Shown here: positions 1 through 64,000 of the stretch, piece by piece
Position numbering within the stretch: the first letter of the stretch is position 1
How the letters are laid out: every line of letters begins with the position of its first letter
Made by a program: the position numbers and the translations under genes
Notes under the pieces: generated by a model
What the model was told of the DNA's origin: nothing
Databases searched by the model: none
Seen by the model: the letters and a program-made list of their open reading frames with translations, nothing else
NCBI RefSeq assembly: GCF_031085175.1
Contig: NZ_JAVHUY010000027.1
Span: forward strand, 1-64,000
Direction: 5' to 3'
DNA: 64,000 bases
Source of the DNA: Phytohabitans maris
Lineage (GTDB): Bacteria > Actinomycetota > Actinomycetes > Mycobacteriales > Micromonosporaceae

Positions 1-174
1 GGCCACCAACGACAACCCCACCAACGAGCGGACCGGCCCATCGGCGCACAGCACCGCGTCACACAACTCGAACAACGCATCCGCACGCCGCGACATACAG
101 CCCAGCAACTCCTGCCGAAACCACGACAGGTCCCCGACCGCGTCACCCGGACGTCGATCATGCACACTGACCAC
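1..174 (-). CDS. Transposase, N-terminal fragment cut by window edge
   Basis: Read on the minus strand, 58 codons run from a GTG at 174 to the window edge without a stop. The peptide contains RADALFELCDAVLCADGPVR, which resembles the conserved N-terminus of a large actinobacterial DDE transposase group, close to IS701-type as I remember it. An AAGGG six bases upstream supports the GTG at 174. The catalytic domain would lie beyond the left edge, so whether the gene is intact cannot be judged. A second in-frame GTG at 165 is possible. Confidence 0.6.
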   Translation of the reverse strand, partial: MVSVHDRRPGDAVGDLSWFRQELLGCMSRRADALFELCDAVLCADGPVRSLVGLSLVA

Positions 175-176
175 AG

Positions 177-235
177 ACAGCCCTTGGATGTTGACGTTCT
201 TCCCTCGACAAGAAGAATGATCAACCAAGGGCTGT
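177..235. repeat. Imperfect inverted repeat upstream of transposase
   Basis: ACAGCCCTTGG at 177-187 is repeated exactly in inverse orientation at 225-235. The inner flanks also partly match (TTGACGTTCTT against TTGATCATTCTT). The transposase ribosome-binding site lies in the left arm, so this could be the subterminal end of the insertion sequence, a transposase-binding site or an mRNA hairpin that masks translation. The rest of 236-285 shows nothing recognisable. Confidence 0.5.
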
Positions 236-285
236 CCACATGATCGACCGGGGTCCACACCCGACCGTCAAGGTTAAAGATCAAG

Positions 286-1053
286 CTAGCGCGGGGCCAT
301 GCGGACCGCGCCGTCCAGGCGGATGACGCCGCCGTTGAGGTAGCGGTTGGCGACGATGTGCCGCACCAGCTTGGCGTACTCCTCGGGGTGGCCGAGCCGG
401 CTGGGGTGTGGCACCTGCTCGGCCAGCGACCGCTGGACCGGCTCGGGCAGGCCGCGCAGCATGGGTGTCTCGAAGATGCCGGGCGCGACGGTGACCACGC
501 GGATGCCGGCGTCGGCGAGGTCGCGGGCGGCGCTGATGGTGAGCGCGGCGACGCCACCCTTCGAGGCGGCGTACGCGGCCTGCCCGACCTGGCCCTCGAA
601 GGCGGCCACCGACGCGGTGAGCACGGCGACTCCGCGCTCGCCGTCGACCGGTTCGTTGTCGCGCATCGCCGCGGCGGCCAGGCGCAGCACGTTGAAGGTG
701 CCGACCAGGTTGACCTCGACGACCGCGCGGAACGCGTCCAGGGGCAGCGGGCCGCGCCGGCCCAGTATCCGTCCCGGGGTGGCGACGCCGGCGCAGTTGA
801 CCACGACCCGCAGCGGGCCGGCGGCGGCCGCCGTGTCGACCGCCCGCTGTACGTCCTCCTCCGCGGTGACGTCGGTGGGGCAGAACACGGCTCGCGGGCC
901 GAGCTCCTCGGCGGTCGCGGCGCCGGGCGAGCCGGGTAGGTCGGCCAGCACCACCGTCGCGCCGGCGTCCACAAGGGACGCCGCCGTGGCCCGGCCGAGC
1001 CCGGAGGCGCCGCCGGTGACCAGCGCCGCCGCGCCGGTGAGGTCGCCGCTCAC
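286..1053 (-). CDS. Short-chain dehydrogenase, HSD10-type 3-hydroxyacyl-CoA dehydrogenase
   Basis: A classical SDR of 255 residues: TGGASGLG cofactor motif near the N-terminus, NCAG in the middle, and catalytic Ser plus YAASK. The C-terminal part (PGIFETPM and [18 protein letters not shown]) matches the type-2 3-hydroxyacyl-CoA dehydrogenase family, which oxidises 3-hydroxyacyl-CoA to 3-ketoacyl-CoA in beta-oxidation. The GTG at 1053 is preferred because GGGAGG stands four bases before it; a TTG at 1068 is the alternative. It is the last gene of a nine-gene operon and starts 52 bases after the ATPase gene ends. Role in side-chain beta-oxidation of the island substrate is inferred. Confidence 0.85.
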
Positions 1054-1114
1054 GCCGCCTCCCACCAAACGCTCACGCCGCCACCCGCCAAGAGACGCGA
1101 AACGCTCACGCCGC
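1048..1114 (-). repeat. Three short direct repeats at a stop/start junction
   Basis: GCTCACGCCGC (plus strand) occurs at 1048-1058, 1071-1081 and 1104-1114; the last two copies extend to 15 identical bases. Copy three contains the stop of the upstream ATPase gene and copy one contains the GTG start of the dehydrogenase. It looks like local duplication of the junction. Confidence 0.6.
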
Positions 1115-2140
1115 TACCTCCAACTCGCCGCTGAAGTGGCAGGCCACGCTCTGCCCGGGGGCCTTGGACTCCAGCGGCGGCTCCAGCTCGGCGCAGACCG
1201 GCCGGGCGATCGGGCACCGGGTGCGGAAGCGGCATCCGGAGGGCGGGGCGAGCGGGCTCGGCACGTCGCCGGCGAGCACGATGCGCTGGCGTGCCCCGCC
1301 GGGCCGCGGCTGCGGGATCGCGGAGAGCAGCGCGACCGTGTACGGGTGCAGCGGCCGCTCGCGGATCGACACCGAGTCGGCGATCTCCACCACCTTGCCC
1401 AGGTACATGACCGCCACCCGGTCGGAGACGTAGTCGACCACCGCGAGGTCGTGGGCGACGAAGAGGTACGTCAGGGCGAACCGGCGTTTGAGGTCGACGA
1501 GCAGGTTGAGCACCTGGGACTGGATCGAGACGTCGAGCGCGGAGACCGGCTCGTCGGCGACGATGAACCCGGGCCGCAGCACGAGCGCGCGGGCGATGCC
1601 GATGCGCTGGCGCTGGCCGCCGGAGAACTCGTGCGGGTACCGGCCACCGGCGTCCGGGTCGAGGCCGACGCTGCGCATGATGTCCCGCACCTGGTCGTGG
1701 CGTTCCTGGCGGCTGTGCAAGCCGTGCGCGAGCAGCGCCTCGCCGATGATGTTGCGGACGGTCATCCGCGGGTTGAGTGAGCCCACCGGGTCCTGGAAGA
1801 TCAGCTGCATGTGGCGGCGCATCGCCTTCATCCGCTCCGGCCGCAGCCCGGTGATGTCGGTGCCGTCGAAGGTGATCTGCCCGCTGGTCGGCGGGATCAG
1901 CCGCAGGATGGTGCGGCCGAGCGTCGACTTGCCGCAGCCGGACTCGCCGACCAGGCCGAGGGTCTCGCCGCGCATGATGTCCAGGTCGACGCCGTCGACG
2001 GCGCGGACCTGCCCGACGGTACGGCGCAGCACGCCGCCGCGCACCGGAAAGTGGGTGTGCACGCCGCGCACCGACACGAGCGGGGCGGCGCCCTCTTCGG
2101 CGGCCCGGGGCTGCGGGGCGCTCTGGTCGACGGCGGTCAT
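1106..2140 (-). CDS. Oligopeptide-type ABC importer, ATP-binding subunit (OppF/DppF)
   Basis: Cytoplasmic ATPase of 344 residues energising the importer encoded next to it. It shows Walker [10 protein letters not shown], the signature [15 protein letters not shown], Walker B with DEPVSALD, and the C-terminal oligopeptide-ABC extension with the cysteines of [15 protein letters not shown] typical of OppD/OppF. The ATG at 2140 overlaps the stop of the partner ATPase as ATGA, so translation is probably coupled. A longer upstream reading frame is a shadow of that partner. The matching solute-binding protein is not here; the best candidate is the lipoprotein at 21814. Confidence 0.93.
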
Positions 2141-3144
2141 CGGTAGATCTCCTCGACGCCGGCGGAGCCGCGGGCTCCGGTCTCGCACAGCCAGCACGCC
2201 GACCGCTGGTCGTCCACTGTGAACAGTGGCGGCAGCTCCTCCCGGCAGCGGTCGAACGCCTCGGTGCAGCGGGGCGCGAAGCGGCAGCCGGTGGGCCAGT
2301 TCAGCGGGCTGGGCACCATGCCCTGGATGACCCGCAGCGGGTGCTCCTTGCTCATGCCCAGCACCGGCACGGACTGCAGCAGCGCCTCGGTGTACGGGTG
2401 CTGCGGCCGGTTGAAGACGTCGGTCACCGAGCCGGTCTCGACGACCTTGCCGGCGTACATGACGGCGACGTCGTCGGCCATCTCCGCGACCACGCCGAGG
2501 TCGTGCGTGATCATGAGGATGGCGGTGCCGAGGCGGTCGCGCAGGTCCTTCATCAGCTCGAGGATCTGCGCCTGGATCGTGACGTCCAGGGCGGTGGTCG
2601 GCTCGTCGGCGATGAGCAGCTTGGGGTCGCAGCTCAGCGCGGCGGCGATCATCACGCGCTGCCGCATGCCGCCGGACATCTGGTGCGGGTAGTCGTGGAT
2701 CCGCCGCTCCGGCGAGGGGATGCCGACCAGCCGCATCAGCTCGATCGCGCGTTCGGTCGCGCCTTTGCGGTCGACGTCGTTGTGCGCGCGTACCGCCTCG
2801 GCGATCTGGTACCCCACGGTGTAGACCGGGTCGAGCGAGGTCATCGGCTCCTGGAAGATCATGGTGATGTCGCGGCCGCGGATCGACCGGAGCTGCCGTT
2901 CGGGCAGGCGCAGCAGGTCCCGCCCGTCGAAGACGATCTCGCTGCCCGGCTGCACCTGCCCGGGCGCGTCGATCAGCCCCATCACGGAGAGGGCGGTGAC
3001 GCTCTTGCCGCTGCCGGACTCGCCGACGACGCAGAGCGTCCGTCCAGCGTGGACGGTCAGGTCGACACCGTCGACCGCCCGGTACACGCCGCTGGTGGTG
3101 TGGAAGTGGGTCCGCAGGTTCTTGACGTCGAGCAGTGCGGTCAT
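2137..3144 (-). CDS. Oligopeptide-type ABC importer, ATP-binding subunit (OppD/DppD)
   Basis: ATPase of 335 residues with Walker [10 protein letters not shown], signature [27 protein letters not shown] and the C-terminal cysteine segment [14 protein letters not shown] of this subfamily. It pairs with the ATPase at 1106-2140 to power the two permeases encoded immediately upstream. The ATG at 3144 overlaps the permease stop by four bases. Family members import di- and oligopeptides, nickel chelates or opines; the sequence does not reveal the substrate, and the enzymatic neighbours suggest a catabolic one. Confidence 0.93.
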
Positions 3145-4085
3145 CGCCCAGCCTTTCCGGACAGTCGGCGCAGGCGCCGCGGCAGCCGCTTGCGCGAGCG
3201 CAGCCGCGGGTCGAGTACGTCGCGCATCCCGTCGCCAAGCAGGTTGAAGGCGAGGATCGCGCCGAGGATGCAGAGGCCGGGGTAGGTCAGCAGCCGCGGG
3301 TTGCTGAAGATCAGGTCGCGGGACTCGCCCAGCATCGTGCCCCACTCCGGGGTGGGCTGGCGTACGCCGAGGCCGAGGAAGCCCAGCCCGGATGCGGTCA
3401 GGATCGCGCTGCCCAGCTCCAGCGGCGCCTGCACGATGACCGGCGTGAGGGAGTTGGGCAGCACGTGCCGCCACAGCACCCGCCGCTCGCTGACGCCGAG
3501 CGCCCGCGCCGCCTCGGTGAACGGCTGCTCCCGGACGCTGAGCACCGAGGCGCGGACCAGCCGTACGAAGCGCGGGAACGAGGCCAGCGCCACGGCGATG
3601 ATGAGGTTGCGCAGCCCGGGGCCGAGGACGGCGACCAGGGCGAGCGCGAGCAGGAAGTGCGGGAACGCCAGGACGATGTCGATGAACCGCTGGATGAGCA
3701 GGTCGACCCAGCCGCGGTAGAAGCCGGAGAGCGCGCCGAGCGGCACCCCGATCAGGACGCCGGCGACGACCGCGCCGATGCCGATGAGGATGGTGTACCG
3801 GGCGCCGATGACCAGCCGTACCAGCTCGTCCCGGCCGAGCTGGTCGGTGCCGAGCCAGTGGCTGGCCGACGGGCCCTGGAGGCTCTCGCCGAGGTTCTGG
3901 TAGTGCGGGTCGCTGGTGGGGCTGCCGGCGACCAGCAGCGGCCCGACCACGATCACGGCGACGTAGCCGGCGAGCAGGATCAGGCCCAGCCGGGAGCTGC
4001 GGTGGCGCAGCAGCCGGCGCAGCAGGTGGTCGCGGCGGGGCGCGGCGACCGGCAGCGGGGCCAGCGGCGCGGTCGACTCAGTCAT
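3141..4085 (-). CDS. Oligopeptide-type ABC importer permease (OppC/DppC)
   Basis: Inner-membrane permease of 314 residues. It has an N-terminal helix after a basic segment ([11 protein letters not shown]), the [11 protein letters not shown] motif typical of DppC-type subunits, several further hydrophobic helices, and the cytoplasmic coupling-loop region [20 protein letters not shown]. It forms the channel with the permease encoded upstream, overlapping it by eight bases. The C-terminal basic stretch is on the cytoplasmic side. Confidence 0.93.
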
Positions 4086-4998
4086 AGCGGATCCTGGGGT
4101 CGATGTAGGCGTACACGATGTCGGTCAGCAGGTTCACCAGGATGAGCGCGACCGCGAAGATGAGGATGGCGCCCTGCACGGTGGTGAAGTCGCGGGCGCC
4201 GATCGACTCGACCAGCAGCCGCCCGATGCCCGGCCAGGCGAAGATGGTCTCGGTGATCACCGCGCCGCCGAGCAACTGTCCGAACTGGAGCCCGATCACC
4301 GTCACCACGGGCAGGGCGGCGTTGCGTACGGCGTGCCGCAGGACGACCGCCCACCGCGCGACGCCCTTGGCCCGTACGGTGCGGATGAAGTCCATCTCCA
4401 TCGTCTCCACCATCGCCGAGCGCATCTGCCGGGAGATGAAGCCGATGGTGAAGAAGGACAGCGTGACGGTCGGCAGGATGTAGCCCTGCCAGGACTCCGC
4501 GCCGGCGGCCGGCAGCCAGCCGAGGTTGACCGAGAAGAGGATGACCAGCAGCAGGCCGACCCAGTAGACCGGCATGGAGACGCCGAAGACCGAGAGCCCG
4601 GACAGGACCAGGTCGGCGAGGCCTTCGCGGCGGACCGCCGCGATCACCCCGAGGGTGCAGCCGACCAGGACCGCGAGCAGGGTCGCGAGCACGGCCAGCA
4701 TCACCGTGTACGGCAGGCGGGCCAGGATCTCGGCGAGCACCGAGTCTCCGGTACGGGCCGAGCGGCCCAGGTCGCCGGTCGCCAACCGTCCCATGTAGTC
4801 CAGGAACTGGTTGAGCACCGGCTTGTCGAAGCCGAACTGGCGGCGGATCAGCTCGACGTCGGCCGCGGTCGCGTCCGGGCCGGCGAGCACCCGGGCCGGG
4901 TCGCCGGGGATCAGCCGCATCAGCAGGAAGCTGACGACCGCGACCCCGACCAGCGTCGGTACGGCGATCAGCAGCCGCCGCGTCACGTATCCCATCAT
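4078..4998 (-). CDS. Oligopeptide-type ABC importer permease (OppB/DppB)
   Basis: Permease of 306 residues with the standard start of the family (YVTRRLLIAVPTLVGVAVVSF), the periplasmic GDLGRSARTG segment, and the EAA-like coupling loop IRTVRAKGVARWAVVLRHAV. The ATG at 4998 is chosen over the adjacent ATG because GGAGG lies seven bases before it. It follows the OsmC gene by 28 bases, so it is probably cotranscribed with the enzymes upstream rather than having its own promoter. Confidence 0.93.
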   Translation of the reverse strand: MMGYVTRRLLIAVPTLVGVAVVSFLLMRLIPGDPARVLAGPDATAADVELIRRQFGFDKPVLNQFLDYMGRLATGDLGRSARTGDSVLAEILARLPYTVMLAVLATLLAVLVGCTLGVIAAVRREGLADLVLSGLSVFGVSMPVYWVGLLLVILFSVNLGWLPAAGAESWQGYILPTVTLSFFTIGFISRQMRSAMVETMEMDFIRTVRAKGVARWAVVLRHAVRNAALPVVTVIGLQFGQLLGGAVITETIFAWPGIGRLLVESIGARDFTTVQGAILIFAVALILVNLLTDIVYAYIDPRIRYD

Positions 4999-5026
4999 GG
5001 CGTGCCTCCGGGCCGGGCCGGCCGCC

Positions 5027-5542
5027 TCAGCTCTCGATCGTCCACTGTGACTCGACCGGTACGCCCGCGTCGCGCAGCAGCGCGTGCATCGGGCAGAGCC
5101 GCAGCACCTCGCCGCGGAAGTGGTCCAGCCGTTCCCCCGTCTCGGAGGTGGTGATGTACACGTTCTGCTCGACCTTGAAGTAGTGCTCGGTGAGCGGCGG
5201 GATGGCCGAGTACGGCTGCTTGGTACGGCGCATCTCGACGCTGCGCTTGTCGACCCAGCCGTCGGTCTGGAAGCGCACCCCGCCGAGGTCGAACTTCATC
5301 TCCTTGCGTACCAGGAACATGATCATCGCCGAGCAGGCGTTGAGCGCGGCGAGCGTCGACTCCAGCGCGGTCGGGCCGGAGTTGGCCCCGCCCATCGACT
5401 CCGGCTCGTCGATGAAGACCTCCGGCACGTCGCGGATGGAGCTGACCGACTGGTAGCGCCCCAGGTACCGGGTGCTCACCGTGATCCGGTCGACGCGGTC
5501 GAGCTTGTCCGCGGGTATCTGCTCAAGAGCCATCTGCGCCAT
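5027..5542 (-). CDS. OsmC family protein
   Basis: A 171-residue OsmC/Ohr-superfamily protein. The central ALNACSAMIMFLVRKE carries the first family cysteine and the later LCPMHALL the second, the pair that reduces organic hydroperoxides in characterised members. The ATG at 5542 is chosen because GAAGGGAAG precedes it closely; ATG codons at 5557 and 5533 are alternatives. It overlaps the end of the molybdoenzyme gene by 20 bases, showing tight coupling. Its role here could be peroxide defence or handling of a sulfur-linked intermediate; no substrate can be read from the sequence. Confidence 0.85.
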   Translation of the reverse strand: MAQMALEQIPADKLDRVDRITVSTRYLGRYQSVSSIRDVPEVFIDEPESMGGANSGPTALESTLAALNACSAMIMFLVRKEMKFDLGGVRFQTDGWVDKRSVEMRRTKQPYSAIPPLTEHYFKVEQNVYITTSETGERLDHFRGEVLRLCPMHALLRDAGVPVESQWTIES

Positions 5543-7856
5543 CGGTCTTCCCTTCATCGGAAACGGGGGTCACGCGGAGCACCGCGACCGGGGGCGCGTC
5601 GCCGTCGAAGCGCTCGGCCTGGACCAGGGCGCTGTGCGCGCTCGGCCCCTGGCCCAGCCGGGACGTGCCGTGGTCGGCGGTGAGGACGTTGGGGTTGCCG
5701 TGCAGGTCGAGGGCGCCGACCGTGCCCGGCTCGCGCGGGTCGTACCAGGCGCCGGTGGCGAGCTCGACCACGCCGGGGCGCACCGCGTCGGTCAGTACGG
5801 CGCCGGCCAGGCACGCGCCGCGGTCGTTGAAGAGCCGGATCAGGTCACCGTCGCGGATGGCGCGGGCGGCGGCGTCGGACGGGTTGAGCCGGCAGGGTTC
5901 GCGGCCGTTCACCTTGCTGTCCCGGCTGACCCGACCCATGTCGAGCTGGCCGTGCAGCCGGGTGCGCGGCTGGTTGGAGATCAGGTGCAGCGGGTGGCGG
6001 GCCGCCTGCGCCGCGCCGAGCCACTCCGCCGGCTCCAGCCAGGTGGGGTGCGGCGGGCAGTCGTCGTACCCGAAGCCCTCGATGGTCGCGGAGAAGATCT
6101 CGATGCGGCCGGAGGGGGTACGCAGCGGGTGCGCCGCCGGGTCGGAGCGGAACGCCTCGAACAGTACGAAGCTGCGGGTGCCGGGCACGTCGGCGTGGCC
6201 GCGCGCCCAGAACTCGTCGAACTCGGGCAGCTCGGCGCCGTTGCGGGCGGCGGCGCGGCGGCTGCGCTCGTACAGGTGGCGCAGCCAGGCCGCCTCGTCG
6301 CGCCCCTCGGTGAACGCGTCGCGGAAGCCGAGCCGCCCGGCGAGCCCGGCGAGGATGTCGAAGTCGTGGCGGGCCTGCCCGACCGGCTCGACCGCCTGGT
6401 GCATCGCCACGATCGCGTCGTCCCGGGAGGAGGCGCCGATGTCGTTGCGTTCCAGGGTGGTGGTGGCCGGCAGCACGATGTCGGCGTGCCGGGCGGTCGC
6501 GGTCCACCACGGCTCGTGCACGACCACCGTCTCCGGCCGGCGCCAGCCGCGCAGCAGCCGGTTGAGGTCCTGGTGGTGGTGGAACGGGTTGCCGCCGGCC
6601 CAGTAGACCAGCCGGATGTCCGGGTACCGGCGCCTTTCGCCGTCGAAGTCGTACGGCTCGCCCGGGTGCAGCAGCATGTCGGCGATCCGGGCGACCGGGA
6701 TCGTGCTGCCGGCGGGGTTGACGCCGGCCGGCAGCGCGGGCGCCGGGAACGGGTAGCGCCGGTTGCCCATGCCGGCGGTGTCGCCGTACGCGAAGCCGAA
6801 CCCGCCGCCGGGGAGCCCGATCTGCCCGACCATGGCGGCGAGCACGACGGTCATCCAGAACGGCTGCTCGCCGTGGTCGGCCCGCTGCAACGACCAGGTG
6901 GAGGTGATCATCGTGCGCTCGGCGACCATCCGGCGGGCCAGGTCGCGCAGCGCCCCGGCGTCGATACCGGCGATGGCCGCGGCCCACTCGGCGCTCTTGG
7001 GACGGCCGTCGTCGGCACCTTCCAGGTACCGGCGGAAGCGGTCGAAGCCGACGCAGTAGCGGGCGACGAAGTCGCGGTCGTAGCGGTCTTCGACGAGCAG
7101 CGTGTGGGCCAGGCCGAGCATGACGGCGGTGTCGGTGTTGGGGCGTACCGGCAGCCACGCCGCGTCGAGGAAGCCGGCGACGTCGTCCCGGATCGGGGTC
7201 ACCGCCACGAACCGGGTGCCGTTGTCCCGCGCGGCGCGCAGCCAGTGCGCCGCCGAGTGGCGGGTGATGCCGCCGGACTCGACCTGCGCGTTCTTCAGCG
7301 GCGCGCCGCCGAACATCACCCACAGCCGGGTGTGCTCGGCGATCACGTCCCAGGAGGTCACCTCGCCGGCGGTGGGGCCGCCGGTGCCGACCACGTGCGG
7401 CAGGATCGCCGAGGCCGCCGCGTAGCTGTAGTTGTACTTCTGGTCCGTGCAGCCGCCGAAGAGGTTGAGGAAGCGGGCGAGCTGGGTCTTGGCGTGGTGG
7501 AAGCGGCCGGCGCTGGCCCAGCCGTACGAGCCGCCGAAGATCGCCGGGTTGCCGTGCTCGCGCCGTACCCGGTCCAGCTCGGCCGCGACGAGGTCGAGCG
7601 CGCGGTCCCAGCCCACCTCGACGAAGTCGTCCGCGCCGCGCCGCTCGGAGGTCGCGCCGGGGCCCTGCTCCAGCCAGCCGCGCCGTACCGCCGGGGCCGC
7701 GACCCGCACGTCGGCGTGGAGCGCATCGGCGATGCCGGACAGCAGCGGCGACGGCTCCGGGTCGCCCGGGCGCGGCAGCACCCCCACCAACCGTCCATCG
7801 TGGACCTCGGCGGTGAAGGCGCCCCAGTGGGAGCTGTGCGGCAGCCGGCTGGTCAT
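5523..7856 (-). CDS. Molybdopterin oxidoreductase of the DMSO/biotin-sulfoxide reductase family
   Basis: A 777-residue bis-MGD molybdoenzyme. YGWASAG (Ser115) corresponds to the serine molybdenum ligand of DMSO, TMAO and biotin-sulfoxide reductases. The [4Fe-4S] cysteine motif seen in formate dehydrogenases and nitrate reductases is absent, as expected for this branch. NPFHHHQDLNRLLR and the C-terminal molybdopterin dinucleotide-binding domain (ISNQPRTRLHGQLD) are conserved. No Tat or Sec signal is visible, so it should be cytoplasmic like BisC, not periplasmic like TorA. The family reduces S-oxides or N-oxides. Lying between an acyl-CoA ligase and an importer, it may reduce an imported sulfoxide; that assignment is inferred. 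Confidence 0.88.
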   Translation of the reverse strand: MTSRLPHSSHWGAFTAEVHDGRLVGVLPRPGDPEPSPLLSGIADALHADVRVAAPAVRRGWLEQGPGATSERRGADDFVEVGWDRALDLVAAELDRVRREHGNPAIFGGSYGWASAGRFHHAKTQLARFLNLFGGCTDQKYNYSYAAASAILPHVVGTGGPTAGEVTSWDVIAEHTRLWVMFGGAPLKNAQVESGGITRHSAAHWLRAARDNGTRFVAVTPIRDDVAGFLDAAWLPVRPNTDTAVMLGLAHTLLVEDRYDRDFVARYCVGFDRFRRYLEGADDGRPKSAEWAAAIAGIDAGALRDLARRMVAERTMITSTWSLQRADHGEQPFWMTVVLAAMVGQIGLPGGGFGFAYGDTAGMGNRRYPFPAPALPAGVNPAGSTIPVARIADMLLHPGEPYDFDGERRRYPDIRLVYWAGGNPFHHHQDLNRLLRGWRRPETVVVHEPWWTATARHADIVLPATTTLERNDIGASSRDDAIVAMHQAVEPVGQARHDFDILAGLAGRLGFRDAFTEGRDEAAWLRHLYERSRRAAARNGAELPEFDEFWARGHADVPGTRSFVLFEAFRSDPAAHPLRTPSGRIEIFSATIEGFGYDDCPPHPTWLEPAEWLGAAQAARHPLHLISNQPRTRLHGQLDMGRVSRDSKVNGREPCRLNPSDAAARAIRDGDLIRLFNDRGACLAGAVLTDAVRPGVVELATGAWYDPREPGTVGALDLHGNPNVLTADHGTSRLGQGPSAHSALVQAERFDGDAPPVAVLRVTPVSDEGKTDGADGS

Positions 7857-9451
7857 CGCCCCACCGCTCCTGCGTCGCCGGCCCGCAGCAGGTGCCGCTG
7901 CACCTTCCCGCTCGCGGTGCGCGGCAGCTGCGGCCGCACGTGCACCCGCCGCGGCGCGGCGTGCCAGCCGATCCGCTCCCCCACCCAGCGGCGCAGCTCG
8001 GCGAGCAGGTCGTCCGGGGCCGGCGCGCCGAGCACCACGTGCGCGGCGACCACCTGGCCCTTGACCGGGTCGGCCTCGCCCACGCAGGCCGCGTCCACGA
8101 CCAGCGGGTGGTCCAGCAGCGCGGTCTCCACCTCGTTCGGCCCGACGTTGTAGCCGGCCGTGACGATCATGTCGTCGGCGCGCCCCACGTACCAGAACCG
8201 GCCCTGCTCGTCGCGGCGGGCCAGGTCCTCGGTGCGGAACCAGCCGTCCACGACACGGGCGTCCCACTCCGCCTGCCGGCCCCAGTAGCCGCGGCTGAGG
8301 AAGAAGCCGTTGTCGCGTACCGCGACCCGGCCGGTCGCCTCGCCGCTGACCGGGTTGCCCCGCTCGTCCAGCAGCGCCACCTCGAACCCGGGCAGCGCGA
8401 CCCCCATCGACCCGGGTGCGACCGGCGGGTACGGCGGCTCGCGCAGGTTGCCGGTGACCATGCCGAGCTCGGACAGGCCGTAGCTGTCGTGCACCACCAC
8501 GCCGGCGTGCTCCTGAAACCAGCGGACGGTCGGCTCGTCCAGCGGTTCACCGGCACTGGTCGCCGCCGTGAACTCGGCCGGCACCAGCTCGGCGCCCCCC
8601 GTGGCGAGCTGGCGGAACGCGGTCGGCGCGGCGGCCACGTGCGTCGCGCCCTGCTCCCGTACGCACGCCCACCAGCCCGGCGTGCTGAACGGCCCCTCGT
8701 ACATCACCCGGCTCACGCCCTGCGACATCGGGGCCAGGCCGGTGGTGAAGAGCCCGAACGACCAGCCCGCGTCCGCGCCGGAGAAGAGCACGTCGCCCGG
8801 GCCGACGGCGAGGCAGTGCCGCACGTACGGCAGCAGGCTCACGATCGCGGCGTGCGGGATCAGGCAGCCCTTGGGGCGCCCGGTGGTGCCCGAGGTGTAC
8901 ATGATGGTCGACGGGTCGTGCAGCCCTGTGTCCACAATGGCCGGAGCGGTGCGCGGCCGGGCCAGGACCGCGTCCAGCGCCAGGTCGCCGTCGCCGGCCG
9001 GGCCACCCACGACGATCACCTCGAAGGCGGGCAGCCCCTCCCGCACCGCGCCGAGCCCGTCCCGGCTGGCCGCGTCGGTGAAGACCACCTTCGGCCCGCT
9101 GTCGGCCAGCCGTACCCGCAGCCCGTCGCCGCCGAACCCGGTGAACAGCGGCACGTAGACCGCGCCCAGCCACCAGGTGGCCAGCGCCGCGCAGAACGAG
9201 GCCGGCCGGCGCCCGATCAGCCCGGCGACCCGGTCACCCCGCCCGACCCCGAGCTCGGCGAGGACGGCGGCCATCTCCCCGGCGCGGCGGCGCAGCTGCG
9301 CGGCGGAGTACGCGGTGGCGGTGCCGTCCGCGCGGCGCCAGATCACCGCCCGTTGCTCGGGCAGGCGCATGGTGGCGGCGTTGAACGTGCCGTCGGACCG
9401 GGCGCCGGCCGCCCGCGCGTGCGCGTCCCAGTCCCACGGCGCGGCGGTCAC
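7853..9451 (-). CDS. Acyl-CoA synthetase (AMP-forming ligase)
   Basis: A 532-residue ANL-superfamily ligase. It has the P-loop MYTSGTTGRPKG, the DSYGLSELG region, the hinge motif YVGRADDMIVTAGYNVGPNEVE and the catalytic lysine in PRTASGKVQR near the C-terminus. It activates a carboxylate to acyl-AMP and then acyl-CoA. General shape is closest to acetyl/medium-chain or aryl acyl-CoA synthetases. The GTG at 9451 overlaps the preceding stop as GTGA; an ATG four codons upstream is possible but less well placed. It is the natural entry enzyme for the beta-oxidation genes of the island. Confidence 0.9.
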   Translation of the reverse strand: MTAAPWDWDAHARAAGARSDGTFNAATMRLPEQRAVIWRRADGTATAYSAAQLRRRAGEMAAVLAELGVGRGDRVAGLIGRRPASFCAALATWWLGAVYVPLFTGFGGDGLRVRLADSGPKVVFTDAASRDGLGAVREGLPAFEVIVVGGPAGDGDLALDAVLARPRTAPAIVDTGLHDPSTIMYTSGTTGRPKGCLIPHAAIVSLLPYVRHCLAVGPGDVLFSGADAGWSFGLFTTGLAPMSQGVSRVMYEGPFSTPGWWACVREQGATHVAAAPTAFRQLATGGAELVPAEFTAATSAGEPLDEPTVRWFQEHAGVVVHDSYGLSELGMVTGNLREPPYPPVAPGSMGVALPGFEVALLDERGNPVSGEATGRVAVRDNGFFLSRGYWGRQAEWDARVVDGWFRTEDLARRDEQGRFWYVGRADDMIVTAGYNVGPNEVETALLDHPLVVDAACVGEADPVKGQVVAAHVVLGAPAPDDLLAELRRWVGERIGWHAAPRRVHVRPQLPRTASGKVQRHLLRAGDAGAVGR

Positions 9452-10257
9452 TGCGCGGTCCATCCGCCGTCGACCAGCAGGCTCGCGCCGGTCACGTACG
9501 AGGAGGCGTCGCTGGCCAGGAAGACCGCCGCGCCGACCAGCTCGCCGCTCTCCCCCATGCGGGCCATCGGGATCCGGGACAGCACCTGGGCGCCGTGCCG
9601 GCTGGCCATGTACGCCTCGGTGAGCTGGGTGCGGAAGTAGCCCGGGGCGAGGCAGTTGACCCGCACCCCCCGGCCGGCCCACTCCACCGACAGCGCGCGG
9701 GTCAGCTGCTCGACCCCGCCCTTGCTCGCCGCGTACGCGCACATCCGCTCGACGCCGGTGTGGCCGTGCACCGAGGAGACGTTGACGATGCTGCCCGAGC
9801 CGGCGGCCAGCATGTGCCGGCCCGCCTCCCGGCAGCAGTAGAAGGTGCCGGTCAGGTTGATGTCGAGGATCTGCTGCCAGTCGGCGTCGGCCAGCAGCTC
9901 GCTGCGGACCACCGACGGGCTGACCCCGGCCGCGTTGACCAGCACGTCCAGCTGCCCCAGCTCGGCCACCACGCGGGCGGCATGGTCCGCGACCGCCGCC
10001 GGGTCGGCGACCGAGCCGGGCAGGACCAGGGCCGGCATCCCGGTACGGGCGTCGATCTCCCCGGCGACGTCCTCGAGCTGCTCGGCGGTGCGCGCGGTGA
10101 GCGCGACGCGGGCACCGGCCGCGGCGAGGCCGGCGGCGATCGCCCGCCCCAGCCCCCGGCCGGCTCCGGTGACCCAGGCGACCTTTCCGGTCAGGTCCGG
10201 GCCGCCGGCGGTCACGGTGCCGGCCTCGGCGTCGCGTACGGCGTTCTGATTCGTCAT
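9448..10257 (-). CDS. Short-chain dehydrogenase/reductase, first gene of the operon
   Basis: A 269-residue classical SDR: TGAGRGLG near residue 31, NAAG, a Ser in SSVHGH, YAASKGG, and the C-terminal SDASSYVTGASLLVDGGW. Members of this branch oxidise secondary alcohols with NAD(P). The ATG at 10257 follows a GAGG-containing leader; a longer reading frame upstream has no support. It begins the nine-gene operon ending at 286 and lies 93 bases downstream of the operator at 10351. The substrate is unknown; a hydroxyacyl or hydroxy-ring intermediate is plausible. Confidence 0.9.
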   Translation of the reverse strand: MTNQNAVRDAEAGTVTAGGPDLTGKVAWVTGAGRGLGRAIAAGLAAAGARVALTARTAEQLEDVAGEIDARTGMPALVLPGSVADPAAVADHAARVVAELGQLDVLVNAAGVSPSVVRSELLADADWQQILDINLTGTFYCCREAGRHMLAAGSGSIVNVSSVHGHTGVERMCAYAASKGGVEQLTRALSVEWAGRGVRVNCLAPGYFRTQLTEAYMASRHGAQVLSRIPMARMGESGELVGAAVFLASDASSYVTGASLLVDGGWTAQ

Positions 10258-10350
10258 GTTCCGCTCGGTCACCTCTCGTGCCGGTCGACCCGCGTCGCCG
10301 CGGGCCGGGGAGACGCCCGTCACGCTCCCCGGCCAGGGCGACGTTACACT

Positions 10351-10370
10351 AGACCGGACGGTCGGTACAG
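10351..10370 (-). promoter_or_regulatory. Island operator A and promoter region
   Basis: On the minus strand CTGTACCGACCGTCCGGTCT, followed directly by AGTGTAACGT, lies upstream of the nine-gene operon. The core ACCGACCGTCCGGT is a quasi-palindrome of TetR-operator type and recurs at 20152, 21662 and 26978. The trailing 10-mer is identical in site C, so the operator probably overlaps or abuts the -10 element, which suits a repressor. The rest of 10258-10471 shows nothing else. Confidence 0.7.
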
Positions 10371-10471
10371 AGCCCGGAACGCACTCTTAATAGTTATCGT
10401 TTTCGATCGAACGAGCTGCCTACCTGGATGGCTACTCGCACCGCCGCTCCCTACGCGCGCTCACGCGGCGG

Positions 10472-11398
10472 TCAGGTGAGGGCGAGGGTGCCGGACGGGA
10501 CCTCCAGGCGGCGGGCCGCGTCCTGGAGGGCGGTGAGCGTGGCGGCGACCGCACTGCCGCGGGCCAGGTCCGGCCAGGTGTACGCGGAGACCCGCCGGCG
10601 CCCGACCGGCTCCACCGGCACCGCCGTCACCTCGGGGTGGCGCATGAACGCGAGCACCAGTGCCGGTACCAGCGCGATCCCCAGCCCGGCCGCGACCAGG
10701 CCCTGCAGCGCCATGTTGTCGTCGGTGGCGCAGGCGATCGACGGGCTGAACCCGGCGTCCTGGCAGACCTTGAGGAACTGCTGGCGGCACCGCGGGCAGC
10801 CGGCGATCCAGGTGGCGCCGGCCAGCTCGGCCAGGGCCACCGACGCGCGCTCGCCGAGCGGGTGGCCGGCCGGCACGAGCAGTACCAGCGGGTCGGCGAG
10901 CAGCGGCACCTCCAGCATCCCGACGTCGGCCGGCACGATCTTGCCGGGCTCGTAGGTGAAGGCGACCACCACGTCGCACCGCGCCTGCCGCAGCGCCTGG
11001 TACGACTGGGGCGGCTCGTCCTCCAGCAGCTCCAGGCGCAGGTGCGGGTGGCGTTCCTTGAGCGCGGCGGCGGCCTTCGGCACCAGGGTGGCGTTGGCGC
11101 TGGGGAAGGCGCAGAGCCGTACCGTGCCCATCTCGGTGGCGATCGCCCGGACCCGCTGCTGCGCCACCGCGACGCCGTCGAGGATCTCGGCCGCGTACCG
11201 GGCCAGCGCCTGCCCCGCCTCGGTCAGCTGCAGGCCGCGGCCGACCCGGGCGAACAGCGGACCGCCCACGCCGCGCTCCAGCGCCCGCATCTGCTGGCTC
11301 ACCGCGGGCTGGGTACAGCGCATCTCCCGGGCCGCCGCCGAGAACGAGCCACTCTCCACGACCTGCCGGAACATGACCAGCTGCCGCATGTCGATCAT
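10472..11398 (-). CDS. LysR family transcriptional regulator
   Basis: A 308-residue LysR regulator with the N-terminal winged helix (FRQVVESGSFSAAAREMRCTQPAVSQQMRALE) and a co-inducer domain beginning around residue 90. The ATG at 11398 is chosen over an internal ATG at 11389. It is divergent from the aminotransferase gene across about 105 bases, the classic arrangement for a LysR protein controlling its neighbour. Much longer reading frames on this strand run through the aminotransferase and are shadows. Confidence 0.9.
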   Translation of the reverse strand: MIDMRQLVMFRQVVESGSFSAAAREMRCTQPAVSQQMRALERGVGGPLFARVGRGLQLTEAGQALARYAAEILDGVAVAQQRVRAIATEMGTVRLCAFPSANATLVPKAAAALKERHPHLRLELLEDEPPQSYQALRQARCDVVVAFTYEPGKIVPADVGMLEVPLLADPLVLLVPAGHPLGERASVALAELAGATWIAGCPRCRQQFLKVCQDAGFSPSIACATDDNMALQGLVAAGLGIALVPALVLAFMRHPEVTAVPVEPVGRRRVSAYTWPDLARGSAVAATLTALQDAARRLEVPSGTLALT

Positions 11399-11420
11399 TG
11401 GCGGATCATAACCAGAACTT

Positions 11421-11439
11421 ACCGGTCCGAAAGATACCC
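11421..11439. promoter_or_regulatory. Degenerate half-operator in LysR/aminotransferase intergenic region
   Basis: ACCGGTCCGAAAGATACCC resembles the right half of operator B with its downstream bases (CCGGTCCAAGATACCC). It is in the 105-base divergent region 11399-11503. It may be a weak site or a shared promoter motif. Confidence 0.25.
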
Positions 11440-11503
11440 GCGTCTTGTGGCACCAGGTCGCCGGCGCCGAGCATGCGAGGGAAGCCGGGAGAAGGGGACC
11501 ACC

Positions 11504-12784
11504 GTGACCATCGCCGCGACACCACCCGCACACCTGCGCGACGTCCCGTTCATGGGGGTGATCTTCGTGCTGGACGAGGCGGCGAAGGTCGGCTTCGAAC
11601 TGGGCGACCCGGACTGGGTCAACCTCGGCCAGGGACAGCCGGAGGTCGGCCCGCTGCCCGGCGCGCCGGAGCGGATCAGCCGGGTGGACCTCGCGCCGGA
11701 GGACCACGCGTACGGGCCGGTCAGCGGCACCCGGACGGTGCGCGAGGCGGTGGCCGCGTACTACAACGACACGTTCCGCGCGGGCCTGCCCGGCCGGTAC
11801 ACCGCCGACCACGTGGCCATTGTCCAAGGTGGACGGTTGGCGCTCAGCCGGGCGCTGGCCGCGCTCGGCGAGACGAACGTCGGGTACATGCTGCCGGACT
11901 ACTCCGCGTACGAGGACATGCTGAGCCTGCACCTGTCCCGGGTCACGCCGGTACCGGTGCGCACCCGGCCCGAGGAGGGCTTCCGGCTCGGCACGGGCGA
12001 CCTCGCCGGGCTGGTCGAGCGCTCGGGGGTCGGCGCGTTCCTGCTCTCCAACCCGTGCAACCCGACCGGCGCGGTGATCGCCGGCGACCGCCTCGACGCG
12101 CTGGTCCGGTACGCGGGTGAGGCCGGCTGCGCCCTGCTGGTGGACGAGTTCTACAGCCACTACCACTACGCGCCCGGTCCGGACGGGGCCTGGCTGCCCG
12201 CCGCCGGGCCGGTCAGCGCCGCCGCCCACGTGAGCGACCCGGACACCGACGACGTACTGGTCTTCGACGGGCTGACCAAGAACTTCCGGTACCCCGGCTG
12301 GCGCCTGGGCTGGGTGCTCGGGCCGCCCGCCACGATCGCGGTGCTCGACCGGGTCGGCAGCGCCATGGACGGCGGGCCGTCGCGGGTGGTCCAGCGGGCC
12401 GCGCTCGCCGCGCTGGAGCCCGGGTACGCCCGGCGGGAGACCGCGGCGGTGCGCGCGGAGTTCACCCGCAAGCGCAACCACGCCGTGGCCGCCCTGCGCC
12501 GCATGGGCGTGGCGGTCGACGCCGAACCGGCCGGCACGTTCTACGTCTGGGGCTGCCTGGACCGGCTCCCCGCGCCGCTGAACGACGGCATGGAGTTCTT
12601 CCGCCGGGCCCTGGAGTTCAAGGTGATCACCGTTCCCGGGCAGCTGTTCGACGTGAACCCGGGACGCCGGCGCCGCGGCGCGAGCCCGTACGCCTCGTGG
12701 ATGCGCTTCTCCTTCGGCCCCGGGTACGGCGCCCTCACCGAAGGGCTGGAGCGCCTGGAGCGGATGGTCGCGAAGTACGCGTGA
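11504..12784 (+). CDS. Class I/II pyridoxal-phosphate aminotransferase
   Basis: A 426-residue fold-type I aminotransferase. The PLP lysine is in GLTKNFRYPGWRLGW, with NPCNPTGAVI and a C-terminal arginine region (SYASWMRFSFG-like) for carboxylate binding. It moves an amino group between an amino acid or amine-bearing acid and a 2-oxo acid. The GTG at 11504 has GAAGGGG six bases upstream. It is the only plus-strand gene of the island before 21.8 kb and is divergent from the LysR gene. It could remove amino groups freed by the amide-hydrolysing enzymes next door; this is inference. Confidence 0.88.
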   Translation: MTIAATPPAHLRDVPFMGVIFVLDEAAKVGFELGDPDWVNLGQGQPEVGPLPGAPERISRVDLAPEDHAYGPVSGTRTVREAVAAYYNDTFRAGLPGRYTADHVAIVQGGRLALSRALAALGETNVGYMLPDYSAYEDMLSLHLSRVTPVPVRTRPEEGFRLGTGDLAGLVERSGVGAFLLSNPCNPTGAVIAGDRLDALVRYAGEAGCALLVDEFYSHYHYAPGPDGAWLPAAGPVSAAAHVSDPDTDDVLVFDGLTKNFRYPGWRLGWVLGPPATIAVLDRVGSAMDGGPSRVVQRAALAALEPGYARRETAAVRAEFTRKRNHAVAALRRMGVAVDAEPAGTFYVWGCLDRLPAPLNDGMEFFRRALEFKVITVPGQLFDVNPGRRRRGASPYASWMRFSFGPGYGALTEGLERLERMVAKYA

Positions 12785-14132
12785 CGAGCAGGTCCTCCAG
12801 GGCGGCCGCGGCCCGTACCGCGGTCGCCTCGGTGCGGGCCATGAGCTGGACGGCGACCGGCAGGCCGTCGACGAGCCCGCACGGCACGCTCACCGCGGGC
12901 ACGCCGGCGAAGTTGGCCAGGTACGTGTGGTCGGTGATGCCGGCCGGCCGCCAGGTCCAGTCGCCGGCCGGCGGCGCCACGGCGGTGAACCCGACCGTCG
13001 GGCCAGCCAGCACGTCGTACCGGTCGAACGCGTCCGCCAGCCGCTGCACGGCCCGGAAGCGGACGGCGAGGGCCTCGGCGTACTCGGCGCCGGTGACCCG
13101 CCCGCCGGCCTCGAACCGCTGGCGCACGAGCGGCGTCAACTCGGCCGCCGTCCCGGGGTCGGCGAGCAGTTCCCGGCCCTGCAGGGCGTACCGGTCGGCA
13201 TACGTCATGCGGCTGAACGCCGCCTGGCACTCCTCGTCGCCGAGGACCAGTCCCGGGTCGTCGAAGTGCGCGCCGGCCTCGGCGATCCGGGCGGCCGCGG
13301 CCCGTACCGCGGCGACCACCCGGGCGTCCCCGCCCGCCTCGACGCCCGGCGACCACCAGGCCACCCGCAGGTCGCGTACGCCGCGCCGGCGCGGCCAGCG
13401 GAAGGCGGCGTCGCGCCGGCCGGTCGGGTCGCGCGGGTCGTAGCCGGCCAGGACCTCCAGCAGCAGCGCGGCGTCCCGGACGCCGCGGGCGATCGGGCCG
13501 ATGCCGGTGAACCGCAACGACCCGCCGAGCCCGCCGTGCCGCGGTACCAGGCCGTTGCCGGGCAGGATCCCGGTCACGCCGCAGAACGCGGCCGGCAGCC
13601 GGATCGAGCCGGCGCAGTCGCTGCCGAGCGCGAGCGGGGCCAGGCCGGCCGCGACCGCCGCGGCCGACCCGCCACTGGAACCGCCGGGCGAGCGGCCGGT
13701 GTCCCACGGGTTCCGGGTCTCCGGCGCGACCCGGTTGAGCGTCCGCCAGTGCAGCCCGAACTCCGGGGTGTTCGTCTTGCCGAGCACGATCCCGCCGGCG
13801 GCCCGGATCCGCTCGACGCAGGCCGCGTCCTCGTCCGGCACCCGGTCGCGGTAGAGCGCCGAGCCGCCGGTGGTGCGCAGCCCGCGGGTCAGGTACTGGT
13901 CCTTGACCGCGACGGGCAGCCCGTAGAGGGGGCCGGCGCCGCGCCGTTCCAGGGCCCGCGCGTCCGCCAGGGCTCCCTCCCGGTCGACCGTCACGAAGCA
14001 GTGCAGGTCGCCGTCGAGCCGCTCGATCCGGTCCAGGAAGTGGGTGGTCACCTCGACCGGGGAGAGCTCGCCGGCGCGCAGCAGCCGGACCAGCCGCCAC
14101 GCCGGCAGCAGGTGCGGCTCAGCGGCTGGCAC
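12735..14132 (-). CDS. Amidase signature family enzyme
   Basis: A 465-residue amidase with the Ser-cisSer-Lys triad visible: Lys in LPVAVKD, the glycine/serine-rich SPGGSSGGSAAAVAAGLAPLALGSD, then the nucleophile in CAGSIRLPAAFCG. It hydrolyses linear amides, carbamates or aryl amides. It overlaps the end of HyuB by 14 bases, so it completes the FAD-racemase-HyuA-HyuB-amidase operon. Its 3' end overlaps the convergent aminotransferase by 50 bases, leaving no room for a terminator. Confidence 0.9.
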   Translation of the reverse strand: MPAAEPHLLPAWRLVRLLRAGELSPVEVTTHFLDRIERLDGDLHCFVTVDREGALADARALERRGAGPLYGLPVAVKDQYLTRGLRTTGGSALYRDRVPDEDAACVERIRAAGGIVLGKTNTPEFGLHWRTLNRVAPETRNPWDTGRSPGGSSGGSAAAVAAGLAPLALGSDCAGSIRLPAAFCGVTGILPGNGLVPRHGGLGGSLRFTGIGPIARGVRDAALLLEVLAGYDPRDPTGRRDAAFRWPRRRGVRDLRVAWWSPGVEAGGDARVVAAVRAAAARIAEAGAHFDDPGLVLGDEECQAAFSRMTYADRYALQGRELLADPGTAAELTPLVRQRFEAGGRVTGAEYAEALAVRFRAVQRLADAFDRYDVLAGPTVGFTAVAPPAGDWTWRPAGITDHTYLANFAGVPAVSVPCGLVDGLPVAVQLMARTEATAVRAAAALEDLLVTRTSRPSAPGAPALR

Positions 14133-16095
14133 CGAGCCCGCCGGCCGACGCGAGCACGGAGCGGACGTCCTGCTCGGTGTACGGGCCGTCGCCGAGCTTG
14201 GCCAGGCCCTGGAACGCGAAGACCTTGGCGTCGGTGCGTACCGCCGGCGGCAGGCTCCACACCCATTCGGTGACGAGCCGGCTGGCCAGGCCGTTGCGCT
14301 CCTGCCAGTCCCGGCGGGCGGCGCCGAGGTCGACCCAGCCGCGCTCGCCGCGCTCGGCCCGCATCAGGTCGCGCAGCAGGGCGGTGGCGTCCTCGTCGAC
14401 CGCCTCGTCCACGAGGACCACGCCGTAGCATTCGCGGGCCCGTTCGGCGCAGACGAAGCCGTTGACGTGATCGGCGAGGACCCGGGCCGGGTCCCGGTCG
14501 AGCGGGTCGCCGTACCCGCCGCCGCCGGCGCCGAAGATGCTGATCGTCTCGCCGAGCGCGGGCCGGTGCAGGTTGGTCTTGCCGAGGTAGACCGGTTCGC
14601 CGCCGGTGGTGGAGAAGCAGCCGGCGTTGCTGCCGGCGTGCCCGCCGTGCACCCCCCACGGGTTGAACACGTGCCGGTCCTGGCCGCGCATGACGAGCGT
14701 GGCGTTCGGCGCGGTGAGCTCGACGTCGAAGCGGATGCCGAAGCCGCCGCGGAACTGCCCCGGCCCTTCGGAGTCGGGGCGCAGGCCGAAGCGGCGGACC
14801 CGGACCGGCGCCTCCGCCTCCAGCACCTCGACCGGCACGTTCTTCAGGAACGCCACCGGCCGGTCGGCACCGGAGACACCGTCCATCGCCGGTCCGCCGC
14901 CGGAGCCGCCCTGCACCGGGTTGGCGACCACGACCCGGCCGGCGCGGCCGAGGTCCGATGTGGACACGTACGTGATGACGACCTGCCCGGCGCCGGCGGC
15001 CGGTACCGACTCCGGCAGAGCCTGGGCCAGGCAGCCCAGCACCGCGTCGTGCACCTTCAGTACCGTGCCGATCCGCAGCCCGCACGCGCTCGGCTCGGGA
15101 GCGTCCACGACGGACCCCGGCGGCAGGACGAGGTCGACGCAGCGCAGGATGCCGACGTTGAGCCGGATCCCGGGCGCGAACGTACCGACGAAGTTGATGA
15201 TGGCCCGGCACAGGAACGGGTGGTGCGGCTGGCCGCCGGCGGCGAGGTTGAGCGCGGAGCGCACCTTCGGGTCCGAGCCGGTGAAGTCCAGCGTCACCGA
15301 CCCGTCGCCGGCGGTGCGCAGGCAGACCTCGATCTTCACGGGTACGCCGGAGACGTAGTCGTCCTCGAAGAACTCGGTGAACCGGTACTCGCCGGCCGGG
15401 ATCCGCCGCAGCGCACTGCGGGCCAGCCGCTCGGTGGTGTCGATGGTGGCGGACATGGCCCGGGTGACCGCCTCCCGGCCGTACTTGTCGACCAGGCCGA
15501 GCACCCGCTTCTCGCCGGAGTTGACCGCGGCGATCAGCGCCGAGATGTCGCCCCAGTTGTCCACCGGGATCCGGCAGTTGTCCTCGAAGATGTGCCGCAC
15601 GTCCTCGTTGAGCACGCCCCGCTTGTAGAGCTTGACCGGCCGCAGCCGCAGCCCTTCCTGGTAGATCTCGTGGCTGTGGAAGGTGATGCTGCCCGGCACC
15701 GCGCCACCCACGTCGGTGCAGTGGATGAAGCCCCAGGAGAAGCAGACCAGCTCGCCGCCGGCGAAGACCGGCTTGAACACGTACATGTCGTTGAGGTGGG
15801 TGACCATGCCCTCGGTGAAGTACGGGTCGTTGGTGATGAGGATGTCCCCCTCCTCCCACCCGTACCGCGGGTCGACGCCGGCCGCCAGCGGTACGCCCAT
15901 CGCGGTCTTGGCGCCCAGCGAGCCCGGGTAGGCGACCAGGTCACCGTCCACAGTGATCAGACCGGTGCCGAAGTCCTCGGTCTCCTTGACGAACGTGGTG
16001 TACGCGGAGCGCAGCGTCATCGCGGCCATGTCGTCCACGATGGCCTGGAAGAGGTTCGCCAGGACCTCGTCCACGACGGTTGTCTCGATGCCCAT
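14119..16095 (-). CDS. hyuB: Hydantoinase B / oxoprolinase family subunit
   Basis: A 658-residue HyuB-type protein with family motifs TEDFGTGLITVDGDLVAYPG, EGDILITNDPYFTEG, HLNDMYVFKPVFAG and the C-terminal GPGQFRGGFGIRFD. With HyuA it forms ATP-dependent amidohydrolases acting on cyclic amides such as 5-oxoproline, N-methylhydantoin or caprolactam. The ATG at 16095 is chosen because GAGGAGACCG precedes it; codons further upstream lack a site. It follows HyuA by eight bases. Whether the substrate is a hydantoin, lactam or cyclic urea cannot be decided from sequence. Confidence 0.92.
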   Translation of the reverse strand: MGIETTVVDEVLANLFQAIVDDMAAMTLRSAYTTFVKETEDFGTGLITVDGDLVAYPGSLGAKTAMGVPLAAGVDPRYGWEEGDILITNDPYFTEGMVTHLNDMYVFKPVFAGGELVCFSWGFIHCTDVGGAVPGSITFHSHEIYQEGLRLRPVKLYKRGVLNEDVRHIFEDNCRIPVDNWGDISALIAAVNSGEKRVLGLVDKYGREAVTRAMSATIDTTERLARSALRRIPAGEYRFTEFFEDDYVSGVPVKIEVCLRTAGDGSVTLDFTGSDPKVRSALNLAAGGQPHHPFLCRAIINFVGTFAPGIRLNVGILRCVDLVLPPGSVVDAPEPSACGLRIGTVLKVHDAVLGCLAQALPESVPAAGAGQVVITYVSTSDLGRAGRVVVANPVQGGSGGGPAMDGVSGADRPVAFLKNVPVEVLEAEAPVRVRRFGLRPDSEGPGQFRGGFGIRFDVELTAPNATLVMRGQDRHVFNPWGVHGGHAGSNAGCFSTTGGEPVYLGKTNLHRPALGETISIFGAGGGGYGDPLDRDPARVLADHVNGFVCAERARECYGVVLVDEAVDEDATALLRDLMRAERGERGWVDLGAARRDWQERNGLASRLVTEWVWSLPPAVRTDAKVFAFQGLAKLGDGPYTEQDVRSVLASAGGLGASR

Positions 16096-16103
16096 CGGTC
16101 TCC

Positions 16104-18170
16104 TCACTTGACCCGGTGCAGCTGCAGCGAGCCGGACGGGTCGACCTCGGCCCGCCAGCCGGTCGGCACCAGCACCGTGGTGTCCATCTGCTCGACGATC
16201 GCCGGGCCGGTGAGCTCCTGCCCGGCCGCGAGCAGCGCCCGGTCGTACACGGTCGCGGTGACCGTCCCGCCGGCGAGCCGGATCTCCCGCCGGCCCAGCA
16301 CCGGGTCGCCGGTGCGGCCGGTACCGGCCATGTGCACGCTCTCCGGCTTGGCGACGACGCTGACCAGGTGGGCGCGCATCTCCTTGACCCAGATGTCGCT
16401 GCCGCGGCTGGCGTGCCCGAACGTCGCCTCGTGCGCCCGGTGGAACGCCTCGCCGAGCGCGGCCGCGTCACCGTCGACGAGCCACCGCTCCTCGACCGGT
16501 ACGTTGACGTCGAAGCCCTGCCCCTCGTAGCGCATCTCCAGCGACCACGAGACGACGGTCCCGGTGACCGGCAGCGAGTCCTGCTCGTTGGCGAGCCACT
16601 CGGCGGCACGGTCCTTTGTGGACTTCCAGGCGGCGGCGACGTCACCGGGCTCGACGACCGACAGCTTGCGGTAGACCGGCGCGACGAGGTCGCCTTCCAG
16701 GTCGCTGCGGGCCGCCCCGAACGCGCTCAGCGCCCCCGGCGTCGGCGGGATCAGCACCGAGTCGACGTAGATCTCCTCGGCCAGCAGGGCGCCGATCAGC
16801 GGCCCCGCCCCGCCGAAGGCGACCAGCCGGAACGCCGGCGCGTCCACGCCGCGCCGGGCGAGCACCTTGCTGGCCTCGGCGGCCATCATCGCGATGGCGA
16901 TCCGCACCGCGCCGTCGGCGACGTCCTCGACCGAGGCGCCCATCCGGTCGGCGACCCGGGACAGCGCGGTCCGGGCGCCATCCAGCGACAGCCCGATCCG
17001 GCCGCCGAGCCGCTGCTCGTCGCTGAGCCAGCCGGCCAGCAGGAACGCGTCGGAGAGCCCGGGCGTGTGCGTCTGCTTGCCGTAGCAGGCCGGTGCCGGG
17101 TCGGCGCCGAGGCTCTGCGGGCCGACCTTGAGCGTGCCCAGCTCGTCCACCCAGATGATCGAGCCGCCGCCGGCGCCGATCGCCGAGACCGCGATGGTCG
17201 GCACCAGGACCGGCATCTGCGCGATCGTCTCCTCGGCGCTCAGCAGCGGGGAGCCGGCCCGTACCACGCCGATGTCGGCGCTTGTGCCGCCGACGTCGAT
17301 GGTGATCAGGTCGGCCCGGTCCCAGCCGGACTCGGCCGCCGCGCGGGCCGCCCCGGCGACGCCGGCCGCCGGTCCGGACAGCAGCGCGGCCACCGGCCAG
17401 GCGCGGATCGTGTGCGCCCGCTGCATGCCGCCGTTGGAACGGGCGATGGTGGCCTCGTTGGCCAGCCCGTGCCCGCGCATCCCCTCGGCGATCTCGTCCA
17501 GGTACGCCTGCATGATCGGGCGGATCGAGGCGTTGATGACGGTGAGGGTGGCCCGCTCGTACTCGCGGGCCTGCGGCCACACCTCGGAGGAGACCTCCAC
17601 CGGCACGTCCGGGAACTCGCGGCGCAGCACCTCGCGGGCGGCCGCCTCGTGCGCGCCGTTGACGTACGCGTGCAGGAAGCAGACCACGAAGCTCTCGCAG
17701 CCGCGGGCGCGCAGCCGCCGGGCCTGCTCGACCAGCTGCTCCTCGTCCAGCGGGGTGACGGTGCCGCCGTCGAAGCCCATCCGCTCGGTCACCTCGGCGA
17801 CCAGCGACCGGGCCACCAGCGGGGTCGGCCGCTGCGAGTCGTAGCGCAGCGGGTCCGGTACGGCCAGCCGCTGCAGCTCGAACAGGTCGCGGAAGCCGTC
17901 GGTCACCAGTACCCCGATCGCCGGACCGCGCCGCTCGATGACCGCGTTGGTGGCGATGGTGCTGCTGTGGGTGTGCTGCATCGCGGCCAGCCGCTCCGCC
18001 GACAGCCCCAGCTCGCGGACGATCTCGCCGAAGCCGGTGATCGTGCTCCGCGCCGGCCGCGACGGCGTGCTCGGCACCTTGAAGCAGTGCACGGCGCCGG
18101 CCTCGTCGACGACGATGAAGTCGGTGAACGTGCCACCGACGTCCACTCCCAGGGTCAAACCCGATGCCAC
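16104..18170 (-). CDS. hyuA: Hydantoinase A / oxoprolinase family ATPase subunit
   Basis: A 688-residue HyuA-type subunit. The N-terminal LGVDVGGTFTDFIVVD is the phosphate-binding motif of the acetate-kinase-like ATPase fold, followed by the hydantoinase A core (TIDVGGTSADIGVV, GAGGGSIIWVDELGTLKVGPQS). It would phosphorylate the cyclic amide carbonyl, with HyuB completing hydrolysis. The GTG at 18170 is chosen because AAGGAG lies nine bases before it; a GTG at 18188 would place that site inside the gene. It follows the racemase by 40 bases. Confidence 0.92.
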   Translation of the reverse strand: MASGLTLGVDVGGTFTDFIVVDEAGAVHCFKVPSTPSRPARSTITGFGEIVRELGLSAERLAAMQHTHSSTIATNAVIERRGPAIGVLVTDGFRDLFELQRLAVPDPLRYDSQRPTPLVARSLVAEVTERMGFDGGTVTPLDEEQLVEQARRLRARGCESFVVCFLHAYVNGAHEAAAREVLRREFPDVPVEVSSEVWPQAREYERATLTVINASIRPIMQAYLDEIAEGMRGHGLANEATIARSNGGMQRAHTIRAWPVAALLSGPAAGVAGAARAAAESGWDRADLITIDVGGTSADIGVVRAGSPLLSAEETIAQMPVLVPTIAVSAIGAGGGSIIWVDELGTLKVGPQSLGADPAPACYGKQTHTPGLSDAFLLAGWLSDEQRLGGRIGLSLDGARTALSRVADRMGASVEDVADGAVRIAIAMMAAEASKVLARRGVDAPAFRLVAFGGAGPLIGALLAEEIYVDSVLIPPTPGALSAFGAARSDLEGDLVAPVYRKLSVVEPGDVAAAWKSTKDRAAEWLANEQDSLPVTGTVVSWSLEMRYEGQGFDVNVPVEERWLVDGDAAALGEAFHRAHEATFGHASRGSDIWVKEMRAHLVSVVAKPESVHMAGTGRTGDPVLGRREIRLAGGTVTATVYDRALLAAGQELTGPAIVEQMDTTVLVPTGWRAEVDPSGSLQLHRVK

Positions 18171-18210
18171 TGCGGCGCTCTCCTTCACTCAGTCCTACTG
18201 GCCGGCCGGA

Positions 18211-18957
18211 TCACACGATCGTCGCGAGGTACTCGGTGTACTTGGCCACCACGGTCAGCGGGTCCAGCACCGGGACGGGCGACTGCTCGCGTACCGGGCC
18301 GAGCAGCCCGCCCCAGAAGGTGCAGGCGAAGAAGACCGCGGCGGCGCCGTCCTCCTCGGCGGCGGCGAGGGTCTGCTTCAGGCCGGGGCCGGTGGCCGCC
18401 TCCGCCATCGCGGCGAGCACCTTCTCCCGCAGCAGGTCGGGGTCCCGGACCGCCAGGTCGGCGACCTCCGCCGGGCTCGGGTGGCTGACCACCGGTACGG
18501 TCCGGAACGTCACGTCGTCCGGCGCCACGCCGTACGAGCGCACCAGGTGGCGCATCCAGTGGCCGTTGCGCTGGGTCGGCATCGTGGCGGCGAAGGCGGG
18601 CGGGAGCGTGCGGCGCAGCACGGCGAACGGGCCGAGCGACCGGGCTGCCGCGCAGACCGCCTCGAACGGCGCGGTCACCGGGATCGACGAGACCGACTTG
18701 CAGGCCGACAGCGCCGGGTCGCCGCAGCAGGAGACGCCCACCGCGTCGAAGCCCTCGGCGGCCGCGCCGGCCACCATCGTGATCAGCTGGTTGTGGAACT
18801 CGGCCGGGCTGGCCAGGTGCGGCGTGCGCGGTACGCCGTCGAGGCTGCGGCAGACGACCTCGGTGTCCTCGCGCAGGTCCGGCCGGACCAGGTCGACGGT
18901 GAGCTGGTCGAAGATGTCCACCCCGACGGGGTTGATCAGGAGAATACGGCGGGCCAT
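18211..18957 (-). CDS. Aspartate/glutamate/hydantoin racemase family protein
   Basis: A 248-residue two-domain racemase. Both catalytic cysteines of the family seem present: in VGVSCCGDPAL and in FFACTFWGG. Family members epimerise amino acids, hydantoins or maleate-type substrates without cofactor. Beside HyuA/HyuB, a role in interconverting stereoisomers of a cyclic amide or its product is the simplest reading, but this is inference. The ATG at 18957 follows the FAD gene by 12 bases. Confidence 0.85.
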   Translation of the reverse strand: MARRILLINPVGVDIFDQLTVDLVRPDLREDTEVVCRSLDGVPRTPHLASPAEFHNQLITMVAGAAAEGFDAVGVSCCGDPALSACKSVSSIPVTAPFEAVCAAARSLGPFAVLRRTLPPAFAATMPTQRNGHWMRHLVRSYGVAPDDVTFRTVPVVSHPSPAEVADLAVRDPDLLREKVLAAMAEAATGPGLKQTLAAAEEDGAAAVFFACTFWGGLLGPVREQSPVPVLDPLTVVAKYTEYLATIV

Positions 18958-18969
18958 GATGCCTCCAGG

Positions 18970-20109
18970 TCAGGACGTGGCGTTGCGGCGCCAGAGCACC
19001 GTGCGCTGGCCGGGCGTGCGGCGCACGTCCCAGGGCGACAGGTCGAGTGTCGGGTCTGGACGGTCCACGATGGACCTCGCGAGGGCCTCGGCGACCGGCG
19101 GGCCGTGCATCGCGCCGTGCCCGGTGAAGGCGAGCGCCCAGAGCCCTTCCTCCACCTTGCCGACGTAGGGGTGGCCGTCGCCGCCGAGCGCCGGGTACGC
19201 GGTCAGCTCGTGGACGATCTTCAGGTCGGCCAGGCCGGGCGCGCGGTCGGCCGCCGCCTCGACGAAGAGCTCGACGAGGTGGTTGTGATCGCGGGCGGCG
19301 GGGTTGCGGCCGAGCATCGCGAGCATCAGCGCCTCCCCCTCGCGCTCGATCGCCATCCCGGTGTCGATGTCGATGACGGTCGGGATCCGGGAGCCGGCGA
19401 AGGCCGGCTCGGTCAGCACCGCGCGGTGCGTGGCCTTGTAGATGTCCAGGTCCACGCCGAACGGCTGGAGCAGCTCGCGGTTGCCCCACCCGGCGACGGC
19501 GACCACCCGCTGGGCGACGATCTCGTCCGGCCCGTACGCGTGCCAGCCGTCCGGCTTGCGCTCCAGCCGGGTGACCGGCCACCGCTTCTGGATCTTGACG
19601 CCCAGCTCGCGGCCGGCGTGGATGAACGCGCTCAGCCCGTCCATCGGCATCACGTGCCCGTCCTTGGGGGTCCAGGATCCGCAGATCAGCCCCTCCGGGT
19701 CGATGAACGGCACCAGCTCGGCGACCTCGTCCGGCTCCAGCAGCTGGACGTCCGGCAGGCCCATGGAGATCTGCAGGTCGGCCTGCTCGCGCAGGATGGC
19801 GGCGGTCTGCGCGGTGCCGGTGAGCAGCAGGTACCCGTCCTCGTGGAACAGGCAGGGCGCGCCGAGGCGCTCCTCGACGTTCTTCCAGAAGTCGAGGCCG
19901 CGGCGCGAGCACTCGATCTCCAGCGGGTGCCCGAAGCCCTGCTGGCGGACGTTGCCCATCGAGCCGCCGGTGGCGCCGGAGCCGTGCTCCTCGGCCTCGA
20001 CCACCAGTACGTCGGTGACCCCCTCCCGGGCCAGGTAGTAGGCCACGCCGACGCCGTTCAGGCCGCCGCCGACGACGAGCGTGTCGACGCTGCGCGCAGG
20101 TGTGCTCAC
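18970..20109 (-). CDS. FAD-dependent amino acid/amine oxidoreductase (DAO family)
   Basis: A 379-residue DAO-type flavoprotein: Rossmann motif VVGGGLNGVGVAYYLAREG, then EAEEHGSGATGGSMGNVRQQG typical of sarcosine oxidase beta and glycine oxidase relatives, and the C-terminal LWALAFTGHGAMHGPPVAEALA FAD-binding region. Substrates of the family are secondary or N-methyl amino acids and related compounds. A flavoprotein of similar type has been linked to thioether cleavage in thiodipropionate degraders, so C-S cleavage is an alternative. The GTG at 20109 follows GGGGAG. First gene of its operon, 42 bases after operator B. Confidence 0.85.
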   Translation of the reverse strand: MSTPARSVDTLVVGGGLNGVGVAYYLAREGVTDVLVVEAEEHGSGATGGSMGNVRQQGFGHPLEIECSRRGLDFWKNVEERLGAPCLFHEDGYLLLTGTAQTAAILREQADLQISMGLPDVQLLEPDEVAELVPFIDPEGLICGSWTPKDGHVMPMDGLSAFIHAGRELGVKIQKRWPVTRLERKPDGWHAYGPDEIVAQRVVAVAGWGNRELLQPFGVDLDIYKATHRAVLTEPAFAGSRIPTVIDIDTGMAIEREGEALMLAMLGRNPAARDHNHLVELFVEAAADRAPGLADLKIVHELTAYPALGGDGHPYVGKVEEGLWALAFTGHGAMHGPPVAEALARSIVDRPDPTLDLSPWDVRRTPGQRTVLWRRNATS

Positions 20110-20151
20110 GCTGGCTCCCCTTCTCCGTTACGGGTGTCCCGAGGGTATCTT

Positions 20152-20171
20152 GGACCGGACGGTCGGTACAG
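20152..20171 (-). promoter_or_regulatory. Island operator B
   Basis: On the minus strand CTGTACCGACCGTCCGGTCC, 19 of 20 bases identical to operator A, between the cupin stop (20177) and the FAD gene start (20109). AAGATACCC follows directly and may hold the -10. It should control the FAD-racemase-HyuA-HyuB-amidase operon. Confidence 0.7.
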
Positions 20172-20176
20172 AGCGG

Positions 20177-20719
20177 TCACCGTAAAGCCGGCCGGACCGG
20201 CAGGTCGTAGCGGCGGCGGATGCTCGAGCCGACGCGGGAGATGTCCGCGCCGTACACGTGGATGGAGACGGCCGTACCGTCGCCGGCGTTGCGCACCTCG
20301 TGGATGTCGCCGGGCGGGGCGAACCCGCAGACGCTCCCGGCCGGGTTCTCGACCACGCCGTCCTCCACCAGGTGCGCCCGGCCGTCCCGCTCGGCCAGCC
20401 GGTACCGCACCTCGGACTCGACGCCGTCCACCACGCCGACCACGCACCAGCAGAGGTGGTCGTGGATCGGCGTGGCCTGCCCGGGGCGCCAGACCAGCGC
20501 GACGACCGAGAAGAGCCCGTCCGGCTCGACGTGCAGGATGTGCTGCGTGTAGCCGTCCGGGTCGCCGGCGAGCTGCGCCGGCGTCAGCACGTCGCGGGTC
20601 GGCAGGTGTGCCCGCAGCGCCTCGCCGACCAGCGACGCGGTCCGCTCCGGGGGGCAGACCCGGCCGGCCGCCGCCCGCACGTGCTCGACCAGCGTCGTCA
20701 ACCGCTGTGCAGCCGCCAT
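20177..20719 (-). CDS. Thiol dioxygenase, cupin, 3-mercaptopropionate dioxygenase type
   Basis: A 180-residue cysteine-dioxygenase-family cupin. The iron ligands are HDH (His86, His88) and His140 in GDIHEV; Ser152, His154 and Tyr156 in SIHVY form the conserved Ser-His-Tyr triad. Residue 59 in YTQHILH is glutamine, the hallmark of mercaptopropionate dioxygenases, where cysteine dioxygenases have arginine. It would oxidise a thiol acid with O2 to a sulfinate. It lies 124 bases downstream of the TetR gene in the same direction and is probably cotranscribed. It implies that thiol sulfur is released during catabolism. Confidence 0.85.
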   Translation of the reverse strand: MAAAQRLTTLVEHVRAAAGRVCPPERTASLVGEALRAHLPTRDVLTPAQLAGDPDGYTQHILHVEPDGLFSVVALVWRPGQATPIHDHLCWCVVGVVDGVESEVRYRLAERDGRAHLVEDGVVENPAGSVCGFAPPGDIHEVRNAGDGTAVSIHVYGADISRVGSSIRRRYDLPVRPALR

Positions 20720-20843
20720 GCCCGCCCTCCCGGAGCTTCCGGCCCGCTGGTACGGGACCGCGAGCCCAGTCTGGGCAGGCTCATCTGGTGCCGCCAGCCG
20801 TCACTTGGTTGGCGGTGTCAAAGCCTGGCTTATGGATCGGCGG

Positions 20844-21497
20844 CTACTCCACCGGGTGCAGGCCCTTGACCAGCACGTCGACGAACAGGTCGGCGGTCTG
20901 CTCGGGGCTGAGCGGGCCGCCCGGCCGAAACCACAGGTAGGCGTAGTTGAACATCCCGAGGATGCCCTTGACCAGGACCGGTGAGACGTCTACGCCCGAC
21001 CCCTCCGGCACCACCGCGCGGACGGTGCGCAGCCAGTACTGCTCGAACTGGTCGCGGGCGGCCACGATCTCGGTGCGCCGGTCGCCGGAGAGCGCCTGGA
21101 ACTCCTTGAAGAACACCGACCACTCGTTCAGGTGGTCGCTGATGTTGCGCAGCAGGGCGCGCCCGAGCACCCGCAGCGTCTCGGCGGGCGGCAGGCCGCG
21201 GCCGACGATCTCGGCGGCCTGGGCGTTCATGTCGTCGATCTGCACCCGGCAGATCTCGTACAGGATCGACTCCTTGCCGTCCATGTGGTGGTACAGCGAC
21301 CCGCGGCTCAGCCTGGTCGCGGTGGAGAGCTCGGCCATGCCGGTGGCGTGGTATCCGTTGCGCGCGAAAAGCTCGGCGGAGGTGCGCAGGATCCGCTCCC
21401 GCGCCGGCAGCACCGCGCCGTCACCGGCCGCCCGGTCGCCCGCCTGCCCCGCGGCGGCCGGCGCCGCCTCCTTCGTCGGTCGGCTCGCTGCCAACAC
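20844..21497 (-). CDS. TetR family regulator, probable repressor of the island
   Basis: A 217-residue TetR protein: helix-turn-helix at about residues 35-80 (RILRTSAELFARNGYHATGMAELSTATRLSRGSLYHHM), then an all-helical ligand domain like that of regulators of acyl-CoA metabolism. The start is GTG at 21497, or TTG at 21494, which has better spacing from AAGGAGG. It is divergent from the solute-binding gene across a 316-base region holding operator C, and it is the only TetR gene in the window, so it is the best candidate to bind the four operators. An acyl-CoA effector would be typical. Confidence 0.88.
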   Translation of the reverse strand: MLAASRPTKEAAPAAAGQAGDRAAGDGAVLPARERILRTSAELFARNGYHATGMAELSTATRLSRGSLYHHMDGKESILYEICRVQIDDMNAQAAEIVGRGLPPAETLRVLGRALLRNISDHLNEWSVFFKEFQALSGDRRTEIVAARDQFEQYWLRTVRAVVPEGSGVDVSPVLVKGILGMFNYAYLWFRPGGPLSPEQTADLFVDVLVKGLHPVE

Positions 21498-21661
21498 GTC
21501 CTCCTTGGCTCTCGGGTCGCCCGGAAAGCGTCGCGTCCGGCGGGTGCCGATGGCGCGGGATCATAGCGCAGCTATCGACGCATCGGACTGCCTTCGACCC
21601 GAGTCCGCGCGCGCCGCCCCTTCGCCGCCTGTGACGGCCGGGTAAAACCGCCCTCGCATCG

Positions 21662-21681
21662 CTGTACCGAACGTCCGGTCC
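21662..21681 (+). promoter_or_regulatory. Island operator C in divergent TetR/binding-protein promoter region
   Basis: CTGTACCGAACGTCCGGTCC followed by AGTGTAACGT matches operator A and its downstream bases at 28 of 30 positions. It lies in the 316-base divergent region 21498-21813 and could repress both TetR-cupin and the binding protein. The remainder of that region shows no other motif. Confidence 0.7.
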
Positions 21682-21813
21682 AGTGTAACGTCCCCTCCAC
21701 GCCCGCACGGGGCGTGGTCGGCGGCGCCGCCCACGCCCGGCGTCCGGCGCCCGGCCGGCGCCCAGATGTGTCATTTGCGATACCCCTGGTCTGCACAAGA
21801 AGGGCTTTTTCAT

Positions 21814-23388
21814 ATGCGTCGACTTCATACGCGTCGACTCTGGGGAGCCGCACTGGCCGTGGCACTGGCCGCTGCTGGATGCACCACCGGCTCGGACTCG
21901 GGCGGCTCCGGAGGCACCGACACGCTCACCATCGCGGTGGGCGCCGACATCGACACGTTCGACCCGCAGGCGCAGGTCTCGGCGAGCGTCATCCAGCGCC
22001 TGCAGCAGGTCGTCGAGTCGCTCACCACGCTCGGCGCGGACGGCACGCTCAAGCCGCTGCTGGCCACCGAGTGGAAGGCCGCGCCGGACGGCATGAGCTG
22101 GGACTTCACCCTGCGACAGGGGGTGACGTTCTCGGACGGCACGCCGCTGAACGCCGCGGCCGTGAAGTTCAGCCTGGACCGGGTCAACAGCCCGGAGACC
22201 CTCAAGGCCCGCCCGGACGCGCTGGTCGTCATCAAGAGCACCGAAGTCGTCGACGACACGCACGTACGGATCAACCTGAAGTCCAAGTACCCGGCCCTGC
22301 CCCGGGCGCTGTCCCTGCCGGTCGGCGGCATCCTCTCGCCGGACGCCACGCGCAAGGCGCCGAACAGCGTCCAGCAGGTCGTCGCCCCGGTCGGCACCGG
22401 ACCGTACGCCTTCAAGGAGAACGTGAAGGGCGACCACCTCACGCTCACCGCCAACCAGAGCTACTGGGGCGACAAGCCCACCTTCGCCACCCAGATCTGG
22501 AAGGTGGTGCCGGAGGCGACCAGCCGGCTCGCGCTGCTCAAGTCGAACGGCGCCGACATCATCCTCGACCCGCCCGGCACCGACCTGGCCAGCCTGCGCG
22601 AGGACGACTCGGTCGAGCTGACCCTGGTCAACGCCACCAACGCGGTGCAGCTGGTGATGAAGACGCAGAGCAAGCAGGCACCCCAGCTGGCCGACCCGAG
22701 GGTACGGCAGGCGCTCAGCTACGCCATCAACCGCGAGCAGATCGTCAAGGTGCTCGCCTACGGGGCCGCCGAGCCGCTCAAGTCACCGGTGGTGCCGTGG
22801 ACGTTCGGGGCGTGCGACGCGAACAACTACGCGTACGACCCGGCCAAGGCCAAGCAGCTGCTCGCCGAGGCCGGTGCCACCAACCTCAAGCTGCGGATGG
22901 GCGCGCCGAACGGCCGCTACCTCAACGACTACAAGATCGGTGAGGCGGTCGCCGGTGACCTTCGGGCCGCCGGCGTACAGGTCGACCTGGCCAACCCGAC
23001 CGACTTCCCGACCTACCTGGCGACCGTCTACACGCCGCCGCAGGAGGCCACGCTCGACGTGTACATCATGGGTCTGGGCTCGGTGTTCCTCGACGGTGGG
23101 CACGCGCTGCGCAACTACCTGAAGGCGAACTTCCCGCCGACCGGCTACAACGGCGGCTACTACGACAGCCCGGAGTTCGACCAGATGGTCAACACCCTCA
23201 ACCAGGAGGGCGACGAGACGGTACGCGCCGGCCTGATCTGCGACGCGCAGAAGAAGCTGATGCGGGACGCGCCGGCCGCGTTCCTCTACGCGCTGCAGGT
23301 GCCGGTGGCCGTCTCCGCGGAGCTGACCGGCCTCATCGGGCACCCCGCCGGCATGATCAACCCGTCCTGGGTGAAGCCGAAGAGCTGA
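21814..23388 (+). CDS. Solute-binding lipoprotein of oligopeptide-type ABC importer
   Basis: A 524-residue SBP_bac_5 protein. The signal peptide ends in a lipobox (ALAAAGC, Cys23), so the mature protein is lipid-anchored outside the membrane. The family start GGTDTLTIAVGADIDTFDPQ and the internal ATEWKAAPDGMSWDFTLRQGVTFSDG are typical. The ATG at 21814 is chosen over an upstream ATG because it yields a normal signal peptide. No permease adjoins it. The only orphan permease/ATPase set under the same operator is at 1106-4998, so the two halves of one importer are probably 17 kb apart. Confidence 0.92.
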   Translation: MRRLHTRRLWGAALAVALAAAGCTTGSDSGGSGGTDTLTIAVGADIDTFDPQAQVSASVIQRLQQVVESLTTLGADGTLKPLLATEWKAAPDGMSWDFTLRQGVTFSDGTPLNAAAVKFSLDRVNSPETLKARPDALVVIKSTEVVDDTHVRINLKSKYPALPRALSLPVGGILSPDATRKAPNSVQQVVAPVGTGPYAFKENVKGDHLTLTANQSYWGDKPTFATQIWKVVPEATSRLALLKSNGADIILDPPGTDLASLREDDSVELTLVNATNAVQLVMKTQSKQAPQLADPRVRQALSYAINREQIVKVLAYGAAEPLKSPVVPWTFGACDANNYAYDPAKAKQLLAEAGATNLKLRMGAPNGRYLNDYKIGEAVAGDLRAAGVQVDLANPTDFPTYLATVYTPPQEATLDVYIMGLGSVFLDGGHALRNYLKANFPPTGYNGGYYDSPEFDQMVNTLNQEGDETVRAGLICDAQKKLMRDAPAAFLYALQVPVAVSAELTGLIGHPAGMINPSWVKPKS

Positions 23389-23400
23389 GCCGCGACAAGA

Positions 23401-23427
23401 CCGGCCGGCGTCCCGGACGCCGGCCGG
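23401..23427 (+). terminator. Rho-independent-like terminator
   Basis: CCGGCCGGCGTC, loop CCG, GACGCCGGCCGG: a perfect 12-bp stem followed by TTTC, 12 bases after the binding-protein stop and just before the end of the convergent CaiB gene. It may act in both directions. Confidence 0.8.
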
Positions 23428-23437
23428 TTTCGCCTCG

Positions 23438-24574
23438 CTACCCCTCGAAGACCTCGGCGCGGATCTCGTCGGTGTGCTCGCCGACATCCGGCGGCCGGCG
23501 CCAGACCCGGCCCGGCGTGGCGGAGAGCTTCGCCGGTACGCCCACCATCGGCGCGTCCGGGTCGAGCCGCGCGATCATGCCGCGCTCCTCGGCCAGCCGC
23601 ATCGCCTCCGCGAACGTGGCGACGCGCGTGGCGCAGACATCCGCCCCGTCCAGCAGCACGACCGCCTCGGCCGAGCCGCGCGCCCCGAACCAACCGACCA
23701 GGTGGTCGGCGACCGCCCGCGCCGCTTGCGGGTCGCGGTGCGATCCGGCCAGGTCCGGGCGGCCGGTCAGCCGCATCAGCTCGTCGTAGAACCACGGCTC
23801 CAGCGCGCCGAGCGCCACCCAGCGGCCGTCGGCGCAGCGGTACACGCCGTACTGCGGCAGCTGTCCGGAGAGGAAGAAGTGGCCGGCCCGCAGGTCGGCG
23901 CCGCGGGCGAAGTGCAGGCTGGCCGCGTGGGTCAGCAGCGACAGCGTGCCGTCGACCATCGCCAGGTCGATGTGCTGCCCGGCGCCGGAGCGGTCCCGGT
24001 GGAACAGCGCGACCATGATGGCGTACGCGGCCATCAGCCCGCCGCCGGCGAAGTCGGCCAGCAGGTTGAGCGGGATGACCGGCCGCCCGTCCTGGTCGGC
24101 GATCAGCTCCAGCACCCCGGTCTGCGCCAGGTAGTTGATGTCGTGGCCGGCCGCGAGCGCCCCCGGCCCGTCCTGCCCGGCACCGGTCAGCGAGCAGTAC
24201 ACCAGCCGCGGGTTGAGCTCGCGGCAGCGCGGCCAGTCGATGCCGAGCCGCGCCGCGACCCCCGGCCGGAACCCCTCCAGCAGCACGTCGGCGCCGGCGA
24301 CCAGGCGGTGCATCACGGCTCGGTCCACATCGGACTTGAGGTCGAGCACGACGCTGCGCTTGTTGCGCCGCAGCCCGGCCATCCGGCTCACCTCGGGGTC
24401 GCGCTCCAGCTCCCAGTACACGTTGGTCTCGGCGCCCCGGGTCGACCCGCCGGGCGGCTCGACGAGGATCACGTCGGCGCCGAAGTCGGCCAGCAGCATC
24501 GAGCAGTACGGCCCGGGAGCCTGGCGGGACAGGTCGAGCACCCGTACCCCGGCCAGCGCGGCCCCGGTGCTCAC
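23438..24574 (-). CDS. CaiB/BaiF family: alpha-methylacyl-CoA racemase-like or CoA transferase
   Basis: A 378-residue class III CoA-transferase-family protein. GHDINYLAQTGVL (His144) and NLLADFAGGG (Asp174) are exactly 30 residues apart, as are the catalytic His126 and Asp156 of alpha-methylacyl-CoA racemase, so racemase activity is likely. CoA transferase activity remains an alternative because homologues transfer CoA to 3-sulfinopropionate or carnitine. The GTG at 24574 overlaps the thiolase stop as GTGA. Last gene of the acyl-CoA dehydrogenase operon. Confidence 0.85.
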   Translation of the reverse strand: MSTGAALAGVRVLDLSRQAPGPYCSMLLADFGADVILVEPPGGSTRGAETNVYWELERDPEVSRMAGLRRNKRSVVLDLKSDVDRAVMHRLVAGADVLLEGFRPGVAARLGIDWPRCRELNPRLVYCSLTGAGQDGPGALAAGHDINYLAQTGVLELIADQDGRPVIPLNLLADFAGGGLMAAYAIMVALFHRDRSGAGQHIDLAMVDGTLSLLTHAASLHFARGADLRAGHFFLSGQLPQYGVYRCADGRWVALGALEPWFYDELMRLTGRPDLAGSHRDPQAARAVADHLVGWFGARGSAEAVVLLDGADVCATRVATFAEAMRLAEERGMIARLDPDAPMVGVPAKLSATPGRVWRRPPDVGEHTDEIRAEVFEG

Positions 24575-25749
24575 AGCCGCTCCAGGACGAGCGCGTTGGC
24601 CAGGCCGCCGGCCTCGCACATGGTCTGCAGCCCGTACCGGCCGCCGCCGCGCTCCAGCCCGCCGAGCAGCGTGGCCAGCAGCCGGGTGCCCGAGGCGCCG
24701 AGCGGGTGGCCGAGCGCGATCGCCCCGCCGCAGGGGTTGAGCCGCTCGTCCGGTACGCCGAACTCGCGCTGCCAGGCCAGCGGCACGCAGGCGAACGCCT
24801 CGTTGACCTCGAACACGTCGACGTCGGCGGCGTCCAGCCCGGCCTTGGCCAGCACCTTGCGGGTGGCCGGCAGGACCGCGGTCAGCATCAGCAGCGGGTC
24901 GTCGCCGGCGACCGCGGTGGCGTGCACCCGGGCGCGTGGACGCAGTCCCAGCCGGTCCGCCGCCCGCTCGCTCACCACCAGCGCCGCCGAGGCGCCGTCG
25001 GTCAGCGGCGAGGAGTTGCCGGCGGTGACGTGCCAGCCGATCTCCGGGAACCGCTCACCGGCCGCCTCGTCGTGGAAGGCCGGCTTCAGCCCGGCGAGCG
25101 CCTCGGTGGTCACGCCGGCCCGGATCGTCTCGTCCCGGGTCACCGTGGCGTCCCCGGTCGTGACCGGCACGAGCTCGCCGTTGAACCAGCCCCGCTCCTG
25201 GGCCAGCGCCGCCCGGGCGTGCGAACGGGCCGCGTACGCGTCCATCGCCGCCCGGTCCAGCCCGGACCGCGCGGTGACCAGCTCGGCCGAGACGCCCTGC
25301 CGGACCAGCCCTTCCGGGTAGCGGCGGGCCAGTCCGGGGCCGTACGGGTCGCGGTCGAGCCAGTTGGACCACATCGGCGCTCGGCTCATCGACTCCACGC
25401 CGCAGGCGATCACCACGTCCTGGGCGCCGCTGGCGACCGCGTGCGCGGCGAAGTGGACCGCCTGCTGGCTCGACCCGCACTGCCGGTCCACTGTGGTCGC
25501 CGGCACGGCCTGCGGGAACCCGGCGGCGAGCACGGCCTGCCGGGTGACGTTCATCGCCTGCTCCCCCGCCTGGGTGACGCAGCCGCCGATCACGTCGTCC
25601 ACATCGGACGGATCGAGGCCGGTCCGGGCCACCAGCGCGGTGAGCGCGGCGGCGAGCAGGTCCACCGGGTGTACGCCGTTCAAGGCCCCGCCCGGCCGGC
25701 CCTTGCCGGAGGGGGTGCGGATCGCGTCGACGACCAGCGCCTCAGCCAT
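24571..25749 (-). CDS. Acetyl-CoA acetyltransferase / 3-ketoacyl-CoA thiolase
   Basis: A 392-residue thiolase with nucleophilic Cys91 in DRQCGSSQQ, His348 in GGAIALGHPLGASG and the second catalytic Cys378 in MCEAGGLANALV. It cleaves 3-ketoacyl-CoA with CoA, shortening the chain by two carbons. It overlaps the acyl-CoA dehydrogenase stop by eight bases. With the ligase, dehydrogenase and HSD10-type SDR it gives most of a beta-oxidation cycle; no enoyl-CoA hydratase is seen in the window. Confidence 0.93.
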   Translation of the reverse strand: MAEALVVDAIRTPSGKGRPGGALNGVHPVDLLAAALTALVARTGLDPSDVDDVIGGCVTQAGEQAMNVTRQAVLAAGFPQAVPATTVDRQCGSSQQAVHFAAHAVASGAQDVVIACGVESMSRAPMWSNWLDRDPYGPGLARRYPEGLVRQGVSAELVTARSGLDRAAMDAYAARSHARAALAQERGWFNGELVPVTTGDATVTRDETIRAGVTTEALAGLKPAFHDEAAGERFPEIGWHVTAGNSSPLTDGASAALVVSERAADRLGLRPRARVHATAVAGDDPLLMLTAVLPATRKVLAKAGLDAADVDVFEVNEAFACVPLAWQREFGVPDERLNPCGGAIALGHPLGASGTRLLATLLGGLERGGGRYGLQTMCEAGGLANALVLERL

Positions 25750-26899
25750 GCCGCGCCCCCGCGAACGCGTCCGCCCACTCGTACCCGCCGACCAGCTCGC
25801 GGGCGGCGACCAGGTACTGGATGGTCGGTGGCCCCTCCTCCAGCCAGTTGAGCCGGGCGTCCCGGTAGAGCCGCTCGATCGGCGTGCGCCGGGTGTACCC
25901 GATCCCGCCGTGCACCAGCAGCGCCCGGTCGGTGACCCGGCCGACCGCCTCCAGCCCGAAGAGCTTGACCAGCGACGCCTCCGTCGGGATGCGCCGCCCG
26001 GCGTCCCACTTGCGGGCCGCGTCGAGCAGCATGTGCCGCAGCGCGTACACGTCGGTGGCCATCTCGGCCAGGTAGCGCTGGACGGCCTGCCGGGCGGCGA
26101 TCGGCTTGCCGAAGGTGACCCGCCGGCGGGCGTGCTCCAGGCTCAGGTCGAGCGCCCGCTGCGCGGTGCCGAGCGAACTCGCCGCGATGAAGACCCGGCT
26201 GATCTCCAGCGCCCGCTCCAGGTGGGCCTGCCCCTCCCCCTCGGCGCCGACCAGGTTGGCGGCCGGCACCCGGACCCCGTCGAAGGTGAGCACGCCGTGC
26301 TCGCCGCCCTTGCAGCCCATCGTCTCCGGCAGCGGCTCGATGGTCAGGCCGGGCCGGTCCCGCTCCACGAGCAGCGCGGAGACCTCGGTCGGCGAGGTCC
26401 GTGCGAAGACGATGAAGTGCGAGGCGAGGTCCGAGTTGGTGATCAGCCACTTCGTGCCGTTCAGGACGTAGTCGCCGCCGTCGCGGGTCGCGGTCGTGCC
26501 CAGGTCGGCGCCGGTGCCGTGGTCCGGCTCGGTCAGCGCGAACGCCACCGACGCCGCCCCGGTCACCGCGCCGGGCAGGATCGCCGCGCGCTGCTCCGGC
26601 GAGCCGATCTCCGACAGCGCGTGGGCGAACGAGTTGTGCACGTGCACCAGCACCCGGATCCCGCCCTGCACCTTGGCGAACTCGGCGATGATCGGCAGGT
26701 ACTGCTCGATGGTCAGCCCGCTGCCGCCGTACTCCGCAGGCACCAGCAGGCCGAGCGCGCCCATGTCGCGGAGCATCGGCATCAGCCGCTCCATCGGCAG
26801 CGACTCGTCGTCTTCGATCTCGGCTTCGAGCGGGTCGAGGTCACGCCAGATCGCCTCGAACACGTCCCGCTGGAACTTCTCGTACTCCTGTGGGTCCAT
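25742..26899 (-). CDS. Acyl-CoA dehydrogenase
   Basis: A 385-residue flavoprotein of the acyl-CoA dehydrogenase family: AFALTEPDHGTGAD and KWLITNSDLA for FAD and substrate, RRVTFGKPIAARQAVQ, and a C-terminal LEEGPPTIQYLV whose Glu355 aligns with the catalytic base. It introduces the 2,3-double bond of an acyl-CoA. Related enzymes act as desulfinases on 3-sulfinopropionyl-CoA, but the retained glutamate favours normal dehydrogenation. The ATG at 26899 opens the operon, 79 bases downstream of operator D; upstream codons in the same frame run into the promoter region. Confidence 0.9.
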   Translation of the reverse strand: MDPQEYEKFQRDVFEAIWRDLDPLEAEIEDDESLPMERLMPMLRDMGALGLLVPAEYGGSGLTIEQYLPIIAEFAKVQGGIRVLVHVHNSFAHALSEIGSPEQRAAILPGAVTGAASVAFALTEPDHGTGADLGTTATRDGGDYVLNGTKWLITNSDLASHFIVFARTSPTEVSALLVERDRPGLTIEPLPETMGCKGGEHGVLTFDGVRVPAANLVGAEGEGQAHLERALEISRVFIAASSLGTAQRALDLSLEHARRRVTFGKPIAARQAVQRYLAEMATDVYALRHMLLDAARKWDAGRRIPTEASLVKLFGLEAVGRVTDRALLVHGGIGYTRRTPIERLYRDARLNWLEEGPPTIQYLVAARELVGGYEWADAFAGARHG

Positions 26900-26977
26900 C
26901 GGCCCTCCGTCCGTCGGCACCGTCCCGGTCCGGCGCGCAGGGGACGGGATGCGCCCGGTGCGACGCACACTAACAGA

Positions 26978-26997
26978 TTGGACCGACCGTCCGGTCT
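26978..26997. promoter_or_regulatory. Island operator D
   Basis: TTGGACCGACCGTCCGGTCT, 18 of 20 bases identical to operator A, lies upstream of the acyl-CoA dehydrogenase operon. Here it is inverted relative to the controlled gene, and TTAGTGT follows in the direction of transcription. Its edge overlaps the stop codon of the upstream LysR gene. Confidence 0.65.
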
Positions 26998-27904
26998 AGC
27001 CCCTGGGCCGGCCCTCCGCGTCGATCGCCTGGAGCAGCGCCGCCGCCGCGCCGGTCAGCCGCCGCCCGCGCGGCCAGACCGCGCGCAGCGTCCGGGCCAG
27101 GGACAGACCCGCCACGGGTACGGCGACCAGCCGCCCCGTCGCCAGCTCCGCCTCCACGGCGTACCGGCTCAGCACGGCCGGTGCGCTGCCGGCCATGGCC
27201 GCGCCCTTCACCGCCGCGTTGGAGCCGAGTGCCAGGTGGGCCGGGACCGGGTCGAGCCCGCGCAGGGCCAGCTCGAGCGTGTCCCGGGTGCCGGAGCCGA
27301 CCTCGCGGACCACGAGCCGGGTACCGGCCAGCTCGCCGGCGAGCAGCGGGCGGCGCCGGCGGGCCCAGGGGTGCCGCGGCGCCACCACGACGATGAGCTC
27401 GTCGTGCCCGACGGTCCGGTGGCCGAGCCCGGGCGGCACCCGCGGCCCCTCGACGAACCCGATGTCGACGCTCTCGTCGACCAGCAGCAGCCGGGCCACC
27501 TCGGTGGAGTTGACCACGGTCAGGCCGACCCGCACGTCCGGCTCGCGCAGCCGGAGCTGGTGCAGCCAGCCGGGCAGCAGCGCCTCGGCGACGGTCATGC
27601 TCGCCGCGATCCGCAGCTGCGCCACCCGCGCCTCGCGCAGCGCCGCCAGGCTCGCCTGGAACTCGTCCGCCGCCGCGAGCAGCCGTACCGACCAGTCGAC
27701 CATCACCCGGCCGTCGTTGGTCAGCGACGAGCCGCGGGGCGTGCGGACCAGCAGCGGCAGCCCCACCCGGCGCTCCAGCGCGCCGAGCCGCTTGGTGGCC
27801 GACGGCTGGGTCATCCCCACCGCCCGGGCGGCCTGGCCCACGCTGCCGAGCTCGGCCACGCGTACCAGCAGCCGCAGCGACTCCAGATCCGGCAGCTGAC
27901 TCAT
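26996..27904 (-). CDS. LysR family regulator beside a sulfate/sulfite exporter gene
   Basis: A 302-residue LysR protein (LRLLVRVAELGSVGQAARAVGMTQPSATKRLGALE at the N-terminus), similar in layout to the CysB/YeiE branch that pairs with YeiH. The ATG at 27904 is chosen; a GTG two codons upstream is possible. It is divergent from the YeiH gene. A 7-3-7 palindrome covers its own start codon, a likely autoregulatory site. The effector may be a sulfur compound, by analogy only. Confidence 0.88.
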   Translation of the reverse strand: MSQLPDLESLRLLVRVAELGSVGQAARAVGMTQPSATKRLGALERRVGLPLLVRTPRGSSLTNDGRVMVDWSVRLLAAADEFQASLAALREARVAQLRIAASMTVAEALLPGWLHQLRLREPDVRVGLTVVNSTEVARLLLVDESVDIGFVEGPRVPPGLGHRTVGHDELIVVVAPRHPWARRRRPLLAGELAGTRLVVREVGSGTRDTLELALRGLDPVPAHLALGSNAAVKGAAMAGSAPAVLSRYAVEAELATGRLVAVPVAGLSLARTLRAVWPRGRRLTGAAAALLQAIDAEGRPRG

Positions 27905-27918
27905 AGCCACAGGCTATG
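27902..27918. promoter_or_regulatory. LysR-type palindrome over the regulator start codon
   Basis: CATAGCC-ACA-GGCTATG is a perfect inverted repeat containing a T-N11-A core, the general form of LysR boxes. The first arm contains the LysR start codon, and the site lies 57 bases before the YeiH start. Confidence 0.6.
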
Positions 27919-27974
27919 GCGTGGCGCGTAAGCAGGGACTACTCACCCCGCGATGATCCACCCAGCCTTGGGGC

Positions 27975-28979
27975 ATGTCCCTGCGCGAGCGGACCGCCGT
28001 GGCCTACCGGGTGCGCTCCACCGCCCCCGGGCTGCTCGTCGCGGCCGGCGCGGCGGCGGCCGGGTACGCGGTGAACCGGCTCGCCAGCCCGGCCAGCCCG
28101 ATGGTGGTCGCGATCGGGCTCGGCATCCTGCTCCGGGCCGCGGGCGGGTACCACGAGCGGCTCCGCGCCGGGCTCGGCATCGCCTCCCGTGCCCTGCTCC
28201 GCACCGGCGTGGTCCTCCTCGGGCTGCAACTCGCCCTCGCGGACATCCGCCGGCTCGGCCTGGGTACCGCCGCCGTCGTGCTGGCCGGCGTGGCCGCCTG
28301 CTTCGTGGCCACCCGCTGGTTCGGCCTGCGCCTCGGGCTGAGCCCGGCCCGCGCGCTGCTGGTCGCCACCGGCGTCTCGATCTGCGGCGCCTCCGCGGTG
28401 GCCGCGATGAACCAGGTCGCCGACGGCGACGAGGAGGACACGGTCACCGCCGTCGCGGTGGTGACCGTGCTCGGCACGCTCTGCCTGGCGCTCATGCCGC
28501 TGCTCGGCCTGCTGCTCGGGCTGGACGAGACCACGCTCGGCCTCTGGACCGGCGCGAGCGTGCACGAGGTCGGCCAGGTCGTCGCGATCGGTGGCATGGC
28601 CGGCACGGCGGCGCTCTCCGCCGCGGTGCTCGTGAAGCTGAGCCGCGTCGCCCTGCTCGCGCCGCTGGTCGCCACCGTCACGCTCGCCCGCCGGCGCGGG
28701 ACCGGCGAGACCGGCCCGCGCCCGCCGATCCTGCCCTGGTTCGTCGCCGGCTTCGTGGTGATGGCCGCCCTGCGGACCAGCGGGCTGGTGCCGGACCCGG
28801 TGCGGCACGCCGCCGCGACCACCTCCAGCCTGCTGCTGGCGATGGCCATGTTCGCGCTCGGCACCGCCGTCGACCTGCGCGGCCTCGCACAGCGCGGTGG
28901 GCGGGCCCTGGTCGCCGGCGCGCTCGGCACGGCGCTGCTGGCCGGCCTCTCGCTGGCCGGCCTCACGCTGACGAACTGA
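27975..28979 (+). CDS. YeiH family putative sulfate/sulfite exporter
   Basis: A 334-residue integral membrane protein with about ten hydrophobic helices and family motifs VVLLGLQLALADI, GVSICGASAVAAMNQV and WTGASVHEVGQVVAIGG. The family (formerly Cons_hypoth698) is annotated as sulfate exporters and is linked to sulfite and sulfonate metabolism in several bacteria. Its position at the edge of an island encoding a thiol dioxygenase suggests removal of sulfite or sulfate formed from the substrate; this is contextual inference. The ATG at 27975 is the natural start. Confidence 0.88.
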   Translation: MSLRERTAVAYRVRSTAPGLLVAAGAAAAGYAVNRLASPASPMVVAIGLGILLRAAGGYHERLRAGLGIASRALLRTGVVLLGLQLALADIRRLGLGTAAVVLAGVAACFVATRWFGLRLGLSPARALLVATGVSICGASAVAAMNQVADGDEEDTVTAVAVVTVLGTLCLALMPLLGLLLGLDETTLGLWTGASVHEVGQVVAIGGMAGTAALSAAVLVKLSRVALLAPLVATVTLARRRGTGETGPRPPILPWFVAGFVVMAALRTSGLVPDPVRHAAATTSSLLLAMAMFALGTAVDLRGLAQRGGRALVAGALGTALLAGLSLAGLTLTN

Positions 28980-29022
28980 CGCCGCGGCGGGTGCTGCCGC
29001 GCGCCCGGGCGGGACGCTGCCG

Positions 29023-29676
29023 CTACGCCGTGCGGCGGGCGAGCAGCGTCGAGTCGGGCACGTCGACCCGTACGCCGTCGCGGGTCAGGGTCCGGGGTCG
29101 CTGCTCGACCACGAGCGGTTCGAAGCCGTCCGGCAGGCCGGGCAGCAGCTCCTCGGCCAGAAACATCGCCCGGCGCTGGCTCGCGCTCATCTGGGCGAAC
29201 ACCTCGGACGGCGAATGGCCGACCACGAGCAGCCGACCGCCCGGTGCCACGGCCTCGGCCAGCCGGCGGGTCACGTCCACCATCCCGCCGTCCGGCGCGT
29301 GCAGGTAGTGGCTGGTGACCAGGTCGTACGACCGGCCGCCGGCCGCGAACGTCCGCGCGTCGACCTGCCACCAGTCGACCCGATCGGCGACCCCGGCCCG
29401 CTCGGCGTGGCGCGCGGCGCGGGCCAGGCCGTTGGCGGAGAAGTCGGCGCCGGTGACCGTCCACCCGTGGCGCGCCAGCCAGATCACGTCGCCGCCCTCG
29501 CCGCAGCCGACGTCCAGGGCGGTACCGGGGGTCAGCCGGCCCGCCTCGGCGACCAGCTGCGGGTTGGCGTTTCCGCTCCAGACCTTCTCCGGACCGGAGT
29601 ACCGCTCGTCCCAGCTCGCCGGCTCGAACATGGCGGCCGCTTCCTCTGCGGTGAGCTGGTGCCCGTGCCCGCTCAT
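29023..29676 (-). CDS. SAM-dependent methyltransferase, class I
   Basis: A 217-residue Rossmann-fold methyltransferase: WDERYSGPEKVWSGNANPQLV, the SAM-binding LDVGCGEGGDVIWLARHGW, and VTGADFSANGLARA. The start region is like that of thiopurine/tellurite-resistance-type methyltransferases. The ATG at 29676 follows an excellent AAGGAGGGCGGCCG. The upstream gap 29677-29896 separates it from the L,D-transpeptidase and should hold its promoter; I see no clear motif there. The substrate is unknown. Confidence 0.87.
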   Translation of the reverse strand: MSGHGHQLTAEEAAAMFEPASWDERYSGPEKVWSGNANPQLVAEAGRLTPGTALDVGCGEGGDVIWLARHGWTVTGADFSANGLARAARHAERAGVADRVDWWQVDARTFAAGGRSYDLVTSHYLHAPDGGMVDVTRRLAEAVAPGGRLLVVGHSPSEVFAQMSASQRRAMFLAEELLPGLPDGFEPLVVEQRPRTLTRDGVRVDVPDSTLLARRTA

Positions 29677-29896
29677 CGGCCGCCCTCCTTCCGGTGGGTG
29701 GCGACGGCGTTGTCCACGCCCAGGTCCGGTGACTCGTCGATCTCCATGCCGACCAGCGTCCCGAACGCCGCCGCATCCGGCAAACAACCTTGCCACTTCG
29801 GCAAACCGGCACTGGCGGCCACCACCGGTCGCGGCCGGCAAGAACACCGTCGCGGGGCGGCTCGGTGGCGCCTAGGGCGGAGTGGACGGTCCTCGG

Positions 29897-31156
29897 TCAG
29901 CCGCCGGTGCCGGAGGGGACCGGGGTGGGCGAGCCGGCGGCCGCGTGCGGTCGCTGGGCCGGGGCCGGTCGAAGCCCGGCCGGCACGGGCAGGGCGCTGC
30001 CCTTGACGAAGTCGTCCCAGCTCACGTTCCAGGCGGTCCAGCCGTTGCCCGGCTCCAGTTTCACCTCGGTGCCCTTGACGGTGACCAGGTCGCCGACCTG
30101 GGTGACGCCCATCAGCCAGTTGGCGGCGGCGGCGGAGATGTTGGTACAGCCGTGGGAGACGTTGCGGTTGCCCTGGTCCCCTTCGGACCATGGCGCCCCG
30201 TGGATGAACTCGCCGCCCCAGGTGAGCCGCTGGGCGTCGGCGACGTCGACCACGTAGCCGCCGTCCGGCTCGCCGCGGGTGTCGAAGGTCGTGAAGTCGT
30301 GCTTCTCCATGATCACCATCTTGCCGCTGGAGGTCGGCGTGCTCGGCTTGCCGAGGCTGACCGGGATCTTGCGGAGCAGCTTGCCGTCACGCCGCACCGA
30401 CATCTGCTTCGTGGCGTTGTCGATCTCCAGGGCCACCTGGCGGCCGACCTTCGCGGTGGCGGTGCGGTCGACGTCTCCGACCCGCCCCTTCCCGATGGGC
30501 AGCCCCTGCAGGCCGGCGCGGACGCTGATCGTCGTGCCGGGCCGCCAGAAGTCGGGCGCCCGGTAGTAGACCTGGCTGCCGTCGGGCACCCACGACCAGG
30601 CCCCGGGCTGCGCGGGATTCGTCTTCACGAACAACCGGCGCTGTACATCCGCCCTGTCCTGCTTGGCGATGGGCGGGTCGAATGCGACGGTGACCGGCAT
30701 CGCGGTGCCGTACGTGCGGCCGTCGGAGAAGTACAACGTGCTGGTGATCGCCGGTTTGGTCGACTTCGCCAGCGTGGTGAACGTCGTCTTCCGCGTGACG
30801 GTCTTTCCGGAGTCGCCGGTAGCGGTCACCTCGGCGGTATAGGTACGCCGGGGCTGCAACGGCTTGTTCGGCACCCAGGCCGACGCGTCCTCCCGGGGCT
30901 CCGCCTTGACCTCGGCGCCCTTGTCGTCCGTGATCCGCACGGCGGTGACCCGCCCGCCCTTGACGGCGGTGCCCACCTCGGCGCTGACCGGCACGTCACG
31001 GGCCTGGTCGGCGGGTGTCACGAGCAGTTCCACCGGCGCCGCCCGCTCCCCGGCCGGCCGGTCGTCCGGCTTGCGGTCGGCGGTGCACGCGACGAGGACC
31101 AACGGCGCGGCCGTGATGGCTACGGACAGCAGGCTCGATCGCCACCTCAATCCCAT
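29897..31156 (-). CDS. L,D-transpeptidase lipoprotein (Ig-like plus YkuD domains)
   Basis: A 419-residue cell-wall enzyme. The signal peptide ends in LVLVAC (Cys24), indicating a lipoprotein. An Ig-like region spans about 40-240 and a YkuD domain about 240-365. FIHGAPW and SHGCTNIS carry the catalytic His and Cys337. The Pro/Ala-rich tail may span the wall. It makes 3-3 cross-links in peptidoglycan, as LdtMt2-type enzymes do. The ATG at 31156 is preceded by GGGGGAG. Confidence 0.93.
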   Translation of the reverse strand: MGLRWRSSLLSVAITAAPLVLVACTADRKPDDRPAGERAAPVELLVTPADQARDVPVSAEVGTAVKGGRVTAVRITDDKGAEVKAEPREDASAWVPNKPLQPRRTYTAEVTATGDSGKTVTRKTTFTTLAKSTKPAITSTLYFSDGRTYGTAMPVTVAFDPPIAKQDRADVQRRLFVKTNPAQPGAWSWVPDGSQVYYRAPDFWRPGTTISVRAGLQGLPIGKGRVGDVDRTATAKVGRQVALEIDNATKQMSVRRDGKLLRKIPVSLGKPSTPTSSGKMVIMEKHDFTTFDTRGEPDGGYVVDVADAQRLTWGGEFIHGAPWSEGDQGNRNVSHGCTNISAAAANWLMGVTQVGDLVTVKGTEVKLEPGNGWTAWNVSWDDFVKGSALPVPAGLRPAPAQRPHAAAGSPTPVPSGTGG

Positions 31157-31623
31157 GACGCTCCCCCGTTTGTGTGGCTTCCGTGCAACACATTCTCCGC
31201 TGTTGCGGGACGCCCGTCGCAGTTTCTACGAGCATTCGTGAACGCGAATGCGACCTACTTTTCCGGCGATGCGCGCGACGGCGGAAAACGCGCCGTCGAG
31301 CCCACTCCGCTCCCGACCGTGCCCATGCGGCCAGATGTGTCCGCTCGCGTTCTCGCCGTCCCGCCCGTACCCGGATGGGGTGTGCCGGGCTTTTCGCGGG
31401 AAGCCGCGGCGGCGCGGCGGCGCGTGCCGCCCCACCGGGCCGGCGCTGTTCCCGCGCGGCGGGCGGTCCGGACGACGCCACCCGGCGCCCCGGACCAGCG
31501 GCGTGCTTCGCCGCGCGCGCGATTTCCCGACTGGTGCGGCCGGGGCGAGGCGAGGATGAGCGGGCCGGCGCCTCGGCCGCGGAGGTCGTGGTCACGGCCT
31601 CGGGTGAGCCTCCGGACGCGGTC
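31157..31623. other. Non-coding divergent region with a 7-6-7 inverted repeat
   Basis: No convincing gene lies in this stretch of nearly 470 bases between divergent genes; its reading frames lack family similarity and ribosome sites. GCATTCG at 31232-31238 pairs with CGAATGC at 31245-31251 across six bases, a possible operator for the transpeptidase. The rest is GC-rich without evident motifs. Confidence 0.5.
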
Positions 31624-31629
31624 TATAGT
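31624..31629 (+). promoter_or_regulatory. -10 element of a leaderless promoter
   Basis: TATAGT stands eight bases before the GTG at 31637, so transcription should begin at or within a base of the start codon. No ribosome-binding site is present, consistent with leaderless translation. No clear -35 is visible. Confidence 0.6.
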
Positions 31630-31636
31630 GGACCGC

Positions 31637-32560
31637 GTGCTGGGGGTCATCGCGGCCGCGCTCGGCGGGCCTGAGGTGCTACAAGTGACCGAGCTGCCCG
31701 AGCCCGAGGCGCGGCCCGGTCAGGTGGTCGTCCGGATCCGCGCGGTTTGCGTGCATCCGGCCGACGTCGCCGCCACCACCGGGCAGATCCCGCGCGGACC
31801 GGTGCGGCCGCCGTTTCTGCCCGGGTGGGACATCGCCGGCGAGGTGGCCTCGGTCGGCGCCGGCACGGCGGACTTCCAGGTGGGTGACCGCGTCGTCGGC
31901 ATGATCCCGTGGTACCTGACCCGCGGCGCGCCCGGTGGCTACGCCGAGTTCGTGGCCGCCGACGTCGACTGGCTGGTGCCGCTGCCGGACGGCCTCGACT
32001 TCGCGCCCGCCGCCACGGTGCCGCTCAACGCCCAGACCGCCCACCAGGGGCTGGCGCTGCTCTCGTCCGACCTGCTGCCCGGCGACAGCCTCCTGGTCAC
32101 CGGCGCCAGTGGCGGTGTCGGCGGTTTCGTCACCCAGCTCGCCGCCCAGGGCGGCTACCGGGTCCTGGCCCAGGCCACCACCGGCGACGAGGAGTGGGTG
32201 CGCGGTCTCGGCCCCCAGGAGGTGGTCCCCCGCTCCGCCGCGCTGGCCCGGGTCGGGCCGGTGGCCGCGGTGTTCGACGCGGTCCCCCTCGGCGAAGCGG
32301 CGGGCGCGGCCGTCCAGGACCGGGGCGTCGTGGTCGCCACCCGCCCGACTCCGGCGATCGACTCGCGCCGCGGCGTGCGCCAGGACCTGCAGCTCATCAA
32401 GCACGACCGGAAGCTGCTGGCCGAGCTGGTGGAGCAGGTGGCGGCCGGCAAGCTCCGCACCCGCGTGGCGGCCACCATGCCGCTGACCGAGGCGGCCGAC
32501 GCGCACCGGCGGGTGCTGGCCGGCGGCGTACCCGGAAAGATCGTGCTGACCCCTGCCTGA
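31637..32560 (+). CDS. Quinone oxidoreductase-like NADPH dehydrogenase (MDR superfamily)
   Basis: A 307-residue medium-chain dehydrogenase/reductase without the structural zinc cysteines, as in quinone oxidoreductases. The catalytic domain contains PFLPGWDIAGEVASVGAG and the Rossmann segment LLVTGASGGVGGFVTQLA. It probably reduces quinones or enones with NADPH. GTG at 31637 is chosen from the leaderless promoter; GTG at 31628 is an alternative inside the -10. The GNAT gene follows after seven bases. Confidence 0.85.
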   Translation: MLGVIAAALGGPEVLQVTELPEPEARPGQVVVRIRAVCVHPADVAATTGQIPRGPVRPPFLPGWDIAGEVASVGAGTADFQVGDRVVGMIPWYLTRGAPGGYAEFVAADVDWLVPLPDGLDFAPAATVPLNAQTAHQGLALLSSDLLPGDSLLVTGASGGVGGFVTQLAAQGGYRVLAQATTGDEEWVRGLGPQEVVPRSAALARVGPVAAVFDAVPLGEAAGAAVQDRGVVVATRPTPAIDSRRGVRQDLQLIKHDRKLLAELVEQVAAGKLRTRVAATMPLTEAADAHRRVLAGGVPGKIVLTPA

Positions 32561-32567
32561 CCACGTT

Positions 32568-33065
32568 GTGAGGATCCGGCCCATGCGCCCCGGCGACGCG
32601 GCGGCGGTGTTGTGCATCTACCAGGCCGGCATAGACAGCGGTCACGCCTCGTTCGAGTCGGTGGCCCCGTCGTGGGCGGCGTTCGACGCCGGCAAGCTGC
32701 CCGAGCACCGCCACGTGGCGGTGGACGACCACGACACCGTGCTCGGCTGGGTGACCGTCTCCCCGGTCTCGACCCGCGCGGTGTACGCCGGCGTCGTCGA
32801 GCACTCCGTGTACGTCGACCCGGCCGCCCAGCGGCTGGGTGTCGGCCGGGCCCTCCTGGAGGCGCTGATCGCCTCCACCGAGGCGGCCGGCATCTGGACC
32901 ATCCAGTCCGGCATCTTCCCGGAGAACACCGCCAGCCTCGCCCTGCACCAGCGGGTCGGCTTCCGCGTGGTCGGCATCCGCGAGCGGGTCGGCCGGCACG
33001 CCGTCCACGGCCACCGGTGGCGCGACGTCGTGTTCGTCGAACGCCGCAGCCCACACGTCGCCTGA
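32568..33065 (+). CDS. GNAT N-acetyltransferase, phosphinothricin-acetyltransferase-like
   Basis: A 165-residue GNAT: IRPMRPGDAAAVLCIYQAGI at the N-terminus, then GWVTVSPVSTRAVYAGVVEHSVYV and the acetyl-CoA loop QRLGVGRALLEALI, with HQRVGFRVVGIRERVGR near the end. This arrangement is typical of the Pat/YncA group acting on phosphinothricin, methionine sulfone or similar amino acids; the actual substrate is unknown. GTG at 32568 lies seven bases after the oxidoreductase stop, suggesting cotranscription. Confidence 0.88.
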   Translation: MRIRPMRPGDAAAVLCIYQAGIDSGHASFESVAPSWAAFDAGKLPEHRHVAVDDHDTVLGWVTVSPVSTRAVYAGVVEHSVYVDPAAQRLGVGRALLEALIASTEAAGIWTIQSGIFPENTASLALHQRVGFRVVGIRERVGRHAVHGHRWRDVVFVERRSPHVA

Positions 33066-33089
33066 ACGCGCGGATCCCGCCGGCCCGGC

Positions 33090-33992
33090 TCACCGGGACG
33101 ACCGTGGAGCCTCGCTTTCCGCGGGGAGGCCGACGAGCCGGGCGCTCTCGCGCCACAGGCGTTCGACGCGCTCCGGTGCGGTGGTGTGCGGCGCGGTCCG
33201 GACGGCCCGGCGCTTGACGAAGAACCTGCCCGTCACGCCCTCGACCGCGGTGCTCGTCGCCAGCCACAGTGGAGTGTCGGCGCCGGTGGCGGGCCCGGCC
33301 GAGAAGAGGCCGCAGAGCGCGCCGAACGCCTTCAGCGCGCCGCGCGCCTCCCGGCCGAGCCCGCCGCCCTTGATGATTCCCGGATGCGCGCCGTTCACGG
33401 TCGTGCCGGTGCCGGCGAGCCGGGACGCCAGCGCGTACACGAACATCGCGTTCATGTTCTTGGTGCGCGCGTAGGCGACGAAGGGGCGGAAGCTGGGCGG
33501 CCAGCCGAGTCCACGTCCGGCCTCCAGGTTGAGGTCGTCGAAGTCGACCGGGACGCGGGCGAGCCCGCGCGGGGACGCCCCGACGACGACGAACCGGCGG
33601 GGCCGGCCCGCCGGGCGTTCGGCGAGGCGGCGCAGCAGCAGGTACGGGGCGAGGTGGTTGGTCACGAGCGCCCGGTGGAAGCCGTCGGGAGTACGGTCGT
33701 CGAGCGGGGCGATGACCGCGGCGTTGCTCACCACGATCGACGGCGCGCGGTCGGCGAGCCGGTCCGCGAGCGCCCGCACCTCGGCGAGGTCGGCCAGGTC
33801 GACCGGCTCGACCTCCAGGTCGGCTCCCGGGACGGCGGCGCGGATGCGTTCCCGCGCCAGGTCCAGCCGGGCGCGGTCGCGGGCGACGAGGACGACCGTC
33901 GCGCCGGTGCGGGCCAGACCGGCGGCGATCCGCTCGCCGATCCCACCGCTGGCGCCCGTGACGACGGCGAGTTCGCTCTTCGGTGTTCGCAT
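33090..33992 (-). CDS. Short-chain dehydrogenase, retinol-dehydrogenase-like
   Basis: A 300-residue SDR with TGASGGIG, a VSNAAV motif and YARTKNMNAMF supplying the active-site Tyr and Lys. It belongs to the divergent group related to WWOX and retinol dehydrogenases. The ATG at 33992 faces the XRE regulator across 85 bases containing a palindrome. Actinobacteria commonly pair such SDRs with MmyB-like regulators, so local repression is likely. The substrate is unknown. Confidence 0.85.
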   Translation of the reverse strand: MRTPKSELAVVTGASGGIGERIAAGLARTGATVVLVARDRARLDLARERIRAAVPGADLEVEPVDLADLAEVRALADRLADRAPSIVVSNAAVIAPLDDRTPDGFHRALVTNHLAPYLLLRRLAERPAGRPRRFVVVGASPRGLARVPVDFDDLNLEAGRGLGWPPSFRPFVAYARTKNMNAMFVYALASRLAGTGTTVNGAHPGIIKGGGLGREARGALKAFGALCGLFSAGPATGADTPLWLATSTAVEGVTGRFFVKRRAVRTAPHTTAPERVERLWRESARLVGLPAESEAPRSSR

Positions 33993-34027
33993 GCCTCCAC
34001 GGTCCGGCAAGCCGGTCGACGGTCCCA

Positions 34028-34042
34028 GGTACCAGCGGTACC
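34028..34042. promoter_or_regulatory. Palindromic operator candidate GGTACC-AGC-GGTACC
   Basis: A perfect 6-3-6 inverted repeat in the 85-base region between the divergent SDR and XRE genes. It suits control of both by the XRE/MmyB-like protein. Confidence 0.6.
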
Positions 34043-34077
34043 ACCCGGTCGCCGCGGCGAGGTGCGATCCTCGGGTC

Positions 34078-34953
34078 ATGGCAACCGGTGAGCTCGCCCG
34101 GGCGTTGCGGTCGTGGCGCGACCGGGTCAGCCCGTCCGACGTCGGGCTCCCCGACGCCGGGCCGCGGCGCACCGCCGGACTGCGCCGCGAGGAGCTGGCC
34201 GCCCTCGCCGGCGTCTCGGTCGACTACCTCGTCCGGCTCGAGCAGGGCCGGGCGCGAAACCCGTCGACCCAGGTGCTCGCCGCGCTCGCCCGCGCGCTGC
34301 GCCTCTCGCCCGCCGAACGCGACCTGCTCTACCGCGCCGCCGGGGCCCAGCCGCCCGCCGCCGGCGTCGTGCCCCGGCACATCGGCCCGGGCACCGCCCG
34401 CATCCTCGACCGGCTCGCCGACACCCCGGTCGCGGTCTTCACCGCGAGCTGGGACCTCGTCCACGCCAACCCGCTCTGGAACGCCCTGCTCGGAATCGCC
34501 GAAACCGGCTCCGCCCGCTCCGGCAACCTCGTGTGGCGGCACTTCACCGGCGTGCCGAGCCCGGTCGTGCACACCGCGGAGGAGCACGACCGGTTCGGCC
34601 GGGAGCTGGTCGGCGACCTCCGCGGCGCGATCGCCAGGTACCCGGACGACCGCGACCTCGCGGCCCTCGTGGCCGAACTGCGCGAGACCAGCACGGCGTT
34701 CGCGCAGCGGTGGGACGACTTCGCGGTCCTGCCCCGGACGGCCGGGCGCAAGACGGTCCACAGCCCGGCGGTCGGCCTGGTCACCCTCGACTGCGACGTG
34801 CTGGCGACCCTGGACTCGGATCTCCGGATCATCGTCTACACCGCCCGCCCGCACAGCGAGGACGCGAGCAAGCTCGACCTGCTCCGCGTCACCGGCCACG
34901 GCCAGGCCGGATGGCGTCCCGGAAGCGGCGCGCCGGCTACTGGCCGACCTTGA
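34078..34953 (+). CDS. XRE family regulator with MmyB-like ligand domain
   Basis: A 291-residue regulator. The N-terminal helix-turn-helix (LRREELAALAGVSVDYLVRLEQGRARNPS) is followed by the MmyB-like domain (PVAVFTASWDLVHANPLWNALLG), which in studied homologues binds fatty-acid-like ligands. The ATG at 34078 is chosen; longer frames run into the SDR gene. Its 3' end overlaps the convergent transporter gene by 17 bases. It probably represses the divergent SDR through the GGTACC palindrome. Confidence 0.9.
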   Translation: MATGELARALRSWRDRVSPSDVGLPDAGPRRTAGLRREELAALAGVSVDYLVRLEQGRARNPSTQVLAALARALRLSPAERDLLYRAAGAQPPAAGVVPRHIGPGTARILDRLADTPVAVFTASWDLVHANPLWNALLGIAETGSARSGNLVWRHFTGVPSPVVHTAEEHDRFGRELVGDLRGAIARYPDDRDLAALVAELRETSTAFAQRWDDFAVLPRTAGRKTVHSPAVGLVTLDCDVLATLDSDLRIIVYTARPHSEDASKLDLLRVTGHGQAGWRPGSGAPATGRP

Positions 34954-35659
34954 CGCCCGGTTCGCCGGCGGTGAACTGGATCGTCTGGCGGGTCTGCCGG
35001 CCCGGCACGTTCGGCCCGCGCACGATGCCCATCGGCAGCACCACCCGGCCGAACGACGACTCCAGCAGGAGCGCGGTCGCGACGTACCAGGCGAGCACCG
35101 CCGAGGCGATGAAGAGCCAGGCACCGGCGGTACGCCACGGCGAGATGTCCGCGAGCTGCCCGATCGCCTGGCACGTCGCGCCAGCCGCCAGCGCGGTCAG
35201 CACCAGCGCGAAGCCGATGTTCCGCCCCAGCGCGGCCAGCGCACCGGACCAGGTGATCGCGGCCAGCGCGATGAACCAGTAGCCGAGCGCCACGAACGGC
35301 GTCGGTGGGGTCAGCACCCCGACCGCGACGAGCAGGAAGAGCAGTGCGTAGGCCAGCCAGAAGGCGCCCCAGATGCCGTGCATCGCCGTCGCGAGGCCGT
35401 CCCGTGCCCGGTAGGCCCACATCCCGGCGAGGAACTGCGCCAGCCCACCGGTGAAGGCGACGAACGGGAACAGGAAGTTGGGCGTACTCGTGCCGCCGTA
35501 CCAGCCGGCGAGGTTGGTCGCCACGACGAAGGTGGCGGCGGCGAAGCCGAACAGCCCCAGGATCGAGGGCGCGGCGACCGGCTGCAACGAGATCTGTGAA
35601 CGGTTGCGCCAGAACTCGAACTCGCCGTTGTGCGACATCGGCTGAGCGAAGTGTGACAT
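34937..35659 (-). CDS. Acetate uptake transporter, GPR1/FUN34/YaaH (SatP) family
   Basis: A 240-residue protein with six predicted helices. The PSILGLFGFAAATFVVA segment resembles the NPAPLGL-type family signature, and HGIWGAFWLAYALLF is also typical. These channels take up acetate or succinate. The ATG at 35659 follows GGGGGAGCTCCA. It is divergent from the FUSC gene across about 150 bases where I see no operator. Confidence 0.88.
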   Translation of the reverse strand: MSHFAQPMSHNGEFEFWRNRSQISLQPVAAPSILGLFGFAAATFVVATNLAGWYGGTSTPNFLFPFVAFTGGLAQFLAGMWAYRARDGLATAMHGIWGAFWLAYALLFLLVAVGVLTPPTPFVALGYWFIALAAITWSGALAALGRNIGFALVLTALAAGATCQAIGQLADISPWRTAGAWLFIASAVLAWYVATALLLESSFGRVVLPMGIVRGPNVPGRQTRQTIQFTAGEPGVKVGQ

Positions 35660-35810
35660 TGGAGCTCCCCCTTCCACAGGGCGGGCAGTCCGTCGCTGGC
35701 TACCCCACCGGGGACGCCCTACACAACCGGTTACCGGACGGCAACAGCGCGTTTCGATGATCGGCGACGGGGTAAGCGCGCACGGTGGAACCGACCCGGG
35801 CCGAGGCCGG

Positions 35811-38009
35811 ATGCCGCGACTGACCTCGCCCCTCGCCTGGGTGCGTCGCCGCGATCCCGCACTGGTCGGCATCCGGCGGGCGGCGCGGGTGACGCTGGTC
35901 GCCTGTCTCGGCTTCTACGCCTGCCGGTACGGGCTGGACAACCCCACCATGGCCACGTACGCGCTGTTCGGCGCGGTGGCGATGGGCGTCCTCGCCCAGG
36001 TTCCCGGCACCCCGCTCCAGCGCGGGCGCACCCTGCTGGCCGTGCTGCCGGTCGGGTACGCGCTGGTGACGGCGGGAACGCTGCTGTCGGTGACGACCTG
36101 GTCCGCCGCGGCGGGCATGCTCACGTTCGGCTTTCTGGTCAGCTACGCCGGTGTCGGCGGCCCCCGCCTGGTCGGCTTGGCCAACGGCGTCCAGCTGCTG
36201 TACATCCTGCCCTGCTTCCCGCCGTACGATCCGGGCTCGCTCGGGTACCGGCTGGCCGGACTGACCATAGCGGTGCTGCTGCTGGCGGCGGCCGAGCTCG
36301 TGCTCTGGCCGGACCCCGCCCCGGTGCCGTACCCGGTGCTGCTCGCCGGCGCGCTGACCGCGGTCGCCGGCTGCCAGGAGGGGCTGGCCGGCGCGTACGA
36401 CGGCGACCCGGACGGCCGGGACCGCACCGGCCGGCGCCTGCCCGGGGCCACCGAGGCGGCGGAGGCGATCCGGCCGTCGCGGCTGTCACCGGCGCAGCGG
36501 CCGGCGTCCGCCGGGCGGCGGGACCGGGCGCTGAGCCACGCGGGCGGGCTGGCCCGGCTGGCGCTGGGCCGCACGGTCGACCTCTACCAGGAGGCCGGTC
36601 GACCGGCGCTGAGCGGCGACGCGGTGGCGGACCTGCTGCGGCAGACCTCCTCGACGACCCGGGCCGCGGCCGCCTGGCTGGGCGGCGACGGCCCGCCACC
36701 CGACGACACCCGGATCACCCGCGCGGTCGAGACCTTCCGGCGGGCACGCCTCCAGGCGCCGCCCGGCCGGGTCGACCCGGACCGGCTCCGCGCCGGCTCG
36801 CTCGCCCTCGGCCTCGCCGAGTGGACCACCGAACTGGCGAGCGCCGTCCGGGTCGCCGCCAAGGCGCCCATCCGCCCCGACCCCACTCCCCCACCAGCCC
36901 GGCCAGAGCCCCTCTGGTACGCCGACCAACCCGCCGCCCAGCTGTGGTGGCGCCGCTTCCGGGACCACCTGACCCCGCGCTCGGTCTACTTCCAGGGCGC
37001 CCTGCGGCTCGCGCTCGCCCTCACCGGGGCCCGCGTGCTGGCCGGCGTCCTGGACCTCTCGCACGGGTTCTGGGTCCTGCTGGCCACGCTCACCGTGCTG
37101 CGTACCTCGGCGCTCGGCACCCGCTCGACGCTCCGCCCCGCCCTGGTCGGCACGGTCGTCGGCTCGGTGCTGGCCGGGGCACTGCTGCTGGCCGGCGCCG
37201 ACCCCCGGGTGTACGAGGTGGCGCTGCCGATCCTCATGCTGGTCGGCTTCTCGGCCGGCCCACTGCTCGGCGTCGGCTGGGGGCAGGCCCTCTTCACGCT
37301 GGTCATCTCCCTCGTCTTCGCCCAGCTCGCCCCGGTCAACTGGCAGCTGGCCGAGACCCGGGTCGTCGACGTCGCCGTCGGCGCCACCGTCGGCGTCCTG
37401 ATCGGGCTGCTCGCCTGGCCCCGCGGCGGCACCGGGGAGCTGCACCGCACCGCGGGCCAGTTCCTGCACGCCAGCGGCGCCGCGGTGCGCCAGAGCGTCG
37501 CCGTGCTCGCCGCCGGCGCCGCGCCCGGGGCGGCACTGCCCCAGGCCCGGCGGCAGGGCCAGCTGGCCACGGCCTCCTACGCGCAGTACCAGACCGAGCC
37601 GCACGGTCCGTCCAAGGTGGACTGGCAAGCCACCCTGAACGCCGGGCACGACGCGATAGCCGGCGCCGACGCGATGCTGCGCTCCCACCCCACCGGACAG
37701 CGGCTCCCCGCCACCGGGCCGCTGACCGCGTACGCGGACGCGATCGCCGGCGAGTACGAACGGTTCGGGATGGCGCTGCGAAACCGCGACGGGGTACCCC
37801 GGGACCCGGTGCCCGCGGATCCCGGCCGGTGGCCCAACGGCAGCGGTCCCGACCTGTACCAGCTCGCCGACCTGCGGACCTGGCTCACCGCGCTGGCCGC
37901 CGCGCTGGCCAGGATCACCACGCCCGCCACCCCGCGAGCGGCCGCGGCGCCCGCCGACCGCCGGCCTTCCCCGCTGTCCCAGGCGGACCCGCGCGACCTG
38001 CGCCGCTGA
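35811..38009 (+). CDS. FUSC family membrane protein
   Basis: A 732-residue inner-membrane protein with two clusters of helices, about residues 20-160 and 395-540, separated and followed by large cytoplasmic regions. This is the two-block layout of FUSC/aromatic acid exporter (AaeB-like) proteins. The ATG at 35811 has GAGG four bases before it; an ATG at 35757 would add 18 residues but lacks a ribosome site. The transported compound is unknown. A hairpin repeat follows 21 bases after the stop and may terminate it. Confidence 0.8.
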   Translation: MPRLTSPLAWVRRRDPALVGIRRAARVTLVACLGFYACRYGLDNPTMATYALFGAVAMGVLAQVPGTPLQRGRTLLAVLPVGYALVTAGTLLSVTTWSAAAGMLTFGFLVSYAGVGGPRLVGLANGVQLLYILPCFPPYDPGSLGYRLAGLTIAVLLLAAAELVLWPDPAPVPYPVLLAGALTAVAGCQEGLAGAYDGDPDGRDRTGRRLPGATEAAEAIRPSRLSPAQRPASAGRRDRALSHAGGLARLALGRTVDLYQEAGRPALSGDAVADLLRQTSSTTRAAAAWLGGDGPPPDDTRITRAVETFRRARLQAPPGRVDPDRLRAGSLALGLAEWTTELASAVRVAAKAPIRPDPTPPPARPEPLWYADQPAAQLWWRRFRDHLTPRSVYFQGALRLALALTGARVLAGVLDLSHGFWVLLATLTVLRTSALGTRSTLRPALVGTVVGSVLAGALLLAGADPRVYEVALPILMLVGFSAGPLLGVGWGQALFTLVISLVFAQLAPVNWQLAETRVVDVAVGATVGVLIGLLAWPRGGTGELHRTAGQFLHASGAAVRQSVAVLAAGAAPGAALPQARRQGQLATASYAQYQTEPHGPSKVDWQATLNAGHDAIAGADAMLRSHPTGQRLPATGPLTAYADAIAGEYERFGMALRNRDGVPRDPVPADPGRWPNGSGPDLYQLADLRTWLTALAAALARITTPATPRAAAAPADRRPSPLSQADPRDLRR

Positions 38010-38030
38010 CCGCCGGCTCCGGCGCCGCCC

Positions 38031-38084
38031 GTGATCGAAGCTCCCCCCAAGTCGCTAGAACGACGTGAAGGGAGCTTCGATCAC
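38031..38084. repeat. Hairpin repeat, copy 1
   Basis: GTGATCGAAGCTCCC (38031-38045) pairs perfectly with 38070-38084 around a 24-base loop containing AGAACGACGTGA. A related element in inverse orientation is at 40310. It may be a terminator for the FUSC gene or a dispersed REP-like element. The rest of 38010-38242 has no other feature apart from the PBP promoter it must hold. Confidence 0.8.
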
Positions 38085-38242
38085 GCAGCGCGGGGAGCCG
38101 GACATCGGCGCCGAACGGGTGCCGATCCACGCGCCCGGGTCGTGCGGACCGCGTACCGGATGAAGAGCACGCGCCGGCCGCCGCGAGCAAGTCCGCCGCG
38201 GGCACAAGGTTTACTTCTCCCCTTCACGGCAAGTCTTGGCGG

Positions 38243-40312
38243 GTGTGTGTCCGGTCTCTGCGGCCCAGGCCCCTGAGCCTGCTCGTCTCCAGCCTGATCG
38301 CCGGCGTGGCCCTTGCCGTGGCCGGTTTCCCAGCCAGCGTCGTGGTGGCGTTGACCGCCAAGTCCGCCAGCGACGCCTATCTGGACCTCCCCAGTGACCT
38401 GGAGACGCCACCGCCACCCCAGCGCTCGTACCTCTACGCCAACGACGGCAAGACCCTGATCGCCACCTTCTACGACGTCAACCGCCAGGAAGTGCCGCTG
38501 AACAAGGTGGCACCGGCCGCGCGTGACGCGATCGTGGCGGCGGAGGACGCCCGCTTCTTCGAGCACGGCGGTGTGGACATGCGCAGCGTCATCCGCGCGT
38601 TCGTGGCCAACGGCACGGACGGGGAGGTCGAGCAGGGCGCCTCGACGCTGACGATGCAGTACGTGCGGAACGTGCTCAAGACCAATCCCAACCTGAGCCC
38701 GCAGGAACGCCAGGACGCCACCGACGACACCGCCCGCCGCAAGCTCCAGGAGATGCGGTACGCGGCCGCGCTCGAACGGAAGCTCTCCAAGGAGGAGATC
38801 CTCAACCGCTACCTCAACATCTCCTACTTCGGCGCCGGCGCGTACGGGATCGCGGCGGCGAGCGAGCGGTACTTCGGCAAGGCGCCGGCGAAGCTGACGC
38901 TGGCCGAGGCCGCCCTGCTCGCCGGGCTGGTGCAGTCGCCGGACAGCGACAGCCCGATCGGCGGCGACAAGGCCCGGGCCCTGGAGCGACGGGGCTACGT
39001 GCTGGACTCGATGGCCCGCACCGGGAAGATCACCGCCGCCCAGGCCGCCAAGGCGAAGGCCGAGCCGCTGCGCCTCAAGCCGACCAGGCTGCCCAGCGGC
39101 TGCGTCGCCGCGCGGCAGGACACGTGGGGCTTCTTCTGCGACTACGTGCGGCAGTGGTGGATGGGCCAGCCGGAGTTCGGCCCCAGCCCGCAGCAGCGGG
39201 AGCGCGACCTGTTCGAGGGCGGGTACCGGATCGTCAGCTCACTCGACCCGGAAACCCAGAAGGTCGCCCAGAACGAGGTGCTGAGCGTGTACGGGTACGG
39301 CAACGACCGGGCCGCCCCGATGGCCGTCGTGCAGCCGGGCACCGGGCGGGTGCTGGCGATGGCGGTCAACCGCCACTACAGCCTCAAGGACACCACCAAC
39401 CAGCTCGTCGCCGGCGGCGGGTCGATCGTGGGGTACCAGGCGGGTTCGACGTTCAAGATGTTCACCATGCTGGCCGCGCTGGAGTCCGGGCGAAACCTGG
39501 CCACCGGCTTCAACGCGCCGGGCCGCTTCATGTCCAAGTACCCCGGCGGTGGCGAGGCCGGCTGCGGCAACAAGTGGTGCCCACGCAACGCCACCCCGTC
39601 CTGGATGAACGGCTACCGTACTATGTGGAACGGCTTCGGGCGTTCGGTCAACACGTATTTCGTCTGGCTGGAGCAGCAGGTCGGCGCCGACAAGGTGGTC
39701 CAGATGGCGCAGCGGCTGGGCATCACGTTCCGCGCGGAGAGCGACGCGAAGCTCGCGAAGAACCAGGCGGCCCGGTGGGGCGCGTTCACGCTCGGCGTCT
39801 CGGCGACCATGCCGCTCGACCTGGCCAACGCGTACGCGACGGTGGCCGCCGAGGGCGTGCACTGCCAGCCCACACCGGTCTTGTCCATCATCGGCCCGTC
39901 CGGCGACCGGCTGCCGGTCAGCAATCCCAAGTGCCAACGGGTGCTGAGGCCGGAGGTGGCCCGCGCGGCCACCGACGCGGCCCGCTGCCCGGTGGGTGAC
40001 CAGTCCGCGTACGGCCGCTGCGACGGCGGCACCGCCGACGAGGTCGCCGGAATCCTCGGCGGCCGGCAGGTGGCGGGCAAGACGGGCACCTCCGAGTTCG
40101 ACTCGACCGCGTCGTTCGTCGGCTACACCCCGCAGCTCGCGGTCGCCTCGATCGCCGCCAACCCGGACGATCCGCAGGACTACGTCGGCTCGGCGGTCCA
40201 GCAGAGCGTGGTCGCCGCGGTGGCGCAGACGATGGCCGCGACACTTTCCGGGTTTCCGAAGCAGAAGTTCAACCCGCCGGACGCCCGCATCGCCTTCGGG
40301 CGCCGCCGCTGA
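38243..40312 (+). CDS. Class A penicillin-binding protein (glycosyltransferase/transpeptidase)
   Basis: A 689-residue bifunctional peptidoglycan synthase. A single N-terminal anchor helix (about 10-38) precedes a GT51 domain with catalytic Glu101 in AAEDARFFEHGGVD and the QGASTLTMQYVRN motif. The transpeptidase domain has Ser402 in GSTFK, SVN at 468-470 and KTGTS at 613. The GTG at 38243 is the start; no strong ribosome site is visible. Its stop codon lies in the arm of the second hairpin repeat. It is convergent with nrdAB. Confidence 0.93.
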   Translation: MCVRSLRPRPLSLLVSSLIAGVALAVAGFPASVVVALTAKSASDAYLDLPSDLETPPPPQRSYLYANDGKTLIATFYDVNRQEVPLNKVAPAARDAIVAAEDARFFEHGGVDMRSVIRAFVANGTDGEVEQGASTLTMQYVRNVLKTNPNLSPQERQDATDDTARRKLQEMRYAAALERKLSKEEILNRYLNISYFGAGAYGIAAASERYFGKAPAKLTLAEAALLAGLVQSPDSDSPIGGDKARALERRGYVLDSMARTGKITAAQAAKAKAEPLRLKPTRLPSGCVAARQDTWGFFCDYVRQWWMGQPEFGPSPQQRERDLFEGGYRIVSSLDPETQKVAQNEVLSVYGYGNDRAAPMAVVQPGTGRVLAMAVNRHYSLKDTTNQLVAGGGSIVGYQAGSTFKMFTMLAALESGRNLATGFNAPGRFMSKYPGGGEAGCGNKWCPRNATPSWMNGYRTMWNGFGRSVNTYFVWLEQQVGADKVVQMAQRLGITFRAESDAKLAKNQAARWGAFTLGVSATMPLDLANAYATVAAEGVHCQPTPVLSIIGPSGDRLPVSNPKCQRVLRPEVARAATDAARCPVGDQSAYGRCDGGTADEVAGILGGRQVAGKTGTSEFDSTASFVGYTPQLAVASIAANPDDPQDYVGSAVQQSVVAAVAQTMAATLSGFPKQKFNPPDARIAFGRRR

Positions 40313-40361
40313 TCGAAGCTCCCCTCACGTCGTTCTAACGGCATCAGGGGAGCTTCGATCA
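40310..40361. repeat. Hairpin repeat, copy 2 (inverse orientation), bidirectional terminator
   Basis: TGATCGAAGCTCCCCT (40310-40325) pairs perfectly over 16 bases with 40346-40361. Arms and loop (TCACGTCGTTCT) are the reverse complement of features in copy 1. It separates the convergent PBP and nrdB genes, so it probably terminates both transcripts. Confidence 0.8.
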
Positions 40362-40374
40362 CGGGCGGGAGCGG

Positions 40375-41370
40375 TCAGAAGTCGTCGTCGAAGCTGACCG
40401 TGCCGGTGACCCCGACCTGGTAGGCCGAGACGCGGCGTTCGAAGAAGTTGGAGAGCTCCTGCACGTCCTGCAGCTCCATGAACGCGAACGGGTTCTTGCT
40501 CCCGTAGATCGGCGCGATGCCGAGCATGGCCAGCCGGCGGTCGGCGACGTGCTCCAGGTACGCGCGCATGTCGGCCAGGGACATGCCGGGCACGCCCTGC
40601 CCGAGCAGGTCCTCGGCGAACTGCGCCTCGCACTCGACCGCCTCGGCCAGCATCCGCGTGACCTGTTGCTCCATCTCGGCGTCGAAGAGGTCCGGCTCCT
40701 CGCGGCGCACCGTCTCCACCACGTCGAACGCGAACGCCATGTGCATCGACTCGTCGCGGAACACCCAGTTGGTGCCGGAGGCGAGGCCGTGCAGCAGCCC
40801 GCGCGAGCGCAGGAAGTACACGTACGCGAAGGCGCCGTAGAAGAACAGCCCCTCGATGCAGGCGGCGAAGCAGATGAGGTTGAGCAGGAACGCCCGCCGG
40901 TCGTCCCGTGTGGACAGTTGCCGGAGGTCGAAGACGGAGTCGATCCACCTGAAGCAGAACTCGGCCTTGCGGGCGATCGACGGGATGTTCTCCACCGCCG
41001 CGAACGCCTCGAACCGCTCCTTCTCGTCCGGCACGTACGTGTCCAGCAGGTTCAGGTAGAACTGGACGTGCACGGCCTCCTCGAACAGCTGCCGCGACAG
41101 GTAGAGGCGCCCCTCCGGCGAGTTCACGTGCTGGTACAGGTTGAGCACCAGGTTGTTGGCGACGATGGTGTCGCCGGTGGCGAAGAACGCGACCAGCCGG
41201 CTGACCAGGTGCTGCTCGGCGGGTGAGAGCCGGGCCAGGTCGGCGAGGTCGGAGTGCAGGTCGACCTCCTCGACCGTCCAGGTGTTCTTGATGGCGTCCT
41301 TGAACCGGTCGAAGAACCGCGGGTAGCGCATCGGCCGCAGGGTCAGGTCCATACCCGGGTCTAGCAACAT
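40375..41370 (-). CDS. nrdB: Ribonucleotide reductase class Ia, small subunit
   Basis: A 331-residue diiron-tyrosyl radical subunit. The ExxH motif EEAVHVQFY keeps the radical tyrosine four residues after the histidine, and later ligands appear in ACIEGLFFYG and RDESMHMAF. It supplies the radical to NrdA for dNTP synthesis. The ATG at 41370 overlaps the nrdA stop as TGATG; GTG codons at 41373 and 41379 are alternatives and 41373 has good spacing from GAGG. Expression follows the cobalamin riboswitch upstream of nrdA. Confidence 0.93.
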   Translation of the reverse strand: MLLDPGMDLTLRPMRYPRFFDRFKDAIKNTWTVEEVDLHSDLADLARLSPAEQHLVSRLVAFFATGDTIVANNLVLNLYQHVNSPEGRLYLSRQLFEEAVHVQFYLNLLDTYVPDEKERFEAFAAVENIPSIARKAEFCFRWIDSVFDLRQLSTRDDRRAFLLNLICFAACIEGLFFYGAFAYVYFLRSRGLLHGLASGTNWVFRDESMHMAFAFDVVETVRREEPDLFDAEMEQQVTRMLAEAVECEAQFAEDLLGQGVPGMSLADMRAYLEHVADRRLAMLGIAPIYGSKNPFAFMELQDVQELSNFFERRVSAYQVGVTGTVSFDDDF

Positions 41371-43670
41371 CACTGGCACGCCTCACAGGTCTCGGGGTTT
41401 TCCAGGGAGCAGGCCACGGCCTCGGTCGGGGCGACCACCGGGACGGTGGCCTGCTGGATCCGGGTCGCGGGCCGTGACCGCAGGTAGTACGTGGTCTTCA
41501 GCCCGGACTTCCAGGCGTGCAGGTACATCGAGGAGAGCTTGCCGATGGTCGGCGCGCTCATGAACAGGTTGAGCGACTGCGACTGGTCCACATAGGGCGC
41601 TCGCGCGGCGGCCAGGTCGATCAGCGCCCGCTGCGGCAGCTCCCAGGCGGTGCGAAACAGCTCGCGCACGTCGTCGGGGAGGTCGGCGATGCCCTGCACG
41701 GAACCCTCGGCCCGCTTGATCTGCTCGCGGATCGGGGCGGTCCAGAGGCCGCGCGCCTTCAGCTCCCGTACCAGATAGGTGTTGATCTGAAGGAACTCAC
41801 CCGACATCGTCTCGCGCTTGAACAGGTTGGAGACCTGCGGCTCGATGCACTCGTAGCAGCCGGCGATCGACGCGATCGTGGCGGTCGGCGCGATCGCCAC
41901 GAGCAGCGAGTTGCGCAGGCCGTGCGCGGCGACCCGCTCCCGCAGGGCGGCCCACCGTTCGGTCTGGGTGGGCTCGGCGCCCCACAGGTCCGGATGCAGG
42001 TCGCCGCCGGCCGCGCGGGTCCGCGGGTACGCCGGGTGCGCGCCATGCTCCCGCGCCAGTTCGGCGGAGGTCTCCAGCGCGGTCAGGAAGATCTCCTCCT
42101 GGACCGATGTGGACAGTTCCCGGGCCCGCTCCGAGTCGAACGGCAGCCGCAGCGTGAAGAACGCGTCCTGCAGCCCCATCAGCCCGAGCCCCACCGGCCG
42201 CCAGCGCGGGTTGGACGCGGCCGCCTGCGCGCTCGGGTAGTAGTTGAGGTCGATGACCCGGTCGAGGAAGAGCACCGCGGTCGCGACGGTCGCGCGCAGC
42301 TTCTCCCAGTCGACCCCCTCGGCGGTGACGTGCGCGCCGAGGTTGATCGAGCCGAGGTTGCAGACCGCGGTCTCGCCGTCGCTGTTGACCTCCAGGATCT
42401 CGGTGCAGAGGTTGGAGAGATGGATCGTGTTGCCGGGCGCGCCGGTCTGGTTGGAGAGGCGGTTCGACGCGTCCTTGAACGTCATCCACCCGTTGCCGGT
42501 CTGCGCCAGCGTGCGCATCATCCGGCCGTACAGGTCCCGGGCCTTGACCGTCTTGACGGCCTTCTTCTCCGCCGCCCGGTACGCCTCGTCGAACTCCTCG
42601 CCCCACAGGTCCGGCAGCTCCGGGGCGTCCGACGGGTCGACCAGCGACCACTCGCCGTCCGCCTCGACCCGGCGCATGAACTCGTCCGGGATCCAGTTGG
42701 CCAGGTTCAGGTTGTGCGTGCGCCGCGCCTCCTCGCCGGTGTTGTCCCGCAGCTCCAGAAACTCCTCGACGTCCGGGTGCCACGGTTCGAGGTAGACGCA
42801 GGCGGCGCCCTTGCGCCGGCCGCCCTGGTTGACCGCCGCCACGCCGGCGTCGAGCGTCTTGAGGAACGGCACGATGCCGTTCGACCTGCCGTTGGTGCCG
42901 CGGATGAGCGCGCCGCGGCCGCGGATCCGGGTCCAGGAGATGCCGATGCCACCGGAGAACTTCGACAGCCGCGCCACCTGGTGGTACCGCTCGTAGATCG
43001 AGTCCAGCTCGTCGCGGGGCGAGTCGACCAGGAAACACGAGGACATCTGGGTGTGCCGGGTGCCGGAGTTGAAGAGCGTGGGCGAACTCGGCAGGTACGC
43101 GAGGCTGGACATCAGGCGGTAGAAGCCGATCGCCTCGGCCGGTGTGCGGGACAGGCCGCAGGCCACGCGGAGCAGCCAGTACTGCGGTGTCTCCACCACC
43201 AGCCGGGTCTCGGGGTGCCGCAGCAGGTACCGGTCCGCGACGGTGCGCAGCCCGAAATACTCGAACCTCAGGTCGCCGGCCGGGTCGACGGCGTCGTCGA
43301 GCTTGCGCGCGTTGCGGGCCACGAACGCGGCCACCTCGTCGCCGATCAGGCCCAGCCCGTGCGCGTACCGGACACACTGGCTGAAGCTCGCGACCCCCTG
43401 GCCGCGCACCTCTTTGTCCACATAGGAGGCCAGCAGCCGGGCGGCCAGCTTCGAGTACTGCGGCTCCTCGCCGATCAGCTCGGCCGCGGTCTGGATCGAC
43501 AGCTTGTCCAGTTCGGACGTGGTGGCCCCGTCGTACAGCCCGCTGATCGTCTTGGTGGCGACCCGCAACGGGTCCACCTCGTCCAGGTCGGCGACCCACC
43601 GCTCGACCGCCCGGACAATCTTGTTGACGTCCACCGGCTCGGTGTCGCCGTTGCGCTTGCGGACCCGCAT
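41370..43670 (-). CDS. nrdA: Ribonucleotide reductase class Ia, large subunit
   Basis: A 766-residue catalytic subunit. An N-terminal ATP-cone (MRVRKRNGDTEPVDVNKIVRAVERW) gives allosteric activity control. Active-site residues appear in MSSCFLV, LSNLCTEIL (Asn, Cys, Glu) and TAVCNLGSIN, and the C-terminal CEACQ is the redox-shuttle cysteine pair. The ATG at 43670 follows GGAGGGGGAC. The cobalamin riboswitch upstream suggests this B12-independent enzyme is shut off when B12 permits a class II enzyme, as known in Streptomyces; no class II gene lies in this window. Confidence 0.95.
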   Translation of the reverse strand: MRVRKRNGDTEPVDVNKIVRAVERWVADLDEVDPLRVATKTISGLYDGATTSELDKLSIQTAAELIGEEPQYSKLAARLLASYVDKEVRGQGVASFSQCVRYAHGLGLIGDEVAAFVARNARKLDDAVDPAGDLRFEYFGLRTVADRYLLRHPETRLVVETPQYWLLRVACGLSRTPAEAIGFYRLMSSLAYLPSSPTLFNSGTRHTQMSSCFLVDSPRDELDSIYERYHQVARLSKFSGGIGISWTRIRGRGALIRGTNGRSNGIVPFLKTLDAGVAAVNQGGRRKGAACVYLEPWHPDVEEFLELRDNTGEEARRTHNLNLANWIPDEFMRRVEADGEWSLVDPSDAPELPDLWGEEFDEAYRAAEKKAVKTVKARDLYGRMMRTLAQTGNGWMTFKDASNRLSNQTGAPGNTIHLSNLCTEILEVNSDGETAVCNLGSINLGAHVTAEGVDWEKLRATVATAVLFLDRVIDLNYYPSAQAAASNPRWRPVGLGLMGLQDAFFTLRLPFDSERARELSTSVQEEIFLTALETSAELAREHGAHPAYPRTRAAGGDLHPDLWGAEPTQTERWAALRERVAAHGLRNSLLVAIAPTATIASIAGCYECIEPQVSNLFKRETMSGEFLQINTYLVRELKARGLWTAPIREQIKRAEGSVQGIADLPDDVRELFRTAWELPQRALIDLAAARAPYVDQSQSLNLFMSAPTIGKLSSMYLHAWKSGLKTTYYLRSRPATRIQQATVPVVAPTEAVACSLENPETCEACQ

Positions 43671-43802
43671 GTCCCCCTCCTCACGCCACGTGGAAGGTCG
43701 GCGGGCGCGCGGGGAGACGCCACCGGTCACGCCGCGCGGACCGGCCATGGCGTCGGCCGTCCCACGCGGCCTCCGACCGCCGCACGCCGGGCGGCGCGCG
43801 GC

Positions 43803-43990
43803 GCGCTGGCAGGTCTTCGGACTCGTGGGCGCGACCCGGAGGTCACCTACTGGCCGTCGCTTCCCAGACCCGCGGGCCCAGTGCTCTGTGACGGCGGTCG
43901 TTCCCACTCACCGCTGCGGGGCAGTCCCGGACTCGCACCGGGGTTCCCTCTTGCCTCGACCGCCCGCGAGGACGGCCGAACCAGCTGCGA
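43803..43990 (-). ncRNA. Cobalamin riboswitch in the nrdAB leader
   Basis: On the minus strand the leader contains AACCCCGGTGCGAGTCCGGG, then ACTGCCCCGCAGCGGTGA, GGGAAGCGACGG and the B12 box GAGTCCGAAGACCTGCCA (43807-43824), in the order of cobalamin riboswitches. It begins at the predicted transcript start and ends about 130 bases before nrdA. B12 binding should reduce nrdAB expression. Boundaries are approximate. Confidence 0.92.
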
Positions 43991-43997
43991 GCGACAC

Positions 43998-44026
43998 CAT
44001 ATATGGGTACGACCACGAAACACCAA
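43998..44026 (-). promoter_or_regulatory. nrdAB promoter
   Basis: On the minus strand TTGGTG (44021-44026), 17 bases, then TATATG (43998-44003), a good vegetative promoter placing the transcript start near 43990 at the 5' edge of the riboswitch. Confidence 0.65.
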
Positions 44027-44110
44027 CACCACATCATGTGTCGGCGTGTCGCGACGCGACCAGCCGTCGACGCGTACGACCACCGCGACGCCAGCGCGGT
44101 GACGCGACAC

Positions 44111-44665
44111 TCACACGGGACGCGGGGCGATCAGGTCGTCGGTGGCGAGGGCGATATCGGTGTACGGGACGGGAATGCTTTCCCCGTGGAGGTACTCCAC
44201 CCGCGTCCGGTAGCCCGTCGAGATGGGCCCGGTGTGCTCGTAGATCGCCTCCTGCGTGACCACCCAGTAGACCGGATAGCCAGCCTGACCGTAGAGCTTG
44301 GCCTTGACGTTGAGATCCTGGATCGTGGTCTCGTCGGCGACCTCGACCACGAGCAGCACGTCGGAGGCGTCCCAGACCGAAAGCCTCGACCCGACTGACC
44401 CGATCGGCTCCGCGCCGGCCCGACGCACCCAGCAGTCCGGGTCGGGAAGCGACTCCCCCGTCGGCAGGGTCGCGGTCGTCACCCGCACCCCAGATCGCGG
44501 CAGCAGCGCCAGAAGCTGGCCGACCGTGTCCCCGTGCCACGAGCCGATCACCACGGGCCAGATCTCCCCCTCGATGAGCTCCACCCGGTGATCGAAGGCG
44601 CCCGCTTCCGATGCACGCACGAACTCGCTCCGGCTCCATCGGTAGGCGAGAACGGGCTGGGTCAT
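44111..44665 (-). CDS. Uma2 family (DUF820) restriction-endonuclease-fold protein
   Basis: A 184-residue Uma2-type protein of the PD-(D/E)XK fold. The family core is visible as HRVELIEGEIW, the PDPDCWV segment, LLVVEVADETTIQDLNVKAKLYGQAGYPVYWVV and TPYTDI-like C-terminus. These proteins are abundant in cyanobacteria and actinobacteria and of unknown biological function; nuclease activity is presumed from the fold. Acidic and lysine active-site residues appear present. The ATG at 44665 is the start. It stands alone between the nrd riboswitch and the surface-protein operon. Confidence 0.85.
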   Translation of the reverse strand: MTQPVLAYRWSRSEFVRASEAGAFDHRVELIEGEIWPVVIGSWHGDTVGQLLALLPRSGVRVTTATLPTGESLPDPDCWVRRAGAEPIGSVGSRLSVWDASDVLLVVEVADETTIQDLNVKAKLYGQAGYPVYWVVTQEAIYEHTGPISTGYRTRVEYLHGESIPVPYTDIALATDDLIAPRPV

Positions 44666-44728
44666 AGGGTCGAGCCTACCAACCAGCCCGATCGCGGGGC
44701 CCGGTCGCGTCCACGGCCACTCAGCAGG

Positions 44729-45922
44729 TCACGCGGCGGGGCCGCCGTCCGGCGTACCGCCGGGTTCGGCGTCGGGCCGGCTCGGACCGGCGCGGTCGGC
44801 GGCGGGTTGCGGCTCGCGGGCGGCGAGTACGGCCTGGAGCGTCTCCTTGACGATCGCGGCGACCTCCACCGCCCGCTCCTGCACCGCGTCCTTGCGCCGG
44901 CGCCGGCGGCGGACCCGCCACGCCACCCACAGCACGGCGGCGGCGACGACCAGCAGCACGACGAGTTGTGACCACGGGACCGACCACGCCGCGGCGGAGG
45001 CGGTCGCCTGCGGGGTCTGCGGATCGAAGGCGTCGCCGTCCCGCGTCGGCACCGGGCGCAGCTCCACCGTGACGGCCGAGCGGAACGTGGGCCAGACGTC
45101 CGTGATGTCGGCCGAGAACGTCAGCGAGTTGGCCGGCAGCAGCTCCGGCATCTGGTCCAGGACCGCCTCGCGGCCGGGAAAGCCGAGCCGCCCGGGTACG
45201 ACGAGAAGCTGCTCGGCGCTGAGGCGGACGTTGCCGGTGTTGGTGACGGTGTAGGTCACGTGCACGTCGCCCGGCTCCAGCGGGTTGGCGGTGCCCGAGT
45301 AGCCGATCGTGAGGTCGGAGATCTCCAGCTGCGGGCGCAGCTCGCCGCCGATCCTGGTGTACATCCGGGTCCCGAGGCGGCGGTCCACGACGACCGCGCG
45401 CCCCTTGTCGTCGACGCCCGGGGAGCGGTACGACGTGACGATGCCGCCGGTGTGGTCCCCGCTCTCCGTGTCGGCCGGCACCACCATCGTGAACGGCACG
45501 TCGACGAATTTCTTCGGCGGCACCTCGATGGCGGCGGTGTCCAGCACGATCCACTTGCCCACGTCGGTCGGGGGTTTGCCGGCCGGCAGCAGGTCGAGCG
45601 CGCCGGTGGAGGTGGTCAGGGCGTCGCTGGCGTACACGGTCAGCGTCAGTGGCTTGTCGCCGAGGTTGCGTACCCGGACGCTGTCCTCGATCCGCTGGCC
45701 GGGTACCAGGTCGTAGGAGAAGTTCGGGCGCTCGGGCTGGTCCTTGGTCGGCGTGGGCCGCACCGACCAGGTCAGCGTCGAGTCCTCGTTCGGAGCCTGG
45801 CGAACCGGCGGTGCGGCGGCGGCCGGCGTGGCCGGCGTCAGGCTCGCGGCGCCGAGGAGCGCGACGGCGAGCGCGGCCAGCGCCGTGGCCGGGCGACTGA
45901 GCGGCCGGGCGAAGGGTGACAT
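44729..45922 (-). CDS. DUF916-like membrane-anchored surface protein (WxL partner type)
   Basis: A 397-residue protein: signal peptide ending around residue 37 (TPAAAA), an extracellular region whose DSTLTWSVRPTP start and following beta-rich domains resemble DUF916 proteins encoded beside WxL-domain proteins, one transmembrane helix near 313-334 and a basic cytoplasmic RRRRRRK. The charged tail may be a short coiled segment. It is the last gene of the heme operon. Probable role: membrane platform holding the HtaA-WxL protein to the cell surface. Confidence 0.75.
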   Translation of the reverse strand: MSPFARPLSRPATALAALAVALLGAASLTPATPAAAAPPVRQAPNEDSTLTWSVRPTPTKDQPERPNFSYDLVPGQRIEDSVRVRNLGDKPLTLTVYASDALTTSTGALDLLPAGKPPTDVGKWIVLDTAAIEVPPKKFVDVPFTMVVPADTESGDHTGGIVTSYRSPGVDDKGRAVVVDRRLGTRMYTRIGGELRPQLEISDLTIGYSGTANPLEPGDVHVTYTVTNTGNVRLSAEQLLVVPGRLGFPGREAVLDQMPELLPANSLTFSADITDVWPTFRSAVTVELRPVPTRDGDAFDPQTPQATASAAAWSVPWSQLVVLLVVAAAVLWVAWRVRRRRRRKDAVQERAVEVAAIVKETLQAVLAAREPQPAADRAGPSRPDAEPGGTPDGGPAA

Positions 45923-45968
45923 ACTCGGACCTGTCCCGTCATGGCTGGTACCAGTGGTGATGGGCGGG

Positions 45969-46001
45969 CGGCCGGGACCCGGCGCATTCGGGTCCCGGCC
46001 G
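45969..46001. terminator. Strong hairpin between HtaA and DUF916-like genes
   Basis: CGGCCGGGACCC (45969-45980) pairs perfectly with GGGTCCCGGCCG (45990-46001) around a nine-base loop. There is no T-run on the minus strand. It may attenuate transcription or stabilise the upstream mRNA. Confidence 0.6.
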
Positions 46002-46013
46002 CGTTTCGTGCGC

Positions 46014-47348
46014 CTAGGAGAGCGCGGTGATGGTCAGCGTGGCGGTGTAGCTGCCCGCTGGGGTCCCCGCCGGCAGGCGCAGGTCGAGGTCGGCGCCGAC
46101 GCTGGCGGTGCCGGCCGCGTGCCCGCCGGCCGCAGCGGCCAGCGTGGACGACTCGGTCAGGCCGTTACCGGCTTCGATGCCCGCGGCGACCGCCGCACCG
46201 GCCGTCGCCCCGGCTCCGGCCGTGAGCACCTTCGGCGACCAACCGAGGTACTTGCCCGAGAGGCCACCGGAGAAGTCGGAGACCTGCCCGGAGACCGACC
46301 ACTCGGGGCCGCTCGTGCGGGTGTCGGTCACCGAGATCGGGTCGATCGCGCCGGTGGCTTGCAGGTAGGTGCCCTGGTCGGTGGTCTCGCCCAGGTTCAC
46401 CGCCTGGTCGCCGTCGATGCTCCACAGGAACTCGCCGGGCTCGACACCCTCCGGCACGGTGACGCTGATCGACTGCTTGCCGTCACCCGGTCCGGGGTCG
46501 ACCGTGCCGCCGTCGTAGCTGACGGTGATCGCGGACGGCGCCTTGTACGGGTCGGCCGAGCCACCGCTGCTGTACCAGTAGGACGTCAGCCCGCTCTCGT
46601 AGTGGAAGTCGACCCAGCTGGCCGGCCAGGAGCCCCAGCCGGTGACGGTACGGTTCTGCGGCGTACCGCCGGAGCCGGCCGGCGGCTCGTACTCCACGCC
46701 CGCGTAGTCCGGCGTGACGGTGAAGCCGGTGCCGCCGGCGTCCACGTTGGACAGGTCGGCGACCACGATGCCGTCCACCGGGTCCAGCGGGACCTTGACG
46801 GTCGGGTCCTCCATGGACGAGCCGTAGCCGAACAGCGTGGCCACCACCTGGCCGGAGCCGTCCGCGGCGACCGTCACGACCGGGTCCTCGATCGTAAACG
46901 GCACCAGGCCGCCGTAGAAGTTGATCGAGAGCTGGCCGGTGAAGGAGAGCTGCGCCTCGCCCGTCTCCGGGTTTACCGTGCCCGTGCCGCCGGACCAGAC
47001 CACCTTCTGGTTGACCGCCCGGGTGGGTGCGCCGTTGCACTTGTTCGCCCAGGTCGGGGCCGCGCCGTCCTTGAGCACGGCCACATCGCCCACGGTGGTC
47101 TGGTAGCTGGTCTGGGTGCCGTCGGACTCTCCGGCGGAGAGGTAGTTGCAGCCGCCGAACGGGGGCGCGGACTGGAGTTCGGCGCTCACCCCCCATTCGA
47201 AGACCGCGTCGTCGATCGTCTGGGGAGCGGCCGACGCGGGTGCGGCGCCGACGGCCACACCGCCGGCGACGACCGTGCCGGCTACGGCGATCGCCGCGAG
47301 CCGCCGACCCACGCCCAGCGGGCGCACCGATCGGTCGAGGTGGGACAT
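46014..47348 (-). CDS. htaA: HtaA-domain heme-binding surface protein with WxL-like C-terminus
   Basis: A 444-residue secreted protein. The signal peptide ends near residue 41 (APASA). The HtaA domain covers about 42-215 (DDAVFEWGVSAELQS, AQLSFTGQLSINFYGG, TIEDPVVTV), the heme-capturing module of corynebacteria. After a linker, the C-terminal part (ISVTDTRTSGPEWSVSGQVSDFSG and TASVGADLDLRLPAG, ending in SYTATLTITAL) resembles a WxL cell-wall-binding domain. No transmembrane helix is seen. AAGGAGG lies nine bases before the ATG. It would trap heme at the wall and pass it to HmuT. Confidence 0.82.
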   Translation of the reverse strand: MSHLDRSVRPLGVGRRLAAIAVAGTVVAGGVAVGAAPASAAPQTIDDAVFEWGVSAELQSAPPFGGCNYLSAGESDGTQTSYQTTVGDVAVLKDGAAPTWANKCNGAPTRAVNQKVVWSGGTGTVNPETGEAQLSFTGQLSINFYGGLVPFTIEDPVVTVAADGSGQVVATLFGYGSSMEDPTVKVPLDPVDGIVVADLSNVDAGGTGFTVTPDYAGVEYEPPAGSGGTPQNRTVTGWGSWPASWVDFHYESGLTSYWYSSGGSADPYKAPSAITVSYDGGTVDPGPGDGKQSISVTVPEGVEPGEFLWSIDGDQAVNLGETTDQGTYLQATGAIDPISVTDTRTSGPEWSVSGQVSDFSGGLSGKYLGWSPKVLTAGAGATAGAAVAAGIEAGNGLTESSTLAAAAGGHAAGTASVGADLDLRLPAGTPAGSYTATLTITALS

Positions 47349-47362
47349 GGACAGGTACCTCC

Positions 47363-48337
47363 TTATTGTGGTGACACAGGTGGAGTGAGGTCGTTGGCGG
47401 AGGTGGAGCGCCTGCGCCGCCGCCACCAGAGCCCGCCGCCGGCGAGGACCACGAGCAGCCCCACGACGGTGGCCAGGACGGGCAGGCTCACACCGCCGGT
47501 GCTGCGCACGGTCCGGGCGTTTCCGGCCAGCTGCCCCGGCTCGCTGTCGCCGTCCGCGCCCGGTACCAGGTCGGCGCCGGTCGCACCCGGCTGCGCGCTC
47601 TCCCGCGTTCCCGCGGCGGGCGCGCCGGTCGACGAGGTCCCGGTCCGCGGGGCGTTGCCGGCGCTCGACGGCGGTCGGCCGGTGCCGCCCGCGCTCGGCC
47701 GCGGCAGGGCGGCGGCCGGTGCGTCGCCCTGGAACTTGACCGGCGTGAACTTCTCGTTCGTCGCGCTGGCCACGCCGTGCGCGCCGATCGTGAAGACGCC
47801 GCACTGGACCTTCCGGCAGTCGTAGGTTCGGCTCCCGCCACCGGCGGTGGTGGTCGTGAAGGTGGCGCCGAAGATCCGCAGGGTGGTGCTCCAGTTGCCG
47901 TTGTCGTCCATGTGGAAGTCGGTCGCCTCGCCGGACGCCCCACCCTTGGTGAAGGAGATCAGGCGCATCGAACCGCTACCGTCGTCCCGGGTACCGGCGT
48001 CGCCCGCCTCGCCCGGATACGCGTACGTGACGCCGACGGTGCCGTCGTTGTTGCTGGAGTTGCGGATGCTCGGTCCAAAGTGGTCGGCGGCGGCGACCCA
48101 GCCGAAGAAGACGTAGACGCCGCCGAACACGCTCACGCCGGGGGCGTGCGGCGGGACGAGATAGCTCTTGCCGGTGACGGTGACGGTGGAGATCCGGTCG
48201 GCCGGCAGCGTACCGGGCGACACGGCCAGCGAAGGGCTGGCGGCGCGTCGGGCGGCGACGGCGCCGGTGGCCGCAGTCGCCGCCAGCGCCACGGCGAGCG
48301 CGAGGACGGATACGGCGCGGGCAGCGCGGTGCATCAT
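47363..48337 (-). CDS. Membrane-anchored surface protein of the heme operon
   Basis: A 324-residue protein with a signal peptide (about 1-34), a beta-rich extracellular domain (about 38-205) containing the cysteine pair in TYDCRKVQCGVFTIGAHG, a Pro/Ala/Gly-rich linker and one transmembrane helix near 284-304 followed by RRRRRR. The extracellular domain recalls the neocarzinostatin-like fold found beside HtaA genes, but I cannot assign a function with confidence. The ATG at 48337 is chosen because GGGAG precedes it; ATG 48349 is possible. It follows hmuV directly and likely acts in heme relay. Confidence 0.7.
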   Translation of the reverse strand: MMHRAARAVSVLALAVALAATAATGAVAARRAASPSLAVSPGTLPADRISTVTVTGKSYLVPPHAPGVSVFGGVYVFFGWVAAADHFGPSIRNSSNNDGTVGVTYAYPGEAGDAGTRDDGSGSMRLISFTKGGASGEATDFHMDDNGNWSTTLRIFGATFTTTTAGGGSRTYDCRKVQCGVFTIGAHGVASATNEKFTPVKFQGDAPAAALPRPSAGGTGRPPSSAGNAPRTGTSSTGAPAAGTRESAQPGATGADLVPGADGDSEPGQLAGNARTVRSTGGVSLPVLATVVGLLVVLAGGGLWWRRRRRSTSANDLTPPVSPQ

Positions 48338-48350
48338 GGCTGCTCCCATC

Positions 48351-49247
48351 TCAGGTGATCGACGCGACGGTGGTGCCGGTTGGGCCCGGGCCGGGAAGGT
48401 TCGCGGTGCCGGACCCGCCGCGCCGCGGGACGACGAGCACGGCGCCGGTGCGGGGGTGGCGCAGCACCTCGATCGGGTACTGGTAGACCTCGCTGAGCCG
48501 CTCGGCGGTCAGCACCTCGACCGGCGGTCCGGCGGCGACCACCCGTCCCGCCGAGAGCACGGCCACCGCGTCGGCGTACGCCGCGGCCAGCCCGAGGTCG
48601 TGCAGCACGACCAGGACGGCGTCGCCGCGGGCGGCCCGCTGCCGGGCCAGGCCGAGGATCCGCTCCTGGTGTCCGATGTCGAGCGAGGCGGTGGGCTCGT
48701 CGAGCAGCAGCGCGGCGGGCTCCTGGGCCAGGACCCGGGCGAGCGCGGCCCGGGCGCGTTCGCCGCCGGAGAGCGAGGTGTAGACCCGGTCGGCGAACGC
48801 CTCGACGTCGGTCTCGGCGAGGGCGCCGGCGATGACCTCGTCGTCCCAGTCCTCGGCCGGCGTTCCCGCCCAGGGCGCCCGTCCCATGCGCACGATCTGG
48901 GTGACCGTGAACGGGAACGACACGTCCACCCGCTGCAGCAGGACACCGCGGCGCAGCGCCATCTCGGTGGCGGACCACGAGTACATCGGCTCGCCGTCGA
49001 CGGTGACGCTGCCCTGCTCCGGCGCGTGGTCTCCGGCCAGCACGCCGAGCAGGGTGGACTTGCCGGCGCCGTTGGGGCCGACCACCGCCAGCACCTCCCC
49101 GGCCCGCACGGTGAGGTCGACCTCGCGCAGCACCGGGGTGCCGCCCAGCGACACCGACACGCCCCGGGCCTCGAGCACGGCGGCACCCTCCGGCATCCGG
49201 GCGGGCACCCGCGGCGGGCGGCGCCACAGGCCGTCGAGCACGGTCAT
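48351..49247 (-). CDS. hmuV: Heme ABC importer, ATP-binding subunit
   Basis: A 298-residue ATPase: Walker A GPNGAGKST, signature LSGGERARAAL, DEPTASLDIGHQ and LHDLGLAAAYADAVAVL, the FecE/HmuV type. It powers HmuU. The ATG at 49247 overlaps the hmuU stop as ATGA. The C-terminal tail beyond VVPRRGG is slightly longer than usual and low in complexity. Confidence 0.92.
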   Translation of the reverse strand: MTVLDGLWRRPPRVPARMPEGAAVLEARGVSVSLGGTPVLREVDLTVRAGEVLAVVGPNGAGKSTLLGVLAGDHAPEQGSVTVDGEPMYSWSATEMALRRGVLLQRVDVSFPFTVTQIVRMGRAPWAGTPAEDWDDEVIAGALAETDVEAFADRVYTSLSGGERARAALARVLAQEPAALLLDEPTASLDIGHQERILGLARQRAARGDAVLVVLHDLGLAAAYADAVAVLSAGRVVAAGPPVEVLTAERLSEVYQYPIEVLRHPRTGAVLVVPRRGGSGTANLPGPGPTGTTVASIT

Positions 49248-50365
49248 GCCCAGCCTCCGGCGCGGGCCCGGGCCCGCATCAGCAGCCAGAAGAAGAACGG
49301 GCCGCCGACCAGCGCGGTGAGCATCCCGATCGGCAGGTCCGCGTAGTCGACCGCGGTGCGGGCCACCAGGTCCGCCAGGCTGAGCACCAGGGCCCCGCCC
49401 ACCGCGCTGCCGGGCAGGAGCGAGCGGTGCGACGGGCCGATCGCCATCCGGATCAGGTGTGGCACGACGAGCCCGACAAAGGCGATGATCCCGGCGAACG
49501 CCACGCCCGCGGCCACCATCAGGGTGGTGAGCACGATCGCGGTCAGCCGGAGGCGCTCGACGTGGACGCCGAGGTGGCGGGCGGCCCGCTCGCCGAGCGC
49601 GAGCAGGTCCAGGCGGCCGGCGAGCGTCCAGGCCGCGACCAGCGCGACGAGCATCAGCGGCGCGACCGCCTGCACCTGCACCCAGCGGCTGCCGTTGAGG
49701 CTGCCGAGCTGCCAGAACACGATCTGCTCGCGGGCCGCGGTGTCGCCCAGGAACACGAAGTAGGCGATGAGCGCGCTGGCCACCGCGTTGACGGCGATGC
49801 CCATCAGCACCAGCGTCACGACCTCGGTGCGGCCGCCGCGCCGGGCCAGCCCGTACACGATGACCGTGGTGACCAGGGCGGTGACGAAGGCGGCGGCGGG
49901 GATGGTCATCGGCCCGAGGAAGGCCCAGCCGAACACGATGACCGCGCACGCGCCCACGCCGGCGCCGGCCGAGACGCCGATCACCCCGGGCTCGGCCAGC
50001 GGGTTGCCGAAGATGCCCTGCATCACCGCGCCGGCCACGCCCAGCCCGGCGCCCACCAGCAGCCCCATCATCAGCCGGGGAAACCGGATGTTCCAGAGCG
50101 CCGCCTCGCCGTTGGGGTGGCTGGGCAGGTCGCCGGCGTTCAGCCCCAGCCGGTGCAGCACCGAGCCGATCACCTCGTCGGGTGGTACGTGGAGCTGGCC
50201 CGCGCCCGCCGAGACCAGCAGCGTCACGACGAGGGCGACCAGCAGCGCCGCGATCACGGCCGTCGCCCGCGCGGTGCGGGCCGGTGCCGGCGCGAGGTCA
50301 CCGGTCGCCACCCGGTCGCGCGTGGACGGCCGGTCGATCGACCGGGGTGCCGCCGCGGTACTCAC
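49244..50365 (-). CDS. hmuU: Heme ABC importer permease
   Basis: A 373-residue FecCD/BtuC-type permease with about ten helices; typical motifs include RFPRLMMGLLVGAGLGVAGAVMQG, NPLAEPGVIGVSAGAG and GIIAFVGLVVPHLIRMAIGPSHR. It moves heme, or possibly a siderophore, across the membrane. The GTG at 50365 overlaps the hmuT stop as GTGA. The HtaA gene downstream favours heme. Confidence 0.92.
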   Translation of the reverse strand: MSTAAAPRSIDRPSTRDRVATGDLAPAPARTARATAVIAALLVALVVTLLVSAGAGQLHVPPDEVIGSVLHRLGLNAGDLPSHPNGEAALWNIRFPRLMMGLLVGAGLGVAGAVMQGIFGNPLAEPGVIGVSAGAGVGACAVIVFGWAFLGPMTIPAAAFVTALVTTVIVYGLARRGGRTEVVTLVLMGIAVNAVASALIAYFVFLGDTAAREQIVFWQLGSLNGSRWVQVQAVAPLMLVALVAAWTLAGRLDLLALGERAARHLGVHVERLRLTAIVLTTLMVAAGVAFAGIIAFVGLVVPHLIRMAIGPSHRSLLPGSAVGGALVLSLADLVARTAVDYADLPIGMLTALVGGPFFFWLLMRARARAGGWA

Positions 50366-51453
50366 GGGCGGATCGCCTGGCGGTAGATGGCCTCGGCGAG
50401 CGCCTGGAGGGTCGCCGGAAACTGCGGGCCGAAGCTGAGGATCTGGTAGTCGCTCATGTCGACGACGCACGAGTGCGCGCCGGCGGAGGTGTCCGCCACC
50501 CCGGGGACCTTCCGCAGCCCGTCGATGCCGCCGACCGACTCCAGCCCGTGCGTCATCATCAGGTAGAGGTCGGGGTTCGCCGTCGCCAGCCCTTCGGCGT
50601 TGAGCGGCCGCATACCGGAAAGGCCGGCCTCGGTGGCGACGTCGATCCCGCCGAGGTCGTGGATCAGGTCGTCGGCGCCCGAGCCCTTGCCGAACCAGTA
50701 GTACACGCCGGCGTTGCCGCGCATGTAGAGGAAGACCATCCGCAGCCGGTGCGCCGGGTCCGCCGGGGCGAGCTCGGCGACCCGGGCCTGGGCCGCCTCG
50801 GTCTCGCCGCGTACGCGCGCGGCGAGCCGCTCGCCCAGCCGCGGTACCCCGAGCGCCTCGGCGACCGCTTCGATCTGCGGGCCGATCAGGTCGCGGGAGC
50901 GCTGGTCGCTCATGATGACCACGGGTATCCCGGAGTCCCGCAGCTGAAGCTGCACCTCCAGCGGGCCGATGCTGTAGTCGGTCAGGATCACCGACGGCCG
51001 CAGGTCCAGGATGGCCTCGCCGTTGAGCTCGTGGCCGTTGCGGGTCACCAACGGCAGGTGGCGCAGCTCGGGGAGGCCGGTGGACACGTCCCGCCCGACC
51101 AGCCGGTCGCCCAGCCCGAGGGCGTAGACGGTCGTGGCCAGCGTGCCGTACATGTCGAGCGCCAGGATCCGGCTGGCGTCCGTGATGGTGACCGGCTTCC
51201 CGGTGATGTCGGTGTACGTCACGGGCAGTCGCGGCTCGGGGTCGGTCGCGATCACCTCGACGCTCGGCTCCGACCGCGCCGTCGCCGGCCCCACGCACTC
51301 CGGGCGCCCGTCAGCGGCCGGACCGTCCGAAGTGTCCGGTGTGCCGATGGCCGAGCAGCCGGCGACCAGCGCCAGGGCGGCGAGTGCGCCACACGCGCGT
51401 ACGGCCAGGGATCTCCGCTTCGGCCACCTCGCCGTGTCGTACACCGGACCCAT
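50362..51453 (-). CDS. hmuT: Heme-binding lipoprotein of ABC importer
   Basis: A 363-residue periplasmic-binding-fold lipoprotein; signal peptide with lipobox LVAGC (Cys33). The two lobes begin with RILALDMYGTLATTVYALGLGDRLVGRD and end with NPDLYLMMTHGLESVGG, the HmuT/BtuF type. The ATG at 51453 gives a normal signal peptide and leaves both iron boxes upstream; a GTG at 51504 would begin almost inside the first box. It leads a six-gene operon running to 44729. Confidence 0.9.
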   Translation of the reverse strand: MGPVYDTARWPKRRSLAVRACGALAALALVAGCSAIGTPDTSDGPAADGRPECVGPATARSEPSVEVIATDPEPRLPVTYTDITGKPVTITDASRILALDMYGTLATTVYALGLGDRLVGRDVSTGLPELRHLPLVTRNGHELNGEAILDLRPSVILTDYSIGPLEVQLQLRDSGIPVVIMSDQRSRDLIGPQIEAVAEALGVPRLGERLAARVRGETEAAQARVAELAPADPAHRLRMVFLYMRGNAGVYYWFGKGSGADDLIHDLGGIDVATEAGLSGMRPLNAEGLATANPDLYLMMTHGLESVGGIDGLRKVPGVADTSAGAHSCVVDMSDYQILSFGPQFPATLQALAEAIYRQAIRP

Positions 51454-51517
51454 CACCACTTTCGGTGCGAACTCGCGCCGCGCCACCATCGCCACGCAAG
51501 GCACGAGGACCGCGAGG

Positions 51518-51536
51518 TTAGGTAAGGCTTACCTTA
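51518..51536. promoter_or_regulatory. DtxR/IdeR iron box 1
   Basis: TTAGGTAAGGCTTACCTTA, a 19-bp inverted repeat matching the DtxR/IdeR consensus TTAGGTTAGCCTAACCTAA at most positions, 65 bases before hmuT. Iron-loaded regulator should repress the heme operon. Confidence 0.9.
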
Positions 51537-51626
51537 GTTGGTATCCTGACCACTTCCCCGGTGTCCGTCAAGGAGGAGATCGCAAGATCACATACGGCCG
51601 GCGAGGAGGCCGCCGTGGCGCCGTGG

Positions 51627-51645
51627 TTAGGTTAGCCTAATCTAC
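51627..51645. promoter_or_regulatory. DtxR/IdeR iron box 2
   Basis: TTAGGTTAGCCTAATCTAC carries a consensus-perfect left half and centre (TTAGGTTAGCCTAA). It lies between hmuT and the end of the ABC transporter gene and about 90 bases from box 1, so both probably regulate hmuT. Confidence 0.85.
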
Positions 51646-51674
51646 GCTCGGGCGACAGGTCGCCGGTGCGACGC

Positions 51675-53408
51675 CTACGCGGGGTCGGGTGTGAGCTGGG
51701 TGCGAACCAGTTCGGCGAAGCGCCCGTCGCGGGCCAGCAGGTCGTCCGGCCGCCCCTGTTCGACGACCCGGCCGTGTTCGAGCATGACGACCCGGTCGGC
51801 GGTGCGGATGGTGGTCAGGCGGTGCGCGATGACCAGCGTGGTGTGGCCGCTCCGGGTGGCGGCGATCGCGGCGGCCAGCTGCCGCTCGCTCTCGGTGTCC
51901 AGGTTGGACACCGCCTCGTCGAGCACCAGGATCGGCGTACCGGCGAGCAGCGCGCGGGCGATGGAGAGGCGCTGGCGCTGGCCGCCGGAGAGCAGGTTGC
52001 CCAGCTCACCCGCGACGGTGTCGTAGCCGTCCGGCAGGTCGGTGACGAACTCGTGCGCCTGCGCCGTACGCGCGGCCGCCTCGATCTGGTCCCGGGTGGC
52101 GTCCGGGCGGCCGAGGCGCAGGTTGTCGGCGATGGAGATGTTGAACAGGTGCACGTCCTGCGGCACGTACGCGACGAGGCGGCGCAGGTCGGCGTCAGCG
52201 ATCGTGCGCAGGTCGTGCCCGCCGATGGTGATGGCACCGCCGCCGACGTCCCACAGCCGCAGCAGCAGGTGCGCCGAGGTGGACTTGCCGGCGCCGGAGT
52301 GGCCGACCAGGGCGACGGTCTCCCCCGGCTCGATCGTGAAGTCGAGGTCCTGTACCGCCGGCGGCAGGTCCGGAGCGTAGCGGAAGGTGACCGCGCGGTA
52401 CTCGACCCGCGGCCGTACGTCGCGGACGTCGGCGGGGCGCTCCGGATCGGGTACGGCGCGCGGGACGGCGAGCAGGTCGAGCACCCGTACCGCGGCGGCG
52501 GAGACGATGCCGACCTCGCGGGCCACGTCGACGACGGCGGTAACCGGGGCGAGGGAGAACGCGGCCAGGACCACCGCGGCGGGCAGCAGGTCGGCGGGCA
52601 GGTCTCCGGCGGCGACCAGCGAGCCGCCGACGACCAGGGCGGCGAGGACGCCGAGCGTGACGATCGCGTCGGTGGCGGCGAGCTCGACGCCGGCGCGGCG
52701 GCTGTGCGCGGTACGGGCGGCGTCGAGCGCGCGGCCCGAGTCCCGCAGCCGGCGGGCCTGGGCGCGGCCGGCGCCGAAGGCGAGCACCTCGCGCAGCCCC
52801 TGGAGCGCGTCGACGGCCTCGGCGTTGAGCGCCCCGGCGGCCGACCGTACGGCGGTGCCGTCCGCCTCGGCACGGCGGCGCAGCCAGATCGGGACGCTGG
52901 CGAGCGCGGCGAGCACCGGCAGCAGGGCCAGCGCGAGCGTCGGGTCGAGGAACGCCAGCGCCACCAGCGCGCCGGCCGGCACGACGGCGGCGGAGACCAG
53001 CGGGCTGAGCGTGTGCGCGAAGAACGTCTCGAGCAGCTCGACGTCGCTGATCGCGGTGGAGCCGAGCTCACCGGAGCGGCGGGACAGCAGGTCGCCGGGG
53101 GACATCCGGGCGAACGAGTCGTAGACCCGGCCGCGCACGTCGACCAGTACCCGGAACGCGACGACGTGCGCGAGCTGGGTCTCCGCCCACGGCGCGACGA
53201 CCAGCGGGACGACGAGCGCGAGCAGCAGCAGGAAGCCGCCGCGCAGGTCGGCGGCGGGGGTGCCGGTCAGCGCCCGGCCGACCAGCAGCGCGCCGAGCAC
53301 GGCGCTGGCGATCGTGAACACGTGGTTGGCGACGCCGGAGACGATCGCCACCGCGATGATGCGCCGGTGACCGCGCAGCAGCCGCGCGAGGGGGAGCAGG
53401 CGGGTCAT
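51675..53408 (-). CDS. ABC transporter half-subunit 2 (permease-ATPase)
   Basis: A 577-residue half-transporter: six helices (about 1-300) then an ATPase with Walker [11 protein letters not shown], signature [15 protein letters not shown] and DEAVSNLD. The TM domain with [25 protein letters not shown] resembles CydC and IrtB/YbtQ-like siderophore transporters. It overlaps its partner by ATGA, so a heterodimer is likely. In this context I favour metallophore import or export over cytochrome assembly, since no cyd genes are present. Confidence 0.87.
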
Positions 53409-55144
53409 GACGGGTTCTCCTCCCGGGTGGTGCCGGCCGCGACGAGCCGGGCGAACGCGCCGGGCCGGGCCAGCAGCTCGTCGTGGCTGCCGCTCTCGGC
53501 GATCGCGCCGCGGTCGAGCACCACGATCCGGTCGGCGGCGCGCACGGTGGAGAGGCGGTGCGCGATGGTCAGCGTGGTACGCCCCTGCGCGGCCCGGCGC
53601 AGCGCCTGCGCGATCGACCGCTCGTTGGCACCGTCCACACTGGAGGTCGCCTCGTCCAGGACGAGCACGGGCGCGTCGGCGAGCAGCGCGCGGGCGATGG
53701 CGAGCCGCTGGCGTTCGCCGCCGGAGAGCTTCATTCCCCGCTCCCCCACCACCGTGTCCAGGCCGTCCGGCAGCGCGTCGACGAACGTGACCGCGTTCGC
53801 CGCGGCGAGGGCCTCGCGCAGCTCGGCGGCGGTGGCGTCCGGGCGGGCGAGTGTGAGGTTGTCCCGGACCGAGCGGTGGAACAGGTACGTGTCCTGGGAG
53901 ACCACGGCCACCTGGCGGCGCAGGGCGTCCAGGTCCCAGCCGGTGACCGGTACCCCGCCGAGCAGGACCGCGCCCCGCTGCGGGTCGAACCAGCGCAGCA
54001 GCAGCCCGATCAGCGTCGTCTTGCCGGCGCCGGAACGGCCGACGACGGCGACGTGCTCGCCGGCGCCGATGCCCAGGGTGAGGTCGCGGACGGCGGGTTC
54101 GGCCCGGCCGGGATAGGTGAAGGTGACCGCGTCGAAGTCGAGGGCCAGCGAACGGCCCCGCGGCGTCCGGGGCTGGGCCGGCGGCCTGACCGGCGGGTCG
54201 GCGTCGAGGATCTCGAAGATGCCGGTGGCCGCGGAGAGGGCCGGGTAGCCGGCGTGGAACGCGTTCTGCAGGTCGCGCAGCGGGCGGAAGCACTCCCGGG
54301 TGAGCAGCAGGATCATCAGCAGCGACAGGGCCGGCAGCGCGCCCTCGGCGTTGCGGACCGCGCCGAGGCCGGCGGCGAACGCGGTGCCGAACCCGACCGC
54401 GAGCCCGACGACGCCGACGTAGAGGACGGTGACCGCGCAGAGGCGGATGGAGACGCGGCAGAAGTCCTTGGCCTTCTCGGTCAGTTCCCAGCCGCGCCGC
54501 CGGGCCGCGCCGAAGACCTTGAGGGTGGCCATGCCCTGGATGGCGTCGAGGTTCTCCGCGTAGAGGGCGCGGTAGGCGGCCATCCACGGGTCCATCCGGC
54601 TGGCCAGGACCTTCTGCGACAGCTGCGGTACGACCGGGACGACGAGCGCGCAGGCCAGGACGACCGTGCCGACGACCGGGTCGAGAGCGAGCAGGAAGCC
54701 GGCGATCGCGGCGGCACCGACGATGGCCGCGATCGCCTGCGGGAGGAACCGACCGACGTACGCGTCGAGCGCCTCGACGCCGTCGACCAATGTGGACTGT
54801 ACGGCGCCGGTGCGGCGGCGGCGCACGTCGGCCGGGCCGAGCCGCAGCAGCTGGGCGTACAGGTCGTCGCGGACCGCCTCCTTGACCGCCGCGGCCGCGC
54901 CCGCCGCCGCGACCTCCCGCCGCCACTGGAGCGCGGCCCGGGCCGCCTGCACCGCGACGAGGCCGACCAGCGCGGGTACCGAGCCGGCCAGCCCGCCGCC
55001 CTCGATGACGTCGTCGACGACGACCGCGAGCAGCAGGCCCTGCCCGGCGTAGCTGGCGGTGATCGCGACGCAGAGCCCGACGAGCTCGGCCATCCGCCAC
55101 CGGGAGCGCAGCGACCAGCGCAGCGGCCGGCCGTTGGTGCTCAT
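53405..55144 (-). CDS. ABC transporter half-subunit 1 (permease-ATPase)
   Basis: A 579-residue half-transporter with six helices and an ATPase domain (Walker A GRSGAGKTT, signature LSGGERQRLAIARAL, DEATSSVD). Sequence style matches the first member of IrtA/YbtP or CydD-like pairs; there is no siderophore-interacting domain. Its ATG overlaps the methyltransferase stop as ATGA and its own stop overlaps the second subunit likewise, so three genes are translationally linked. Confidence 0.87.
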   Translation of the reverse strand: MSTNGRPLRWSLRSRWRMAELVGLCVAITASYAGQGLLLAVVVDDVIEGGGLAGSVPALVGLVAVQAARAALQWRREVAAAGAAAAVKEAVRDDLYAQLLRLGPADVRRRRTGAVQSTLVDGVEALDAYVGRFLPQAIAAIVGAAAIAGFLLALDPVVGTVVLACALVVPVVPQLSQKVLASRMDPWMAAYRALYAENLDAIQGMATLKVFGAARRRGWELTEKAKDFCRVSIRLCAVTVLYVGVVGLAVGFGTAFAAGLGAVRNAEGALPALSLLMILLLTRECFRPLRDLQNAFHAGYPALSAATGIFEILDADPPVRPPAQPRTPRGRSLALDFDAVTFTYPGRAEPAVRDLTLGIGAGEHVAVVGRSGAGKTTLIGLLLRWFDPQRGAVLLGGVPVTGWDLDALRRQVAVVSQDTYLFHRSVRDNLTLARPDATAAELREALAAANAVTFVDALPDGLDTVVGERGMKLSGGERQRLAIARALLADAPVLVLDEATSSVDGANERSIAQALRRAAQGRTTLTIAHRLSTVRAADRIVVLDRGAIAESGSHDELLARPGAFARLVAAGTTREENPS

Positions 55145-55926
55145 CGGACCGCGAGCAGGACGCGGTCGTCCAGGTCCTGCCAGATCGTGCCGATCTCCCG
55201 GAAGCCGGCCTCGGTCAGCGCGGTCACGTGGGTGGCCAGCGAGGTGAGCCGGTCGCCGTCGCGCGGCCCGTACCGCTCGTCGGCCCGCGCCCGCCGCTCC
55301 TGCCGTTGCCGGGCCTCGTCGGCCAGCGCGCCGCCGGCGAGGCTCCACCAGCGCTCCCAGTCCGGCACACCCTCCACTGTGAACGCCTGGTGCGCCGCCC
55401 GCTCGTTGGCGTCGTCGGCCAGCCGCTCGTGCGTGGCCTGGCCGGGGTCGTAGGGCAGGTTGTCGCCGTTGAGCAGCACCCCGCCCGGCCGGACCAGCCG
55501 GCCCACCCGCTGGTACAGGGAGAACAGCGCGCCGGGGTCGAGCCAGTGCAGGGCGGTGGTGGAGACGGCCGCGTCCACCGCCTCCACGCCGAGCTGGGCG
55601 GTCCACGATGGATCGCGCAGGTCGGCGTCGACCCAGCGCAGCCGGTCGCCGTAGCCGGTCAGGGCCTCGCGGCCGAGCCGCAGCAGCAGTGGGTCGGCGT
55701 CGACCGCGATCGCGGTGGCCGCCGGGTAGGCGTCGAGGATGCGCTGCGACAGCGAGCCGGGACCGCAGCCCAGGTCCAGCACGGTGAACCGGTCGCCGAG
55801 GACGGCGCCGAGCGTGCGGACCATGGCGGCGAAGCGCTCCTCCCGCCGCGGCAGGTATCCGGTCTGCTGCGCGTCCCAAGTGGACAGCAGGTCGGTCCAG
55901 GACGGCTGGGCGTCCACAGTGGTCAT
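55141..55926 (-). CDS. SAM-dependent methyltransferase within the transporter operon
   Basis: A 261-residue class I methyltransferase: FTVLDLGCGPGSLSQRILDAYP binds SAM, followed by AIAVDADPLLLRLGR and ALHWLDPGALFSLYQRVGRLVRPGG. Its ATG overlaps the stop of the fused transporter gene and a GAAGGAG lies upstream. A methyltransferase embedded in a metal-peptide transport operon could modify or release an imported metallophore, but nothing in the sequence identifies the acceptor. Confidence 0.87.
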   Translation of the reverse strand: MTTVDAQPSWTDLLSTWDAQQTGYLPRREERFAAMVRTLGAVLGDRFTVLDLGCGPGSLSQRILDAYPAATAIAVDADPLLLRLGREALTGYGDRLRWVDADLRDPSWTAQLGVEAVDAAVSTTALHWLDPGALFSLYQRVGRLVRPGGVLLNGDNLPYDPGQATHERLADDANERAAHQAFTVEGVPDWERWWSLAGGALADEARQRQERRARADERYGPRDGDRLTSLATHVTALTEAGFREIGTIWQDLDDRVLLAVR

Positions 55927-58307
55927 GACGGTACTCCTTCGGGGTCGGCGGTTGGCAGGTGGCGGAAGTAGTCGCGGGCGGCGAGCAGGTCCCGGGTGAC
56001 CGGGTGGCGGTCCTGGCCGGCGGGCAGCTCGTCGACGATCCGGCCGGCGTGCATGACCAGCACCCGGTCGGCGAGCTGCTCCACCACGCCCAGGTCGTGC
56101 GAGATGAGCAGCATGCTGGGGCCGTCGCCGCGCAGCTGCCGGAGCAGGCGGATGAACGCGGCGCGGTGGGTGGAGTCGAGCGCGCTGACCGGCTCGTCGA
56201 GGATGAGCAGGTCGGGCTCGCCGGCCAGGGCGCGGGCGAGCACGGCCCGCTGCCGCTCGCCGCCGGAGAGCTGCCAGGGCCGCCGCTCGGCGTGCGCCCC
56301 GGTCAGCCCCACCCGCTCCAGCAGCGCCGTCCGCCGCGCGGGTATCCGCGCCGACGGTACCCGATGGAGCTGGAGCGCCTCGTCGAGTGCGGGCCCGACG
56401 GCCTGGCGGCGGTCGAGCGCCGCGGCCGGGTCCTGGAAGACGAGGTGTATCCGCTGACCGTCCATTGTGACCGTCCCGGCGCGGCGCGGCTCGATGCCGG
56501 CGAGCGCTCGGGCCAATGTGGACTTTCCGCAGCCGGAGTTGCCGACGACCGCGACCACCTCGCCGCGCCGGACCGTGAGGCCGACACCGGCGAGGGCGGT
56601 GACCGGCGGGCGGCGGTCGCGGCCCGGGTAGGTGACGCGCAGGTCGCGGGCGGTCAGCAGCGGCGGCCCGGACGGCGGCGGCGCGGCGGGCGGATCGGGC
56701 AGGTCGGCGGCGGCGACCAGGCTCCGGGTGACCGCGTGACCGGGCCGGCTGAGCACGGTGGAGGCCGGGCCGGACTCGACGACGCGGCCGGCGTCGAACA
56801 CCGCGATCGTGTCGGCCAGCCGGGCGGCCATCCCCAGCTCGTGGGTGATGACCACGAGCGTGGTGCCGAGCCGCCGCTGGATCCGGCGCAGCAGCTCGAC
56901 CACGCCGACCGCGGCGGTGGCGTCCAGGGCGCTGGTCGGCTCGTCGGCGATCAGCACCTGGGGTTCGCCGGCGAGGGCGAGCGCGAGCAGCACCCGCTGC
57001 CGCATCCCGCCGGACAGCTCGCCCGGCCGCTGCCGGGCGACCCGTTCCGGGTCCTCGATACCGACCAGCGCGAGCAGCTCGCGGGCGCTGCGGCTTCCAC
57101 TGTGGAGGGTGACGGCGGAGGCGAGCTGGGCGCCGACCCGGCGCAGCGGGTTGAGCGTGCTGCCGACGTCCTGCGGGACGTAGGCGACGACCCGGCCGCG
57201 AACCGCGCGCAGCCCGGCCTCGCCCAGCCCGACCAGCTCGTGCCCGGCCACCCGCGCGGAGCCGCCGACCCGCGCGGCCAGGTGCGGCGGGAAGAGCCCG
57301 AGCGCGCCGAGCACGGTCATCGTCTTGCCGCTGCCGCTCGGCCCGACGATCGCGAGCGTGCCGCCGGGCGGGGCGGTGAGGGTGGCGCCGGCGACGACCC
57401 GGGCGCCGTTCACGTCGACGGTGAGGGCGGCGATCCGCAGACCGCCGCCGGGCTCGGGCGCCGCCGCGGTCTTCGCCGCCGCGCCGGTCCAGCTCTTTCC
57501 GGCGGTACGCGTGGTGCCGTGCGTGAACCATCCGCCGAGCCGGTCGGCGAGCAGGTTGCCGGCGACCGCGACGGCGGCGACCGCGGTGGCCGGCGCGAGG
57601 AAGAGCCACGGGGCGGTGGAGAGGTACGGGCGGGACTCGACCAGCATCGTGCCCCACTCCGGCGCCGGCGGCTGGGCGCCGAGGCCGAGGAAGCTCAGCG
57701 TGGCCACCGCGACGATCACCTCGGCCGCCGTGATGCCGAGCAGTACGACGACCGGACCGCCCAGCGACGGCAGGATGTGGCGCAGCAGGATGCGGGCCGG
57801 CCCGGCGCCGAGCAGCCGCAGCGCCTGGTTGCTCGGCTCGCCCCGGCGCAGCCGCGTCTCGGTGCGGACCACGCGCGCGTACGGCGGCCAGAGCGTCAGC
57901 CCGAGCGCGAGGGCGACCTGCACCGGGCCGCCGCCGAGCAGGCCGGCCAGGACCAGCCCGAGCAGCAGCGTCGGCACGCTGGTCACGACGTCGACGAGCC
58001 GCAGCAGCGCGCGGTCGAGCAGGCCGCCGCGCCAGCCCGCGACCACGCCGACGCCGCCGCCGAGGAGCAGGCACATCAGCAGGACCACGCCGACCGCGAC
58101 GACCGAGCCGCGGGCGCCGGCGACCACCCGGACCAGCTCGTCGCGGCCGAGGTGGTCGGTGCCGAGCCAGGCGTCCAGGCCCGGGGCGAGCAGGGCCCGG
58201 CCGAGGTCGGTGCGCCGTTCCCGGCCGCCGGTCAGCAGCGGACCGGCCACGCCCGCCACCACGAACGCGGCGACGGTGCCGGCCGCGACGGCATGCCGGA
58301 CCCTCAT
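55923..58307 (-). CDS. Fused ABC importer: DppC-type permease plus two ATPase domains
   Basis: A 794-residue three-part fusion. Residues about 1-270 form a DppC-type permease ([15 protein letters not shown], five to six helices). About 290-535 is a DppD-like ATPase ([30 protein letters not shown]) and about 555-785 a DppF-like ATPase ([32 protein letters not shown]). Such single-chain CDF proteins occur in some actinobacteria for dipeptide/nickel-type importers. It follows the DppB gene after 58 bases. The two ATPase sites are both complete. Confidence 0.9.
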   Translation of the reverse strand: MRVRHAVAAGTVAAFVVAGVAGPLLTGGRERRTDLGRALLAPGLDAWLGTDHLGRDELVRVVAGARGSVVAVGVVLLMCLLLGGGVGVVAGWRGGLLDRALLRLVDVVTSVPTLLLGLVLAGLLGGGPVQVALALGLTLWPPYARVVRTETRLRRGEPSNQALRLLGAGPARILLRHILPSLGGPVVVLLGITAAEVIVAVATLSFLGLGAQPPAPEWGTMLVESRPYLSTAPWLFLAPATAVAAVAVAGNLLADRLGGWFTHGTTRTAGKSWTGAAAKTAAAPEPGGGLRIAALTVDVNGARVVAGATLTAPPGGTLAIVGPSGSGKTMTVLGALGLFPPHLAARVGGSARVAGHELVGLGEAGLRAVRGRVVAYVPQDVGSTLNPLRRVGAQLASAVTLHSGSRSARELLALVGIEDPERVARQRPGELSGGMRQRVLLALALAGEPQVLIADEPTSALDATAAVGVVELLRRIQRRLGTTLVVITHELGMAARLADTIAVFDAGRVVESGPASTVLSRPGHAVTRSLVAAADLPDPPAAPPPSGPPLLTARDLRVTYPGRDRRPPVTALAGVGLTVRRGEVVAVVGNSGCGKSTLARALAGIEPRRAGTVTMDGQRIHLVFQDPAAALDRRQAVGPALDEALQLHRVPSARIPARRTALLERVGLTGAHAERRPWQLSGGERQRAVLARALAGEPDLLILDEPVSALDSTHRAAFIRLLRQLRGDGPSMLLISHDLGVVEQLADRVLVMHAGRIVDELPAGQDRHPVTRDLLAARDYFRHLPTADPEGVPS

Positions 58308-58365
58308 GCGACTCCCGGCCTCTCCGGCCGCGGCGGCCTCATGCGGCGCGATGGGCTCGCGGGCG

Positions 58366-59322
58366 TCATGCCGTGCTCCGGGCGCGGGGGTCGACCAGCG
58401 CGGCCAGGGCCAGGCTCGCGCCGCGAGACACGATCACCACCACGGAGAGCAGCAGGACGCTGGCCTGCAGCGGCTGCCAGTCCCGGTACCGGAGCGCGGA
58501 GATCAGGTAGGAGCCGAGGCCGGGCCAGCCGAACACCTCCTCGACGACCAGCGTGCCCGTGCCCAGCGCGGCCAGGATGTTGCCGGCCACGACGAGGCTG
58601 GTGACCGCGGCGTTCGGCAGCGCGGTGCGCAGCAGGCAGGCCCCGCGGGAGAAGCCCTGGGCGCGGGCCATGACCAGGTACGGCTCGGCCATCACCTCGC
58701 GCAGCCGGGTCGAGAGCACCCGGCCGAGCGCCGCGCCGGCCGGCAGCCCGAGCACGAGGGCCGGCAGCACCAGGGCGCGGAGGCCGCCGGCCATCCCCTG
58801 GGTCGGAAACCAGCCCAGCCGCACCGAAAACTGGTCGACCAGCGCGAACGCCAGGGCGAACGCGGGCACCGACACCAGCAGCAGCGACAGGCCACGGGAC
58901 ACCGCGGGCAGCACGCGGCCGGTGGCGGCGTTTTCGACCAGGCCGATCGCGAGCCCCAGCAGCACCGCGACCAGGCTCCCGGCCAGCGCCAGCCGCAGGG
59001 TCGGGCCGATCCGCTCGACGACCTCGCCGGCGACCGGGCGGCCGGTACGCACCGACACGCCGAGGTCGCCGGTGACCGCGCGGCCGAGCATGTCCACGTA
59101 CCGCTCGTGCGGGGGCAGGTCCAGGCCGAGGCGGTGCCGCTCCGCGGCGATCCGCTCCTGGGTGACCGGGCCGCCCTGCTCGCGTACGACCGAGGTGGCC
59201 GCGTCGCCCCGGGTCAGGCAGAGCAGGCCGAAGCTGACCAGCGAGATCACCAGTACCAGGGCCGCCATCTCGGCCACCCGGCCGGCCACCACCGCCACCG
59301 GCCCACCCCACCGCGGCCGCAT
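58366..59322 (-). CDS. Dipeptide/nickel-type ABC importer permease (DppB/NikB)
   Basis: A 318-residue permease with the family layout: first helix AALVLVISLVSFGLLCLTRGD, periplasmic GDLGVSVRTGRPV, and coupling loop EPYLVMARAQGFSRGACLLRTALP. It pairs with the permease domain of the fused protein. It starts four bases after the binding-protein stop, so the two genes are cotranscribed. Confidence 0.92.
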   Translation of the reverse strand: MRPRWGGPVAVVAGRVAEMAALVLVISLVSFGLLCLTRGDAATSVVREQGGPVTQERIAAERHRLGLDLPPHERYVDMLGRAVTGDLGVSVRTGRPVAGEVVERIGPTLRLALAGSLVAVLLGLAIGLVENAATGRVLPAVSRGLSLLLVSVPAFALAFALVDQFSVRLGWFPTQGMAGGLRALVLPALVLGLPAGAALGRVLSTRLREVMAEPYLVMARAQGFSRGACLLRTALPNAAVTSLVVAGNILAALGTGTLVVEEVFGWPGLGSYLISALRYRDWQPLQASVLLLSVVVIVSRGASLALAALVDPRARSTA

Positions 59323-59326
59323 CGCG

Positions 59327-60886
59327 CTACCGGGCCACGCCGACCTTGGCGAGCGGCAGGTCGTACTCGGTGACGCCGAGCGTGAACCCCTTGACCGCCG
59401 GGCCGACCGCCCACACCCGCGGCAGCTCGACCACCGGGGCGACCGCCCAGTCGCCGTTGAGCCGGGCCCACACCTTGTCGTATGCGGCCGCGCGTGCCGC
59501 GTCGGTCGTACCGGCCAGCGCGGTGTCGACGAGTTCGTCGAGTCCCGGCGCCGAGTACAGGAACGTCGGCTCGGTGCTGCGGAAGTTGGCGTTGAGCATC
59601 GCGAACGGGTCGTACGGCGGACCGTAGGTGAGGTAGAAGAGCAGGTCGTAGTCGCGCTTGGCGGCGGTGTCCGAGTACCCCGCCGAGTCCAGCTGGTCGA
59701 TCTCCACCTGGATGCCGACCTTCGCCAGGTCCGCCTGGATCGCCTCGCTGAGCGTGCGCGCCTGGGGCAGCATCCCCGGGTCCAGGATCAGCCGGAGGGA
59801 CAATGTGGACGCTCCGGCCTGGGCCAGCAGATCCTTCGCCTTCGTCTGGTCCAGCGACACGTCGCGGGGTTCCGGCGGCGCGTACGGGATGGACGGCGGG
59901 AAGACCTGGGTGGCCGGCTTGGCCAGGTCGTGGAAGAGCGCCTTCGCGTACGCGTCGCGGTCCAGCGCCCGGTTGACCGCCTCCCGCACCCGCGGGTCGG
60001 CCAGCGCCCGGTTGCCGGTCGTGGTGTTGAACGCCAGCAGCAGGTTGGTCGACGACGGCTCGGTCAGCAGCGTGACGCCCGACTGCTGGCGCAGGTCCAG
60101 CGTCTCCTCCGGGGCCAGCGGCGCCAGGTAGTCACCGCCGATCACGTCCACCTCCCCCGCCTTCAGCGCCGCGAGGCGGGCCTGCGAGTCGGGCATCACC
60201 GCGAAGACGACCCGGTCCAGGCTGGGGCGGCCACCCCAGTACGTGTCGTTGCGGACCAGCACGATCTCGGTCTGCGAGGAGGACTCCAGCTCGTACGGCC
60301 CGGTGCCGATCGGCTTGACGAAGTTGCCGGCCGCGTCGAACGAGGCCGGGCTGCGAAACCGCACCGGCCGCATCAGGGTCAGCTCCTGCAGCGCCGGGTA
60401 GTACGCCCCCTTGAGCCGCAACACCAGCGTCCGCTCGTCGGGCGCCTCGATCGCCTTCGTCTGGCGGGAGATGCCCAGGAACGGGGTGTCGCCGATCCAG
60501 CGTTCCATGTCGGTCTTGGCCACCGGCGCGGTGAAGGCCACGCCGTCGGAGAACGTCACGCCGGCGCGCAGGTGGAACGTGAGCGTGAGCCCGTCCGGGC
60601 TGACCTCCCACCGCTCGGCCAGGCCGGGCTGGATCTCGCCCTTCGGCCCGTACCGCACGAGCGGCTCGTAGATCTGGTCGAGCACGTTGAACGAGTGCGT
60701 CTTGTACTGCAAGCCGTTCAGGTCGGCCTCCGGCTGGCCCAGTGCCACCCGCAAGGTGCCGCCGACCGGCACGGTCGGGTCGCCGTCCGCCCCCGCGCCG
60801 GACTCGCCGCCGCCCCCGCAGGCCGCGAGCGACACGAGCAGCGCGGCACAGGCCAGCACCGCCCGCCAGCGCCGTCGCCCTCTCAT
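59327..60886 (-). CDS. Solute-binding lipoprotein, nickel/dipeptide type
   Basis: A 519-residue SBP_bac_5 protein with a lipobox LVSLAAC. Family motifs: GGTLRVALGQPEADLNGLQYKTHS, RWEVSPDGLTLTFHLRAGVTFSDG and GTGPYELESSSQTEIVLVRNDTYWGG. It begins the seven-domain transport operon. GGGAGG stands six bases before the ATG at 60886. The closest functional relatives by layout are NikA/CntA-like proteins that bind metal chelates, but peptide binding cannot be excluded. Confidence 0.9.
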   Translation of the reverse strand: MRGRRRWRAVLACAALLVSLAACGGGGESGAGADGDPTVPVGGTLRVALGQPEADLNGLQYKTHSFNVLDQIYEPLVRYGPKGEIQPGLAERWEVSPDGLTLTFHLRAGVTFSDGVAFTAPVAKTDMERWIGDTPFLGISRQTKAIEAPDERTLVLRLKGAYYPALQELTLMRPVRFRSPASFDAAGNFVKPIGTGPYELESSSQTEIVLVRNDTYWGGRPSLDRVVFAVMPDSQARLAALKAGEVDVIGGDYLAPLAPEETLDLRQQSGVTLLTEPSSTNLLLAFNTTTGNRALADPRVREAVNRALDRDAYAKALFHDLAKPATQVFPPSIPYAPPEPRDVSLDQTKAKDLLAQAGASTLSLRLILDPGMLPQARTLSEAIQADLAKVGIQVEIDQLDSAGYSDTAAKRDYDLLFYLTYGPPYDPFAMLNANFRSTEPTFLYSAPGLDELVDTALAGTTDAARAAAYDKVWARLNGDWAVAPVVELPRVWAVGPAVKGFTLGVTEYDLPLAKVGVAR

Positions 60887-60909
60887 GAACGCCTCCCCCA
60901 AACACCTTC

Positions 60910-60924
60910 TGGAAATGAAAACCA
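60910..60924. promoter_or_regulatory. Zur/Nur-like box
   Basis: The minus strand reads TGGTTTTCATTTCCA just upstream of the binding-protein gene. It resembles the Fur-family zinc/nickel boxes of actinobacteria (TGAAAATGATTTTCA type) but the match is partial. If real it ties the transporter operon to zinc or nickel. Confidence 0.4.
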
Positions 60925-60930
60925 TCTACT

Positions 60931-60946
60931 GTTAGCGCACGCTAAC
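60931..60946. promoter_or_regulatory. Perfect palindrome GTTAGCG-CA-CGCTAAC
   Basis: A 7-2-7 inverted repeat seven bases from the Zur-like box, upstream of the transport operon. It resembles LacI- or GntR-type operators. Whether it or the Zur-like box controls the operon is unclear. Confidence 0.55.
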
Positions 60947-60975
60947 GGTCGATCATGACGAGAGCAAGACACACT

Positions 60976-61014
60976 AGTTACAACTGATCTGTAGTTGCAA
61001 AGATATGGCAACTA
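60976..61014. repeat. AT-rich cluster of AGTT/AACT inverted repeats
   Basis: AGTTACAACT (60976-60985) is followed by TAGTTGC (60992-60998) pairing with GCAACTA (61008-61014). This is an unusually AT-rich patch in the promoter region of the transport operon and may be a further regulator-binding site. The remainder of 60947-61120 shows no gene. Confidence 0.45.
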
Positions 61015-61119
61015 GAGGCCAGGCTAGCCTTTGTCGATCATGCGGGACAGCGCTCGGTGAGGCAGATCACCGCGCCAGAATTCGGCGACGAACGTCTCGC
61101 CCGAGGAACTCCACTGTGG

Positions 61120-61470
61120 ACGCCAACCCTCCCGGTCGTCGTGATCGGGGCCGGGCCCGGTCGGCCTGGCCGCCGCCCACGAGCTCGCCCAGCCCGGCTT
61201 CCACTCCACCGAGGTCGAGAGCTACGGCCGGGCGCCGACCTTCCTCCTGGCCACCGGCTAGGGCCTGTATCAAAGAGTTTGTCGGCGCGAGCCGGAGTCC
61301 AGGCGGCGTCAGGCGGTGGCGTCTGGGCCCGGCGCAGCCCGGCAAGGAACTTGATACAGGCCCTAGGAGCAGGCCCGTTCGGTGGCCGCCGCGCCCGCCC
61401 GCGACCGGACCGCGCCCGCGCCGGGCGGCTCGACCTGCCCGGGACCGGGGTGTGCGGCAGCGGCGGCGTC
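61120..61470 (+). pseudogene. ArsO-like flavoprotein pseudogene, interrupted by a MITE
   Basis: Scattered pieces of an NAD(P)/FAD-binding protein typical of arsenic loci: PVVVIGAGP, then after a one-base insertion VGLAAAHELAQPG, then after a large internal deletion ESYGRAPTFLLATG. The reading continues beyond the inserted element as EQARSVAAA and, in another frame, LDLPGTGVCGSGG. The order matches the start and end of ArsO-like proteins as I recall them. It cannot make a product. Confidence 0.6.
61259..61365. mobile_element. MITE-like element with TA target duplication
   Basis: Terminal inverted repeats GGGCCTGTATCAA (61261-61273) and TTGATACAGGCCC (61351-61363) enclose 77 bases with no coding capacity; TA flanks both ends. 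Total 103 bases without the duplication. TA duplication and small size suit a non-autonomous IS630- or IS5-type element. Removing it and one TA restores the reading ATG-x-EQARSVAAA of the host pseudogene. Confidence 0.8.
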
Positions 61471-61549
61471 AGGCCGGATGGGGATTCATTCTGCGTTCAC
61501 TTTGCGGCTGGGTGTGTGCCAGGCCGCGGGAAGCGCCGGGACGGCCCCT

Positions 61550-62212
61550 TTAGGAGGTGACCGGAACGTGCAGCTCGTCGAGGAGCCGCCGGACCCGCCG
61601 CTCGATCTCGTCGCGGACCGGACGGACCCGCTCCACCGGCAGCCCGGCCGGGTCGTCCAGGACCCAGTCCTCGTAGCGCTTGCCGGGGAAGATCGGGCAG
61701 GCGTCGCCGCAGCCCATCGTGATGACCACGTCGGCGGCCTGGACCACCTCGTCGGTCCACGGCTTGGGGTACTCGCCGGAGATGTCGATGCCCCGCTCGG
61801 CCATCGCCGCGACCGCGGAGGGGTTGACCTCGATCCCCGGCTCCGAGCCGCCGGACCAGGCGATCGCCCGGTCACCGGCCAGGTGCGCGAAGAAGCCCAA
61901 CGCCATCTGGGAACGCCCGGCGTTGTGCACGCACAGGAAGAGCACCACCGGCCGGGCGTCCGTGCGGAGCCCTTCCACCCGGGCCAGGGCGGTCAGCCGC
62001 TGCCGGGCGAACCGCTCGGCCAGCAGGGGCAGGAAGTTCGGCACCGTGCTGTACGTGGCGAACTGGTCGTAGCTGGAGTGCAGGAAGCGCTCGATCGTCT
62101 CGGTGCCGAACACCCCGACGAACTCCTCGCCGAGCCGGGCGGCGGCGGTGCGGAGCGCGAGCCGCTGGTCGACGGAGAGGTCGTCACGGCGGTAGCTGGT
62201 CAGGTCAGTCAT
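61550..62212 (-). CDS. arsC: Arsenate reductase, LMW-phosphatase type with N-terminal helical domain
   Basis: A 220-residue enzyme. The first ~75 residues form a helical bundle seen in actinobacterial ArsC proteins; the rest is the phosphatase-like fold with the P-loop FLCVHNAGRSQMA carrying the catalytic Cys. It reduces arsenate to arsenite, probably with mycothiol/mycoredoxin. A further cysteine is in MGCGDACPIFPG. Its ATG overlaps the stop of the ArsR-fusion gene, so the two are coupled. Confidence 0.92.
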   Translation of the reverse strand: MTDLTSYRRDDLSVDQRLALRTAAARLGEEFVGVFGTETIERFLHSSYDQFATYSTVPNFLPLLAERFARQRLTALARVEGLRTDARPVVLFLCVHNAGRSQMALGFFAHLAGDRAIAWSGGSEPGIEVNPSAVAAMAERGIDISGEYPKPWTDEVVQAADVVITMGCGDACPIFPGKRYEDWVLDDPAGLPVERVRPVRDEIERRVRRLLDELHVPVTS

Positions 62213-62910
62213 TCTTCGACTCCCTCGTGAGGTGGCGTCCGGTCCAGGACCGGCGCGAGCCGCCCGATCCGGGACTCGATCTCGGTGTAGGCGGCCTCGA
62301 ACGCGGCGTCGGTGTCGTGCGGCGCCGGATCCGGCACCGACCAGTGCAGCCGAGGCCGGGAGCCGTCGGGGAGGTGCTCGTGGGCGTTGTCACAGACCGC
62401 GATCACCAGGTCGTCGCCGCGCACCACGTCGGAGACGTGCGCCGTCCGCCGCGGATCCAGGTGCAGCCCGTGCGCCTTGGCCACCCGCACCGCGCGGGGA
62501 TGCACCCGCGTGGCCGGCTCGGTGCCCGCCGACGCCGCCGGGATCCGGCTGCGCCGCTGCCACAGCGCGGCGGCCAGCTGGGAACGTGCCGAATTCTGCG
62601 TGCAGACGAACACCACCCGCTCGGGCACCGGCACGGCCGGGGTGGCGATCGCCGCGAGGGCCTGCGGCACCAGGCGCAGGTAGGTGCGGCGGCGATCCCC
62701 CTCGGACCGGGTCCGCACGACCAGACCGGCCTCGGTCAGCACCTTGAGGTGGTGGGCGACCAGGTTGGTCGGCATGTCCAGCGCCTCGCCCACCTCGCCC
62801 GGGGACGCGTCGCCCAGGGTGAGCGTGTCGACGATCGCCAGCCGGGACGGGTCGCCGAGCGCGGCGTGCACCCGCGCCCGCACGGCCAGCAGATTAGACT
62901 CAGCGTTCAT
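62209..62910 (-). CDS. ArsR regulator fused to a LMW-phosphatase/arsenate-reductase domain
   Basis: A 233-residue two-domain protein. Residues about 8-85 are an ArsR-type winged helix (ALGDPSRLAIVDTLTLGDASPGEV, PTNLVAHHLKVLTEAGLV). Residues about 92-225 are a LMW-phosphatase fold with P-loop FVCTQNSARSQLAAA. Sensor and reductase-like domain in one chain may couple arsenate or a cysteine-thiol state to repression. No ELCVCDL-type metal site is seen in the HTH, so sensing may use the C-terminal domain. Confidence 0.9.
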   Translation of the reverse strand: MNAESNLLAVRARVHAALGDPSRLAIVDTLTLGDASPGEVGEALDMPTNLVAHHLKVLTEAGLVVRTRSEGDRRRTYLRLVPQALAAIATPAVPVPERVVFVCTQNSARSQLAAALWQRRSRIPAASAGTEPATRVHPRAVRVAKAHGLHLDPRRTAHVSDVVRGDDLVIAVCDNAHEHLPDGSRPRLHWSVPDPAPHDTDAAFEAAYTEIESRIGRLAPVLDRTPPHEGVEE

Positions 62911-62920
62911 TGACTCAATG
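62908..62920. promoter_or_regulatory. ArsR-type operator overlapping the start codon
   Basis: CATTGA-C-TCAATG is a perfect palindrome that contains the ATG of the ArsR-fusion gene. Autoregulation by blocking the start region is likely. A promoter must lie within the truncated gene upstream. Confidence 0.6.
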
Positions 62921-62929
62921 ATTGCTGAA

Positions 62930-63265
62930 CTAATCGCGAGGTGTCAAGCGGCCGTAGCCGATCGTCTCCTCCCGCCCCGGCGGGCCGGTCACGGTGACCG
63001 TCCGCGACGCCGGGTCGATGCTCCGGACGGTGGTGTCCAGGCGCAGGTCGAGGCCGGCGGCCGCGAGGTCGTCGCGGGTGCGGTGGGCCAGGTCGCGCCA
63101 GTCCGGCACGTCGCCGGAGACGTGGTACGGGATGCCGCAGATCGAGAAGTTCGGGTACGCGTCCGCGACCACCAGCAGCGGCTCCACAGCCGGGTCCACC
63201 TGGCGGGCCCGCAGTCCGGCGCTGATGCCGGCGTCGCTGCCGCCGACGATCACCAGGCGGGTCAC
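62930..63265 (-). pseudogene. Truncated FAD-dependent oxidoreductase (CoA-disulfide reductase-like)
   Basis: 111 residues matching only the N-terminal part of FAD/NAD-linked reductases: RLVIVGGSDAGISAGLRAR, PNFSICGIPYHVSGDV (a cysteine as in NADH oxidase/CoA-disulfide reductase) and DLRLDTTVRSIDPASRTVTV. The frame stops just after TIGYGRL, where intact proteins continue for about 300 residues. The GTG at 63265 overlaps the preceding stop, so translation could still occur. Confidence 0.8.
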
Positions 63266-63339
63266 CCGGCGGCCCTCCGCGACCGGCCCGCGTTGTGCAC
63301 GCGGACGAACGGCACCGTCGGCTTCTCGCCCACCCTCAT
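63262..63339 (-). pseudogene. ArsC remnant of 25 codons lacking the catalytic cysteine
   Basis: MRVGEKPTVPFVRVHNAGRS retains the P-loop of LMW arsenate reductases, but the catalytic Cys of FVCVHNAGRS is Arg. The frame stops after RRAAG, leaving only the first strand and loop of a protein of about 135 residues. It is joined by ATGA to the aquaporin stop and by GTGA to the flavoprotein fragment. Confidence 0.75.
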
Positions 63340-64000
63340 CGCCCCTCCGACAGCTGTGGCACCACGACCTGCTCTACCCCTACGCCCGCGCGCGGGTACA
63401 GCATCGCCAGCGCGCCGAGCCCGACAACCAGACCGACGAGTTGGGCGCCGACGAAACCCGGCACCGACCCGGGCGCGATACCGGCGAACGTGTCGGTGAA
63501 GGCCCGCCCCACCGTCACCGCCGGGTTCGCGAAAGACGTGGACGACGTGAACCAGTACGCCGCCCCGATGTATCCGCCGACCGCCGCCGGCGCGACCGCG
63601 GCCCGCCCGGACCGGGCGAGCGCGAAGATCAGCAGCACCAGGCCGGCGGTCGCGACCACCTCGCCCAGCCAGAGCCGCGACGTGGCCCGGTCGGTCCCGG
63701 ACCAGTCCACGGCCGCCAGGTCGAACATCAGGTTGGCCAGCACCGACCCGGCGATCGCCCCCGCCACCTGCGCCGGCACGTAGACGGCCAGGTCGCGCGC
63801 GGTCAGACCGGTGCCGGCGCGGCGACCCAACCACCAGTCCGCGACGGAGACCACCGGGTTGAGGTGCGCGCCAGACACCGGGCCGACCATCAAGATGATC
63901 ACCGCCAGGCCGAACGCGGTCGTGGTCGAGTTCTCCAGCAACCGCAGGCCCACGTCACCCGGTGACAGCCGGGCCGCCATGATCCCGGAGCCGACCACGA
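63336..64000 (-). CDS. Aquaporin/MIP family channel of an ars operon (5' end beyond window)
   Basis: At least 220 residues of a MIP channel with both half-helix motifs: SGAHLNPVVSVADW (NPV in place of NPA) and SFANPAVTVGRAF. About six helices. Members encoded in ars operons (AqpS-like) let arsenite leave the cell. The reading frame is open to the right edge, and the visible start (VGSGIMAARLSPGDVG) is internal to the family, so the N-terminus is missing. Confidence 0.88.
   Translation of the reverse strand, partial: VVGSGIMAARLSPGDVGLRLLENSTTTAFGLAVIILMVGPVSGAHLNPVVSVADWWLGRRAGTGLTARDLAVYVPAQVAGAIAGSVLANLMFDLAAVDWSGTDRATSRLWLGEVVATAGLVLLIFALARSGRAAVAPAAVGGYIGAAYWFTSSTSFANPAVTVGRAFTDTFAGIAPGSVPGFVGAQLVGLVVGLGALAMLYPRAGVGVEQVVVPQLSEGR

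Follow-up and report, generated by a model that had tools for sequence, protein, structure and literature searches.

The window, a stretch of 64,000 nucleotides from Phytohabitans maris (contig NZ_JAVHUY010000027.1), contains a nine-gene operon (operon A), a DAO-racemase-HyuA-HyuB-amidase operon, an ACAD-thiolase-CoA-transferase operon and a TetR gene divergent from the gene of a solute-binding lipoprotein (SBP), together with four short sites of near-identical sequence placed upstream (Table 1). The thiol dioxygenase gene may be cotranscribed with TetR. No enoyl-CoA hydratase is present among the ORFs scanned, and no obvious deviation in base composition is seen along the window in 4-kb steps (69.8-76.5% G+C).

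Table 1. Coordinates of the genes and candidate operator sites in the window
Feature	Position	Strand	Remarks
SDR2	286..1068	-	last gene of operon A
OppF-type ATPase	1106..2095	-	start inferred
OppD-type ATPase	2137..3138	-	start inferred
OppC-type permease	3141..4085	-	
OppB-type permease	4078..4998	-	
OsmC-like protein	5027..5557	-	
Molybdopterin S/N-oxide reductase, BisC/TorA/DorA family	5523..7856	-	777 aa
AMP-forming acyl-CoA ligase	7853..9463	-	536 aa; start inferred
SDR1	9448..10323	-	leads operon A; its actual start is probably internal
Operator A	10349..10368	-	GTACCGACCGTCCGGTCTAG; 0 mismatch to 20-mer; precedes nine-gene operon
LysR	10472-11395		
Amidase-signature hydrolase	12735..14132	-	
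HyuB	14119..16107	-	
HyuA	16104..18188	-	ATP-dependent hydantoinase/oxoprolinase family
Racemase	18211..18957	-	Asp/Glu/hydantoin racemase family
DAO-family FAD oxidoreductase	18970..20109	-	sarcosine oxidase/dimethylglycine dehydrogenase-like
Operator B	20150..20169	-	GTACCGACCGTCCGGTCCAA; 1 mismatch; precedes DAO-racemase-HyuA-HyuB-amidase operon
Thiol dioxygenase	20177..20719	-	nearest 3-mercaptopropionate dioxygenase
TetR repressor	20844..21497	-	TetR_N + TetR_C_24; probable regulator; ortholog in G248
Operator C	21664..21683	+	GTACCGAACGTCCGGTCCAG; 0 mismatch; between divergent TetR and SBP genes
SBP, family 5	21814..23388	+	lipobox LAAAGC read by eye
Family III CoA-transferase	23438..24619	-	
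Thiolase	24571..25749	-	
Acyl-CoA dehydrogenase (ACAD)	25742..26968	-	
Operator D	26980..26999	+	GGACCGACCGTCCGGTCTAG; 1 mismatch; precedes ACAD-thiolase-CoA-transferase operon
LysR	26996-27910		3' end overlapped by site D

All four sites named in a preliminary description of this DNA are found in the sequence, confirming the repeated operator; the near-identity claimed there (18-19 of 20 bases) also stands, with the lower bound corrected to 17 in pairwise comparison of sites A-D (17-19/20). The half-site order at site D is opposite relative to its operon. The 20-mer GTACCGAMCGTCCGGTCYAG occurs at 0-1 mismatch four times in the genome (9,870,637 bases or 9.87 Mb scanned, 97.3% complete), each time inside 16.7 kb of the window, compared with 0.010 occurrences per genome at up to 1 mismatch estimated from base composition. 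At up to 3 mismatches it is found at 11 places (four at 0-1, none at 2 and seven at 3), and the reversed control at 4 places in all. The genome-wide scan proposed in the preliminary description therefore yields no further copies at up to 2 mismatches and rules out a wider regulon for the 20-mer. Exact ACCGACCGTCCGGT is present in three copies genome-wide, all three in the window, and the looser core ACCGANCGTCCGGT in five exact copies, four in the window and the fifth elsewhere in the genome at C5:10107. At up to 1 mismatch ACCGANCGTCCGGT matches 65 places in the genome compared with 23 for the control, and so the short core alone is unspecific. Within the window a 14-mer at up to 3 mismatches matches 37 places compared with 24.5 expected.

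At sites A, B and C a -10-like TANNNT hexamer starts 6 nt past the core, being TAACGT at site A (where a second, TAGTGT, lies 1 nt past the core), TACCCT at site B and TAACGT at site C in the direction of SBP. In the direction of TetR, the first 20 nt past site C lack a TANNNT, and at site D a TAGTGT is placed 9 nt past the core toward ACAD. The ten bases AGTGTAACGT are common to sites A and C as originally noted; a reading of them as an operator extension is rejected. They contain the TANNNT hexamer 6 nt past the core, like a -10 element whose spacing is constant, and the position is retained at site B without the sequence; AGTGTAACGT is probably part of the promoter rather than the operator.

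An orthologous cluster is present in G248, a genome from another genus of the family, where the TetR protein is 53-56% identical. It contains five operator-like sites, exact or with 1 mismatch to ACCGANCGTCCGGT, upstream of an isochorismatase-SDR1-hydantoinase-DAO2-ligase-BisC-OsmC-OppBCDF run, the SBP gene, ACAD-thiolase-CoAT-TetR, two PuuE-like genes and DAO-SDR2. The site orientation relative to the operon is identical for the four operons common to both genomes. At the BisC operon of G248 a TANNNT likewise starts 6 nt past the core, and three of the five sites have none within 20 nt. For the core in G248, the reversed control gives a background of 26, and counting all matches one of 73, per 9.2 Mb, which rescales to 0.05 or 0.14 per 18 kb. 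The proteins most similar between the clusters include the S/N-oxide reductase, ligase, ACAD, thiolase and CoA-transferase (69-82%, with ACAD at 82%), and an OppF ortholog is 71% identical. HyuAB and the amidase of G248 are 31-36% identical to those of the window and have no site of their own within 1 mismatch. Other G248 genes encode a D-hydantoinase-like protein (TIGR02033, 360.7 bits, below the equivalog cut-off of 393.25), the two PuuE-like proteins (TIGR03212, 110.9 and 93.4 bits, below the equivalog cut-off of 424.6) and a weakly RutB/biuret-hydrolase-like enzyme. In 56 kb of G248, tblastn at E<=1e-15 gives no match to the thiol dioxygenase or to either LysR protein. The near-identity of the window sites is what would be expected of a young repeat, and the 20-mers could be chance matches or belong to a mobile or structural repeat family devoid of regulatory function. 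This reading is strongly disfavoured, to the point of being negligible, by the presence of just four genome copies that each precede an operon, with none at 2 mismatches, and by the recurrence of the palindrome in G248, where it again precedes orthologous genes and its flanking bases differ.

The TetR protein matches both TetR_N (43.8 bits) and TetR_C_24 (90.6 bits) above the cut-offs, and sites A-D fit the operator class ACCGAnCGnnCGGT. Taking TetR_C_24 as the class mark, the protein and its candidate site resemble the known PaaR/PfmR class, that is, an ordinary switch. At E<=1e-38 the TetR is matched in 2 of 354 family genomes, the source genome and G248, and in the latter it is the last gene of the ACAD operon, which carries a site. 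In two relatives from one genus (G698 and G452, TetR 43-45%), TACCGACCGATCGGTA lies between divergent TetR and thiolase genes. In the genome G734 and two Rhodococcus plasmids, a TetR that is 46-49% identical adjoins an ACAD that is 73-75% identical; these three lack ACCGANCGTCCGGT at up to 1 mismatch, and a looser palindrome gives 8 matches at 1 mismatch, of which those of both Rhodococcus plasmids overlap annotated genes, one in G734 falls inside the ACAD gene and the other two of G734 fall where nothing is annotated. The sites could alternatively belong to one of the two LysR proteins encoded in the stretch, the 3' end of one gene overlapping site D, or to a TetR elsewhere in the genome. However, LysR sites are usually of the form T-N11-A, the sites here are of PaaR/PfmR type with site C upstream of the TetR gene itself, and G248 keeps the sites and the TetR without a match to either LysR in the 56 kb compared, making another regulator very unlikely.

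The nearest solved TetR structure is 3vpr (E 6.5e-26), which we take to be PfmR (TTHB023) of Thermus thermophilus HB8; the TetR on the HB8 plasmid, presumably TTHB023, is 33% identical (tblastn) and has other target genes. For PfmR a predicted consensus TACCGACCGNTNGGTN is given, with sites at fatty-acid genes (PMC7022988), and this predicted sequence agrees with sites A, B, C and D at 12, 12, 11 and 11 of its 13 specified bases. PaaR of Burkholderia cenocepacia is also a TetR repressor that acts on several operons via its operator ACCGACCGGTCGGTT and is released by a pathway intermediate termed "compound II", read here as phenylacetyl-CoA (PMC9493321). It differs from the window system in controlling a phenylacetate pathway, in its perfectly palindromic operator core and in taxon.

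The comparison of sites and genes is most consistent with the four sites serving as operators for a single local repressor that also controls its own gene, namely the TetR of PaaR/PfmR (TetR_C_24) type, which would jointly open the import and catabolic operons (probability roughly 0.8). The earlier proposal of a single TetR regulon of about 20 genes, tying the permeases to a binding protein encoded 17 kb from them, is supported by the genome scan and by comparative footprinting with G248, where the same operator class precedes the SBP, ACAD-thiolase-CoA-transferase-TetR, DAO-SDR2 and BisC/Opp operons. We infer that a TetR dimer would bind the imperfect palindrome ACCGAnCGTCCGGT and exclude RNA polymerase at sites adjoining the -10-like element, because the palindrome is just upstream of such an element at three of the four sites. 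An intermediate of the pathway would act as inducer, the likeliest candidate being an acyl-CoA formed by the operon's own ligase, and the inducer-bound repressor would allow all four operons to open together. SBP and OppBCDF would import the substrate, the AMP ligase, ACAD, SDRs, thiolase and CoA-transferase would carry out acyl activation and β-oxidation, and the BisC family enzyme would reduce an S- or N-oxide. Ring opening and removal of a carbamoyl or amide group would be performed by HyuAB, the racemase and the amidase, with the freed amine oxidized by DAO.

The S/N-oxide reductase scores 1043 bits with TIGR00509 (bisC_fam), above the cut-off of 1017.55, and its nearest solved relative is DMSO reductase 1e18. 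It is 41.9, 41.8 and 40.7% identical to BisC, TorA and TorZ of E. coli, respectively, with BLASTP scores of 599 (TorZ), 572 (TorA) and 561 bits (BisC). No twin-arginine (Tat) leader is apparent on reading its N terminus, as for a cytoplasmic enzyme and a likeness to E. coli BisC; however, the protein is equally distant from all three enzymes and its sequence does not reveal the substrate. Two rows of the BisC/TorZ/TorA tree (L046 and L051), which had been excised with incorrect strand or reading frame, were disregarded. Both HyuA and HyuB belong to the N-methylhydantoinase/5-oxoprolinase/caprolactamase family but differ from caprolactamase CapAB, scoring 477.1 and 218.7 bits, far under the NF050156 and NF050157 cut-offs of 1000. 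For the acyl-CoA ligase, scores fall short of the cut-off with each of the best 25 of 105 NCBIfam models.

Judged by the predicted enzyme families, the regulon is best read as inducible and catabolic, directed at a cyclic ureide or amide that bears an acyl side chain, the substrate class that we infer. A more specific and tentative possibility is biotin or biotin sulfoxide, with import, sulfoxide reduction, shortening of the valerate as a CoA thioester and hydantoinase-type ring opening; a biotinyl-CoA-type thioester would be the inducer, and in the window genome the thiol dioxygenase would dispose of the sulfur. Biotin or its sulfoxide fits every part common to both clusters. To our knowledge, the biotin breakdown pathway has been known since the 1960s only from its metabolites, and if biotin is indeed the substrate, genes would be assigned to its bacterial breakdown. 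The same regulon could also serve a simple hydantoin, dihydropyrimidine or creatinine-type substrate, with the acyl-CoA genes acting just on the carbon tail. HyuA is nearest N-methylhydantoinase, DAO is nearest sarcosine oxidase and a racemase is present, a set of the kind used by the creatinine route, and the D-hydantoinase-like and RutB/biuret-hydrolase-like enzymes of G248 point the same way. This remains doubtful, however, since the conserved S/N-oxide reductase, acyl-CoA ligase, ACAD, thiolase and CoA-transferase are left unexplained. An organosulfur acid resembling thiodipropionate or 3-mercaptopropionate, or an S-conjugate derived from glutathione, is an unlikely substrate of the regulon. 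It would be consistent with the assignment of the thiol dioxygenase, a weak match of ACAD to 3-sulfinopropionyl-CoA desulfinase (186.6 bits, cut-off 600), matches, each under the cut-off, of the SBP, permease and ATPase to models of glutathione transporters and the presence of 5-oxoprolinase among HyuA relatives, but the dioxygenase is unmatched in the G248 stretch, the hydantoinase-type enzymes would be left idle and no gamma-glutamyltransferase is found among the ORFs scanned.

Together, the approximately 20 genes point to the catabolism of a cyclic ureide or amide bearing an acyl tail by a route for which we found no named counterpart. The type of switch is known, and the operator set bounds these genes; a second genus largely preserves both the genes and the operators. 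Among the papers listed by literature searches, none reports such a gene cluster in its title or abstract, the searches covering few subscription journals and so giving weak evidence of absence. A scan of genome contigs for further whole clusters returned five weak TetR relatives (28-34%). BisC relatives are widespread, occurring in 51 of 394 class genomes at E<=1e-240, and 29 of the 51 places outside the window's own had loci that were examined with 1.5-kb flanks. These flanks contain one weak OppD piece and nine ACAD relatives (31.6-35%), and at E<=1e-6 the remaining cluster genes are unmatched there. The OsmC-like protein is matched by itself only among 396 phylum genomes at E<=1e-25, in 2 of 397 order genomes at E<=1e-20 (the source genome and G248) and in eight plasmid records at 26.8-31.3%.

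The four candidate operators, sites A-D, lie within two bases of the positions assigned to them in the preliminary description, and pairwise comparison of the 20-mers gives 17-19 identical bases of 20, slightly widening the 18-19 first claimed. The genome-wide motif scan proposed there as a check confines the 20-mer GTACCGAMCGTCCGGTCYAG at 0-1 mismatch to the window, with two exact copies and two at 1 mismatch compared with 0.010 places per genome expected at ≤1 mismatch from a composition estimate. No place in the 9.87-Mb genome is at exactly 2 mismatches and seven are at 3, so that ≤3 mismatches yields 11 places in total, where the reversed control yields 4. The exact core ACCGACCGTCCGGT has three genomic copies, all in the window, and the looser core ACCGANCGTCCGGT has five, four of them in the window. 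At ≤1 mismatch ACCGANCGTCCGGT is common (65 places versus 23 for the control), and the flanking bases therefore hold part of the specificity. The fifth exact ACCGANCGTCCGGT lies elsewhere in the genome (contig C5:10107-10120, L079) and reads ACCGATCGTCCGGT.

Sites, operons and neighboring features of the window, with TANNNT elements read from each site toward the downstream gene (gene starts are inferred)
Feature	Position	Strand or direction	Content or context	TANNNT element
Site A	10349-10368	-		TAACGT exactly 6 nt on; also TAGTGT after 1 nt
Site B	20150-20169	-		TACCCT exactly 6 nt on
Site C	21664-21683	+	between divergent TetR and SBP genes	SBP side, TAACGT exactly 6 nt on; TetR side, none in 20 nt
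Site D	26980-26999	+	half-sites in reversed order	TAGTGT 9 nt on
Operon A	from 10323	leftward	SDR1, AMP-forming acyl-CoA ligase, BisC-family S/N-oxide reductase, OsmC-like protein, OppB, OppC, OppD, OppF, SDR2
LysR gene	10472-11395
LysR gene to amidase, ~1.3 kb	11396-12734		no Pfam match in two ORFs tested
Operon B	from 20109	leftward	DAO-family FAD enzyme, Asp/Glu/hydantoin racemase, HyuA, HyuB, amidase
Thiol dioxygenase gene	20177-20719		between TetR and site B
TetR gene	20844-21497	-	probable regulator
SBP gene	21814-23388		family-5 solute-binding lipoprotein
Operon D	from 26968	leftward	acyl-CoA dehydrogenase (ACAD), thiolase, family III CoA-transferase
LysR region	26996-28979		LysR gene and divergent PF03601 (Cons_hypoth698) membrane protein gene

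An orthologous cluster is present on contig C70 of G248, a genome from another genus of the family and, with the window's own, one of the 2 among 354 sampled family genomes having a TetR match at E≤1e-38. The G248 TetR is 53-56% identical to that of the window and is the last gene of the ACAD operon. Orthologs of SDR1, ligase, BisC, OsmC, OppB, OppC, OppD, OppF, SDR2, DAO, SBP, CoA-transferase, thiolase and ACAD share 45-82% identity in one comparison; a second one gives 71-72% for OppF and OppD and 83% for OppC. The window LysR genes, racemase and thiol dioxygenase have no match on the G248 stretch at E≤1e-15, and its HyuAB and amidase are just 31-36% identical. Five C70 sites within 1 mismatch of ACCGANCGTCCGGT (15482, 24200, 27091, 31729 and 33707) all precede operon starts, and a sixth match (30080) is inside the CoA-transferase gene; genome-wide, G248 has 73 such places versus 26 for the control. 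Orientation of the site relative to the operon is kept in the four operons common to both genomes (BisC/Opp, SBP, ACAD and DAO), the ACAD site being reversed in both. The regulatory link drawn earlier between the SBP gene and the distant permeases gains support, as these are likewise distant in G248 with a site at each. TACGGT lies 6 nt on from the G248 BisC operon site and TATGCT 7 nt on from the ACAD operon site, with no TANNNT in the 20 nt examined at the remaining three promoter sites. At several of these predicted promoters the operator is probably placed between the -35 and -10 regions, and with this placement the ten bases common to A and C would be read as promoter sequence.

The nearest solved TetR structure is 3vpr, and the next ones include KstR2. 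The predicted consensus TACCGACCGNTNGGTN and natural site CCGACCGTTCGGTAAG of PfmR from Thermus thermophilus HB8 (PMC7022988) and the operator ACCGACCGGTCGGTT of PaaR from Burkholderia cenocepacia (PMC9493321) form one class with the window sites. Each of sites A-D shares 11-12 of the 13 specified positions with the predicted PfmR consensus, the later in-vitro consensus given for the same protein being looser (PMC7022988). The regulator and putative operator thus belong to an already known kind. In two relatives of one genus (G698, L040/L041; G452, L042/L043; TetR 43-45%) the perfect palindrome TACCGACCGATCGGTA occupies the TetR/thiolase divergent promoter, likely the mark of an acyl-CoA regulon under autoregulation by a TetR of this subfamily. 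In the Rhodococcus plasmids of R. koreensis and JS3073, whose TetR is 42-43% identical, a site differs from the window core by 2 mismatches, and the R. koreensis one separates a divergent gene pair adjoining TetR; these are weak operator candidates because each 40.5-kb locus holds four 2-mismatch matches. No site at ≤1 mismatch occurs in G734 or in two further Rhodococcus plasmids (TetR 46-49%, ACAD 73-75%), and the eight matches there to a looser pattern do not point to a promoter. On R. pyridinivorans plasmid pRJH2 (L034:19977-21193) two tandem TetR genes belonging to this subfamily, 49% and 45% identical to the window TetR, adjoin an ACAD 74% identical to the window's. Since acyl-CoA-type genes match close to TetR in 7 of 7 relative loci, an acyl-CoA would be the natural guess for the effector.

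Common to both cluster versions are an importer, acyl activation, β-oxidation, S/N-oxide reduction, OsmC and DAO. The ring-opening role falls in the window to HyuAB, amidase and racemase, and in the G248 BisC operon to an isochorismatase-family hydrolase together with a D-hydantoinase-like enzyme that scores 360.7 bits where the cut-off is 393.25. Two adjacent PuuE-allantoinase-like genes (C70:31856-33760, L024) follow G248 site 31729, with no counterpart recognized among the window ORFs scanned, and the G248 HyuAB-amidase set has no site of its own. All these ring openers score under equivalog cut-offs, so that reaction type alone is suggested. With exchanged ring openers and an unchanged core, the two versions point to a substrate that would be a cyclic ureide or amide with an acyl chain.

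Biotin combines a cyclic urea with a C5 acid side chain and a sulfur able to form sulfoxides, and its bacterial catabolism was reportedly worked out chemically in the 1960s. Because of these three features it fits every part common to both clusters, and on this fit biotin is tentatively put forward as the regulon substrate, at perhaps three chances in ten. For the window reductase (777 amino acids from its likely start; no twin-arginine leader in the N terminus MTSRLPHSSHWGAF), BisC is no nearer a relative than TorA or TorZ, and the nearest solved relative is a DMSO reductase. No biotin-specific protein was found among the selected cluster ORFs included in the family scans. The titles and abstract openings searched contain no bacterial biotin catabolic gene cluster, and the available portions of PMC11089781, PMC9123166, PMC3781023, PMC7022988 and PMC9493321 describe no such genes. 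The nearest solved relatives of the thiol dioxygenase are 3-mercaptopropionate dioxygenases. Operator D is overlapped by the 3′ end of the adjoining LysR gene.
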